Part shown: positions 1-42,701 of the stretch, piece after piece
How positions within the stretch are numbered: the first letter of the stretch is position 1
Layout: each line of letters begins with the position of its first letter
Program-made: the position numbers and the translations under genes
Notes under the pieces: generated by a model
What the model was told of the DNA's origin: nothing
What the model saw: only the letters and a program-made list of their open reading frames with translations
The model's database searches: none
Assembly (NCBI GenBank): GCA_902780235.1
Contig: CACZEL010000014.1
Coordinates: 1-42,701 of the forward strand
DNA: 42,701 bases
DNA from: an uncultured Bacteroidales bacterium
GTDB lineage: Bacteria > Bacteroidota > Bacteroidia > Bacteroidales > Paludibacteraceae
Direction: 5' to 3'

Positions 1-654
1 TGGGCGAACCCGTTGGTGAAGGTGACGATCGTTCCGCGCGGCATGGCTTTGGGCGCAGCATGGTACTTACCCGAAGAGCGTCAGTTGACGAACGAGGAAC
101 ATATCCTGGACGAACTCTGTTCGCTCTTGGGCGGTCGTGCTGCCGAGCAGTTGTTCCTGAACCAGACCTCGACGGGCGCACTGAACGATTTGGAGCGTGC
201 GACCAAACAGTCCTACGCGATGGTAGCCTACTACGGTATGAGCGACAAACTGAAGGATGTCAGCTTCTATGACTCCACGGGTCGTTATGACTACGGATTG
301 GTTAAACCCTACTCAGAAGATACGGCGAAGACCATCGACGATGAGACCCAACGTATCATCGCAGAGCAGATGGCGCGCGCAAAACAAATCCTGACGGACA
401 ATGCCGAAGGGCATCACCAGATCGCGCAACTACTCATCGAGCGCGAGGTGATCACCAGCGAAGATGTGGAACGTATCCTTGGTCCGCGTCCGTGGAAGAG
501 CCGCGGCGATGAACTGTTAGAAGTCAATGCCGCGCTCGCTGAAGCCGAGAAACCGAAGAAAAGAACGAGTCGAAAGAAAAAAGTCGAAAGTCAAAAGAAC
601 GATATCAAACAAGATCAAACAACATCAAACGATAATGAAAAGACTACTGCTTAA
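1..654 (+). CDS. ftsH: ATP-dependent zinc metalloprotease FtsH, C-terminal part (5' end outside window)
   Basis: The reading frame is open from base 1 and the visible 217 residues match the peptidase half of FtsH, the membrane-anchored AAA+ protease that degrades misassembled membrane proteins and regulatory targets. The AAA+ module and the HEXXH zinc helix lie upstream of the window; the first visible residues (ANPLVKVTIVPRG) normally follow HEXXH by about ten residues. The STGALNDLE stretch carries the aspartate that serves as third zinc ligand in the family. After the RPW segment typical of the Bacteroidetes protein comes a Lys-rich tail of about 45 residues whose last third is encoded by short tandem repeats (581-630). 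The stop overlaps the next start by 20 bp. The family call is secure; the tail looks lineage-specific. Confidence 0.95.
   Translation, partial: WANPLVKVTIVPRGMALGAAWYLPEERQLTNEEHILDELCSLLGGRAAEQLFLNQTSTGALNDLERATKQSYAMVAYYGMSDKLKDVSFYDSTGRYDYGLVKPYSEDTAKTIDDETQRIIAEQMARAKQILTDNAEGHHQIAQLLIEREVITSEDVERILGPRPWKSRGDELLEVNAALAEAEKPKKRTSRKKKVESQKNDIKQDQTTSNDNEKTTA
581..630. repeat. Two adjoining short tandem arrays (7-bp and 10-bp units) in the ftsH tail
   Basis: Two heptamers (AAGTCGA, AAGTCAA) at 581-594 are followed at 601-630 by exactly three 10-bp units of the form NNNATCAAAC. They encode the hydrophilic end of FtsH, and the M16 protease start codon lies five bases after the last unit. The heptamer family recurs inside ssb (29992-30019) and the 10-bp family at the asmA/M3 junction (37403-37442). 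Confidence 0.8.
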
Positions 655-3442
655 CATCGTGCTGCTGTGTGCAGCGATGAGCCTTGCGGCGCAAGAAGCG
701 CCGGAGAAACTGCCGATGGATCCTGAGGTTCGTTACGGCAAGTTAGACAACGGACTGACCTATTATATCCGTCATAACGAGCAGCCCAAACAACGTGCGG
801 AGTTCCATATCGCGCAAGCTGTCGGTGCTATCCTCGAAGAGGATCATCAGAACGGTCTGGCGCACTTCCTGGAGCACATGGCGTTCAACGGTACGCAACA
901 TTTCCCGGGTAAGGGCATCATCAACTATTTCGAGTCGGTGGGTGTCAATTTCGGTGGGAACATCAACGCTTACACCTCGATCGACGAGACCGTTTATCGT
1001 CTGAGCGACGTGCCGACCTACCGCGAAGGCATCGTGGACAGTGCGCTGCTCGTGATGCGCGATTGGAGTTGCGGTCTGTTGCTCTTACCGGAAGAGATCG
1101 ATGCCGAGCGTGGTGTCATCCTCGAAGAATGGCGTACGGGTCGTACGGCGCGTCGCCGTATCTGGAAAGAGCTGAACGCAAAGATGTACCCGGGTACACA
1201 GTACGCGAAGCGTGACGTGATCGGTGACACGGCGGTGATCAATAATTTTGAATACCAAGCGCTGCGTGACTACTACCATAAATGGTACGGACCGGATAAC
1301 CAAGCGATCATCGTGGTGGGCGATATTGACGTAGATGCTATCGAAGCGAAGATCAAAGCCTTGTGGGCAGAGGTACCGCGTCGTGCCAACTACGGCGAGC
1401 GACCGATCTATACGGTGAACCATAACGACAAACCCTTAGTCGCTATCGTGACCGATCCGGAGGCCGAAGGCAGCCGTATCACGTTGGAGTACAAGTTCGA
1501 CCAGCTGCCCGAGATGCTGCAAGGTACGGCGCAGGAATACATGTTGAACCTTGTGCGCGAGTTGGCTTGCGACATGCTCAACAACCGCTTCCAGGAGTTG
1601 GCACTCGATCCGAAAGCATCGTTCACGGGCGCAGGATGTCAGTACGGCGAGACGGCAAAGAAGATGGACGCTTTCTTCGGCATCGCTATCCCCAAAGAGG
1701 GTCGCGAGACAGATGCTTATAACGACCTGCTCTTCCAATTGGAGAAGATGCACCGTTACGGTTTCACGAACGCTGAGTTGGATCGCGTGAAGAGCGAGAA
1801 ACTGAACTCTATGGAGAAATACTACAACGAGCGTAACACGCGCAAGAACATTACTTTAGCGCGTGAGTGTATCCGCAATTTCGAGAACGGCGAATCGATG
1901 CCGGGCGCAGAATGGGAGTATGAATTCGTGAAGGCAATGCTGCCGAAAGTGAGTCTGGAGACCGTGAATCAGATCGCAAAAGCGCTGACGCACGCGAACC
2001 CGACCGTTGCTATCTCCGGTCCGGAGAAAGAAGGCGTACATATCCCGTCCGAAGAGGCGATCCTTGCTTCGCTGGCCGGCTTGAGTGAGTTGGCGATCGA
2101 GGCGCCGGAAGAGGAAGTGATCGACAGCGAGTTGGTCAAGAAAGTGCCGCACAAAGGGAAAATCAAATCGATGCGTTACAACGAAGAGATCGAGGCTACC
2201 GAGTGGATGCTGTCCAACGGCATCAAGGTGGTCTTCCACCCGACCGAGTTCAAGGCCGACGAGATCCTGATGCAAGCGTTCTCCAAAGGCGGTTACAGCC
2301 AAGTGAAGACGGAGGACCTGCCATCGGCAGAAGTAGCGACCTACGTGATCGAGATGTCCGGTATCGATCGCTTCAACGCGACCCAGTTGCAGAAAGCGCT
2401 GACCGGCAAGACTGTTTCCGTAGAAGCCGATATAGCAGAGAACACAGAGCGTATCAACGGTTCTTCGTCCGTCAAAGATCTGGAGACGATGCTGCAGTTG
2501 ACGTACCTCTATTTCACGGCTCCGCGTCGTGACGAAGAGGCGTACGAGACCTTGATCGGTTTGCTTAAGAACCAGTTGCTCAACCGCGACAAGAACCCCA
2601 AGAACGCGTTCAACGACTCGGTACAGGTAATGAGTTCGAACCACTCCGACCGTTCGCCGCTTTATAACATGGAGCTGCTGAATAAGGTGACGCTGGATAA
2701 GTCTCTCGAGGTGTATAAAGCACGTTTTGCGAACCCGGCTGACTTCACCTTTGTGTTCGTCGGTAACATCGATCCGAAGGACAAGAAAGTGCAAGAACTG
2801 ATCAGCTTATGGCTCGGCGGTATGAAGACCAAGAAGAACTGCCACGAAGAGGTCATCGACCATCATGTGACCGTTGCTTTGGGTCAGCAGAAGAACTATT
2901 TCACCCGTCCTATGGAGACCACGACGGCTTCGAACCGCATCCAATACACCTCGTACGACATGCCTTACACCATGGCGAACGACCTGAATATGGAGATGAT
3001 CGGTCGCGTCCTGAGTACCCGTTATCTGGAGTCCATCCGTGAGCGCGAAGGCGGTTCGTACGGCGTAGGTACCTACGGTTATATGACCGCACTGCCGAGT
3101 CCGCGTGCCGGCCTGCTGATGCAGTTCGACACCGATCCGAAGAAGCAGACGCGCCTTATGGAGATCATCCACGAAGAGGTGAACACGATCATCGAGAACG
3201 GTCCGCTGGCTTCTGACCTGCAGAAAGAGAAAGAGTCCATGCTCAAGGACTACCAGGAAGATCTGGAGAAGAACACTTATTGGCGTCAGTCCTTGTACAT
3301 GTATTACATGTACGGCGAGAATCATATCCGCGACTACAAAGCAGCCGTTGAGGCTATCACCGCCGAGACCGTACAAGCGACCCTCAAGGAACTCGTCAAG
3401 GCAGGTAATATGTTCGAAGTAGTCATGTTCCCGGAGAACTAG
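635..3442 (+). CDS. M16 family zinc metalloprotease (pitrilysin/PqqL-like), exported
   Basis: This is a 935-residue peptidase of family M16. The start is placed at 635 because it gives a clean signal peptide (MKRLLLNIVLLCAAMSLAAQ); the open frame continues upstream only through ftsH sequence. The inverted zinc motif HFLEH is at residues 77-81, and a glutamate at about 158 sits at the spacing expected for the third zinc ligand. The rest corresponds to the repeated M16 domains; near the C-terminus the EREGGSYGV segment resembles the Arg/Tyr substrate-binding pair of the inactive half. It probably cleaves peptides in the periplasm. The gene overlaps the end of ftsH by 20 bp, so the two are likely translated from one mRNA. 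The substrate is unknown. Confidence 0.93.
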   Translation: MKRLLLNIVLLCAAMSLAAQEAPEKLPMDPEVRYGKLDNGLTYYIRHNEQPKQRAEFHIAQAVGAILEEDHQNGLAHFLEHMAFNGTQHFPGKGIINYFESVGVNFGGNINAYTSIDETVYRLSDVPTYREGIVDSALLVMRDWSCGLLLLPEEIDAERGVILEEWRTGRTARRRIWKELNAKMYPGTQYAKRDVIGDTAVINNFEYQALRDYYHKWYGPDNQAIIVVGDIDVDAIEAKIKALWAEVPRRANYGERPIYTVNHNDKPLVAIVTDPEAEGSRITLEYKFDQLPEMLQGTAQEYMLNLVRELACDMLNNRFQELALDPKASFTGAGCQYGETAKKMDAFFGIAIPKEGRETDAYNDLLFQLEKMHRYGFTNAELDRVKSEKLNSMEKYYNERNTRKNITLARECIRNFENGESMPGAEWEYEFVKAMLPKVSLETVNQIAKALTHANPTVAISGPEKEGVHIPSEEAILASLAGLSELAIEAPEEEVIDSELVKKVPHKGKIKSMRYNEEIEATEWMLSNGIKVVFHPTEFKADEILMQAFSKGGYSQVKTEDLPSAEVATYVIEMSGIDRFNATQLQKALTGKTVSVEADIAENTERINGSSSVKDLETMLQLTYLYFTAPRRDEEAYETLIGLLKNQLLNRDKNPKNAFNDSVQVMSSNHSDRSPLYNMELLNKVTLDKSLEVYKARFANPADFTFVFVGNIDPKDKKVQELISLWLGGMKTKKNCHEEVIDHHVTVALGQQKNYFTRPMETTTASNRIQYTSYDMPYTMANDLNMEMIGRVLSTRYLESIREREGGSYGVGTYGYMTALPSPRAGLLMQFDTDPKKQTRLMEIIHEEVNTIIENGPLASDLQKEKESMLKDYQEDLEKNTYWRQSLYMYYMYGENHIRDYKAAVEAITAETVQATLKELVKAGNMFEVVMFPEN

Positions 3443-3460
3443 TCAAAAGACCGCTTCGCT

Positions 3461-3479
3461 GAAAGAAAAAAGAAAAAAG
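3461..3479. repeat. A-rich repeat before the surE start
   Basis: GAAAGAA, AAAAGAA and AAAAG run directly into the surE ATG. The period is seven, but the low complexity makes membership of the array set uncertain. Confidence 0.35.
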
Positions 3480-4223
3480 ATGAATATAGTAGTTGTTAAC
3501 GACGACGGATGGGGCACGGCGGGAATACGGCTGTTGGCAAAAGAGATGACCAAGTTAGGCAAAGTAACGGTCATCTGCCCCGATGGCGCACGAAGCGGTT
3601 TTGGAGCCGCTATCAGTACCGCTACTCCGATGTATATCCGTCGGGTTGAGGAACACGATCTGAACGGCGCCGAGGTCTATACGACCAACGGTACACCCGC
3701 AGATTGCATCAAGATAGCTCGCGAATACCTCTTCCCGGATCAGACGATCGACCTGGTGGTGTCGGGTATCAACCACGGCTCCAATGCGGCGATCAACGCC
3801 ATGTATTCGGGCACGATCGGTGCCTGTCTCGTGGCGGCAGAGAAAGGTATTCCCGCTATCGGCTGGTCAATAGACAGCCACGCGCCGGACGTCGATCTGC
3901 ACTGGTTGCAACCTTTCTTGGTGGAGGTGACGCAACACCTGTACGAAGAAGGGATCGCTCCTCGGACGGCGTTTAACATCAACGCGCCGGTAGGTGAGAT
4001 AGAAGGTATCCGCTGGACTCGGCAATGCGTTGGACATTGGTCCAAAGAGTTGGTACCTATCGAGGGCGAGCTGCCCGAAGGGGTACTCAAAGGCTGGAAA
4101 TTAGGCGGTGAGTTCATCAACGATGAACCATCGGCTACCGATACGGATATATGGGCGATGCAGCATCAGTTATTGGCCATCACGCCGCTGACATTGGATT
4201 GGACGGACTATGGATCGCTTTGA
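3480..4223 (+). CDS. surE: 5'/3'-nucleotidase SurE
   Basis: SurE is a metal-dependent nucleoside 5'/3'-monophosphate phosphatase linked to stationary-phase survival. The 247-residue length fits the family. The N-terminal VNDDG motif (residues 6-10) supplies the metal-binding aspartates, the ARSG segment (Ser39) is the second metal/phosphate loop, and SGINHGSN at about 95-102 is the conserved Asn loop. The start follows the upstream protease by 37 bp and is the first codon of the conserved N-terminus. Its last 14 bases overlap the next gene. It is cytosolic, and its presence in an operon with envelope proteases is an ordinary Bacteroidales arrangement as far as I recall. Confidence 0.95.
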   Translation: MNIVVVNDDGWGTAGIRLLAKEMTKLGKVTVICPDGARSGFGAAISTATPMYIRRVEEHDLNGAEVYTTNGTPADCIKIAREYLFPDQTIDLVVSGINHGSNAAINAMYSGTIGACLVAAEKGIPAIGWSIDSHAPDVDLHWLQPFLVEVTQHLYEEGIAPRTAFNINAPVGEIEGIRWTRQCVGHWSKELVPIEGELPEGVLKGWKLGGEFINDEPSATDTDIWAMQHQLLAITPLTLDWTDYGSL

Positions 4224-4488
4224 CCGTTATTGGATAGGGATACTGGTCGGCCTGCTGTTACCGGCGATCTTCGGGCTCACGTATATCGATGTGATGAACC
4301 TCTGGTATCCGTTGCAGACGCTTCAGTTTCACGCAGGAGGGGTGTTATCCAAACTGCTGTTAGTGAGTGTCTTCCCGGACTTGGCGCTGATCTTCGTTTT
4401 CTACACAACGGACACATGGCGCCTGTCCAGAGGCGTCTTGGTTGGGGCGTTGCCGTATATCCTGGCAGCGATTATCGTTTCGATGTGA
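4210..4488 (+). CDS. Small integral membrane protein, function unknown
   Basis: A 92-residue hydrophobic protein with about three predicted membrane spans (residues 8-24, 47-64 and 75-91) and no recognised catalytic motif. The start overlaps the end of surE by 14 bp, which favours translational coupling and argues that it is a real gene. I recall a similar small membrane protein beside surE and lpxB in other Bacteroidales but cannot verify that here. Its 3' end overlaps the convergent lpxB by 17 bp and there is no terminator between them. A role in envelope biogenesis is a guess from position only. Confidence 0.7.
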   Translation: MDRFDRYWIGILVGLLLPAIFGLTYIDVMNLWYPLQTLQFHAGGVLSKLLLVSVFPDLALIFVFYTTDTWRLSRGVLVGALPYILAAIIVSM

Positions 4489-5572
4489 TGATCTCGGCAG
4501 CCGTGACCGAGGCGGGTTGAGAACCCAATAGTTGAACGAGGTGCTCGTAGGAAGCGAGCATCTCTTTTTTATAGGCTTCATCGCTCAGCAAGCGAGATAG
4601 TTCGGCGGCGACATTCTCGGTCGTGAACGTGTTGGCTACGCACTCTTCGATGACCTCTTTGCCGGCGATGATATTGACCAAGGTGAAATACGGGATGGAG
4701 AAAAGGAGCGGTTGTGCCCAACGGATAAGCCCGATCAATTTGGAGCACGCCAGATGATACACCGCCACTTGCGGGCAGCCCAATAAAGCGGTTTCCAAAG
4801 TCGCCGTACCGGAGTTCACCACGGCTGCTGAGGCTTGCTGAACGGCACCGTAAGTATCCCGTGTTAGCGTTTCGTTGGCGCGAAGGTACGAAGTGTAGAG
4901 ATTATCTTCTATGTTCGGTGCAGCACACACGACAATCTGATAATCTGAGAACCGCCGTGCGGCTTCTAACATACGCGGCAGGCAGTTCGTGATCTCAGAA
5001 GGACGGCTTCCCGGGAGGATGGCGATCATGGGCTTATCAGCCAATATTGGCTGATGCAAGCGCGCCAGTTCCTCTGCGGTGGGATTTCCCACATAGCGAC
5101 AATTGTAGCCATATTGGGCATAAAAAGCGGGTTCGAAGGGGAAGATACCGAGCACCTCGTCGCACAAGCGGGCTATCTGATGCACGCGCCGGCGTTTCCA
5201 TGCCCACACTTTCGGCGGGATATAGTAGATGATCTTGGTTTGGGGCAGGTGTTGCTTGCAGAAAGCTGCCATGCGCAGGTTGAAGGATGGATAGTCAATC
5301 AGGATCAGTACGTCCGGTTTTTCGTTCAACAACGCCTCTTTGGCGATGCGGAAATTATCCTGCACGTCGCGCCAATGACTGATCACCGCGGCAAAACCCA
5401 TGAATGCCATGTGCCGTATATGGCGGTAAAGCCGACACCCGGAGGCTTCCATTCGGTCGCCTCCGAGACCTGCTATCTGTGCTTCCGGGTCATGCAATTG
5501 GATCTGTTTGATCAGTTCAGCTGCGTGTAAATCTCCGGACGCTTCTCCTGCTATTAAGAAGTATTTGGACAT
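4472..5572 (-). CDS. lpxB: Lipid-A-disaccharide synthase
   Basis: LpxB (GT family 19) condenses UDP-2,3-diacylglucosamine with lipid X to give lipid A disaccharide 1-phosphate at the inner face of the cytoplasmic membrane. The 366-residue protein begins with the diagnostic GEASGD motif (residues 8-13), followed by the family segments GLGGDRM, the DYPSFN region and the nucleotide-binding LPGSRPSEI region. It is the last gene of the rfbA-to-lpxB operon. Its ATG is formed where a TTAGCTA-type array ends (TAGCTAATG on the coding strand), only 20 bp after the glmM stop. The 3' end overlaps the convergent membrane protein gene. Confidence 0.96.
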   Translation of the reverse strand: MSKYFLIAGEASGDLHAAELIKQIQLHDPEAQIAGLGGDRMEASGCRLYRHIRHMAFMGFAAVISHWRDVQDNFRIAKEALLNEKPDVLILIDYPSFNLRMAAFCKQHLPQTKIIYYIPPKVWAWKRRRVHQIARLCDEVLGIFPFEPAFYAQYGYNCRYVGNPTAEELARLHQPILADKPMIAILPGSRPSEITNCLPRMLEAARRFSDYQIVVCAAPNIEDNLYTSYLRANETLTRDTYGAVQQASAAVVNSGTATLETALLGCPQVAVYHLACSKLIGLIRWAQPLLFSIPYFTLVNIIAGKEVIEECVANTFTTENVAAELSRLLSDEAYKKEMLASYEHLVQLLGSQPASVTAAEIITSKR

Positions 5573-5598
5573 TAGCTATTAGCTGTTGGCTATTAGCC
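5572..5598. repeat. Heptamer array filling the glmM-lpxB junction
   Basis: Units TTAGCTA, TTAGCTG, TTGGCTA and partial TTAGCC. On the coding strand the array begins inside the last glmM codon, carries its TAA stop, and ends on the lpxB ATG. It belongs to the AGCTAAC family also seen at 17234, 24833, 32875, 38464 and 39550. Confidence 0.85.
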
Positions 5599-6966
5599 TT
5601 TGACGACATCGATCACTTTCTGAGCAAGTGCGTTTGCTTCGTCCATCGTTGCCGCTTCCGAGTAAACACGGATGATAGGCTCTGTGTTGGACTTACGCAG
5701 ATGTACCCAGCCGTCTGCAAAATCGATCTTTACGCCGTCGCGGTCGTTCACGCGTTCGTTCTTATAAAGTTCTTTCACGCGCGCCAAGATAGCGTCCACA
5801 TCCGTATCCGGCGTAAGGTCAATACGGTTCTTGCTGATGCAGTAGTCAGGCAGCGTACGACGCAGTTCACTCACTTTCATATCGAGGTGCGCCAGATGAC
5901 TCAGGAAGAGCGCGATACCTACTAACGCATCTCGACCGTAATGGCACTCGGGATAGATGACGCCGCCGTTTCCTTCGCCGCCGATGACCGCGTTCACACG
6001 TTTCATCTCGGCTACCACATTCACTTCGCCTACCGCACTCGCGCTGTATTCACCGCCATGTGCGCGGGTTACATCGCTCAGCGCACGGGTCGAGGACATG
6101 TTACTTACCGTATTTCCCGGCGTATGACGCAGGATGTAATCGGCTACACTGACCAGCGTGTATTCTTCGCCGAACATATCGCCGTTCTCGCAGATGATCG
6201 CCAGACGGTCAACGTCCGGATCCACGACAAAGCCCACATCCGCTTTACCGCTCTTGAGCAGGTCGCTGATCTCGGTCAAGTGTTGCGGCAGGGGTTCGGG
6301 GTTATGGGGGAAATGACCGTTCGGCGTGCAGTTCAGTTCGATGATATTCTCTACGCCTACCGCCTTCAGGATCGCCGGAATAGCGAGACCGCCGACGGAG
6401 TTCACGCAGTCGATCGCAACGGTGAAGTTGCGTTTCTTGATCGCTTCTACATCGACTAACTTGAGGTTCAATACCTGCTGCACATGGTAAGGCAGGTAGT
6501 CTTTGTTCGTCATGTGTCCCAAGTTATCCACTTCGGCGAAAGTGAAATCCTCTGCTTCGGCGATCGCCAAGACACCCTTGCCTTCGGCATCGTTGAGGAA
6601 CTCTCCATGCTCGTTGAGCAGTTTGAGCGCATTCCATTGTTTGGGGTTGTGACTTGCCGTAAGGATGATACCTCCTGCGGCTTTCTCACCGGTAACGGCC
6701 AACTCCGTGGTCGGCGTGGTCGCCAAGCCGATATTGACTACATCATAGCCCATTCCCATCAGCGTACCGCACACGATCTGCTCGACCATGTGACCGCTCA
6801 AACGGGCATCACGACCGACAACGATGGTGTTATTATCCGGCAAAGCTGCACGACGCTGCGTCGCATAGGCAGCAGTAAAACGAACGATATCGACAGGGTT
6901 CAGACCCTCTCCTACGCGGCCTCCGATCGTACCGCGGATACCGGAAATAGATTTAACTAAACTCAT
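5593..6966 (-). CDS. glmM: Phosphoglucosamine mutase (phosphohexomutase superfamily)
   Basis: GlmM interconverts glucosamine-6-phosphate and glucosamine-1-phosphate for UDP-GlcNAc synthesis. In the 457 residues the phosphoserine loop TASHNP has Ser105, the metal loop is DPDVDR at about 250, the sugar loop reads GEGNGG, and the C-terminal phosphate loop is SNTEPIIR. GEGNGG differs from the GEMSGH of phosphomannomutases and resembles the archaeal-type GlmM loop, which supports glucosamine over mannose, although substrate choice is not proven by sequence. It lies one base after the DUF4827 lipoprotein gene and upstream of lpxB, so precursor supply for peptidoglycan and lipid A is encoded together. 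Confidence 0.9.
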   Translation of the reverse strand: MSLVKSISGIRGTIGGRVGEGLNPVDIVRFTAAYATQRRAALPDNNTIVVGRDARLSGHMVEQIVCGTLMGMGYDVVNIGLATTPTTELAVTGEKAAGGIILTASHNPKQWNALKLLNEHGEFLNDAEGKGVLAIAEAEDFTFAEVDNLGHMTNKDYLPYHVQQVLNLKLVDVEAIKKRNFTVAIDCVNSVGGLAIPAILKAVGVENIIELNCTPNGHFPHNPEPLPQHLTEISDLLKSGKADVGFVVDPDVDRLAIICENGDMFGEEYTLVSVADYILRHTPGNTVSNMSSTRALSDVTRAHGGEYSASAVGEVNVVAEMKRVNAVIGGEGNGGVIYPECHYGRDALVGIALFLSHLAHLDMKVSELRRTLPDYCISKNRIDLTPDTDVDAILARVKELYKNERVNDRDGVKIDFADGWVHLRKSNTEPIIRVYSEAATMDEANALAQKVIDVVKG

Positions 6967-6967
6967 A

Positions 6968-7537
6968 TTATGGTTTGACTTTGATTTTCAGAATATAGCC
7001 GTACGGCGTAACGGAACTCTGCTCTTCGGAGAAGCCGAGTTTGCTGGGAACGATGATCTCGCATTGCGAGTTCGGGTACTTCATCAACCCCACCGCCAAG
7101 TGCCATGCGACACATTCACATTCGCTGGTGTTGTAGTAATGGAACTCCACCGGATACGCTTGTTCGAGCGTTGTCCAATAGTCCAAGGTGTCGGAATTCT
7201 CCGTCAACTCGTACCGTTTGTAGCGCATAATGATCAGGTCGTTGGCGACGATCTTGAGGCTCGTCGTATCCTGCGTGACAGGGTCTATATTGACCGAATC
7301 CCCACGCGAGATAAGGTGGAAATAAAAATTGTCGTATCCTTTCACCTTGTAATACTCTTTCGCGCCCCACACGTGGTCTATCGCCGGCTCTTCGTCCAAA
7401 ATCACCAAGTTATTCCGGCTGATATAATTGGCAATGAGTTTATCTTCCTGATCGCGCAACTTGGAATAGGTGTTGTTATTACACCCTACCGCGATGAACG
7501 CGAATCCGATCAATGCCCATACAATACTTTTTTTCAT
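6968..7537 (-). CDS. DUF4827-like lipoprotein
   Basis: A 189-residue lipoprotein with a signal peptide ending in the lipobox AVGC (Cys19). The following NNNTYSKL and the later WHLAVGLM and VTPYGYILKIKV segments match my memory of the Bacteroidales DUF4827 family, whose C-terminal half resembles an FKBP fold. No proline-isomerase active-site set is obvious, so catalysis should not be assumed. It lies one base from both neighbours, between a second FKBP-like lipoprotein and glmM, which suggests an envelope-folding or quality-control role. Asn at +2 after the Cys with no acidic run gives no sign of surface export. Confidence 0.75.
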   Translation of the reverse strand: MKKSIVWALIGFAFIAVGCNNNTYSKLRDQEDKLIANYISRNNLVILDEEPAIDHVWGAKEYYKVKGYDNFYFHLISRGDSVNIDPVTQDTTSLKIVANDLIIMRYKRYELTENSDTLDYWTTLEQAYPVEFHYYNTSECECVAWHLAVGLMKYPNSQCEIIVPSKLGFSEEQSSVTPYGYILKIKVKP

Positions 7538-7538
7538 A

Positions 7539-8063
7539 TTATCTCAATTCGATGTCTATTATCACATTTTCATACGGCGGCACATGCTCCGTTCCTCTTA
7601 AACCGAAGGCGGTGTACCAAGGAGCCAACAAGCGTGCCTGCGCCCCGTGATGCAGTTCGCCGATATTGTCTTCTACCGCTTGCGGTAACTCTTTCTTCCC
7701 GATGCGGTACGTAGCCTCGCTGTCCACCAAGAGGTTCGTCGCAAGGTCATACACCCGCATGTGTATTGTCCATTCTGCGTTGGGTTGCGGCGTAGAGGTC
7801 GTCTCGTCCCCCTTGCTGACGATATGCATCCACGTACCGGCTTCGTATAGGGCGAACGTACTGTCCTGCGCCTGCGCCAAGGAGGTCAACTCTCTATCTG
7901 CTGCCTCAGCCAACTGTTGGTTCAGTTGCAGCAAGGCTAAAGCCGTACTATCCACCTGCGGCGCCTGCCCTTTGCGCTGACTTGGTGTCTGCGGCGCCTG
8001 ATGTCCGCAAGCTACCATTACTGCCGACAGCAGAAAAACTACTATGCTCCTTTCACCTTTCAC
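7539..8063 (-). CDS. FKBP-like lipoprotein, GTG start inside a heptamer array
   Basis: This 174-residue lipoprotein has a hydrophobic leader ending in MVAC, a Gln-rich helical linker and a C-terminal half ending in VPPYENVIIDIEL, which is the closing strand of FKBP-type peptidyl-prolyl isomerases. Because Trp, Phe and Tyr active-site positions are not all recognisable, activity is uncertain. No ATG gives a full signal peptide. The only start that does so is the GTG at 8063, inside the CCTTTCA array (coding strand TGAAAGG). A five-codon ORF in the same array (8060-8077) links this start to the stop of the upstream regulator gene. Confidence 0.75.
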   Translation of the reverse strand: MKGERSIVVFLLSAVMVACGHQAPQTPSQRKGQAPQVDSTALALLQLNQQLAEAADRELTSLAQAQDSTFALYEAGTWMHIVSKGDETTSTPQPNAEWTIHMRVYDLATNLLVDSEATYRIGKKELPQAVEDNIGELHHGAQARLLAPWYTAFGLRGTEHVPPYENVIIDIELR

Positions 8064-8076
8064 CTTTCACCTTTCA
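8049..8076. repeat. Four perfect CCTTTCA heptamers at the regulator/lipoprotein junction
   Basis: Four identical units in a row with no mismatch. On the coding strand each unit contains GTG and TGA. The array holds the stop of the hybrid regulator, a mini-ORF and the start of the FKBP-like lipoprotein. A degenerate five-unit relative lies in frame inside the radical SAM gene (14812-14846). Confidence 0.9.
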
Positions 8077-8077
8077 T
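8060..8077 (-). other. Five-codon mini-ORF (MKGER) bridging two genes
   Basis: The regulator stop is part of an ATGA, whose ATG opens a frame of five codons ending in TGA. That TGA overlaps the GTG start of the lipoprotein (GTGA). The arrangement is what a stop-restart relay would look like. It is visible in sequence only, and translation is not shown. Confidence 0.4.
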
Positions 8078-11000
8078 TCCCCTTTTCTTGCCAAGGCCGC
8101 CCGGCGGTACTCACTCGGCGTTACACCATAGGTGTTCTTGAAGCATTTCGCGAAATAACGGCTGTCGTTCATACCCACCATATAGGTCACTTCGGTGATG
8201 TTATACCGCTGCTCTTCCAACAGTTGAGCCGCCCGTTTGATACGCATCTCACGGATGAACTCAACCGGGCTGAGGCCGGTCAGGCTCTTCAGTTTATTGA
8301 AGAACACGGTTCGACCCATACCCATCTCGTCCACCAGTTCGTCAACCGTCAAGGTATTGTTATCCATCTGCTTCTCCATGACGTCTAAGAGCTTGGCAAG
8401 GAACGCATCGCTTGGGATGGGTTCATCTGCTTTCTGCGGCTCCAGACGCATCAGGCGTTCGCGGTAACTTTGCTCCAATTGGTTGCGTTGAACCAATATA
8501 TTATGGATACGCGCGCGCAAGTACTCTGGTTCGAAAGGTTTGGTTACGTAGTCATCCGCGCCATACTCCATCGCCTGCAAGCGACTCTCGATCGCCGTCT
8601 TGGCGGTCAGCAGGATCACAGGAATGAAGTCGTAGTCTTTATTGCGCTTGATGAACTGAGTCAACTCCAGACCGTCCACATTCGGCATCATCAGGTCGGT
8701 CACTACCAGATCTACCGTCTTCGTGCGTATGATCTCTTCCGCCTCAGCGCCATCACTCGCCGACAGCACATGGTAGTCGTGACTGAGGATGTTGGTCAGG
8801 AAATTACGCATATCTACGCTGTCATCCACCACGAGGATCGTGCGTGCCGAGTCTTGTGCATCGCCTTCCAGCTGCTCCATCTTGTCTTCGAAGGTAGGAG
8901 CAACGGTCGGAGGTGCTACCATCTCTTCATCGGCGAGAAACTCTACATCGTCACCGAAATGCTCCTTACCGGTATGCAGCAATATGGTGATGGTCGTTCC
9001 CTTACCTACTTCGCTCTCCACCTCGATATAACCGTGATGCAGGTCCACCAACTCTTTGGTGAGGTTCATACCGATACCCGTACCTGTTATTCCGGTGTTG
9101 TTCAACTCGTTGTTACTGGAGAAGCGCTCAAACAGCACACTGCGTTTCTCAGGTGCGATGCCGATACCTTCGTCTTGTACCGCAAGGGTCACAAAGCCCG
9201 GTTTGGAGTCAATAATCACGCGGATCGCTTTGCCGGCAGGCGTGAACTTGAACGCATTGCTCAGTAAGTTCCACAGGATCGTATCCATTCGCTGCCGATC
9301 CACCCAAACAGTGGAGTCTTCGGCGCGGTTCTCTATCTCAAACTGAATATGTTTCTCGTACGCCTCTTTCTTGAAGTTCGCACTCGTCTCTTCCACAAGG
9401 CTGCTGAGCATCGTCTGCTGCAGTTTGAGTTTCATCTTCTGGTTCTGCACCTTGCGGAACTCTAACAGCTGGTTCACCATGCGCAACATACGCTGCCCGT
9501 TGCTCTGCACGATCTCCAATTGGCTGCGGACGCTCTGACTGATACGCTCGTTCTGCAAAATATTATCGATCGGCGCCACAATAAGCGTCAACGGCGTACG
9601 TAACTCATGACTGATGTTCGTGAAGAAACGTAACTTGATATCCGTCACCTGCTGCTCCACTTTGACGCGCTGGCGCAGGTTGTTATAGGTCGCGATCGCA
9701 TAAATCGTCAACCCGATAGATAGGATGATACCCAGTATATACAACAGGATCGCCCACCAGCTGAGCCACAAGGGGTTCTGCACAATGATGACCAGCGTTT
9801 TCTCATTGTCCACCTCTCCACCTTCGCGGTTGGTAGAACGAACATGGAAAATATACGATCCGTGATGCAGGTTGTTATAGGTCACACGACGGATGTCCTT
9901 GGCATGTAACCACTCCTTGTCAATGCCGTCCATCTTATACGAATAGACGATCTTCTTCGCGCCTATATAATCCAAAGCCGCATACTCGATCGTGATGTTA
10001 CTGCCGTGATCGATCGTGATCGTGTCGCCACTTAACTCTTTGTCATTCACCTCAATGCGGGTGATGCGCAGAGGCGGAACGGATGTCATGCGACGGATAC
10101 GGGAAGGATCGAAAGAGCAGTATCCGTTCGAGTATCCGAACAGCAGTTTGCCTTCCGGTGTACGCAAAGCCTCAGCCTCTGTGAAATAGGTATTATCCTC
10201 TCCTTCCAGCGCATCGTAATAGTACAACTCTCCTTTCTCTAAGTTCAACTGCGCAATATCGCTCTCCGAACAGAACCATAGGTTTGTTCCATCGCCGACC
10301 ATCGCCAAGATGATATCATGGAAAGTCTCGATGCGCGTGAGTTGCACTTTCGGATTTTTGGGATCAAGCATCATCAGTCCGCCGCCAAACGAACCGATCC
10401 ATAATTTGTCGTGACTGTAATAGATCGCGCGGATGTCGTAACTGGGCAGTACCGTGCTCTCCAAGGTGTTCAGGTTGACTTTCAGTACACCGGTCGTCGT
10501 ACCGCACCAAAGGGTCTCATCCACCATCTCGATGTCACGCACTTTCATGCCGTTACCCACTACCTGCGGTTGCGTCCAGTTAGATCCGTTCCAACGGATG
10601 ATGTTCACGCCTCCGCCATACGTAGCGACATACAAGGTTCCGTCGCCTCCTTCCTCGATATCATAGATATCGGGATGCGAAGTAGGGATCTGCTCTCCAC
10701 GCACTTTACCCAATTCGCCTTTTATGAGTCCGCTTCCTTTTGTACCATACAACATGCCATGACTGCTCTCCAACGCACAATAGACATTCGTCTCGGACTT
10801 GATAAGGGTGAGTACTTCATTGCTCTTCGTGCGCGCAAAAGCACGCACTTCACCGTTGTCTTGAGACGAACGGCGTAAGTCGTGTAACTGATAGGGCGTC
10901 GGCTCCATGTTGATACAATCGACACCGCCGTCGTAGGTGGCTACCCACATCAAACCGTCCCGATCCACATACGCCGTGTGGATCATGTTCGTCAGTCCTT

Positions 11001-11643
11001 CGATCGGATAAACCAACTCATCTTTGTCGTAGTCATAGTAACTCCAACCGCCTCCGGTAGGGTTCACCCACGTGCGACCTTGCGAGTCTTCCAACAAGAA
11101 GAAATGTTGTCTCAGACGTCCCGCATAACGGCTATCCAAAGGAGGTGTAAACCGTTTCCATTGTCCGAAGCGGTAACGCAGGATACCGTTTGTGTCGTCC
11201 GTCTGCCAGATGACGCCCTGACGATCGACCATCGTGTTCTTCTCCGCGTCGCTCATCTTCTCCAACATCCCTTCCGGCAGGCTGTCATAAGACTGTTCGG
11301 TCGTCACCTTACGAGCGGCATCCAAACGATAGTAATGGCCGTCATACGTCGTCCACCAAATCTGCTCCGCTTCATCTTCGTATATCAAGTCCACACGGTT
11401 GTTCACATGCGCCTCCACGCCGTTGTTCATGGCCTTGAAGGTCTCGAACACATAGCCGTCAAAGCGGTTCAGTCCGTCCCACGTACCAAACCACATGAAG
11501 CCCTGCTTGTCCTGCATGATCGCCATCACCGTGTTCTGACTCATGCCGTCCTTGATGGAGTAATGTTGTATCACATAGTGCTCCTTGGCGGACAAGTTCG
11601 CCATACAAGCCAACAGACAGAAAGCCCAAAGAAATCGTTTCAT
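8074..11643 (-). CDS. Hybrid two-component system regulator (HTCS) with periplasmic propeller and AraC-type output
   Basis: A single 1189-residue protein combines sensor kinase and response regulator. In order: signal peptide (1-19), two-component propeller repeats (about 25-510), Y_Y_Y domain (about 545-620), one membrane helix (about 628-652), HisKA with NISHELRTP (His679), an ATPase domain (about 780-895), a receiver with phospho-acceptor Asp983 (TDLMMP), and a C-terminal AraC-type helix-turn-helix (about 1095-1185). In Bacteroidales such proteins sense a glycan fragment and switch on an adjacent polysaccharide utilisation locus. No SusC/SusD pair or glycoside hydrolase is present in the window. 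Instead it sits in an operon with rfbA upstream and envelope-precursor genes downstream, so its target may be distant or may be envelope metabolism. Confidence 0.93.
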   Translation of the reverse strand: MKRFLWAFCLLACMANLSAKEHYVIQHYSIKDGMSQNTVMAIMQDKQGFMWFGTWDGLNRFDGYVFETFKAMNNGVEAHVNNRVDLIYEDEAEQIWWTTYDGHYYRLDAARKVTTEQSYDSLPEGMLEKMSDAEKNTMVDRQGVIWQTDDTNGILRYRFGQWKRFTPPLDSRYAGRLRQHFFLLEDSQGRTWVNPTGGGWSYYDYDKDELVYPIEGLTNMIHTAYVDRDGLMWVATYDGGVDCINMEPTPYQLHDLRRSSQDNGEVRAFARTKSNEVLTLIKSETNVYCALESSHGMLYGTKGSGLIKGELGKVRGEQIPTSHPDIYDIEEGGDGTLYVATYGGGVNIIRWNGSNWTQPQVVGNGMKVRDIEMVDETLWCGTTTGVLKVNLNTLESTVLPSYDIRAIYYSHDKLWIGSFGGGLMMLDPKNPKVQLTRIETFHDIILAMVGDGTNLWFCSESDIAQLNLEKGELYYYDALEGEDNTYFTEAEALRTPEGKLLFGYSNGYCSFDPSRIRRMTSVPPLRITRIEVNDKELSGDTITIDHGSNITIEYAALDYIGAKKIVYSYKMDGIDKEWLHAKDIRRVTYNNLHHGSYIFHVRSTNREGGEVDNEKTLVIIVQNPLWLSWWAILLYILGIILSIGLTIYAIATYNNLRQRVKVEQQVTDIKLRFFTNISHELRTPLTLIVAPIDNILQNERISQSVRSQLEIVQSNGQRMLRMVNQLLEFRKVQNQKMKLKLQQTMLSSLVEETSANFKKEAYEKHIQFEIENRAEDSTVWVDRQRMDTILWNLLSNAFKFTPAGKAIRVIIDSKPGFVTLAVQDEGIGIAPEKRSVLFERFSSNNELNNTGITGTGIGMNLTKELVDLHHGYIEVESEVGKGTTITILLHTGKEHFGDDVEFLADEEMVAPPTVAPTFEDKMEQLEGDAQDSARTILVVDDSVDMRNFLTNILSHDYHVLSASDGAEAEEIIRTKTVDLVVTDLMMPNVDGLELTQFIKRNKDYDFIPVILLTAKTAIESRLQAMEYGADDYVTKPFEPEYLRARIHNILVQRNQLEQSYRERLMRLEPQKADEPIPSDAFLAKLLDVMEKQMDNNTLTVDELVDEMGMGRTVFFNKLKSLTGLSPVEFIREMRIKRAAQLLEEQRYNITEVTYMVGMNDSRYFAKCFKNTYGVTPSEYRRAALARKGE

Positions 11644-11660
11644 TACCGATCGTAATTAAA

Positions 11661-12536
11661 TCAAAATCCCTTCGCTGCGAGTCTCTCCAAATAGCGGCCG
11701 TAAGCCGTCTTCATCTCTTTGCCTAGTGCAGCCAACTGCTCCGTACTGATCCATCCGTTGCGCCATGCTATCTCTTCGATGCAGCTTACATAGAAGCCCT
11801 GACGATTCTGGATGGTAGCGATGAAATTACCGGCCTCCAACAAACTGTCGCAGTTACCCGTATCGAGCCATGCAAAACCGCGGCTGAACAGTTTCACCTT
11901 CAGTGTACCTTCGTTCAGATAGAGCTTATTGAGGTCCGTGATCTCGTACTCGCCACGAGCACTCGGCTGCAGGTTCGCTGCTTTCTCACAAACGGTCTCA
12001 TCGTAGAAATACAGACCCGGAACGGCATAATTACTCTTCGGGTTCGCCGGTTTCTCTTCGAGGCTCAGCACCTTACCCTCTGCATCGAACTCAACGACGC
12101 CGTAGGCACGCGGATCGGCTACTTCGTATCCGAAGATACATGCACCGCCTTCTTGCGCACTTTCGACTGCCTCACGGAGCATGTGACCGAAATGTTGACC
12201 GTAGAACATGTTATCGCCCAAAATCAGACAACCCGGTTCGCCGTTCAGGAACTCACGACCTAACACAAACGCCTGCGCCAGACCGTTCGGCACTAATTGC
12301 ACTTTATAACTCAGCTTCATACCGATACGACTTCCGTCGCCAAGCAGTTCTTCGAACATCGGCAGGTCACGCGGGGTACTGATCACCAACACCTCACGGA
12401 TACCGGCAAGCATTAAGGCACTGAGCGGATAGTAAATCATCGGTTTGTCATACACCGGCATGATCTGCTTACTAATCGCTTTACTCAACGGATACAAACG
12501 CGTCGCGCTTCCTCCGGCTAAAATAATTCCTTTCAT
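11661..12536 (-). CDS. rfbA: Glucose-1-phosphate thymidylyltransferase
   Basis: RfbA/RmlA makes dTDP-glucose from glucose-1-phosphate and dTTP, the first step toward dTDP-rhamnose and related sugars for surface glycans. The start at 12536 gives the family N-terminus MKGIILAGGSATRLYP; the open frame extends upstream into the promoter and is not used. Diagnostic segments are GGSATRLYP, SKQIMPVYDKPMIYYP, GDNMFYG, and GEYEITDLN with WLDTGNCDSLLEA. Length (291 residues) is normal. It is the first gene of the operon that continues into the hybrid regulator and ends at lpxB. The other rml genes are not in this window. Confidence 0.96.
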   Translation of the reverse strand: MKGIILAGGSATRLYPLSKAISKQIMPVYDKPMIYYPLSALMLAGIREVLVISTPRDLPMFEELLGDGSRIGMKLSYKVQLVPNGLAQAFVLGREFLNGEPGCLILGDNMFYGQHFGHMLREAVESAQEGGACIFGYEVADPRAYGVVEFDAEGKVLSLEEKPANPKSNYAVPGLYFYDETVCEKAANLQPSARGEYEITDLNKLYLNEGTLKVKLFSRGFAWLDTGNCDSLLEAGNFIATIQNRQGFYVSCIEEIAWRNGWISTEQLAALGKEMKTAYGRYLERLAAKGF

Positions 12537-12549
12537 AATTTCAAAAAAA

Positions 12550-12592
12550 CCTTTGCGGCTGCAAAGGTACAACAAAAAATCCACATGTGCAA
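12550..12592 (-). promoter_or_regulatory. Promoter of the rfbA-lpxB operon with palindrome at the start region
   Basis: On the minus strand TTG (12592-12590) is followed after exactly 20 nt by TACCTTTG (12569-12562). The -7 element merges into the near-perfect palindrome CCTTTGCGGCTGCAAAGG at 12550-12567, which would cover the transcription start. Confidence 0.8.
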
Positions 12593-12611
12593 GTAAAATG
12601 TGGAAAATTTG

Positions 12612-13454
12612 TCAAATAAGTGCTAAAATTGACACGAGTAGTGTAGAAAACATCAGTACCGGCATCTGTTTGTCCAGCCTTTCGTTATGTGTACCGAGCA
12701 TTCGGATATGCCATGCCCAGACAGGCACGACACAACCTACCCAATAATGTCTTTCGATGACAAAAATCATCAAGCAGAACAGCAACAACAGATAATGATA
12801 GATCCGTGCGCCGACAGGTCCCAAGAGGCTGGCGAAGGTGCGTTTGCCATGCACGATATCATTCTGCATATCGCGGATGTTATTGAGGTTCAGTACCCCT
12901 ACGCACGGAAGACCGATCGCGATACCGCACCAGACGACTTCCCATGTCACCGTCTGCGTCTGCAGATAATAACTGCCTATTGTGCTCAACAAGCCGAAGA
13001 AGAGGAATACGCCCAAGTCACCCAAACCGATATAGCCGTAACTGTGTTTGCCCAAAGTGTAGGTTATTGCGCCAATGATCGCCAAGGCACCCAAACCGAT
13101 GAACACCAGACTCTGCGTGCAGAACAGCGAACCGAAAGCAGCCCACAGCAGTGCCAAACCGGACACCATCGCCAAACCGGCAAAGAGCAGAATCATCCCT
13201 TTCATCTGCTTCTGCGTGATCGTACCCGCTTGAAGTCCGTACGCTTCGCGTCCATGCTGATCCGCATCGGTGCCTTTTTGTGCATCACCTAACTCATTGC
13301 TTAAGTTGCTTAAGATCTGCAAACAAAGAGCCGTACATACAGCCAACGCAAATACGCCCAAATGGCAAAAGCCGGCAAGACCGCTTCCCAAGATAATACC
13401 TGCTACCGAAAGCGGTAAGGTTCTCAAACGCAAGGATGTGATATAGGGATTCAT
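12612..13454 (-). CDS. menA: 1,4-dihydroxy-2-naphthoate polyprenyltransferase
   Basis: MenA attaches the polyprenyl tail to DHNA, giving demethylmenaquinone, at the cytoplasmic membrane. The 280-residue protein is strongly hydrophobic with about eight or nine helices. The two Asp-rich prenyl-diphosphate/Mg motifs of UbiA-type enzymes are visible as NELGDAQKGTDAD (about residue 53-65) and NNIRDMQND (about 190-198). It overlaps the upstream hydrolase gene by 4 bp (ATGA). It is the last gene of the marC operon, and no other men genes are in the window. A related UbiA prenyltransferase is the only serious alternative. Confidence 0.92.
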   Translation of the reverse strand: MNPYITSLRLRTLPLSVAGIILGSGLAGFCHLGVFALAVCTALCLQILSNLSNELGDAQKGTDADQHGREAYGLQAGTITQKQMKGMILLFAGLAMVSGLALLWAAFGSLFCTQSLVFIGLGALAIIGAITYTLGKHSYGYIGLGDLGVFLFFGLLSTIGSYYLQTQTVTWEVVWCGIAIGLPCVGVLNLNNIRDMQNDIVHGKRTFASLLGPVGARIYHYLLLLFCLMIFVIERHYWVGCVVPVWAWHIRMLGTHNERLDKQMPVLMFSTLLVSILALI

Positions 13455-14056
13455 AGCCTTCTTTCTGCTCCTATCGTGGTTTGGTTTCCATGCCCGGAAT
13501 AGACAAGGGTTTCCTCCGGCAAGGTGAATAAATGCTCCAAAGAATCAATTAATTGCCCCATGTCGCCGCCGGGTAGGTCCGTACGACCGTATCCCATCTG
13601 GAACAAGGTGTCGCCGGACAGCAGGATCTTCTCTTCCGGCCAATAGAGGCATATCGAACCCGGCGTGTGTCCGGGCGTATGAATAATCTGAAAACTGAAA
13701 ACTGACGGCTGAATACTTTCCATAGGAAACGTCTCTGCCGTTCGATGAACGCCAAACAGGTCGTACTGTTGCTGCATCGCCTGCGCCAACGGGATGTCCG
13801 CTTCGTGCATCAAAACCGGTGTTTTCCATTGTTCCGTTGCCCATTTGGCACCCCAAAGATGATCCAGATGACCATGCGTAGCAATGATCTTCAAATCTGT
13901 CATAGAAGACAGATGCGTGATGTACGTATATAGCATATGCTCTTCGTACGGAGTAGTGCATGCCGGATCGATGAGCAACACCTTGCCCTCATCGTCACTC
14001 ACCACATACGTGTTCGTCCCAAACGGACCTAATATAAAAGATTTTACTTCCAACAT
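13451..14056 (-). CDS. Metallo-beta-lactamase-fold hydrolase (glyoxalase II-like)
   Basis: The 201-residue protein has the binuclear metal motif THGHLDH (about residues 60-66), a second His in TPGHTPGS, the SGDTLF Asp and a C-terminal SGHGN His, the full ligand set of the glyoxalase II branch. The likely reaction is thioester hydrolysis, but the substrate is not determined. A four-unit heptamer array (13688-13715) encodes part of the loop just before TPGH. The gene overlaps the upstream radical SAM gene by 13 bp and menA by 4 bp, so it is tightly coupled on both sides. Confidence 0.88.
   Translation of the reverse strand: MLEVKSFILGPFGTNTYVVSDDEGKVLLIDPACTTPYEEHMLYTYITHLSSMTDLKIIATHGHLDHLWGAKWATEQWKTPVLMHEADIPLAQAMQQQYDLFGVHRTAETFPMESIQPSVFSFQIIHTPGHTPGSICLYWPEEKILLSGDTLFQMGYGRTDLPGGDMGQLIDSLEHLFTLPEETLVYSGHGNQTTIGAERRL
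13688..13715. repeat. In-frame CTGAAAA heptamer array in the hydrolase gene
   Basis: Four units: CTGAAAA twice, CTGACGG and CTGAATA. The coding strand reads TTTTCAG-type units without stops (about residues 114-123); the opposite orientation would contain TGA. The insert lies between two strands of the fold. Confidence 0.75.
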
Positions 14057-15009
14057 TCTTTACAAATATCAGGTTTTTCTTGCCATGCCGCTTGGCGGAA
14101 AACAGTCGCTTTCTCGTTATGGAACAACTCTTTGAGCGGCGACTCCATAATATTTTCGTACGCATGCGCGTGCGTTTTGTCATAACAGCAGGGCAGCACT
14201 TCGCCGTTCGTCGTGATGACCGCACCGCTCCATACGCGCCAGCACCCTTTGCCTAAAGGACGCCGATGATAGATGCCATCCTTGCCCAACACATAGCGGC
14301 TATATCGCTTGTCGGACGGCATCAGCGAATGACCGTGCGTATAGTCGTAAAGTTGCGCGGTCTTAAAGACCAAACGGTCTGCGCCAAGCCGTTTGTAAGC
14401 ATATCGAAAGGCTTTCCATTCGTGCTCGTTCGTCTTCAGACGCAGTACCTGCAACTCAATCGTCGTTCGTCCGCCGAGTTGCTCTTTGGCGTCCCGCAGA
14501 TAGGACAAGGCATGGATACATTGTGTCAGACTGCCGCCTATGCGGTACGCATTGTAACTCTCATCACTCAACCCGTCCATCGAAACGATGATACGGTTCA
14601 GCCCGGCTGCTACTAACTGCTCCGCCAGATAAGCGGTCATCGCCTGCGCATTGGTGCTGACGATCGTATAGAGTCCGGCTTCATGCGCCTCTTTGATCAT
14701 CTGCGGCAGATCTTTATTCAGCAGCGGTTCGCCCTGAAAATAGAACTGCACCACAAAAGCCGTATCGCGTATCTCAGCCAGCACCCGATGCCAAGTGTCA
14801 AGGGACATTGTCCTTTCACCATTCACCTTTAACCTTTCTCCTTTACCCACAGGACAAGCGGGACACTTTAACTGACAGATAGCCGCCGGTTCAACGCTCA
14901 CGAAGAGCGGCAAATGCGAATTACGCACCAAACCGAAACGGCTCAGCGCGTAATTGACATAGCAACGGATAGCGTTACTTACACGGGATCTTGTTAATAC
15001 GACGCTCAT
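14044..15009 (-). CDS. Radical SAM protein with SPASM-like C-terminus
   Basis: A 321-residue radical SAM enzyme. The CxxxCxxC cluster motif is CQLKCPAC at about residues 44-51, followed by the YFQGEPLLN segment (GGEP-like) and the VSMDGLSDESY strand. The C-terminus carries further cysteines (GCWRVW, CCYDK and CKECW), typical of a SPASM auxiliary-cluster domain. The product is unknown. The start at 15009 is chosen because upstream codons are rpiB coding sequence in another frame; this start overlaps rpiB by 35 bp. A five-unit heptamer array encodes a Lys/Glu-rich loop directly after the cluster motif. Confidence 0.85.
   Translation of the reverse strand: MSVVLTRSRVSNAIRCYVNYALSRFGLVRNSHLPLFVSVEPAAICQLKCPACPVGKGERLKVNGERTMSLDTWHRVLAEIRDTAFVVQFYFQGEPLLNKDLPQMIKEAHEAGLYTIVSTNAQAMTAYLAEQLVAAGLNRIIVSMDGLSDESYNAYRIGGSLTQCIHALSYLRDAKEQLGGRTTIELQVLRLKTNEHEWKAFRYAYKRLGADRLVFKTAQLYDYTHGHSLMPSDKRYSRYVLGKDGIYHRRPLGKGCWRVWSGAVITTNGEVLPCCYDKTHAHAYENIMESPLKELFHNEKATVFRQAAWQEKPDICKECWK
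14812..14846. repeat. In-frame CCTTTCA-family array next to the radical SAM cluster motif
   Basis: Five units: CCTTTCA, CCATTCA, CCTTTAA, CCTTTCT, CCTTTAC. On the coding strand the pure unit would place TGA in frame at two positions. Exactly there the sequence has TTA and ACA. The encoded loop is KGERLKVNGER. Confidence 0.85.
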
Positions 15010-15424
15010 GGCGTTCGCCTTCGAAATCCGTCTGGAAGAACGTACGAACGATGTCCAAAGCCTGTACTGCCGAAACGAAATTAGCAGGCAAGCCCAGAAC
15101 ATTCGCGTTATTGTGCGCGCGTGCCAACTCAGCCAACTTCGGCTCCCAGCACAAAGCGGCACGGATACCCTGATGCTTGTTGGCCGTCATGCAGATGCCG
15201 TTACCGGTCGAGCAGATGACGATACCGAACTCATACTCACCCTTCTCTACCGCCTCAGCCAGAGGATGAGCAAAATCAGGATAGTCACAACTCTCCGTGT
15301 TGTAACAACCGAAATCTTTCACTTTAGCGCCGTTGTCCTCAAGGAACAGCTGCACTTTCTGCTTCAATGCAAAACCGGCGTGGTCACTTGCCAACGCGAT
15401 GGTCATCTCGCTAAAACTCTTCAT
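14975..15424 (-). CDS. rpiB: Ribose-5-phosphate isomerase B
   Basis: RpiB interconverts ribose-5-phosphate and ribulose-5-phosphate in the pentose phosphate pathway. The family signature is clear: ALASDHAGF near the N-terminus, the catalytic Cys in CSTGNGI and the HNNANVLGLPA segment. The first ATG (15424) gives 149 residues starting MKSFSEMTIAL. The second ATG (15406) would match the usual family start more closely, so the exact start is open. The upstream spacer is an AATTATC array that begins at the marC stop and ends on the ATG at 15424, which favours the longer form. Confidence 0.95.
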   Translation of the reverse strand: MKSFSEMTIALASDHAGFALKQKVQLFLEDNGAKVKDFGCYNTESCDYPDFAHPLAEAVEKGEYEFGIVICSTGNGICMTANKHQGIRAALCWEPKLAELARAHNNANVLGLPANFVSAVQALDIVRTFFQTDFEGERHERRINKIPCK

Positions 15425-15458
15425 AATTATCAATTATCAATTTACAATTATCAATTAG
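15425..15458. repeat. AATTATC heptamer array filling the marC-rpiB junction
   Basis: AATTATC twice, AATTTAC, AATTATC and partial AATTAG. On the coding strand it begins with the marC TAA and ends directly on the rpiB ATG, so the entire intergenic region is array. Confidence 0.9.
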
Positions 15459-16066
15459 AATACGATTGCAAGGTTTCCGAACATCAACTTACATGCGATC
15501 GCTAACACGATGATGCCGAAGAACTTACGGATGATATAGAGCGTGGTCTGCCCCATGAATTTCGTCAACCAATGCGTACCGATCAGTACCAGATACAGCA
15601 CTAAGATACATAATATCAGGGCAACGCACAGATTACTCGTGCTATACTCCGCCGTGATAGCCAGCAAGGCCGTGAAAGCACCCGGACCGGCGTACATCGG
15701 GAAAGCCAGCGGCACGATCGAACTGCCGTTACCGATCTCGCCTTCCAACTTATCGTTCTGGAAAATCGTAATGTCCAGCACCATCTCCATCGCCATCAGG
15801 AAGATCACAAAACCACCGGCGATCGCGAAATACTCGATCTTTACGCCGAAGATCTTCAAGATCCATTCACCCGCAAAAAGGAAGGCCATCAAAATGACCA
15901 AACTCGCCAGACAAACCTGAAAAGCGTTAATCTTAATCCCCCTTTTCTCCATGTTAATGGTGATGGGAATGTTACCAAACGGATCGATGATAGCGATCAT
16001 GAATACAAAAGCCGATAAAATCTGCCAAATATCCAAATCGGCGAAGAAATTTTGTATAGTTTCCAT
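15455..16066 (-). CDS. MarC family integral membrane protein
   Basis: A 203-residue protein with about six membrane helices. The IAIIDPFGNIPI segment in helix 1 and the PLAFPMYAGPGAFTALL segment in the middle are characteristic of the MarC/NAAT family. Despite the name, a role in antibiotic resistance is not established for the family and some members are neutral amino acid transporters. It is the first gene of the marC-rpiB-radical SAM-hydrolase-menA operon and has its own promoter, divergent from efp. Confidence 0.9.
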   Translation of the reverse strand: METIQNFFADLDIWQILSAFVFMIAIIDPFGNIPITINMEKRGIKINAFQVCLASLVILMAFLFAGEWILKIFGVKIEYFAIAGGFVIFLMAMEMVLDITIFQNDKLEGEIGNGSSIVPLAFPMYAGPGAFTALLAITAEYSTSNLCVALILCILVLYLVLIGTHWLTKFMGQTTLYIIRKFFGIIVLAIACKLMFGNLAIVF

Positions 16067-16088
16067 AGCATTTTTACATTTTAGAGCG

Positions 16089-16119
16089 CAAAATTACAAA
16101 ATTTCTTGCATATATGCAA
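16089..16119 (-). promoter_or_regulatory. Promoter of the marC operon
   Basis: On the minus strand TTG (16119-16117) lies exactly 20 nt before TAATTTTG (16096-16089), followed by C as in most promoters here. The -33 box is one half of the palindrome TTGCATATATGCAA (16106-16119). Confidence 0.85.
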
Positions 16120-16136
16120 ATTTTTTACTAATTTTG
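16106..16136 (+). promoter_or_regulatory. Promoter of efp
   Basis: TTG (16106-16108), 20 nt, TAATTTTG (16129-16136), then CAGC. The -33 element is the other half of the same TTGCATATATGCAA palindrome used by the divergent marC promoter. Confidence 0.88.
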
Positions 16137-16172
16137 CAGCGATTTTTCGAAAATATATAATTTTATACTAGT

Positions 16173-16736
16173 ATGATAAACAGTCAAGACATCAAAAACG
16201 GCGTATGTATCCGCATGGACGGCCGTCTGTATTTTGTAATTGAGTTCCTGCACGTTAAGCCGGGAAAAGGTAACACGATCATGCGTGTTAAATTCAAAGA
16301 TGTAGTGGATGGTCGCGTGCTCGAGCGCCGCTTCAATATCGGTGAGAAACTGGAGGATGTACGCGTAGAGCGTCGTCCGTACCAATTCCTCTACAAAGAG
16401 GGTGAGGACTTCATCTTCATGAACAACGAGACTTTCGAGCAAGTACCTATCGCACACGACCTCATCACCGGTGTGGATTTCCTCAAAGAGGGTATGACCG
16501 TAGAGGTTGTTTCGGATGCTTCAAGTGATACCGTGCTCTTTGCTGAACTGCCGACCAAGGTAGAGTTGCAAGTAACCTACACCGAGCCGGGTCTCAAAGG
16601 CGATACCGCTACCAACACGCTCAAACCGGCAACGGTTGAGACCGGCGCTGAGGTACGTGTTCCGCTCTTCATCAACGAAGGCGAGATCATCCGTATCGAC
16701 ACCCGTGACGGTTCCTACTGCGAGCGCGTTCGCTAA
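16173..16736 (+). CDS. efp: Translation elongation factor P
   Basis: EF-P binds ribosomes stalled at polyproline and speeds peptide bond formation. The 187-residue protein has the three beta-barrel domains of the family, with the tip loop KPGKGN in domain I (Lys32 is the residue equivalent to the modified lysine of E. coli) and the C-terminal [11 protein letters not shown] segment. No modifying enzymes (EpmA/EpmB) are present in the window. It stands alone with its own promoter, with a 5' leader of about 30 nt and no Shine-Dalgarno sequence. The TonB protein encoded at 24903-25583 contains a seven-proline run and is an obvious client. Confidence 0.97.
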
Positions 16737-16791
16737 TTCGTGCGTTTTTGCTGAAAAAATGCAAAAAAAACACAAAAAAGTGAAGAAAAAT

Positions 16792-16822
16792 TTGCGCAAT
16801 TCATAAAAAAGCAGTAATTTTG
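16792..16822 (+). promoter_or_regulatory. Promoter of rpsO
   Basis: TTG (16792-16794), exactly 20 nt, TAATTTTG (16815-16822), followed by CAGGC. The predicted leader to rpsO is about 125 nt long. Confidence 0.85.
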
Positions 16823-16878
16823 CAGGCTTTTTCGCGTGAAAAGGCACATTAATGCCACGAAGTTAGGATAATAGATTC

Positions 16879-16919
16879 GGCTTTAGTGGTGATTGTATAA
16901 CCCTCATTTGTCTAAAGTC
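16879..16919 (+). promoter_or_regulatory. Possible structured rpsO leader
   Basis: GGCTTTAG (16879-16886) can pair with CTAAAGTC (16912-16919) over eight base pairs including one G-T, enclosing a 25-nt loop that may form a short GGT/ACC stem. rpsO leaders bind S15 in several phyla. Whether this is such a site is inference. Confidence 0.35.
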
Positions 16920-16957
16920 AAATGACCAATGACAAATGACCAATGACAAATTAAATC
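16919..16957. repeat. CAAATGA/CCAATGA heptamer array before rpsO
   Basis: Units alternate CAAATGA, CCAATGA, CAAATGA, CCAATGA, then CAAATTA and a partial AATC that abuts the rpsO ATG. Its first base is also the last base of the candidate leader stem. Related units lie in frame in pgm (20710) and the AsmA-like gene (36553). Confidence 0.88.
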
Positions 16958-17227
16958 ATGTATTTAACAGCTGAAAAGAAAGCAGAGTTGTTCGCAAAAT
17001 ACGGCAACGACGCTAAGAACACCGGTTCTGCAGAGAGCCAAATCGCTTTGTTCACCTTCCGTATCAACCACCTGACCGAGCACCTGAAGGCTAACCGTAA
17101 GGACTTCGGTACAGAGCGCGCACTGACTGCCCTCGTTGGTAAACGTCGCCGCATGTTGGACTACCTGAAGGCAAAAGACATCGAGCGTTACCGCGCTATC
17201 ATCAAAGAACTCGGTATTCGTAAGTAA
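16958..17227 (+). CDS. rpsO: 30S ribosomal protein S15 (uS15)
   Basis: uS15 binds 16S rRNA in the central domain early in 30S assembly. The 89-residue protein carries the family core SAESQIALFTFRINHLTEHLK and the LVGKRRRMLDYLK helix, at the normal length. The gene is monocistronic: its own promoter lies upstream, and an inverted heptamer pair plus an intrinsic terminator follow the stop. The rpsO-pnp pairing common in Proteobacteria is absent here. Confidence 0.97.
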   Translation: MYLTAEKKAELFAKYGNDAKNTGSAESQIALFTFRINHLTEHLKANRKDFGTERALTALVGKRRRMLDYLKAKDIERYRAIIKELGIRK

Positions 17228-17233
17228 AAAAAC

Positions 17234-17297
17234 TTTAGCTTTTAGCTATTGGCTATTGGCCTCTAAAATGCTAACAGCTAACGGCTAACAGCCAAAG
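17234..17297. repeat. Inverted pair of heptamer arrays after rpsO
   Basis: The left arm has TTTAGCT twice, ATTGGCT and ATTGGCC (17234-17261). After eight bases the right arm has GCTAACA, GCTAACG, GCTAACA and GCCAAAG (17270-17297). The right arm is the same family in opposite orientation, so the transcript can fold into an imperfect hairpin of about 28 bp (roughly 20 matches) just before the terminator. Confidence 0.85.
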
Positions 17298-17300
17298 TGC

Positions 17301-17331
17301 AAAAAAAACGTCCTTTTGGGCGTTTTTTTTT
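17301..17331 (+). terminator. Intrinsic terminator of rpsO, fused to the hflX -33 box
   Basis: ACGTCC-TTTT-GGGCGT (17308-17323) flanked by an A-run and a T-run that extend the stem. The end of the T-run provides the TTG of the next promoter. Confidence 0.85.
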
Positions 17332-17360
17332 GCATATGTCATTTTTTTTTTGTACTTTTG
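17330..17360 (+). promoter_or_regulatory. Promoter of hflX-hpt-pgm
   Basis: TTG (17330-17332), exactly 20 nt, TACTTTTG (17353-17360), followed by the palindromic TTTTGCAGCGCAAAA start region. The hflX ATG lies 15 nt after the -7 box, so the leader is very short. Confidence 0.85.
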
Positions 17361-17374
17361 CAGCGCAAAAGTTT

Positions 17375-18598
17375 ATGATAGAAATAAAACCGTACATAGA
17401 ACATGCCGTTTTGGTGGGATTGATCACGCCGAACCAACCGGAGGATCGCACCAAAGAATATTTGGACGAATTGGCGTTTCTCGCTGATACCCACGGCATT
17501 GTGCCTGTCAAGCGATTCATCCAACGCTTGAATCTGCCCATTACAGCAACATACGTAGGTGAAGGCAAACTCGAAGAAATTGATCAATATATCCAGGAGC
17601 ATCATCCTATAGACGTGGTCATCTTTGATGACGAGTTGAGTCCGCGGCAGATACGTAATATTGAGAAGGCGCTGAATCACAAAGGTCAACCTGACGTGCG
17701 TGTCATCGACCGTACGATATTGATTCTGGAGATTTTCTTACAGCGTGCGCAGACGAGTTACGCCAAGACGCAGGTCGAGATGGCGCATTTGCAGTACATG
17801 CTTCCGCGTCTGACGCGTATGTGGTCGCACTTGGATCGGCAACGAGGCGGTGGAGGTACCAACCGTGGTATGGGTGAGACCCAGATAGAGGCGGATAAAC
17901 GAGTCATCGGTCAGCGTATCGCCTTGCTGCGTGAGCAACTCAAGACGATCGACAAACAGATGGCTACCCAACGCCAGCATCGCGGAAAGATGGTTCGAGT
18001 GGCTTTGGTGGGTTATACGAACGTAGGCAAATCGACTTTGATGAACCTGCTCTCCAAATCCGATGTGTTCGCGGAGAACAAACTGTTCGCGACGCTGGAC
18101 ACCACCGTCCGCAAGGTAACGATCGAGAACCTTCCGTTCTTGCTTTCCGACACGGTCGGGTTCATCCGCAAACTGCCGCACCATTTGGTGGAGTCCTTCA
18201 AATCGACGCTGGACGAGGTGCGCGAAGCGGACTTGCTGGTGCATGTGGTCGATATATCCCACCCGAACTTCGAGGAGCAGTACGAGGTTGTACAGCAGAC
18301 AATCGCCGATATCTGCAAGGAAGATAAACCGACCATCGTCATCTTCAACAAGATCGACAATTTCACCTATACTCCCAAAGAGGAAGATGACCTCACGCCG
18401 ATTCAGCGTGAGAACCTGTCGCTCGATGACCTGCAGAAGACGTGGATGGCGCGTCTGGGCGAGGACTGTATCTTCATCTCGGCGAAAAACAAAGATAACA
18501 TAGATGCATTAAGAGCGTTGATGTATGACCGAATCAAGGCCATACATATCAAACGCTATCCGTATAATGATTTTCTTTTCCAAAATTACGACGTATGA
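17375..18598 (+). CDS. hflX: GTPase HflX
   Basis: HflX is a ribosome-binding GTPase that splits stalled or heat-damaged 70S ribosomes. The 407 residues begin with the HflX N-terminal domain and a Gly-rich linker (GGGGTNRGMGETQIE), followed by the G domain with G1 GYTNVGKST, G3 DTVGFI and G4 NKID. The start at 17375 is used because the open frame upstream is promoter and terminator sequence. The stop overlaps the hpt start by 4 bp (ATGA). Confidence 0.95.
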   Translation: MIEIKPYIEHAVLVGLITPNQPEDRTKEYLDELAFLADTHGIVPVKRFIQRLNLPITATYVGEGKLEEIDQYIQEHHPIDVVIFDDELSPRQIRNIEKALNHKGQPDVRVIDRTILILEIFLQRAQTSYAKTQVEMAHLQYMLPRLTRMWSHLDRQRGGGGTNRGMGETQIEADKRVIGQRIALLREQLKTIDKQMATQRQHRGKMVRVALVGYTNVGKSTLMNLLSKSDVFAENKLFATLDTTVRKVTIENLPFLLSDTVGFIRKLPHHLVESFKSTLDEVREADLLVHVVDISHPNFEEQYEVVQQTIADICKEDKPTIVIFNKIDNFTYTPKEEDDLTPIQRENLSLDDLQKTWMARLGEDCIFISAKNKDNIDALRALMYDRIKAIHIKRYPYNDFLFQNYDV

Positions 18599-19137
18599 GA
18601 AGTATTGACGAACAAGGGTATCATTTTGAAGAATGGCTGACTCCGGCGCAGATCGCGCAGGACGTCAAGCAAGTAGCTGAACGTATCAGCGCTGAGTATA
18701 AAGACAAAGAGCCGCTTTTTGTCGTAGTGTTGAACGGTGCTTTTGTCTTTGCAGCGGACGTGCTGCGTGCCTTGCAGGACGTGCGATGCGAAGTGACATT
18801 TATTCGTGTCAGCTCTTATTGGGGCATGTCCTCCACGGGACAATTGGAGTTCATTGTGCCCCTGCAACAAGTAGTAGAGAACCGCGATGTCATCATTGTC
18901 GAAGACATCGTTGATACGGGTCTGACCATCCACCAACTCAAAGCCCACATGCGCGGACTCGGTGCGAACAGCGTTCGTGTAGCGACCATGCTGTTTAAGC
19001 CCGAGAAACTCGAGTACGATGATGCCCGTCCTGACTATGTCGGCCACGAGATCTCCGAAGAGTTCGTGATCGGTTACGGTCTCGACTTCGACGGCTTTGT
19101 CCGTAACTTAGATGCAATCTATAAAGTCAAAGAATAA
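18595..19137 (+). CDS. hpt: Hypoxanthine phosphoribosyltransferase
   Basis: This enzyme salvages hypoxanthine and guanine using PRPP. The 180-residue protein has the PRPP-binding signature VIIVEDIVDTGLT (about residues 99-111) and the VVLNGAFVFAADV region near the N-terminus. Length and order match bacterial HPRT. Translational coupling to hflX is indicated by the 4-bp overlap, while the gap to pgm is filled by a short tandem array. Confidence 0.94.
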   Translation: MRSIDEQGYHFEEWLTPAQIAQDVKQVAERISAEYKDKEPLFVVVLNGAFVFAADVLRALQDVRCEVTFIRVSSYWGMSSTGQLEFIVPLQQVVENRDVIIVEDIVDTGLTIHQLKAHMRGLGANSVRVATMLFKPEKLEYDDARPDYVGHEISEEFVIGYGLDFDGFVRNLDAIYKVKE

Positions 19138-19146
19138 AAAAATATT

Positions 19147-19174
19147 CATTATTAATTATTAATTAATCATTAAT
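19147..19174. repeat. AT-only heptamer array between hpt and pgm
   Basis: CATTATT, AATTATT, AATTAAT and CATTAAT, ending six bases before the pgm ATG. The units are low-complexity, but the period of seven is exact over four copies. Confidence 0.7.
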
Positions 19175-19180
19175 TCTACC

Positions 19181-20962
19181 ATGAACGAAGAATTGAAAAA
19201 AGTAATGGAAGTCGCTGAGGTTTGGACTCGCGAGCCGTTTGATGCACAGACACGTGCAGAGGTGAAAGCCCTCATGGACGCAGAGGACAAGACAGAACTC
19301 ATCGACGCTTTCTATCGTACCCTCGAGTTCGGTACCGGCGGTCTGCGCGGTATCATGGGTGTCGGCACGAACCGTATGAACAAGTACATCGTTGCTCAAG
19401 CTACCCAGGGTTACGCTAACTACATGCTCAAAGTACAACGCGAAGGCGGTTTTGAGAATGTTCAGGACGGTCGCGTAGCTGTCGTTGTAGGTCACGACTG
19501 CCGTAACAACGGTCGTCTCTTCGCTGAGACAGTTGCCAACATTTTCTCCGCAAACGGCATCAAGGTTTACTTGTTCGAGAGCCTGCGCCCGACGCCGGAG
19601 GTTTCCTTCGCTATCCGTCACCTCAAATGTCAAGGTGGTGTGAACGTTACCGCGAGTCACAACCCGAAAGAGTACAACGGTTACAAGGCTTACTGGGAGG
19701 ATGGTTCGCAAGTTCTCCAGCCGCATGACCAAGGTATCATCGACGAGGTGAACAAAGTGCGCATGGAGGATGTCAAATGGGAGGCTAACCCCGACCTGAT
19801 TGAGATCATCGGCGGCGAGATGGACTACGACTACATGATGGCTGTTAAGAGCGTCATGATCGACCAAGAATCTATCCTGCGTCAGAAAGACCTCAATATC
19901 GTTTATACCCCGATGCACGGTGCAGGCCGTCAGATCGTTCCGATGTGCTTGCGCAGCTGGGGCTTCCAGAACATTCACGTTGTTCCTGAGCAGATGGTTA
20001 TTGACGGTAACTTCCCGACCGTTGTTAGCCCGAACCCGGAGAACGCCGAGGCGATGACCCTTGGTATGAAGTTAGGCACCAAGCTTGGTGCCGATCTGGT
20101 TATTGCTTCCGATCCGGACGCTGACCGTATCGCTATCGTTTGTCGTAACGACAAGGGCGAGTGGGTCATCATCAACGGCAACCAGACCAATATCATGTAC
20201 CACTACTACATCATCAATAACATGAAGCGTCTGGGTAAGATGCGCGACGATATGTATATCGTTAAGACCATCGTTACCTCCGAACTCATCCGTAAGATTG
20301 CTGATGCACAGGGTGTTACGCTGACCGATGAATATACGGGCTTCAAGTGGATTGCAAACCGTATCCGTATGTGGGAAGGCAAACGCAAATATATCGGTGG
20401 TGGTGAAGAGTCCTTCGGCTTCTTGCCGTACGATGCAGTTCGCGATAAATGCTCGCCTTCGGCTATCTGCCTCATCTGCGAGATCGCTGCTTACGCAAAG
20501 GACAACGGCATGACGCTGTATGACTACCTGCTCAAGATCTACGAGGACTACGGCTTCCAACGCGAGACCACGATCAACGTCGTTCGTCCGGGTAAGAGCG
20601 GTGCCGAAGAGATCCAAGCAATGATGGTTAACTACCGCAACAACCCGCCGCAGGAGATCGCAGGCGAGAAAGTGGTTAAGATCAAAGACTTCAAGCTCTT
20701 GGAGCAGCAAAAATTGGAAAATGGTAAATGGGTAAATGAGAAAATAGAGATGCCGCTGAACGCTACCTCGAACGTACTCCAGTATTTCACCGAAGGTGGT
20801 CTGAAGGTTTCCGTTCGTCCGTCGGGTACCGAGCCGAAGATCAAGTTCTACTTCGAGATCCCGGTTAAGAGCGGCAAACCGTTCACCGGCGCCGACTACG
20901 TTCGCTGCACCGAAGAAGCTGAAGCCCGCGTTCCGGCTATCAAAGCTTCGCTTGGTCTGTAA
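19181..20962 (+). CDS. Phosphoglucomutase/phosphomannomutase (PGM2-like)
   Basis: This is a 593-residue alpha-D-phosphohexomutase of the long Bacteroidetes type. The phosphoserine loop TASHNP has Ser159, the metal loop DPDADR lies at about 311-316, the sugar loop is GGGEESFGF and the C-terminal phosphate loop is RPSGTEPKIKFY. The likely reaction is glucose-1-P/glucose-6-P interconversion, with mannose also possible. Codon use is strongly biased, consistent with high expression. A CAAATGA-family array encodes about ten residues (KLENGKWVNEKI) in the C-terminal domain before the phosphate loop, slightly lengthening the protein. Confidence 0.92.
   Translation: MNEELKKVMEVAEVWTREPFDAQTRAEVKALMDAEDKTELIDAFYRTLEFGTGGLRGIMGVGTNRMNKYIVAQATQGYANYMLKVQREGGFENVQDGRVAVVVGHDCRNNGRLFAETVANIFSANGIKVYLFESLRPTPEVSFAIRHLKCQGGVNVTASHNPKEYNGYKAYWEDGSQVLQPHDQGIIDEVNKVRMEDVKWEANPDLIEIIGGEMDYDYMMAVKSVMIDQESILRQKDLNIVYTPMHGAGRQIVPMCLRSWGFQNIHVVPEQMVIDGNFPTVVSPNPENAEAMTLGMKLGTKLGADLVIASDPDADRIAIVCRNDKGEWVIINGNQTNIMYHYYIINNMKRLGKMRDDMYIVKTIVTSELIRKIADAQGVTLTDEYTGFKWIANRIRMWEGKRKYIGGGEESFGFLPYDAVRDKCSPSAICLICEIAAYAKDNGMTLYDYLLKIYEDYGFQRETTINVVRPGKSGAEEIQAMMVNYRNNPPQEIAGEKVVKIKDFKLLEQQKLENGKWVNEKIEMPLNATSNVLQYFTEGGLKVSVRPSGTEPKIKFYFEIPVKSGKPFTGADYVRCTEEAEARVPAIKASLGL
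20710..20738. repeat. In-frame AAATG-type array in the phosphoglucomutase gene
   Basis: Units AAAATTG, GAAAATG, GTAAATG (7 bp each) and GGTAAATG (8 bp). The extra G in the last unit keeps TAA out of frame. The encoded peptide is hydrophilic. Confidence 0.7.
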
Positions 20963-20977
20963 TACGACGCTCTCCCT

Positions 20978-20997
20978 ATCCGCCAATTTTGGCGGAT
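20978..20997. repeat. Palindrome ATCCGCCA...TGGCGGAT, copy 1
   Basis: ATCCGCCAA and TTGGCGGAT form a perfect inverted repeat just after pgm. An 8-bp version of the same palindrome lies at 42454-42473. Confidence 0.6.
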
Positions 20998-21013
20998 CAA
21001 ATCCATACTCCTT

Positions 21014-21049
21014 AAAAGATACGCGCACATACCCGTGCGCGTATCTTTT
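21014..21049. terminator. Bidirectional intrinsic terminator for pgm and tcdA
   Basis: A perfect 15-bp stem (AAAAGATACGCGCAC with its complement) and a six-base loop. The outer A/T pairs give a U-run on both strands, so it can end both convergent operons. Confidence 0.9.
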
Positions 21050-21134
21050 CTCTTCGTCAATTAGCCCGGAATGTTATTCCGGTCATATCGTCCATTGTCT
21101 CAACTTTCTCACTTTTCTCATGCAAATTTTCGCA

Positions 21135-21195
21135 TTGCACTATTTGCACTTTCTGCACTTTCATCTCCAATAGTGCAAATAGTGCAGAATGTGCA
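21135..21195. repeat. Inverted pair of 9-bp arrays
   Basis: TTGCACTAT, TTGCACTTT and CTGCACTTT (21135-21161) face AATAGTGCA twice and GAATGTGCA (21169-21195). TGCACTATTTGCACT (21136-21150) pairs perfectly over 15 bp with 21172-21186. A related period-9 stretch (TCTCAACTT, TCTCACTTT) lies just upstream. Confidence 0.8.
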
Positions 21196-21248
21196 GAGCG
21201 ATTTTTTTGCTCCGTCTATTTCGTCTGGATTAAACCGCAAAACATATA

Positions 21249-21273
21249 GTATTATATACGTAGTATATAATAC
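21249..21273. repeat. AT-rich perfect inverted repeat
   Basis: GTATTATATAC and its complement GTATATAATAC separated by GTA. A similar 8-bp version occurs at 42550-42568. No function is evident. Confidence 0.6.
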
Positions 21274-21366
21274 AGAGCGTTTAAAACTTTAGTTATTCCT
21301 TATATATTGCTTAATGATTGCTTATTGATTCACGGGGGGAAAGCCTATGCGCAAGCCTAACGGACA

Positions 21367-22065
21367 CTATACATTCGCCGTACATTTCTGTATATCGCCC
21401 ACCACCATACTGGCCAGCGTCATGCCGAACACAGCCGTCACTTGCATCAGACTGCCCCTCGTTTCGCATGGTTGCGCCTGCTCTGTGGAATAAACACATT
21501 TGACTTTCCTATACGGCTTTTGTCCGATCTTTTTCATCCGTGCCCGGACGGCTTTGGCGAGCGCGTCTCCTTTGATGGACATCAGTTCACCGGTCGTGAC
21601 CTGCGTAGGATCCAGACGCAAGGCTGCGCCCATGGAGCAGAAGATCTTAAGCCCGCGTACGCGCGACGCGTATAAAATAAGGTCCACCTTGGCTTGCACA
21701 TCATCAATCGCATCAATGACGTAGTCATATTGCGACAAATCGAAGGGTCCCTCCTTTGTACATTGTACATTGTACATTGTATATATCGCCTCGATCTCTG
21801 CATTCGGATTGATCTCCAAAAGACGAGCCTTGAGGGCTTCCACTTTAGGCAGACCAAGGGTCGCTTGGGTCGCGGGTAGTTGACGGTTGAGGTTCGAGGC
21901 TTGGACAGTGTCTCCATCCACTATCGTCAGATGAGTGAGACCCGTACGGATCAGAGCCTCGGCGCACCATGAACCGACGCCCCCTATACCAAAAAGTATG
22001 ACACGTTTGCTTTGCAGCAGTGCCATACTTTTTTCGCCCAATAGGGCTGTACTTCTACTAAACAT
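21367..22065 (-). CDS. tcdA: tRNA threonylcarbamoyladenosine dehydratase (TcdA/CsdL), ThiF-like
   Basis: TcdA uses ATP to cyclise t6A37 to ct6A in tRNAs reading ANN codons. The 232 residues show the E1-like nucleotide-binding motif GIGGVG (26-31), the acidic strand VDGDTV with NLNRQ, and the DAIDDVQAK segment typical of this branch. The start at 22065 is four bases after the rpsU stop; longer frames run into rpsU. A TGTACAT array encodes YTMYNVQCT in the loop between NAEIEA and the VIDAID strand, slightly longer than expected. Cotranscription with a tRNA gene and rpsU places three translation genes together. Confidence 0.9.
   Translation of the reverse strand: MFSRSTALLGEKSMALLQSKRVILFGIGGVGSWCAEALIRTGLTHLTIVDGDTVQASNLNRQLPATQATLGLPKVEALKARLLEINPNAEIEAIYTMYNVQCTKEGPFDLSQYDYVIDAIDDVQAKVDLILYASRVRGLKIFCSMGAALRLDPTQVTTGELMSIKGDALAKAVRARMKKIGQKPYRKVKCVYSTEQAQPCETRGSLMQVTAVFGMTLASMVVGDIQKCTANV
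21757..21784. repeat. In-frame TGTACAT heptamer array in tcdA
   Basis: Three perfect TGTACAT units and one TGTATAT. The unit contains the palindrome TGTACA and has no stop in any frame. The same family is inside recG (23772-23807). Confidence 0.9.
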
Positions 22066-22069
22066 AGAA

Positions 22070-22264
22070 TTACATATCGTCGTGAGCGTGCAACGACTGC
22101 ACATACTTAGCATGCGCCATCTTAACGCGTTTCAGCTCGCTCGGTTTGTCGAATTGTTGACGACGACGGAGTTCTTTTACGACACCCGTCTTATCGAATT
22201 TGCGTTTGAATTTCTTAATCGCGCGCTCGATGTTCTCACCTTCTTTAACAGGAACGATAATCAT
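22070..22264 (-). CDS. rpsU: 30S ribosomal protein S21 (bS21)
   Basis: bS21 sits near the mRNA exit site of the 30S platform next to the anti-Shine-Dalgarno region. The 64-residue Lys/Arg-rich protein has the family pattern MIIVPVKEGENIERAIKKF at the N-terminus and the RRRQQFDKPSE segment, and is the usual Bacteroidetes length. No TAnnTTTG box is visible directly upstream, so it is probably cotranscribed with tRNA-Leu. tcdA follows after 4 bp. Confidence 0.95.
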   Translation of the reverse strand: MIIVPVKEGENIERAIKKFKRKFDKTGVVKELRRRQQFDKPSELKRVKMAHAKYVQSLHAHDDM

Positions 22265-22488
22265 TGCTAATGCACCCCCTTTTCTTTTACTCTCCAGGCA
22301 GTTAGCCTGTTTTGAGTGATAACGACTGTTTAAGTCTGTCGCCTGACCCTTATTGTTAATACTCTTATTTGCTTATTTTTAGGGTCCCCAGAGTAAAACT
22401 TGTTTTGCTATGGGGAGAGCGTAGCACAGAACGTAGGCGTCATTGAGCGATGTAATCGCGAGTCACGCGAAATTCTGATGCAAGCGAG
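22265..22488 (-). other. Leader between tRNA-Leu and rpsU
   Basis: These 224 bp hold no credible ORF and no recognisable promoter. Small stem-loops are visible: TCGCG-AGTCA-CGCGA (22456-22470) just after the tRNA and CAGGC-AGTTA-GCCTG (22295-22309) about 30 bp before the rpsU start. The tract may be a processed spacer and regulatory leader of rpsU. Confidence 0.45.
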
Positions 22489-22568
22489 TACCCAGGGCCG
22501 GGATCGAACCGGCACGGTTTCCCATTGGTGTTTGAGACCAACGCGTCTACCAATTCCGCCACCTGGGC
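22489..22568 (-). tRNA. tRNA-Leu, anticodon CAA (reads UUG)
   Basis: The cloverleaf can be read on the minus strand. The acceptor GCCCAGG pairs with CCTGGGT, the D region has GCG-loop-CGC with TTGGTAGA, and the anticodon stem TTGGT/ACCAA encloses CTCAAAC with anticodon CAA. A short variable arm and the T arm GCCGG-TTCGATC-CCGGC follow, then discriminator A. CCA is not encoded. The promoter lies about 35 bp upstream. Confidence 0.95.
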
Positions 22569-22603
22569 TTACTTCGTCACCCCTTTCAGGGAGAAAAAGC
22601 GTG

Positions 22604-22634
22604 CAAAAGTACTGCTTTTTTTTGAATTGACCAA
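22604..22634 (-). promoter_or_regulatory. Promoter of tRNA-Leu (and probably rpsU-tcdA)
   Basis: On the minus strand TTG (22634-22632), exactly 20 nt, then TACTTTTG (22611-22604), followed by CACGC. An A-run fills the end of the spacer, as in the protein-gene promoters. Confidence 0.85.
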
Positions 22635-22670
22635 ATTTTTTTGTATTTTTTTTGCAGAAAGTGCTATTTT

Positions 22671-24833
22671 TTAGCTTATTTCGCTCCAATTCTGGGGCAT
22701 TTCGGCTCTTTTGAGGTCTAATTGCCGCTTATAAATGCGATTCATCTCATCTTCGAGCAGCGGGTCGGCATCAAGGATGTCCAACGCGGCTTGCCGCGCC
22801 AAAGAGAGTAACTGTCCGTCGGTAGCGAGGTTCGCTATCTTGAGGTCAAAAGGAATACCGGACTGTTGGGTTCCTTCGAGGTCACCGGCTCCACGCAGAC
22901 GCAGATCCTCTTCGGCGATACGGAAACCGTCATTCGTGGCGACCATGATATCCATTCGTTTGCGGGTGTCGGCACTGAGTTCCATGTCCGTCAGTAAGAT
23001 ACAGAAACTCTGATCACCGCCTCGACCAACGCGTCCGCGTAACTGGTGCAGTTGACTCAGGCCGAACCGCTCGGCGTTCTGAATGATCATGACGGTCGCG
23101 TTCGGTACGTTGACGCCCACCTCAATGACCGTGGTAGCCACAAGGATCTGCGTCTCACCATTCGCAAAATGGGTCATCTGCAGGTCCTTGTCCGCCGCTT
23201 TCATCTGACCATGAACCATAGAGATCTTGTACTCAGGGAAAGTCTCACATAGTTCGTTGAACCCATTCTCCAAGTCGCGCAGGTCGAGTTTCTCGTTCTC
23301 TTTGATGAGCGGGAAGACGACATATATCTGGCGTCCTTTCTGAATCTGCTCGCGCACGAACGCGTACACCTGCGCGCGTTTCTTTATAGAATAATGTATG
23401 GTCTGCACGGGTTTGCGTCCCGGCGGCAACTCATCGATGATCGAAACACGCAGGTCGCCATACACGGTCATCGCCAGCGTACGAGGGATCGGAGTCGCCG
23501 ACATGACGAGCACATGAGGCGGCACATCCGGCATCGCATATCCGTCTCCGGCGACGCGCCGGGTTTTACTCCATAGGCGTGCTCGTTGGGCCACACCAAA
23601 ACGATGTTGCTCGTCGATGATGACAAAACCGAGGTTCTTCCATTGAACGGCATCTTCGAGCAGCGCGTGCGTACCGATGAGAATATGGATCGTACCGTTC
23701 ATCAGCCCGTTATGGATCGGAACACGGTTCTTCGCTGTCGTTGATCCCGTTAATAAAGCGATGCTTACATGCTTGTCCTTTGTACCTTGTACATTGTCCC
23801 CTTGTACATCATTTAGCGGTGCCAAGAACGCTTTGAGGGTCTCGTAATGCTGGTTCGCAAGGATCTCCGTCGGTGCCATGATACATGCCTGATAGCCGTT
23901 ATCCACCGCCAATAGACAGCAGAACAGCGCGACGAGCGTCTTACCCGATCCGACGTCTCCTTGCAGGAGGCGGTTCATCTGATGCCCGGACTTGAGGTCA
24001 TCGTGTATCTCGTGAATGACCCGTTTCTGGGCGCCGGTCAGGTCAAAAGGCAGGGCTTTGTACAGCGCGTGAAAACGACTCCCGACGAGCGGCAAGGCAA
24101 AGCCCGGATTCTGTTCCCGCCGTTTCATCTGGCGAAGCAGATGCAGTTGGACGTAGAACAGTTCCTCAAATTTCAACCTTGCCCGCGCGTTCTGCATGGT
24201 CGGCGTGTCTTTGGGAAAATGCACATTGATCAGTGCATCGGTCAGACTCATCAAGCGGTAACGCTGTAATATATCTGCGCCTATCGTATCGGGTACACCG
24301 GCCTTCAGATCGGGCAACAGTCCCGCGATCATCGTCCGCATGGCTTTGGAGTTGATGCCATGCCGCTTCATCGTCTCGGTCGTGTTGTAGTACGGCTCCA
24401 GACCCTGCGTCATCTCCGGCGTCACCTTCTCCCAAAGGGTCAGTTCGGGATGAACAAAATTGTATATATGTTGGAATCGGCTCGGTTTGCCGAAAAGCAG
24501 GTACTTGACGCCGCGTTGCAACTTGACGTACTGTACGCCTTTGAACCACACCAACTCACATTGATGCGTCCCGTCGAAGAATGTCGCACTCAAGCGTTGT
24601 GCCTTACCGATACCTATCGTGTGCCATTCGGTCACCTCACCTATGATCTGCACGTACGTATCTTCATCGTCCAGTTCGGCGATCTTGTAGAACCGGCTTC
24701 GGTCGATATACTTATAGGGATATTGCCGAATCAAGTCGAGCGCAGTATGTACGCCCAACTCTTTACGAAGAATGTCGGCACGCTTCGCACCGACATTCTT
24801 ACAATACGTTATATCTCTATGAGAGAGTTCCAT
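22671..24833 (-). CDS. recG: ATP-dependent DNA helicase RecG
   Basis: RecG reverses stalled replication forks and branch-migrates Holliday junctions. The 720-residue protein has the N-terminal wedge/OB region, then the helicase core with Walker A GDVGSGKT (about 292-299), the DEQH box (IIDEQHRFG), motif III SATPIPRT, and the C-terminal QLRGRVGRG motif and TRG-like RLRGAGDLEG. A TTGTNC-type heptamer array adds a hydrophilic loop (about residues 343-355, LNDVQGDNVQGTK) between motif Ia and the ALLTGST strand. The ATG is formed at the edge of a TTAGCCG array. Confidence 0.95.
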   Translation of the reverse strand: MELSHRDITYCKNVGAKRADILRKELGVHTALDLIRQYPYKYIDRSRFYKIAELDDEDTYVQIIGEVTEWHTIGIGKAQRLSATFFDGTHQCELVWFKGVQYVKLQRGVKYLLFGKPSRFQHIYNFVHPELTLWEKVTPEMTQGLEPYYNTTETMKRHGINSKAMRTMIAGLLPDLKAGVPDTIGADILQRYRLMSLTDALINVHFPKDTPTMQNARARLKFEELFYVQLHLLRQMKRREQNPGFALPLVGSRFHALYKALPFDLTGAQKRVIHEIHDDLKSGHQMNRLLQGDVGSGKTLVALFCCLLAVDNGYQACIMAPTEILANQHYETLKAFLAPLNDVQGDNVQGTKDKHVSIALLTGSTTAKNRVPIHNGLMNGTIHILIGTHALLEDAVQWKNLGFVIIDEQHRFGVAQRARLWSKTRRVAGDGYAMPDVPPHVLVMSATPIPRTLAMTVYGDLRVSIIDELPPGRKPVQTIHYSIKKRAQVYAFVREQIQKGRQIYVVFPLIKENEKLDLRDLENGFNELCETFPEYKISMVHGQMKAADKDLQMTHFANGETQILVATTVIEVGVNVPNATVMIIQNAERFGLSQLHQLRGRVGRGGDQSFCILLTDMELSADTRKRMDIMVATNDGFRIAEEDLRLRGAGDLEGTQQSGIPFDLKIANLATDGQLLSLARQAALDILDADPLLEDEMNRIYKRQLDLKRAEMPQNWSEIS
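23772..23807. repeat. In-frame NTTGTNC array in recG
   Basis: CTTGTCC, TTTGTAC, CTTGTAC, ATTGTCC (7 bp each) and CCTTGTAC (8 bp). It encodes a surface loop in helicase domain 1. It is of the same family as the tcdA array. Confidence 0.85.
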
Positions 24834-24900
24834 TAGCTATTAGCCGTTAGCCGTTAGCCGTTAGCTTTTTCAGCCAATAGCTAATAGCTAAAAGCCAAAG
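24833..24900. repeat. Inverted pair of heptamer arrays between tonB and recG
   Basis: TTAGCTA, TTAGCCG three times and TTAGCTT (24833-24867), a T-run, then CAGCCAA, TAGCTAA twice and AAGCCAA (24871-24898). Nine units fill nearly the whole gap from just after the tonB stop to the recG start codon, and the two halves can pair as an imperfect hairpin. Confidence 0.9.
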
Positions 24901-24902
24901 TT

Positions 24903-25583
24903 TTATTGGAGCTTGAAGTTAACCGGCACAGTATATTTCACGCGTACGGGTTTACCACGTTGCTTACCCGGTTTCCATTTCGGCATCGACTTGATGACGC
25001 GAACGGCCTCTTTGTCCAGCGAAGGATCACCACCCGAACGAACAACCTCTACGTCCACGATCGAACCATCTTTGTTCACCACGAACTGGCAGATTACACG
25101 ACCTTGGATACCGTTCTCCTGCGCGATCACGGGATACTTCACGTTCTCGGACAGGTACTTGAACAGCGCCTGTTGACCACCCGGGAATTCCGGCATAGAC
25201 TCTACGATGACGAAGACAACCTCTTCTTCCTCTTCCTCAACTGGTGCCTCTACCGGAGCAGCAATAACGACTTCTTCGGCCTTGTCGTCCTCGGTATTTA
25301 CCTCGATCGACTCGGTCTCCACGTTATCCTCTACCACATTCAGCACCTCAACCTCTTGCACTGCAGGGGGTGGGGGAGGGGGAGGAGTCTCTTGGCTCGT
25401 CTGTTGGATGTCCAATTCATCCTCAAACAAGAACTCCGTGTCCGTCACTTCGTACTTCGTGACCTCTTTTTCGGTCCATTCCAGCGCCACAAATACGAGG
25501 CTTAAAGTGAAAACCAAACCCATCAATACATAGACGAGTTTGTCCTTCTCTAAACTGGCATTTTCAGATTTTTTGACTTGCAT
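24903..25583 (-). CDS. TonB family energy-transducing protein
   Basis: TonB passes proton-motive force from ExbBD to outer-membrane receptors. The 226-residue protein has an N-terminal membrane helix (about 17-37), a periplasmic stretch with seven consecutive prolines and long Glu/Val-rich repeats, and a C-terminal TonB_C domain (about 130-226) with the FPGGQQAL, YP...GIQGRV and VNKDGSI segments. No exbB/exbD is nearby. It heads an operon with recG. Its likely partners include receptors such as the one at 40029-42308. The promoter overlaps the last codons of the upstream glycosyltransferase gene. Confidence 0.93.
   Translation of the reverse strand: MQVKKSENASLEKDKLVYVLMGLVFTLSLVFVALEWTEKEVTKYEVTDTEFLFEDELDIQQTSQETPPPPPPPAVQEVEVLNVVEDNVETESIEVNTEDDKAEEVVIAAPVEAPVEEEEEEVVFVIVESMPEFPGGQQALFKYLSENVKYPVIAQENGIQGRVICQFVVNKDGSIVDVEVVRSGGDPSLDKEAVRVIKSMPKWKPGKQRGKPVRVKYTVPVNFKLQ
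25366..25386 (+). repeat. G-rich tract within tonB (possible quadruplex)
   Basis: Three runs of five G separated by single T or A, followed by GGAG, on the strand opposite the tonB sense strand. It encodes the polyproline run. Quadruplex formation is possible but the fourth run has only two G. Confidence 0.4.
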
Positions 25584-25621
25584 ATCTTGTGTTTTTTAGG
25601 TCGTGATTACAAAATCGGCTA

Positions 25622-25652
25622 CAAAATTACTACTTTTTTTTTATATATGCAA
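25622..25652 (-). promoter_or_regulatory. Promoter of tonB-recG, overlapping the end of a coding sequence
   Basis: On the minus strand TTG (25652-25650), exactly 20 nt, TAATTTTG (25629-25622). The -33 box and spacer encode the last residues (AYIKKK) and stop of the glycosyltransferase gene that ends at 25630. Confidence 0.85.
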
Positions 25653-26442
25653 ATAAAAAGTAAAAAAATTGCCATAAGTACCATAAAAAAGCACGATACC
25701 AATGAAAATGGAAGTGTCCGCTGTACTTTTTATCGAGCCAATGCCAAGCACGAACATAATGGAACTGGTAGCGAAGCAGCGTGCTTAAAGCCTTGGGGTG
25801 CGATACGGAATTATGTTTACGCCATGCTGCGGTATAAATGTATAAATAACTAAATTCTGTATGTTGTGAGAAGATGCCGTACAACGGATAATCCAAAACA
25901 AGGAAATGCTGTTTCTTTAATTCTTGCAAATCGCCATTATGCAATAAGGATGTCCGAAAAACGACCGTACTGTTGGTGTGCGAGGCACCTCCCCGATTAT
26001 ATTGAAGACGAATATCCCCCGTCGGCTTGTCGGCACTGTCTGCATCTACCAGTTGTCCGTCTATATCATCGTAAGCCGCTGTGTGTACAAAGCCGACTTG
26101 AGGATGAGAGCGCAAATAATCTAATTGTAATTGCAGTTTGTCTTCTTTGATCCAGTAGTCATCCCCGTCAAGCATGGCGATAAACTCACAGCCGTCTTCC
26201 ATAATGTGGCGGTAAAGGTCGAGCGTGTTGTTTACCAAACCCATGTTTTTCTCCCGTCGGATATAAAAGATACGTTCGTTTAGTTTGGCATAACGTTCGC
26301 AGATTGTTTGTGTGCCATCTGTGGAGGTGTCGTCGCCTATATAGATGCGCACAGGTTCGTCGCATTTCTGTGCGAGAACACTGTCTATGGCTTGGGCAAT
26401 ATACTGCTCTTGATTATATGTAACTATACAAACGGCTATCAT
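25630..26442 (-). CDS. Glycosyltransferase family 2
   Basis: The 270-residue protein starts with the GT2 fold: CIVTYNQEQYIAQAIDSVL, then the nucleotide-binding IYIGDDTSTDGT and the DxD-like LDGDDYW (about residues 94-100). The C-terminal third is rich in Trp, Tyr and Phe, with a hydrophobic tail ending in lysines, suggesting membrane association. The sugar and acceptor are not predictable. It overlaps the upstream asparagine-synthetase-like gene by 4 bp. Spot counts put this part at about 37-43% G+C, well below the neighbours, and no tandem array lies inside it. Confidence 0.9.
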   Translation of the reverse strand: MIAVCIVTYNQEQYIAQAIDSVLAQKCDEPVRIYIGDDTSTDGTQTICERYAKLNERIFYIRREKNMGLVNNTLDLYRHIMEDGCEFIAMLDGDDYWIKEDKLQLQLDYLRSHPQVGFVHTAAYDDIDGQLVDADSADKPTGDIRLQYNRGGASHTNSTVVFRTSLLHNGDLQELKKQHFLVLDYPLYGIFSQHTEFSYLYIYTAAWRKHNSVSHPKALSTLLRYQFHYVRAWHWLDKKYSGHFHFHWYRAFLWYLWQFFYFLFAYIKKK

Positions 26443-27896
26443 GGGCGCAAGGCACTAATAATCGTTAATACGGCACATTTCTCGGTGATGTTTCCCCTTT
26501 GATAGAGTAGTAGCAGTTCGTTTTCTAATGTTAAGCCTCGGAGTACTTCTTTGTGGTCGTTGAAATAAGCATCTAACAACTGCAGCAGTTTCGGATTAGA
26601 CTTCGCCCATCGGTCATACGGATTCATCGAATCCGCATCAATCTGATATCCATCGTATATATGCAGCCTTTTGAGAATACTCCATAGAATTCGTTTCGGC
26701 AGGTCTTTTAAGAAAATATTACGTCCGGCGACGGTTACCATCCAATGACGATGACCGATGCGCTCATGCTTGTGATGCCATTGTGCCGCTTCGGGGTAGT
26801 AGGTCAAAATCCACTTGTCGTAGAAGGCATAGTTGCGGCGTTTTCGGTTAGGAATATGCAGGATATACTCCAGAAAATCCACATCGCAGAAAGGCGAATA
26901 ACTCTCCGTGTAATGTTGTAACACCTGCGGTGAACCGATACCGTTTCCGGCGAAACTGAGGCTGTACAGTAAATCTATCTCATTTTTGCTGTCGGTAATA
27001 ACAGATAGAATATTATCGCCATTCACACCGGTTAGCACAATGCCTTTGTCGTCCCATTTCTGCTGTGAGGCAAACGTATAGATTTCCGAAGGACCGTTGT
27101 AATTGATGAGCCATTGAGTCGCTGATGATATGGCCTCTACCTGTGCCAGATAATCTCCGCCATCCAATGCCATAAACTGCCATTCGTTGCTCAAATATCG
27201 GCTTATCTCTTGCGGTAAGATATGGTCATAATGTCCGGTCTGCGAATAGGTAAAGTTTGTGATGGGTTGTGTGGCTAATTGATGCGCCACAATCTGACAC
27301 ATCCGGCTGTCCAATCCTCCGCTGAGCGGGAAGAAGTGCTGCAAGCCTTCTTTCTCGTTTCTGCGAATAACACGTTCTACTGCTTGCCGGAACAGACGAT
27401 TCGTCTCTGCCAACATCTCTTGCTCCTTGTATGGCCAAGGCGTGTTGTCGAAACGATGGTAAGTTTTTAGTTGAAACTCATTGCCTTGAACAATAAGATA
27501 TTGCCCGGCCAAGAGACGATATATTCCCTGACAGATGGTGGAGTTGTCCGTTGTATAACCTTTATCTATAATCGCTTTGATGAATGCTTCGTTCGGTTGC
27601 TGGAAACCAGTTTTCTTGCTCAGTTCTTTGATGTTTCTTGCATAGAAAAAACCGTTTTTCGTCTGTGCATAAAAGAGTATTTTGCTGCCGATATGATCGT
27701 TGAAAAGCAGGGTTGTGTCATTCCTCTCATCGTGCAAGATGCCACAAAAAGAGCCGCGCCATGAATTCCAAAATACCGTCTCTCCCGCGCGGTAACGAAG
27801 GATAGCTTGTTCGGGACGGTCTGCTTCGAAGAGCACGCCGTACACGGTTAAAGAGCATCCCTCCGCTTTGTATGTGTAGTCATCGAACTTGCTCAT
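26439..27896 (-). CDS. Asparagine-synthetase-like protein without catalytic N-terminal cysteine
   Basis: A 485-residue protein with a degenerate N-terminal glutaminase-like domain and a C-terminal synthetase domain containing the ATP-pyrophosphatase loop FPLSGGLDSR (about residues 188-197). Class II glutaminases need Cys at position 2; here residues 2-5 are SKFD, so glutamine-dependent ammonia transfer is unlikely. Such proteins occur in polysaccharide and secondary metabolite clusters, where they may amidate or adenylate a carboxylate. Position between two glycosyltransferases fits sugar amidation. It is AT-rich relative to the window. It overlaps the upstream GT4 gene by 17 bp. Confidence 0.83.
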   Translation of the reverse strand: MSKFDDYTYKAEGCSLTVYGVLFEADRPEQAILRYRAGETVFWNSWRGSFCGILHDERNDTTLLFNDHIGSKILFYAQTKNGFFYARNIKELSKKTGFQQPNEAFIKAIIDKGYTTDNSTICQGIYRLLAGQYLIVQGNEFQLKTYHRFDNTPWPYKEQEMLAETNRLFRQAVERVIRRNEKEGLQHFFPLSGGLDSRMCQIVAHQLATQPITNFTYSQTGHYDHILPQEISRYLSNEWQFMALDGGDYLAQVEAISSATQWLINYNGPSEIYTFASQQKWDDKGIVLTGVNGDNILSVITDSKNEIDLLYSLSFAGNGIGSPQVLQHYTESYSPFCDVDFLEYILHIPNRKRRNYAFYDKWILTYYPEAAQWHHKHERIGHRHWMVTVAGRNIFLKDLPKRILWSILKRLHIYDGYQIDADSMNPYDRWAKSNPKLLQLLDAYFNDHKEVLRGLTLENELLLLYQRGNITEKCAVLTIISALRP

Positions 27897-28917
27897 AGAT
27901 ATCTTTCAGTTTCTTCCCTATCGCTTGGGCAGAGAACATGTCTTTATTCTCCAAACTGGTCATTGCTGGTTCGTGGCGCCACAGAATCGTTTCCATGAAC
28001 TCGGCGAAGGTGCCGGGCTTGTGTTGCGCTATCTCTTGCGGGACGATGAGCGCGTTGAGTTGATCTGCGATACCAACGGGTGTGGAAAGGATAGGAAGTC
28101 CTGCTGTTGAGGCTTCCGCGAGCACGACACCATAGGTCTCATAGCGGCTGGAGAGCACGAAAGCATCGGCTTGACGCATCTCTTCGGCGACTTGTTGAGG
28201 GGTGAGTTCGCCGGTCCAGCGGAGAAGCTGTTCGGGAATGTCCAAAGTCTGCGCGTACGCGCGTACCTCTTTGTAGTCTATACCTGTGCCGACGAGGACG
28301 AGTTGCCAGTCTTGACGTTTCTCCGAGAGCATCTTGGCTGCACGGAGAAGACCTTTGACGTTCTTGGCGCGCTCGTCGAAACAAGAGACGTGGAGAAGAG
28401 TCTTGATTCTTTTCGAGGCGTCGAGATGGCGGGACTTCGAGATGTCGAAGAAGAAATCATCAACAACATTATTGATTCGTCCCCAATTCGTATTCTGAAT
28501 ACCGCACTCTTGCATGGCTTGTTGCAGCGGAAGGCTGACGGTTAGGATGATCGAAGCCTTTTGAGCAATATGGCGGTAGAGACGTTGTTTGGGGCGAGAC
28601 ATTCGCATGAACTGACCGTTCTCCGGCAGATATCCACTCCAATGCTCTACAACCACGTACGCAATACCGTACTTTTTTTTCAGCCACAAAGCCAAGAGAC
28701 CTTGTTTCTGGATAACGTTCAATTGTACGACGTCGGGTGTCCAGTTTTCACGTTGGAGCGCTTTGTATTGACGCCAAGTATCCCGCAACGTTAGTGAGAA
28801 AATGACTCTTACGTCCACCCCTTGTGCACGAACGGCCTCCACATGCTTCTGCACGAAGAGACCGGACATAGCGTCCTTTTCGGACGGATACCAAGGGGTG
28901 AGGAATAAAACCCGCAT
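27880..28917 (-). CDS. Glycosyltransferase family 4
   Basis: The 345-residue protein has the GT-B layout: an N-terminal acceptor half starting VLFLTPWYPSEKDAMSGLFVQKH and a C-terminal donor half with the E-x7-E motif ETYGVVLAE (about residues 261-269) followed by GLPILSTPVG. It most likely transfers a sugar from a nucleotide donor to a lipid-linked glycan. G+C is mixed: low at the 3' end next to the AT-rich gene and normal toward the 5' end. It follows the FemAB-like gene, separated only by an 8-bp tandem array. Confidence 0.9.
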   Translation of the reverse strand: MRVLFLTPWYPSEKDAMSGLFVQKHVEAVRAQGVDVRVIFSLTLRDTWRQYKALQRENWTPDVVQLNVIQKQGLLALWLKKKYGIAYVVVEHWSGYLPENGQFMRMSRPKQRLYRHIAQKASIILTVSLPLQQAMQECGIQNTNWGRINNVVDDFFFDISKSRHLDASKRIKTLLHVSCFDERAKNVKGLLRAAKMLSEKRQDWQLVLVGTGIDYKEVRAYAQTLDIPEQLLRWTGELTPQQVAEEMRQADAFVLSSRYETYGVVLAEASTAGLPILSTPVGIADQLNALIVPQEIAQHKPGTFAEFMETILWRHEPAMTSLENKDMFSAQAIGKKLKDIYEQVR

Positions 28918-28920
28918 TGT

Positions 28921-28957
28921 AACGGTTTAACGATTTAACAGTTTAACGGTTTAACGG
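28921..28957. repeat. AACGGTTT array (8-bp unit) between the FemAB-like and GT4 genes
   Basis: AACGGTTT, AACGATTT, AACAGTTT, AACGGTTT and partial AACGG. The upstream gene's TAA stop (28953-28951) lies in it, and the GT4 ATG follows four bases beyond its end. Unlike most arrays here the unit is eight bases. Confidence 0.88.
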
Positions 28958-29910
28958 AATTTAAATTCCCGAATCTTCTGAAACCAGATAGCGAGACGGA
29001 AGAACGGTTTGTAGTATTTCTCTACGCTGAAATACTTGACGGGAGTCGAACCGAACTGCTGGTAATGCTTCGCCGTACCGCGATCCATCGAGCCTTCAAA
29101 ATCAAACAGCACATGTTTCTCACGGGCGATCTTCATTGCCTCGAGTACCAACAATGCCCCTGCACCCGAATCGCCGAAAGCAGGGTTGATCGCCGGAATC
29201 AGGTAATACATGTATTTCTGATCCCACACGAGGAAAGCCGCTGCGTATGGTTCGCCGTCCGCATTACGCACGCTCAGCACGGTACACTGACCGAGCCGAC
29301 GTGCCTTGCGCTCTAACACCAGCAGGAACTCGCGCGAATAACTGATCTTCCGTTTGCGTGTCGCCAGACATTGTGCATGGAAACGATAGAAATCTTCGAT
29401 TTCCATCGTACGGTCAGCATGCAGACTCAAGGCTTTCTGTAACTGCCGTTTCTTGTTCTTACTGAACTTATCGATGACAGCATCTAAATTACTGAGATCA
29501 TCCACGCGATAGGTCACCCGCTCTTTGGTACTAAATCCCAAACCGTGCATGGCTTCCACGCATAGGCTGCCGGGCAGGTACTGCTGGTAGTAATACGCCA
29601 GACCCATCGTGTCCATCTGCTCTTTGAGCGCACGACACACCTCAGCCGTCTTCCATTTGTCGCCCGTTACCGACGAGTCCACCCAGATACCGCCTATCTG
29701 CGTCTGTTGGGGCATGACGATATACTTGAACCATGCCCTCTTGCGCAGCAGGTACGGCATCGCGCCAAGGATATTACCTTCCGAATCTTCCGCCAGCAGT
29801 ACGTCCCAAACCTTCCCTGCGCACACGGCGTCCATCCACCACGGCTGCATGAAGATCGGCACGTACTCCTGTGCGGCGACCCATTCGATGTAACGTTCTT
29901 TATTGGTCAT
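28951..29910 (-). CDS. FemAB/GNAT-like acyltransferase
   Basis: The 319-residue protein resembles the GNAT-fold proteins of the FemAB type that occur in capsule and peptidoglycan gene sets. The N-terminal half has FMQPWWMDAVC and MPYLLRKRAWF, and the C-terminal half has YAAAFLVWD with the closing segment DFEGSMDRGTAKHYQQFG, which recalls the substrate-binding end of these enzymes. The acyl or aminoacyl donor is unknown. The ATG shares a base with the ssb stop (TAATG), so the polysaccharide-type genes are translationally joined to ssb. Confidence 0.8.
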   Translation of the reverse strand: MTNKERYIEWVAAQEYVPIFMQPWWMDAVCAGKVWDVLLAEDSEGNILGAMPYLLRKRAWFKYIVMPQQTQIGGIWVDSSVTGDKWKTAEVCRALKEQMDTMGLAYYYQQYLPGSLCVEAMHGLGFSTKERVTYRVDDLSNLDAVIDKFSKNKKRQLQKALSLHADRTMEIEDFYRFHAQCLATRKRKISYSREFLLVLERKARRLGQCTVLSVRNADGEPYAAAFLVWDQKYMYYLIPAINPAFGDSGAGALLVLEAMKIAREKHVLFDFEGSMDRGTAKHYQQFGSTPVKYFSVEKYYKPFFRLAIWFQKIREFKFR

Positions 29911-30371
29911 TAGAAAATATTGCTGAAGAATCCGCCTTGTTCTTCTTGGCTCTCGAGAGCCTGAGCGGCCTCATCGTTAAAAGCCTCTTCGCTTTCGACT
30001 TTCGACTTTTGACTTTCGACTCCGTTTCTATAGATATCCGGACGGTATAAGATCTGGATGTTTTCTGCGATCACCTCGGTCTTACGGCGAATCTGTCCGT
30101 CTTTCTCCCAACTGCGCGTTTTGAGCTTACCTTCCACATAGACCTTCATGCTCTTCCGTAAGTTCTGTTGCGCCCATTCTGCGAGGTTGCGCCAAAGCAC
30201 AATACTGTGCCATTCGGTCACGTCAGGTACTTGGGTACCGTTCTGCATCACATAGCCGCGTTCGGTCGTTGCCAAATTGAAGTTTGCAATTGCTACGCCT
30301 CTGTCCAAGTAACGTACTTCGGGATCTGCTCCTACGTTACCAATTAAAATCACTTTGTTTACGCTTGACAT
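29910..30371 (-). CDS. ssb: Single-stranded DNA-binding protein with non-canonical C-terminus
   Basis: Residues 1-110 form the SSB OB fold (VNKVILIGNVGADPEVRY, the EWHSIVLWRNLAEW strand and the VYVEGKLKTRSW segment). The tail is only about 40 residues. A CTTTCGA array encodes VESQKSKVES in it, and it ends EEQGGFFSNIF. The usual acidic DDLPF-type tip that recruits repair and replication partners is not present, although a terminal Phe remains. Length (153 residues) is in range. It may be a second SSB paralogue; the window shows only this one. Confidence 0.93.
   Translation of the reverse strand: MSSVNKVILIGNVGADPEVRYLDRGVAIANFNLATTERGYVMQNGTQVPDVTEWHSIVLWRNLAEWAQQNLRKSMKVYVEGKLKTRSWEKDGQIRRKTEVIAENIQILYRPDIYRNGVESQKSKVESEEAFNDEAAQALESQEEQGGFFSNIF
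29992..30019. repeat. In-frame CTTTCGA array in the ssb tail
   Basis: CTTTCGA twice, CTTTTGA and CTTTCGA. It encodes about ten residues of the disordered tail, and is the same family as the two units in ftsH (581-594) in opposite orientation. Confidence 0.88.
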
Positions 30372-30383
30372 AATTAGATTTAA

Positions 30384-30411
30384 TTTTGTGTTTTGTGTGT
30401 TATGTTTGTGT
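30384..30411. repeat. TTTTGTG array in the ssb leader
   Basis: TTTTGTG twice followed by TGTTATG and TTTGTGT, 12 bp upstream of the ssb ATG. The first two units are perfect and the others degenerate. Confidence 0.55.
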
Positions 30412-30463
30412 AATTTGTCTGTGTCTCTCTATCTTGCTCCGGATCTAATCCGGTTTGCGGCTG

Positions 30464-30494
30464 CAAATTTACTACAAAAAAATGATATATGCAA
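30464..30494 (-). promoter_or_regulatory. Promoter of ssb and the polysaccharide-type genes
   Basis: On the minus strand TTG (30494-30492), exactly 20 nt, TAAATTTG (30471-30464), followed by CAGCCGCAAA, the palindromic start region. The leader to ssb is about 90 nt. The 244 bp between ssb and ileS otherwise hold only the ileS promoter and the leader array. Confidence 0.88.
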
Positions 30495-30543
30495 ATTTTG
30501 GGGCACTGAAAATGAAGATTTTTTAATAAAATCGCGCGCGGGC

Positions 30544-30574
30544 TTGCGTATATCAAAAAAAAGTAGTAATTTTG
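30544..30574 (+). promoter_or_regulatory. Promoter of the ileS operon
   Basis: TTG (30544-30546), exactly 20 nt, TAATTTTG (30567-30574). The start region forms the near-palindrome TTTTGCAGCCGCAAAA. The leader to ileS is about 35 nt; no T-box is present. Confidence 0.88.
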
Positions 30575-30615
30575 CAGCCGCAAAATGTGCGCATATAAAA
30601 TTATAACGAGATACA

Positions 30616-33600
30616 ATGAAGAAATTTAACGAGTACAAAGGATTGAATTTGCCGGCGCTGAGTAAAGAGGTGTTGGAACTTTGGGAGAAGGAGAAGTTGT
30701 TTGAGAGGAGTGTGTCCGAACGCGAAGGTCACACGCCGTTTTTGTTCTTCGAGGGTCCTCCTTCGGCGAACGGCATGCCGGGTATTCACCATGTCATGGC
30801 GCGTACGATCAAGGATACGTTCTGCCGCTTCAAGACGATGCAGGGTTATCAGGTTCGTCGTAAGGCGGGATGGGATACGCACGGTCTGCCGGTTGAGTTG
30901 GGCGTAGAGAAAATGTTAGGTATCACGAAAGAGGATATCGGTAAGAAGATCAGTGTGGATGAGTACAATGCCGCTTGCCGTCGGGAGGTTATGAAATACA
31001 CGAAAGAGTGGACGAACCTCACCAAGCAGATGGGTTATTGGGTCGATCTCGATGATCCGTATATCACGTACGACAACAAGTATATCGAGACCCTTTGGTA
31101 CCTGCTCAAGGAACTCTACAAAAAGGGCTACCTCTATAAGGGTTATACCATTCAGCCGTACTCACCGGCTGCCGGTACGGGTCTCAGCTCGCACGAGCTC
31201 AACCAACCCGGTTGTTACCGTGACGTGAAAGACCTCACCTGTACGGCTAAGTTCAAACTCAAACCTTCAAACAAACTCAAACCCTCAAACGGCGCAGCCA
31301 CATATATCATCGCTTGGACGACGACGCCGTGGACCTTGCCTTCGAACACCGCGCTCTGCGTAGGACCGAAGATCGACTACGTGGAAATCGCGCTCGAAAG
31401 CGGCGAACATATCATCTTGGCGGAGGCTCGTCTGAGTGCGTATTTCGAGAACGCCGAGGTCGTAGCCCGTTACAAAGGTGCGGACCTCGTGGGCTTGGAG
31501 TACGAGCCGCTGTTCCCGTGGGTCAATCCGATAGATAAGCGAACAGCTAACAGCCAGGTCAGACCTGTAAAAGCTTATGTTGTCATCCCGGGTGACTACG
31601 TGACGACCGAAGATGGTACAGGTATCGTACATATCGCGCCTACTTTCGGTGCAGACGATAAGAAAGTAGGTGACGCAGCAGGTGTACCGGGTTTGTATAT
31701 GCAGACCAAAAACTACGGTCCGCGTCCGATGGTCGATTTCACCGGCAAATATTGGCGCGTGGAAGATTTGGACCATGATTGGTACAAATCCAATGTCAAC
31801 GATGCGTTGTACAGCAAGTACGCCGGTCGTTGGGTGAAGAACGCTTACGATCCGCAGTTCACGGTAGATGGTAAGTACGATGAGGCAGCAGCTGCTAAGG
31901 CTGAGTCGCTCGACCTGCACTTGTGTCTGGAGATGAAAGCGGACGGTCGTCTGCTGAAGACCGAGAAGCACGTGCACTCTTATCCGCATTGCTGGCGTAC
32001 CGACAAACCCGTGTTGTACTACCCGCTGGACTCTTGGTTTATCCAATCGACCAAAGCACGCGATGAGATGATCGCGCTCAATAAGACGATCAATTGGCAG
32101 CCGGAGAGCACAGGTACGGGGCGTTTCGGACAATGGCTCAATAACCTCAACGATTGGAACTTAAGTCGCAGCCGTTATTGGGGAACACCGCTGCCTATCT
32201 GGCGCACCGAAGACGGTAAAGAGGAGATCTGTATCGGCAGCATCAAGGAACTGTTTGAAGAGATCGAGAAATCCGTCAAGGCAGGTTTCATGCAAGCGAA
32301 CCCATGGCCGAACCACAAAGTAGGCGACTACAGCAAGGCGAACTACGAACCGAGTGTGATTGACCTGCATAGACCGTACGTGGATAGTATCATCCTCGTT
32401 TCGCCGAGCGGCAAGCCTATGAAGCGTGAGTTGGACCTGATCGATGTTTGGTTCGACTCGGGCGCTATGCCTTACGCGCAGAATCACTATCCGTTTGAGA
32501 ACGCAGACGCACCGCGTACCGCGGACTTCATCTCCGAAGGTGTGGACCAGACCCGCGGTTGGTTCTTCACGCTCCACGCGATCCACACCATGATCGAAGG
32601 CACCGTAGCCTACAAAAACGTCATCTCCAACGGTCTCGTGCTCGATAAGAACGGCAATAAGATGAGTAAGCGTCTGGGCAATGCGGTGGATCCGTTCGGT
32701 GCCTTGGACACCTATGGAGCCGATCCTGTTCGTTGGTACATGTTGACGAACTCGAGTCCGTGGGAGAACCTGAAGTTCGATCCCGAAGGTGTGGACGAGG
32801 TAAGACGTAAGTTCTTTGGCACGCTGTATAACACCTACGGCTTCTTTGCGCTCTATGCGAATGTGGATAATTGGGAGCCAATAGCTAACAGCCAAAAGCT
32901 AAAAGCCGATTTCTCGGAAATCGACAAATGGATCCTCTCCAAGCTCAACTCGCTTGTGAAGGAGGTCACCGAAGCCTACGAAGCCTACGAGCCGACGAAA
33001 GCCGGTCGTGCGATAAGCGATTTCGTGCAGGACGACCTCTCGAACTGGTATGTGCGTCTGAACCGCAAACGTTTCTGGGGTGGCAGCATGGACGCTGACA
33101 AACAAGCGGCATATGAGACCCTTTATACCTGTCTCAAGACCGTCGCTCAACTCATGGCGCCGAACGCACCGTTCTATGCCGATCGGCTCTACCGCGACTT
33201 GGTGGGCGAGACCGTGCACTTGAGCGAGTGGCCGAAAGCGGACGAGAGCCTCATCGACCTCAAATTGGAGCGTCAGATGTACTTGGCGCAACAGGCGACG
33301 AGTATGATTCTCAGCCTGCGTAAACGCGCCGAGAAGAACGTGCGTCAACCGCTTCAGAAGGCCGTTATCCCGACGCCGGATACGGAAACCGCTGAGGCTT
33401 TGCTGCATGTAGCGGACCTGATCAAATCGGAGGTGAACGTGAAAGAGCTTGTTATTGTTCCGGCTGAGCAATCAGAGATCCGTCTCGTCAAGAAGATCAA
33501 ACCAAACTTCAAAGTGCTCGGTAAGAAAGTCGGCGCACAGATGAAAGCCGTAGCCGCTGCCATCAACGCTATGTCGCAAGACGATATCGCCCAAATGGAG

Positions 33601-34020
33601 AAAGAAGGGACATTCTTTATTTCCCTCCCTTGTGGGGAGGGCGAGGGTGGGGTTTCCCTTATCGCCGAGGATGTCGAGATCATCACCGAAGACATGCCGG
33701 GTTGGTTGGTAGCGAACAACGGAATCCTGACGATCGCGCTGGATATCGAGTTGACGGACGAGTTGATCGAAGAAGGTATCGCACGCGAACTGATCAACCG
33801 TATCCAGAACCTGCGTAAGTCGAGTGGTCTGGAGATCACCGATCGAATCAACGTGCTCATCGAAGATCGCGCTGAGATCCATAACGCCGTGCTGCATTGC
33901 GGCGACTACATTGCTTCGCAAGTCCTCGCGACGAAATTAGAGCTAACAGCTAATATCGAATTGCCAACAGCTATCGAAATGGACGGCTATACTATCCATA
34001 TTAAAATTGAAAAAGCATGA
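30616..34020 (+). CDS. ileS: Isoleucyl-tRNA synthetase, type 2-like, with GXHH signature
   Basis: IleRS charges tRNA-Ile. The 1134-residue protein is of the long type found in Bacteroidetes and eukaryotic cytosol (IleRS2). The Rossmann signature aligned with HIGH reads GIHH (residues 56-59, in PPSANGMPGIHHV), and the second signature is KMSKR (682-686). The editing domain lies between, with the WTTTPWTLPSNTAL segment. Five short inserts are encoded by tandem repeats or a G-rich hairpin (31252, 31541, 32875, 33623 and 33937). The stop overlaps the next start by 4 bp. Type 2 enzymes are associated with mupirocin resistance. Confidence 0.96.
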   Translation: MKKFNEYKGLNLPALSKEVLELWEKEKLFERSVSEREGHTPFLFFEGPPSANGMPGIHHVMARTIKDTFCRFKTMQGYQVRRKAGWDTHGLPVELGVEKMLGITKEDIGKKISVDEYNAACRREVMKYTKEWTNLTKQMGYWVDLDDPYITYDNKYIETLWYLLKELYKKGYLYKGYTIQPYSPAAGTGLSSHELNQPGCYRDVKDLTCTAKFKLKPSNKLKPSNGAATYIIAWTTTPWTLPSNTALCVGPKIDYVEIALESGEHIILAEARLSAYFENAEVVARYKGADLVGLEYEPLFPWVNPIDKRTANSQVRPVKAYVVIPGDYVTTEDGTGIVHIAPTFGADDKKVGDAAGVPGLYMQTKNYGPRPMVDFTGKYWRVEDLDHDWYKSNVNDALYSKYAGRWVKNAYDPQFTVDGKYDEAAAAKAESLDLHLCLEMKADGRLLKTEKHVHSYPHCWRTDKPVLYYPLDSWFIQSTKARDEMIALNKTINWQPESTGTGRFGQWLNNLNDWNLSRSRYWGTPLPIWRTEDGKEEICIGSIKELFEEIEKSVKAGFMQANPWPNHKVGDYSKANYEPSVIDLHRPYVDSIILVSPSGKPMKRELDLIDVWFDSGAMPYAQNHYPFENADAPRTADFISEGVDQTRGWFFTLHAIHTMIEGTVAYKNVISNGLVLDKNGNKMSKRLGNAVDPFGALDTYGADPVRWYMLTNSSPWENLKFDPEGVDEVRRKFFGTLYNTYGFFALYANVDNWEPIANSQKLKADFSEIDKWILSKLNSLVKEVTEAYEAYEPTKAGRAISDFVQDDLSNWYVRLNRKRFWGGSMDADKQAAYETLYTCLKTVAQLMAPNAPFYADRLYRDLVGETVHLSEWPKADESLIDLKLERQMYLAQQATSMILSLRKRAEKNVRQPLQKAVIPTPDTETAEALLHVADLIKSEVNVKELVIVPAEQSEIRLVKKIKPNFKVLGKKVGAQMKAVAAAINAMSQDDIAQMEKEGTFFISLPCGEGEGGVSLIAEDVEIITEDMPGWLVANNGILTIALDIELTDELIEEGIARELINRIQNLRKSSGLEITDRINVLIEDRAEIHNAVLHCGDYIASQVLATKLELTANIELPTAIEMDGYTIHIKIEKA
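31252..31290. repeat. In-frame TCAAAC-type array in ileS
   Basis: TTCAAAC, TCAAACC and TTCAAAC, then AAAC, TCAAACC and CTCAAAC. The stretch 31254-31271 is duplicated with an 18-bp period, giving the hexapeptide LKPSNK followed by LKPSNG (about residues 214-225). Confidence 0.8.
31541..31567. repeat. TAACAGC units plus palindrome in ileS
   Basis: GAACAGC and TAACAGC are followed by the 13-bp palindrome CAGGTC-A-GACCTG. All is in frame and encodes TANSQVRPV (about residues 310-318) in the editing domain. Confidence 0.65.
32875..32909. repeat. Five-unit AGCTAAC-family array in ileS
   Basis: GAGCCAA, TAGCTAA, CAGCCAA, AAGCTAA and AAGCCGA, in perfect seven-base register. It encodes EPIANSQKLKAD (about residues 754-765). 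At the unit where CTAA would give TAA in frame the sequence is CCAA. Confidence 0.88.
33623..33652. repeat. GC-rich hairpin and G-run element inside ileS
   Basis: CCCTCCC-TTGT-GGGGAGGG forms a hairpin and continues into four G-runs of three or four. It encodes SLPCGEGEGG in the C-terminal region. Its composition is unlike the surrounding gene and unlike the AT-rich arrays. Confidence 0.6.
33937..33971. repeat. Degenerate AGCTAAC-family array near the ileS end
   Basis: TTAGAGC, TAACAGC, TAATATC, GAATTGC and CAACAGC in seven-base register, encoding LELTANIELPTA. It is degenerate, so membership rests on register and on the TAACAGC/CAACAGC units. Confidence 0.55.
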
Positions 34021-34460
34021 GAAAATTCTATTATTTGGCGCTCATCGTGCTGATAGGCATTGCGTTTAGCGCATGTTCCAAAGTAGATCCGATCGAGTAT
34101 TCGCTCAGCGACATGCAGGGCCTCTGGCAGGAGAATGGTACGGAGCATTTTATGCGCTTTACCACCGAGTCTGCCAATGACCTCAAAGCCGGTTATTTAT
34201 GGGGCTACGAGTGGGACGAGGCAGAAGGTACGGAAGAGAGCGACCTCTTCGAACCGAGTATGTACCACGGTAATAGTTGGTTCATGTACCGCTTGGACGG
34301 TGAAGGCTGGCACCAGATCAACAAGATGAATAATAACTGGGCGGATATCCCGCAGGATTACACCATCACGACGCTGACGAGCAGCCAATTCGTGTACTAC
34401 AAGAAGGGTTACAAGAACGAGAAACAGTCATACACCAAGATAAATGAAACGCGCGATTAA
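34017..34460 (+). CDS. Small lipoprotein, possibly lipocalin-like
   Basis: A 147-residue lipoprotein with a signal peptide ending FSAC (Cys20). The mature part begins SKVDPIEYSLSDMQGLWQ, has MRFTTE and several WGYEWDE-like aromatic/acidic strands, and ends in a Lys-rich segment. The LQGLWQ pattern near the start is reminiscent of small lipocalin-like Bacteroidales lipoproteins, but no confident family assignment is possible. It overlaps ileS by 4 bp (ATGA) and the AsmA-like gene by 17 bp, so it is a genuine middle gene of the operon. Confidence 0.75.
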   Translation: MRKFYYLALIVLIGIAFSACSKVDPIEYSLSDMQGLWQENGTEHFMRFTTESANDLKAGYLWGYEWDEAEGTEESDLFEPSMYHGNSWFMYRLDGEGWHQINKMNNNWADIPQDYTITTLTSSQFVYYKKGYKNEKQSYTKINETRD

Positions 34461-37404
34461 AATACTGGCCTGGACACTGTTTGGTATCATACTGACGGTT
34501 GTTGCGGCAGTAGGTATCGTGGTGTATGTGGTTTTCACGCCGGAACGTCTGACACCTATTGCTCGCCAAGCAGCGGCGCAGTATGTGGCTTGTCCGCACG
34601 AGATAGGAGAGGTCGATCTGACTTTCTTCTCTACCTTCCCGCGTTTTGGTCTGCGGGCGGACGGTTTGCTGCTGATCAACCCCAAAGCGGGTGCGCAGAA
34701 CGACACGGTGGTAGCAGCAAAGCATCTGGTAGCGACCGTCGATGTGATGGAATTCATCAACAACAAGAACCTCCATGTCCACGAAGCGAAGCTCGAAGAG
34801 GCAAAGGTGCATTTCTTCATTGCCGAAGATGGGTCAACCAACCTGACCGATGTCTTTGTGCTCCCGCCGGACACGACGGAGGACACCACGGCTTTTGTGA
34901 TGCCGTTTGATGCCTTGTTGGTCGATGGGCTGCGTATCCAGGCGAACGCGATCTCTTTCGTCGATGCGAAAGACACGATCGCTGCGGCTTTGGGTGAGAC
35001 GGACTTACGCGTGAGGGTGAATAACTGGGACGATATGTTCGTTTCCTTGGACGCCCACGACGTGTGTGCGAGCCTGAAGAACGAGACCTATGCCGACAGC
35101 CTGCATCTGAGTCTGGACGCCCCCTTGGCGATGAACCTCGACTCCATGCATTTTGCCTTCCGCAGAGCGGAGTTGGCGGTGAACGAGTTCGCATTGGTGT
35201 TCGGCGGAACGGTGGATATACAGGATGACATCAAACTCGATGTCGGTCTTTCCACCAAAGACGCATGGCAGATCGAACCGCTCTTGGCGTTGGTCCCAAA
35301 GAAGTTCACGAAGAGCCTCAAAGACTTGGATGTGGACGGTAAGATCCATTTGGATGCAACCGCCAAGGGCACGTACAGCGAGAACGCCATGCCGCTGATC
35401 GAGGCGCAGGTGCAACTCCAAGATGGTAAGGGCGCGTACAAACCGCTGCCTTATACCTTGCGGGACCTGAACCTGAAAGCCGACGCGGCGCTGAACCTCA
35501 ATAAAGGCGGTAAGTCGAATGTGACGATCCATCACTTGGCAGCCAAGACCAAAGAGAGTGCGCTGAGTGCGCAAGGAAAGGTCAACGACCTGATGGGTAA
35601 CATGCTGCTTGATCTGCAGATGAAGCTCGATGCCAACTTGCCGGACTTCGCCTATTTTATGCCGGAGTCGATGACCGTGGAAGGCAAGGCAAAAGGAACG
35701 GTGAAGGCCAAGATACGCCTGAACGACCTGACGGCGATGAAGCTGGAGAAAGGGCAGATCAGTGCCGATCTCGACTTGAAACATATCCGTTATACGCAAG
35801 ACTCGATGTTGGCGGTACTGCCGCAGAGTCATGTCACGCTCCAACTGCCGAATAACTCTCCAACGCGCAAGTCCGTTAATTGGGCGGCATTGGATCTGAC
35901 ATCCGATAAGTTGGATTTCGTCATGGGCAACAATACCCACGCGATGATCGATGCGCCGGTACTGCATGCCGAGATAGCGAATGTATTGGCGAAAGGACAG
36001 GACTATTTTGCTACCCTCGCCTTCGATGCAATTGACGCCACGTACGACGATATCATAGCCGACTTGAAGGCTTCGGAACTGGAGGCGTTCGTGAGCGGAG
36101 GACAGAAACTGAGTGCCAAACTGAAGACAGCAGCGCTCAACGGACGTATGGGCGAAGAGTTACAGGCCAAAACCGGTAACTTGGCGATCGAAGCGTCGGC
36201 ACGGTATAACAAGGACGGCGAGAACGCGTTGCTCAAGTGGAATCCGCGCCTGAAAGTGAACCTCAAGAACGGTGCGCTGAACATGCCGGAACGCTTACCC
36301 GAGACGGTCTTTATCCCCTCCATCGAGTTCAAGTACTCCAACCGCGAGATGACCATCGACAACAGTCGTATCGAGTTGGGCAATTCCGATCTGAACCTCA
36401 AAGGCAACGTGCGCAAGATCGGCAAATGGTTCCGGCACGAAGACATCCTCGAAGGTGAACTGGACATCGTCTCCGATCACTGCGACGTCAACCAACTCTT
36501 AGCCTGGTTCAGTGCCGACCAAGGTTCAGAAGAGAGTCCTGCGGCAGAGCAGACAAATGAAAAAATGGTAAATGACCAAATGGCAAATGAGTCCGATCCT
36601 TTCATGGTTCCTACCGACGTCGATCTGGCGCTTAACACCCACATGAAAGAGGTGGAGATCTTCAATCAGCATGCCAAGAACCTGCAGGGCGGTATCTTCG
36701 TCAAGAACGGTACGCTGATGCTGGACGAGGTGGGTTTCGTCTGCCGCGCTGCCAAGTTGCAGTTGACGGCGATGTACCGTACGCCGCGAAAGAATCACCT
36801 CTATCTCGGTTTTGACTACCACATGCTCGATATCGATATTGACGAACTGCTGACGATGATCCCGAACCTCGAAGACATGGTACCGATGTTGAAGTCGTTC
36901 AAGGGGTCCGCGCAGTTCCATTTGGCGGCTGAGACCTATCTCAAGAGCAATTACGAGCCCAAGATGAGTACCTTGCGCGGAGCTGCTTCGCTGACCGGCA
37001 AGGACCTCGTCGTCATGGATAGCGAGACTTTCTCGACCATCGCCAAACTGCTGAAATTCAAGAAGCACACGGAGAACAAGATCGATTCGATCAATGCCGA
37101 GATCACGGTCTATAAGAACGATATCGACGTCTATCCGCTTTGCGTACAGATGGATAATTACATGGTCGCGCTGGGTGGTCGGCATAAGACCGATATGTCT
37201 TTTGACTACGACATCAATGTGCTCAGCCCGATCTATTTAGGTGTACATGTGGGCGGCACGATGGACGATCTGAAGATCAAACTGGCCAAGTGTAAGTTCG
37301 CGCAGGACTTCAAGCCGCATTGGTATCAGAAAGCCGATACGCAGTCCCTCGAATTACGCCAGATGATCAAGCAGTCCCTTGAGAAAAACGTTAGAATACA
37401 ATAA
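34444..37404 (+). CDS. AsmA-like (DUF748/AsmA superfamily) membrane-anchored protein
   Basis: A 986-residue protein with one N-terminal membrane helix (about residues 5-32) followed by a very long periplasmic region of repetitive beta-strands rich in Leu/Asp/Lys, the layout of AsmA/TamB-like proteins thought to form lipid-transport grooves between membranes. The N-terminal RLTPIARQAAAQYV after the helix and the LRGAASLTGKDLVVMDSETFSTIAKLL segment near the C-terminus match the family as I know it. A CAAATGA-family array encodes a linker at about residues 704-716. The TAA stop opens the 10-bp array leading into the M3 peptidase gene. Confidence 0.87.
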   Translation: MKRAIKILAWTLFGIILTVVAAVGIVVYVVFTPERLTPIARQAAAQYVACPHEIGEVDLTFFSTFPRFGLRADGLLLINPKAGAQNDTVVAAKHLVATVDVMEFINNKNLHVHEAKLEEAKVHFFIAEDGSTNLTDVFVLPPDTTEDTTAFVMPFDALLVDGLRIQANAISFVDAKDTIAAALGETDLRVRVNNWDDMFVSLDAHDVCASLKNETYADSLHLSLDAPLAMNLDSMHFAFRRAELAVNEFALVFGGTVDIQDDIKLDVGLSTKDAWQIEPLLALVPKKFTKSLKDLDVDGKIHLDATAKGTYSENAMPLIEAQVQLQDGKGAYKPLPYTLRDLNLKADAALNLNKGGKSNVTIHHLAAKTKESALSAQGKVNDLMGNMLLDLQMKLDANLPDFAYFMPESMTVEGKAKGTVKAKIRLNDLTAMKLEKGQISADLDLKHIRYTQDSMLAVLPQSHVTLQLPNNSPTRKSVNWAALDLTSDKLDFVMGNNTHAMIDAPVLHAEIANVLAKGQDYFATLAFDAIDATYDDIIADLKASELEAFVSGGQKLSAKLKTAALNGRMGEELQAKTGNLAIEASARYNKDGENALLKWNPRLKVNLKNGALNMPERLPETVFIPSIEFKYSNREMTIDNSRIELGNSDLNLKGNVRKIGKWFRHEDILEGELDIVSDHCDVNQLLAWFSADQGSEESPAAEQTNEKMVNDQMANESDPFMVPTDVDLALNTHMKEVEIFNQHAKNLQGGIFVKNGTLMLDEVGFVCRAAKLQLTAMYRTPRKNHLYLGFDYHMLDIDIDELLTMIPNLEDMVPMLKSFKGSAQFHLAAETYLKSNYEPKMSTLRGAASLTGKDLVVMDSETFSTIAKLLKFKKHTENKIDSINAEITVYKNDIDVYPLCVQMDNYMVALGGRHKTDMSFDYDINVLSPIYLGVHVGGTMDDLKIKLAKCKFAQDFKPHWYQKADTQSLELRQMIKQSLEKNVRIQ
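36553..36589. repeat. In-frame CAAATG-type array in the AsmA-like gene
   Basis: ACAAATG, AAAAAATG, GTAAATG, ACCAAATG and GCAAATG: unit lengths alternate 7, 8, 7, 8, 7. The alternation keeps TGA and TAA out of the reading frame. It encodes TNEKMVNDQMANE. Confidence 0.82.
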
Positions 37405-37442
37405 AATCAAACAATATCAAACTATGTCAAACAAGATCAAAC
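37403..37442. repeat. 10-bp array across the asmA/M3 junction
   Basis: Four exact 10-bp units: AAAATCAAAC, AATATCAAAC, TATGTCAAAC and AAGATCAAAC. The upstream TAA ends in unit 1 and the M3 peptidase ATG lies inside unit 3, so the array encodes the first residues of the signal peptide. Confidence 0.92.
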
Positions 37443-39550
37443 TTTTTTACATTGTAATTGCTATGAGTTTATTAGCATGTAACAAAACGAACCCCTTGTT
37501 GGAGCAGCCGAACACGCCGTACAGTGTACCGGCTTTTGACCAAGTGAAGATCGAGCATTACCTGCCGGCTTTCGAAGAGGCGATCCGCCAGAACAAAGCT
37601 GAGGTGGAAGCGATCATCAATAACGAAGCTGAACCGACTTTCGAGAACACGATCGTGGCACTCGACCGTACGGGACTGCTGTTGGACCGCGTAGTAGGCG
37701 TGTTCTTCAACGTGCTCGAGGCGGACGGAAACGATGAGATGAACGAGATCGCAGAGCAGGTGTCGCCTATGTTGAGCGAACTGAGCGACGGAATCATCCT
37801 CAACGATGCCCTCTTCCAACGTGTTAAGTTCGTTTATGACCAGCGTGACCAATTGGGGCTGAACCCCGAACAGATGCGTCTGCTGACGGAGACCTACAAG
37901 AATTTTGCGGACAACGGAGCGAACTTGCCCGAGGAGAAGAAAGCCCGTTTGAAGGAGATCAACCAAGAGTTGGGTCTGCTCTCGCTTAAGTTCGGTAACA
38001 ACGTGGTAGCCGAGACCAACAGCGATGAGGTGAAGCGTTTTGTGACGGACGAGGCGCTGTTGAAGGGTCTGCCGGAGAGCGCGAAAGCGGCTGCTGCGGA
38101 AGAGGCTGCGGCTGCCGGTCATCCGGGCGAGTGGCTCTTCACGCCGAAGCGTACGTCCTTCACGCCGGTACTGCAGTACTGCGAGAACCGTGAGCTGCGC
38201 AAGCAACTGCTCATGGACTATACCACGCGTGCAAACCATGACAACGACAACGACAACAAAGCCGTTATCACCCGTGAGATGGAGCTGCGTATCGAGAAAG
38301 CCAAACTGTTCGGCTATGACAACCCCGCGGACTATATCCTTGCGGACTGCATGGCGAAGAACCATCAGACGGTCGATGCTTTCCTGGCATCCGTCTGGGC
38401 ACCTTCCTTGGCTGCTGCCAAACGCGAAGCGGCTGAACTCCAAAAACTGCTTGACGAGGACTTGGCTAACAGCCAACAGCCAACAGCTAACAGCCAATTG
38501 CAGCCCTGGGATTGGTGGTATTATGCCGAGAAACTGCGTAAAGCCAAATATGCGCTGGACGAGGAAGAGATCAAGCCCTATTTCGAGTTGAGCAACGTGC
38601 GCAAAGGAGCGTTTGGTGTAGCGACCAAGTTGTATGGCCTGCAGTTTGAAAAACTGGAGAACATGCCGGTTTATAACAAAGAAGTAGAGGTCTTCAAAGT
38701 GACCGAAGCCGATGGCAGTCTCGTAGGTATCCTCTACACCGACTATTTCCCCCGCGCAGGCAAACGTCCGGGTGCATGGATGAACAATATCCTGCCGCAG
38801 TATATCGATGCCGAAGGGGTCGATCATCGTCCGGTGATCATCAACGTGGGTAACTTCAACAAACCGACCGCAGGCAACCCGTCGCTCCTCTCGATGGACG
38901 ACGTAGAGACCCTCTTCCATGAGTTCGGTCACGCGCTGCACGGCCTTCTTTCGAAGGCGCATTACAAGAGCCTGAGCGGTACCAATACCCCGCGCGATTT
39001 CGTGGAACTGCCGAGTCAGTTCATGGAGAACTATGCGTATGAACCCGAGGTCCTCAAGACCTACGCTTTCCATTATCAGACCGGCGAGGTCATCCCCGAT
39101 GAACTGATCGCGAAGATCAATGCAGCCGGTAAGTTCAACCAAGGCTTTGTGACGACCGAGTTGCTCAGCGCTTCTATTCTCGATATGGATTTCCATGAGT
39201 TGACGACAGCCGAAGGGCTCGATGTCAATGCGTTTGAGAAGCAGAGTCTGGAGAAGATGGGTATGATCGACGAGATCATCGTGCGTTACCGCCCGACCTT
39301 CTACAACCATATCTTCACCACCGGCTACGAGGCAGGTTATTACAGTTATACATGGGCAGCGGTGCTCGATGCAGACGCTTTTGCGGCATTCAAAGAGACT
39401 GGCGATCTGTTCGAACCCGAAACGGCCAAACGTTTCCGTCATTTGTTGGAGCAAGGCGGTACGCGTGACGCGCAGGAACTGTATATCGAGTTCCGCGGCA
39501 AAGAAGCCGATCCGAAGAACCTCCTTCGTCGGAAAGGTTTCATAGAATAA
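37424..39550 (+). CDS. M3 family metallopeptidase (dipeptidyl carboxypeptidase type), lipoprotein
   Basis: A 708-residue thermolysin-like oligopeptidase of family M3 with the zinc motif HEFGH (residues 499-503) followed by ALHGLLS, and typical segments GTNTPRDFVELPSQFMENY and the RPTFYNHIFTTGYEAGYYSY C-terminal region. The start at 37424 gives MSNKIKLFYIVIAMSLLAC, a lipoprotein signal peptide with Cys19, so the enzyme is probably anchored in the envelope, like the Dcp proteins of other Bacteroidales. It likely removes C-terminal dipeptides from periplasmic peptides. A five-unit array encodes ANSQQPTANSQ at about 348-358. Confidence 0.93.
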   Translation: MSNKIKLFYIVIAMSLLACNKTNPLLEQPNTPYSVPAFDQVKIEHYLPAFEEAIRQNKAEVEAIINNEAEPTFENTIVALDRTGLLLDRVVGVFFNVLEADGNDEMNEIAEQVSPMLSELSDGIILNDALFQRVKFVYDQRDQLGLNPEQMRLLTETYKNFADNGANLPEEKKARLKEINQELGLLSLKFGNNVVAETNSDEVKRFVTDEALLKGLPESAKAAAAEEAAAAGHPGEWLFTPKRTSFTPVLQYCENRELRKQLLMDYTTRANHDNDNDNKAVITREMELRIEKAKLFGYDNPADYILADCMAKNHQTVDAFLASVWAPSLAAAKREAAELQKLLDEDLANSQQPTANSQLQPWDWWYYAEKLRKAKYALDEEEIKPYFELSNVRKGAFGVATKLYGLQFEKLENMPVYNKEVEVFKVTEADGSLVGILYTDYFPRAGKRPGAWMNNILPQYIDAEGVDHRPVIINVGNFNKPTAGNPSLLSMDDVETLFHEFGHALHGLLSKAHYKSLSGTNTPRDFVELPSQFMENYAYEPEVLKTYAFHYQTGEVIPDELIAKINAAGKFNQGFVTTELLSASILDMDFHELTTAEGLDVNAFEKQSLEKMGMIDEIIVRYRPTFYNHIFTTGYEAGYYSYTWAAVLDADAFAAFKETGDLFEPETAKRFRHLLEQGGTRDAQELYIEFRGKEADPKNLLRRKGFIE
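38464..38498. repeat. In-frame AGCCAAC array in the M3 peptidase gene
   Basis: GGCTAAC, AGCCAAC twice, AGCTAAC and AGCCAAT. Reading seven-base units in triplets gives a seven-residue peptide period (ANSQQPT, then ANSQ). CTAA appears only where it is out of phase for a stop; where TAA would be in frame the unit is CCAA. Confidence 0.92.
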
Positions 39551-39577
39551 GCTAACAGCCAATAGCTAACAGCTAAT
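39550..39577. repeat. AGCTAAC array after the M3 peptidase stop
   Basis: AGCTAAC, AGCCAAT, AGCTAAC and AGCTAAT begin on the last base of the M3 stop. The ATG at its end (39576) opens a three-codon frame (MFP) whose TGA overlaps the ATG of the next gene at 39584. Confidence 0.9.
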
Positions 39578-39587
39578 GTTTCCATGA
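39576..39587 (+). other. Three-codon mini-ORF bridging to the membrane protein gene
   Basis: ATG TTT CCA TGA, with its ATG at the array end and its TGA overlapping the next start as ATGA. It parallels the mini-ORF at 8060-8077. It may be chance, since only twelve bases are involved. Confidence 0.3.
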
Positions 39588-40063
39588 AACGTCAGACCCA
39601 AACATTATTATACCACCTTTTGCCGATAGTCTTCTGGCTATTGGCAATAGGTGGTAGTGTTTTGTTTTATCGTACGTGGGAAGGATACGTGGTGGCGATC
39701 TTGGCGCTCATCTGCATGTATCTGATCACGCATATCAAACGGCATGCTTCGTCCGTGGAAGAGTGTTTTGAGGTAGGAGTACTGCTGAGCATCGCGGCGT
39801 ATTGGCTGCCGTCTGTCTTGTTCCTCTTCCTGCCTGTCTGGGTCTATCTGATCTACAAAAACCTCTTCTCTTTCCGCTCGTTCTTAGCCTCCCTGATAGG
39901 CTGTGCGATGATAGCTATCTGGATCGTGGTAGGCAACTACCTTTCACTTTTCACTTTTCACTTTTCACTTTCCGAGAACTTGTTCGCGTGGATTCCCGCC
40001 GGTTCTTTCTTGTTGGCATGGTTAGGCACTACCATTGTACAACAAACCCTCCGTGAACGTTAA
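39584..40063 (+). CDS. Polytopic membrane protein, function unknown
   Basis: A 159-residue protein with about five membrane helices (near residues 9-27, 33-47, 63-89, 100-118 and 131-150) and a short basic C-terminus. I recognise no family motif. The loop between the last two helices (SLFTFHFSLSENLF) is encoded by a TTTTCAC array. It is the last gene of the ileS operon. Its final 35 bp overlap the 3' end of the convergent TonB-dependent receptor gene. The ATG at 39584 is preferred; the one at 39576 reads only MFP. Confidence 0.7.
   Translation: MKRQTQTLLYHLLPIVFWLLAIGGSVLFYRTWEGYVVAILALICMYLITHIKRHASSVEECFEVGVLLSIAAYWLPSVLFLFLPVWVYLIYKNLFSFRSFLASLIGCAMIAIWIVVGNYLSLFTFHFSLSENLFAWIPAGSFLLAWLGTTIVQQTLRER
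39941..39975. repeat. In-frame TTTTCAC array in the membrane protein gene
   Basis: CTTTCAC, TTTTCAC three times and TTTCCGA. It is oriented so that no stop occurs; the reverse orientation would read TGA. The encoded peptide is Phe/Ser-rich between two helices. Confidence 0.88.
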
Positions 40064-42308
40064 TGCCCGCTTGGGCGTAGTACCAGCAGCATCGGCTGCC
40101 ATCTGCAAAGCGACTCGCTTCCGCGCCGCCGTTATTGGCGTACTTGGCGTCGAAGAGATTATTGAGTTGACATAAGAGCTTAACCGCCGGAACACCTTTC
40201 TTATTGGGGATCCATTTGCGCATAGGCAGACTATACTCTAAGTGCACGTTCGTCGTCGTGTAAGCCTTGAGCATGGCGTTCTTGTCCATCGTGTTGTCGA
40301 GGTACTGACTGCTGACCACATTGGTCTGAATCGTGCCTACGAAGCCTTTGTAATCGAAGGTAAACAGGCTCATCGCAGTAATAGTCGGCGAAAAAGCGAT
40401 CGTCACGTCGCCGCACACGCTGTCTTGTCCGATCCAGTTCCAATCGTTCTGATTATCATACAGGTCGATATACTGCTTGTAGTTCTGAATCTTATTGCGG
40501 CTGACGACCATATTTCCTTCCCACCGGAACCAATCGGTGATCCGTACGCCCGCCATCAGTTCGGCGCCCATGCGGTAGGAGTCTTTGACGTTCGTCGTGA
40601 GGTATTTGCCCACATCGTTGTACTCGCCCGTCAGCACGAGTTGGTTGTCGTAGTCCATGAAATAGAGGTTGAGACCTATATTAAAACGCGTATGCGCGTA
40701 CGAGTAGCCCAACTCGTAGTCATAGAGCGTCTCCGCTTCCGGCATCTTACCGGTATAGCTCTTGGTAGCCGCATCATAGACGAGGTTCTCCGTATAATTG
40801 CTGCGACTCGGGTCGCGGTTCGCGAGCGCAAAAGAGGCACTCAACTGATGTCCGTTCTTCTGATAGGTTAGACCGGCCTTGGGGTTGAAGAAATGAAACT
40901 CCCGCATCAGAGGCAGTTCGGTCATCGTCTCGTCATTGATTCCGCGCATGCTATACCGCACATAGCGGTACTGCAAGTCCCCATAGACCGCCAATTGCTC
41001 GTTCGCCCGACGGATGATACGCCAATTGGCTTTGGCGTACGTATTCACGTCGATCTTGTTCGCATCATTGCGGTAGTACTCGTAATGCACGGGTAGCAGT
41101 TGGGCAGCCGGTTTGGCGAGGTAGTCAAGGATGCCGTAGTGCTGACCGTAGTAGTTATTACCCGCTACGCCGATCTGCACGTCAGCCGGTTCGGACAGGT
41201 ACTTGGCGGACGCGATAAAGCCGGCATAATGGTTATTGAGGTACTTCATATACAGCCCGTAACTCTTCCCGCTGTCGCTCAATCCCCAATAACTGTATTT
41301 CTTCTTTTTGTACTGCTCGTAGTACCCGCCTCCGTGGGTGTAATGGAGCGTTGCTGTCAAACTCCATTGTGGCGTAAAACGGTGGTTGATAGTCAATTGA
41401 CCGTGCTGTTGGGCATAGTTGTCCGTTTGGTTCGGATAATAGACCACGGAGTCCGAACCATCCTTGGCGGGCACCGTATATTCGCCTGCCGGGTTATACC
41501 GCCGGTCGGCGCCGTCGATGCCGTAGGCCGTGTTGTAATCGACACCTTCCCAACCCATGCCGGTCTTCTCTGCGCCACCGAAAGCGCGCAGGATCACTTG
41601 CGTCTTTTGGCCGTACCAACCGATGTCGCCGTAGTAACTGTAGAGGTCACTCTTCGTGCGGTAGAGGAAGCCGTCGGAGTTCACTTTCGTGAACCGTGCG
41701 TTCATCATCCATCGGTTCGCGATCGAAGCGTGCGCACTCACCAACTCACGGAACGTGTTGTACATGCCGCCGTTGAAAGCCAACTGGATATGACTCAGCG
41801 TATCCAGACTGTTCGTCTGCATGTTCAGTCCTGCGCCGAAAGCCGAACCGCTCGTACTCGTTCCTACGCCGCGTTGCACGTCGATCTGCGAGACCGAAGA
41901 CGCCATGTCGGTCATGTTCACCCAGAAAACGGTCTGGCTCTCCTGATCGTTCAACTGCACCTCGTTCACCGTCATGTTGATACGCGTGTGATCCGTTCCG
42001 CGAATGCGGAGATAGGTGTAACCCACACCTAAACCGTCGTCACTCGTCACCTGCAAACCCGGCGTCTTCGACAGCAGATACGGCAAGTTCTGACCCGTGT
42101 TGTCACGGTTCAACTCCTCGTTCTTCACTACCGCCGTGGAAAGGGTGGTCTGTTGTACACGCTTCGCACTCACCTCGATATCCTCGAGTTGCTGCATCAA
42201 GATCGTCAGCGTGTCCTCACTCGTCTGCGCAGAAGCAGACATACATAGCGCCAATGCGCCTACCAGAATCGACCATGCTTGGTCGATAAAAAAAGATGAT
42301 TTTTTCAT
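40029..42308 (-). CDS. TonB-dependent outer membrane receptor
   Basis: A 759-residue receptor with a signal peptide (MKKSSFFIDQAWSILVGALALCMSASAQ), a TonB-box-like region with the plug beginning near DIEVSAKRVQ, plug motifs LRIRGTDHTRINMTVN and VQRGVGTSTSGSAFGAG, and a beta-barrel ending in a C-terminal aromatic residue (QW). It lacks the N-terminal carboxypeptidase-like domain of SusC proteins, so a siderophore, haem, cobalamin or metal ligand is more likely than a glycan; the ligand is not predictable. The start at 42308 follows a leader of about 75 nt. No SusD partner is adjacent within the window. Confidence 0.94.
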   Translation of the reverse strand: MKKSSFFIDQAWSILVGALALCMSASAQTSEDTLTILMQQLEDIEVSAKRVQQTTLSTAVVKNEELNRDNTGQNLPYLLSKTPGLQVTSDDGLGVGYTYLRIRGTDHTRINMTVNEVQLNDQESQTVFWVNMTDMASSVSQIDVQRGVGTSTSGSAFGAGLNMQTNSLDTLSHIQLAFNGGMYNTFRELVSAHASIANRWMMNARFTKVNSDGFLYRTKSDLYSYYGDIGWYGQKTQVILRAFGGAEKTGMGWEGVDYNTAYGIDGADRRYNPAGEYTVPAKDGSDSVVYYPNQTDNYAQQHGQLTINHRFTPQWSLTATLHYTHGGGYYEQYKKKKYSYWGLSDSGKSYGLYMKYLNNHYAGFIASAKYLSEPADVQIGVAGNNYYGQHYGILDYLAKPAAQLLPVHYEYYRNDANKIDVNTYAKANWRIIRRANEQLAVYGDLQYRYVRYSMRGINDETMTELPLMREFHFFNPKAGLTYQKNGHQLSASFALANRDPSRSNYTENLVYDAATKSYTGKMPEAETLYDYELGYSYAHTRFNIGLNLYFMDYDNQLVLTGEYNDVGKYLTTNVKDSYRMGAELMAGVRITDWFRWEGNMVVSRNKIQNYKQYIDLYDNQNDWNWIGQDSVCGDVTIAFSPTITAMSLFTFDYKGFVGTIQTNVVSSQYLDNTMDKNAMLKAYTTTNVHLEYSLPMRKWIPNKKGVPAVKLLCQLNNLFDAKYANNGGAEASRFADGSRCCWYYAQAGINVHGGFVVQW

Positions 42309-42386
42309 TTCCTTTAACAGCATTACCTGTTCAAGTTCGAAGGGTCTTTTCTCAGCCGTAGCACCCCTTGATTTTGATTTTCGCTG

Positions 42387-42417
42387 CAAAAGTACTGCTT
42401 TTTTTTGATATATGCAA
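42387..42417 (-). promoter_or_regulatory. Promoter of the TonB-dependent receptor gene
   Basis: On the minus strand TTG (42417-42415), exactly 20 nt, TACTTTTG (42394-42387), followed by CAGCG. The spacer starts CATATATC and ends in an A-run, as in the ileS promoter. No Fur or other operator is evident. Confidence 0.88.
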
Positions 42418-42453
42418 GAGAAACCGCAAAAATCTTGTGCTTTTTCCTTTTCT

Positions 42454-42473
42454 ATCCGCCATGATTGGCGGAT
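42454..42473. repeat. Palindrome ATCCGCCA...TGGCGGAT, copy 2
   Basis: Perfect 8-bp arms with loop TGAT, about 40 bp upstream of the receptor promoter. Copy 1 is at 20978-20997. Confidence 0.6.
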
Positions 42474-42549
42474 TTGTATTCTCTTTGTGTACACATCGAC
42501 TATGCGCTGTGTATGCATCGTGGGGTAATATCGTATCCCACCGCACCTT

Positions 42550-42568
42550 ATATATACTATGTATATAT
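42550..42568. repeat. AT-rich inverted repeat, second copy
   Basis: ATATATAC-TAT-GTATATAT, resembling the longer repeat at 21249-21273. Confidence 0.5.
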
Positions 42569-42619
42569 CCCGTGATTTTCATTAAAAAAATCCTGGAATT
42601 ACGAGGGCACTGAAAAACG

Positions 42620-42642
42620 ATGTATTTTTGTTAAAAATACAT
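42620..42642. repeat. Perfect inverted repeat overlapping a possible -7 box
   Basis: ATGTATTTTT and AAAAATACAT separated by GTT. The plus strand contains TATTTTTG (42623-42630), matching TAnnTTTG, but no TTG lies at the 20-nt spacing kept by the other ten promoters. Confidence 0.5.
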
Positions 42643-42652
42643 AAAACAAATT

Positions 42653-42687
42653 GGATTGCAATGATTTTTTGTTGCAATCCTTTTTTT
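42653..42687 (+). terminator. Intrinsic terminator or leader attenuator
   Basis: GGATTGCAA and TTGCAATCC form a perfect 9-bp stem with a ten-base loop, followed by seven T. It lies 20-30 bp after a possible start region, so it could end a very short RNA or attenuate a gene beyond the window. Confidence 0.65.
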
Positions 42688-42701
42688 GTTGTTATTGGTG
42701 A

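Follow-up and report, generated by a model that had tools for sequence, protein, structure and literature searches.

Tandem repeats with a unit of seven nucleotides have been described in bacteria under several names (STRR, LSSR, TAACTGA, GGGAATC), in general as spacer arrays that belong to genome-specific families (PMC4679880; PMC4692102). The sections concerned report 186 GGGAATC arrays in Xanthomonas campestris ATCC 33913 and some close inverted pairs, 70 cases being given for X. campestris (PMC4692102); a 7-nt polymerase effect was, according to PMC4679880, proposed by Mrazek and others. Neither S23 nor four-helix proteins turned up in term searches of these two papers, and no link of S23p genes to dispersed heptamers was found in the open-licence literature. 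The second related system is the IVS of the 23S rRNA which, in the part of PMC4990558 that deals with it, has complementary, stem-forming ends, an ORF of the PF05635 family (S23p) in the loop and two or three GACAGAT heptads before the ORF, is scattered in its distribution, and occupies conserved insertion places with different inserts. The same account cites the idea that the IVS ORF served mobility, and describes S23p as a protein without known function (PMC4990558). Among dispersed palindromes, REP elements and their RAYT are described as short sequences often located just 3' of a stop codon, with intragenic copies reported at the same site in related species (PMC3733652; PMC12306157). For the P6b element of the Nostoc tRNA-Leu intron, a hairpin is described that forms by pairing of degenerate heptads whose copy number varies, a case confined to one intron site and not dispersed (PMC3488679).

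The stretch of DNA analysed here (the window, 42,701 nucleotides, contig C14) comes from a genome of 2.28 Mb in 58 contigs, 78.6% complete, whose nearest named relatives are rumen and gut MAGs of the Bacteroidales/Paludibacteraceae. It is rich in short tandem arrays which, with a probability of roughly 0.6, we regard as the ends, ORF-less miniatures and single-arm remnants of selfish S23p elements related to the IVS and located outside the rRNA. A complete element would consist of a tandem-heptad arm, a gene for an S23p/IVP four-helix bundle and a complementary heptad arm; without its ORF it would be an imperfect palindrome of 60–75 bp, and without one arm a micro-array surviving in intergenic sequence or, if in frame, within a protein loop. 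Slippage would then rewrite the heptads, keeping the unit length and altering the unit sequence in concert. Copies would come to lie at compact operon junctions and in loops that tolerate them, where close species would often carry different families. Compared with the described heptameric repeats, the present ones form many families per genome, are swapped at orthologous sites, have in-frame copies in loops and are associated with S23p genes; compared with the IVS, they lie between or inside protein genes, have arms built from tandem heptads of many families, and include dispersed copies that lack the ORF.

The dispersed micro-arrays described in the initial annotation are real. By an exact lag-7 criterion (runs of at least 9 matched bases, with 100 dinucleotide shuffles as control) the window holds 12 runs vs a shuffle mean of 0.18 and maximum of 2, a density which the shuffled sequences do not reproduce; Tandem Repeats Finder at score 30 returns 57 overlapping rows. 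At lag 9 there are 4 runs vs 0.09 in shuffles, and at lags 2–5 and 10–13 no exact run was found in the window. The annotated unit length of mostly 7 bp agrees with the lag-7 excess, but several arrays have periods of 8–11. In a further 397 kb of the same genome 101 lag-7 runs were counted vs 1.7 shuffled, in 42 unit classes. The density per 100 kb is 25.4 in this genome, 8.7 in 24 congeners (26 runs vs 2 shuffled in 298 kb), with a range from 1.5 (G011) to 14.4 (G006), and 2.0 in 16 other families of the order (4 runs vs 3 shuffled in 197 kb). In 1.62 Mb around the IleRS gene of 80 relatives, lag 7 gives 190 runs vs 8, lag 11 gives 49 vs 1 and lag 9 gives 47 vs 4. One congener, G011 (L119, L178–L186), favours period 11, with 17 period-11 arrays vs 3 of period 7. 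By a simple custom gene caller, 53 of the 113 arrays of the present genome are intergenic, 19 lie across a gene edge and 41 are inside genes; coding sequence makes up 88% of it, and 72 of the 113 arrays fall wholly or partly in the non-coding 12%. Tandem heptads are thus over-represented genome-wide and mainly in spacers, as in heptameric STRR/LSSR, and the annotated likeness to the cyanobacterial repeats is supported.

The same units recur at unlinked loci. With arrays thinned to more than 1 kb apart and a null of units drawn from random local 7-mers (2000 draws), a unit class is shared in 108 of 2701 array pairs of the present genome vs a null mean of 3.6 and maximum of 13, that is, 30 times the random 7-mer expectation. 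Among six genomes, units match in 125/3102 pairs within a genome (4.0%) vs 39/5413 pairs between genomes (0.72%; permutation p 0.0003), most of the signal coming from the present genome; dominant units are not alike between congeners, and sharing within the 23-kb IleRS loci alone is weak (10/169 pairs vs 4.4 shuffled, with a shuffled maximum of 15). This recurrence supports the shared generating process that had been proposed for the arrays, and it speaks, together with the genome-specificity of the units, against their origin by local slippage only, in which a polymerase bias to 7-base duplications under weak selection, with concerted evolution, would make the arrays and the S23p genes would be incidental. 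This alternative, for which the 7-nt polymerase effect attributed to Mrazek and others offers a precedent (PMC4679880), is in our opinion unlikely, and further evidence on both its sides is given below.

The AGCTAAC family is present at all seven places where it had been annotated, with an additional site at 33941..33973 (+), where degenerate GCTAAC words lie close to the point at which the IleRS gene ends. A full palindrome fills the spacer between the stop of a TonB-like gene and the start of recG (24830..24902, +; fold z –6.0), where G045, a sister genome, is without the element, and a second lies 3' of rpsO (17230..17297, –; fold z –3.8), with other sequence in G045. A single arm is found at the glmM stop and lpxB start (5569..5600, –), and further arms between the stop of a Dcp-like peptidase gene and the next start (39546..39581, +) and, in frame, within the IleRS gene (32876..32911, +) and the Dcp-like gene (38462..38499, +); a short GCTAAC word within the IleRS gene (31531..31561, +) falls at a loop site that was compared over 81 IleRS rows. 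The most frequent GCTAAC classes correspond to the two arms, left and right, of a single oriented imperfect palindrome of 60–75 bp, in which TTAGCYG units are followed by a short loop and GCYAATA units, the arms being asymmetric. A comparison of flanks was set aside, as neighbouring arrays confound it. Fixed unit length with drifting unit sequence, as annotated, is exceeded in this family, whose imperfect palindrome is dispersed and has arms that differ from each other, and the statement that no terminal repeats are linked does not hold, since many AGCTAAC arrays are paired inverted arms.

In the present genome 37 palindrome copies were read, each covering some 46 or more of the 70 model positions (one copy is just 47 bp), all with these asymmetric arms and the majority without an ORF. 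The context is known for 36, of which 32 lie between co-directional genes (24 in gene direction, 8 against). Of the other four, two are intragenic and two separate convergent genes. Where the copy is sense-oriented, the upstream stop is inside the element or at most 3 nt from it in 19/26 cases, and the next start is at most 7 nt away in 15/24; these stop and start motifs, carried by the palindrome ends, confound target-site duplication. Folding is strong (mean z –3.35; z < –2 in 34/37), and RNase III might cut the resulting hairpins in the mRNA. The hairpin holds for the full palindromes and was rejected as a property of all arrays, because non-coding arrays overall fold no better than array-free spacers (mean z –1.42 in 65 array windows vs –1.15 in 60 array-free ones, p 0.31). 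A strong hairpin (fold z –6.5) is also formed by an inverted pair of 9-bp arrays, TGCACTTTC and AATAGTGCA, at 21136–21197 of the window. A palindrome of this kind, oriented and present at 37 places, cannot arise by independent slippage.

The abundance of the palindrome is lineage-specific and patchy, as indicated by the uneven match counts across relatives: a model search gives at least 127 matches in the present genome, both palindrome strands counted, with a best score of 73.5 bits, whereas in G001–G024, among the matches listed, scores are at most 36 bits and the longest match covers 55 of 70 positions (G019). The sister G045 has 5 partial matches and no more, full-length places number four in G050 and three in G061, and in G059 a single weak match, over 58 positions, is accompanied by many half matches. 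With terminal inverted repeats and no coding sequence (2/37 being inside genes), the palindromes have the make-up of MITEs. They differ from REP in being built of heptads, in the tag GTAG, contained in 1/37, and in the Y1 transposase, for which a search of the present genome (78.6% complete) gave 0 matches. The annotated lack of a linked transposase thus holds for the Y1 (IS200-type) family, the one searched, in a genome about 79% complete, and mobilisation by RAYT was rejected, Y1 being absent here and having some match in 22/61 genomes of the genus. A scan of the window with Rfam returned tRNA only. The GCTAAC elements share complementary ends with the IVS, and 36/37 palindromes are in a protein-gene context (custom caller) and not in 23S rRNA; because of this location they are considered a variant of the IVS.

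In the present genome and in G061 the GCTAAC arms also enclose a gene for a four-helix bundle of the S23p/IVP family (PF05635/TIGR02436), a family with solved structures (2gsc, 2rld). Xanthomonas campestris ATCC 33913 has an S23p gene, XCC0516, to which 2gsc belongs. The insert of G061 encodes an ORF of 120 residues that matches PF05635 at 2.6e-36 and TIGR02436 at 3.8e-35; its scores for Avd are weak and do not reach the respective cut-offs. L331, one of six PF05635 genes of the present genome, lies between the same GCTAAC arms, with an upstream stop and a downstream start as for the palindromes. As in the long forms of the IVS, an S23p/IVP ORF occupies the loop in L317 and L331, which distinguishes these two from the ORF-less copies; in both, the stop codon of the ORF is formed by the array. 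PF05635 matches, 49 in total, were found in 11/12 further congeners. The flanks of 28 S23p genes were read, namely 8 loci (six of the present genome, G061 and G041) and 20 of the 49, picked before their flanks had been seen. Arrays are present on both sides of 12/28 S23p genes vs 33/839 ordinary genes (Fisher 1.4e-9), and of 10/26 when L317 and L331, noticed first through their arms, are excluded. The median inverted-arm score is 34.5 for S23p genes vs 16 for ordinary genes, and inverted arms exceed the 99th percentile of the control in 14/28, or 17/28 including direct arms. Strict arrays are missing on one or both sides in 16/28. Exceptions are genes with mainly direct arms (L330, L332, L343), with a one-sided array (L218) or with weak arms (L341, L344, L345, L349).

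The association is also found in a second phylum. A search of plasmids gave 28 records with S23p relatives, most of them cyanobacterial, of which 12, all cyanobacterial, were sampled. Arrays lie on both sides of the S23p gene in 7/12 and on at least one side in 10/12, and inverted arms go beyond shuffles in 9/12; L356 has long direct arrays, and the arms of L359 and L361 are not inverted. Among 70 ordinary genes from stretches of two Nostoc plasmids, used as control, none is both-sided and 6 go beyond shuffles at 0.05. S23p genes being flanked by arrays far more than ordinary genes in two phyla is a further argument against slippage alone. It weighs likewise against the possibility that S23p genes are passengers, inserted or kept in hairpin loops of arrays spread by another agent, since the association persists in the cyanobacterial plasmids, where control genes are without such arms. 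That most palindromes are without an ORF, that G050 and G061 have few full palindromes yet 7 and 5 S23p matches, respectively, and that S23p is described without a known mobility enzyme activity (PMC4990558, in the part concerned) would be in keeping with passengers; but the array makes the stop codons of the ORFs in L317 and L331, and the search for a Y1 transposase provided no alternative agent in the present genome. We consider passenger genes improbable, somewhat more so than slippage. A separate observation on the plasmids is that 3/12 of their S23p genes are inside CRISPR operons (L356, L358 and L367; cas6/cas4 twice and cmr2/cmr3 once), which heptad cassettes may interrupt.

Under the preferred reading, that of S23p elements and their derivatives, we infer a descent of the ORF-less copies from cassettes, a function of the S23p protein in mobility, and a route by which the elements are copied. 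A bolder and tentative extension, which we hold to be rather doubtful, would regard heptamer repeats across bacteria (the cyanobacterial STRRs, Xanthomonas GGGAATC, TAACTGA and the words of Bacteroidota) as arms and miniatures of S23p elements, the four-helix-bundle protein, which a weak score relates to Avd, as a nucleic-acid factor for copying heptad stem-loops to new junctions, and the 23S rRNA IVS as a special case with an rRNA target. Heptamer repeats have been described without a source and S23p/IVS without a known function. Now that the two have been found associated, against controls, in two phyla, both can be tested: an S23p gene would predict heptad arms, perhaps together with dispersed copies, and a genome rich in heptamers would predict S23p cassettes. 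If true, this would also account for operon spacers that change quickly and for the in-frame insertions in loops of essential proteins, IleRS among them.

The arms of the six cassettes of the present genome were aligned, at a loose threshold, with the window alone. L331 aligns with the GCTAAC places. L332 aligns with the ATCAAAC places, a 10-bp family annotated at 601 and 37403 and confirmed at both, that is, with a 10-bp ATCAAACAAN array at a gene end before an M16-like peptidase gene (591..634, +; a 27-bp piece is absent in G045) and with an array across the Dcp-like start (37393..37446, +), as well as with an in-frame array of CAAAC words in the IleRS gene (31253..31290, +). The arms of L333 resemble a TTGTACA array within a gene (21753..21784, +) and in-frame TTGTAC words in recG (23773..23827, –), the two annotated places of this family (21757 and 23772), and more weakly an AATTATC array at a gene junction (15420..15456, +). 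L330 is similar to the CAAATGA/CCAATGA array of the rpsO leader (16911..16951, +), and L329 to AAAGACCGCTTCGCT and AAAGAAA words at a gene junction (3441..3480, +; aligned at 3445–3474) and partially to AGTCGAAAG and AAAGAAA words within a gene end (568..597, +; aligned at 568–583). The match of L334 at 20725 is no better than a reversed-window control, and L332 also matches the reversed window, down to 2e-5. At a strict genome-wide threshold, the six cassettes match 4/12 lag-7 arrays of the window and 35/113 of the genome, GCTAAC dominating, and six random foreign cassettes match 12.8 of the 113 on average and 39 at most, so that the comparison of own with foreign cassettes is no more than suggestive. 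Counted by alignment, 11/12 cassettes have a higher density of arm words in the genome that carries them than in the six others, ordinary flanks showing a bias in the same direction (2.2 in their own genome vs 0.78 per 100 kb); by an 11-mer count cassette arms are no different from ordinary genes, and the alignment count was used instead.

Many arrays match no cassette, which is a point in favour of slippage. The annotated CCTTTCA family was found again at both its places, as (CCTTTCA)4 at a gene junction (8049..8076, –) and as a degenerate array (14812..14849, –). For these two, for an 8-bp TAACGGTT array at the start of a glycosyltransferase gene (28920..28957, –; 24 bp absent in G045), for in-frame AAATG-type words in a large gene (36553..36590, +) and for (TTTCACT)4 within a gene (39942..39971, +) no cassette was found, in the case of CCTTTCA (8049) and TTTCACT (39942) at the strict threshold. 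AAATG, annotated as one family, is a loose mixture of periods 7, 8, 14 and 15. The CTTTCGA array in frame in an SSB-like gene (29988..30021, –), confirmed at its annotated place (29992), is absent in G045 and matches the arms of the cassette L337 of a congener.

At orthologous sites the arrays turn over, and congeners, as had been asked of relatives in the initial annotation, do carry periodic arrays at the same sites, usually of another family. Between the present genome and G045 (84% identity over 46.2 kb; 13 arrays alignable) one array of 13 is conserved (21756, the sole one of the window) and one has changed units at the same place (8049, with mainly CTTTCAA units in G045); the remaining 11 are absent, shorter or replaced, and two junctions in G045 carry CCTAGG words instead. 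Of the 18 indels with a net length of at least 14 bp over 46.6 kb, 10 look like repeat words on visual inspection, with gains in either genome. In recG the loop word is common to the present genome and G070, while the sister G045 has the plain loop GDAVH, as do 8/18 congeners read (18 of 30 loci; 12 were dropped, one strand alone having been read); the pattern is one of loss, exchange or double gain, and G045 having the plain loop led to the rejection of the 27-bp recG indel as a deletion inside an insert. At the first operon junction, readable in 8/16 congeners (the other 8 being without readable anchors), lag-7 arrays of other units are present in G045, G049 and G042, 8-bp words in G047, G070 and G006, a short spacer without a clear array in G052, and G050 is empty. 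At the second, where 12/20 loci are without readable anchors and 7 genomes were read, other arrays (by eye) occupy 4/7, 2/7 are empty, and G061 has a cassette at the junction where the present genome has an ORF-less palindrome. In the comparison used for the rpsO sites, no more than a few of the loci lying on the other strand were used. The unit length kept despite the change of units at 8049, and also at the IleRS site 33600, is what slippage would produce. That the arrays are selected regulatory elements, serving at starts as binding sites or to enhance translation, a role suggested for TAACTGA repeats, is very improbable in spite of their concentration in non-coding sequence and of the next start lying close to most sense-oriented palindromes, since 41/113 are inside genes, close relatives have another family or none at the same junction, and arrays within spacers are no closer to starts than at random (median gap 35 vs 27 for random placement), a result on which start-codon targeting was rejected.

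Inside genes, the arrays are concentrated in loops. In 81 rows of IleRS, five loop sites are filled with arrays in 94/405 cells vs 38/2592 elsewhere in the gene; site 33600 has six unit classes and site 32875 has 23, with periods of 7–11, an 11-bp unit class being found at the latter in 11/81 rows. The insert sites fall between strands or helices of a predicted fold that is poor (mean pLDDT 58). In a loop of Dcp, which reads PGEK in many rows, repeat words of at least four families are found instead in 5/61 rows. In-frame insertion in genes is a property of the rickettsial palindromic elements (RPE). The latter are described as palindromes that end in CGTC and can be located inside genes (PMC3733652, in the part on RPE), the CGTC tag being one contained in 0/37 of the present palindromes, and the coding inserts here are mostly single arms. 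A C-rich/G-rich word of the CCCTCCCTTGTGGGGAGGG type is in frame at 33622–33658 of the window and is also present in L029, L047, L055, L058 and L090; words of this type were found at different loops, in several genes and species.

Two further features were observed. A stretch of about 60 bp at ~1986–2055 of the locus L276 was found repeatedly in the 16 congeners searched, and the 12-mers TGCATATATGCA and AAAAAAGCAGTA are over-represented; the stretch with these 12-mers may be a conserved promoter region. At 26439–28917 of the window an asparagine-synthase-like gene adjoins a glycosyltransferase gene, and these neighbours are perhaps part of a polysaccharide cluster.
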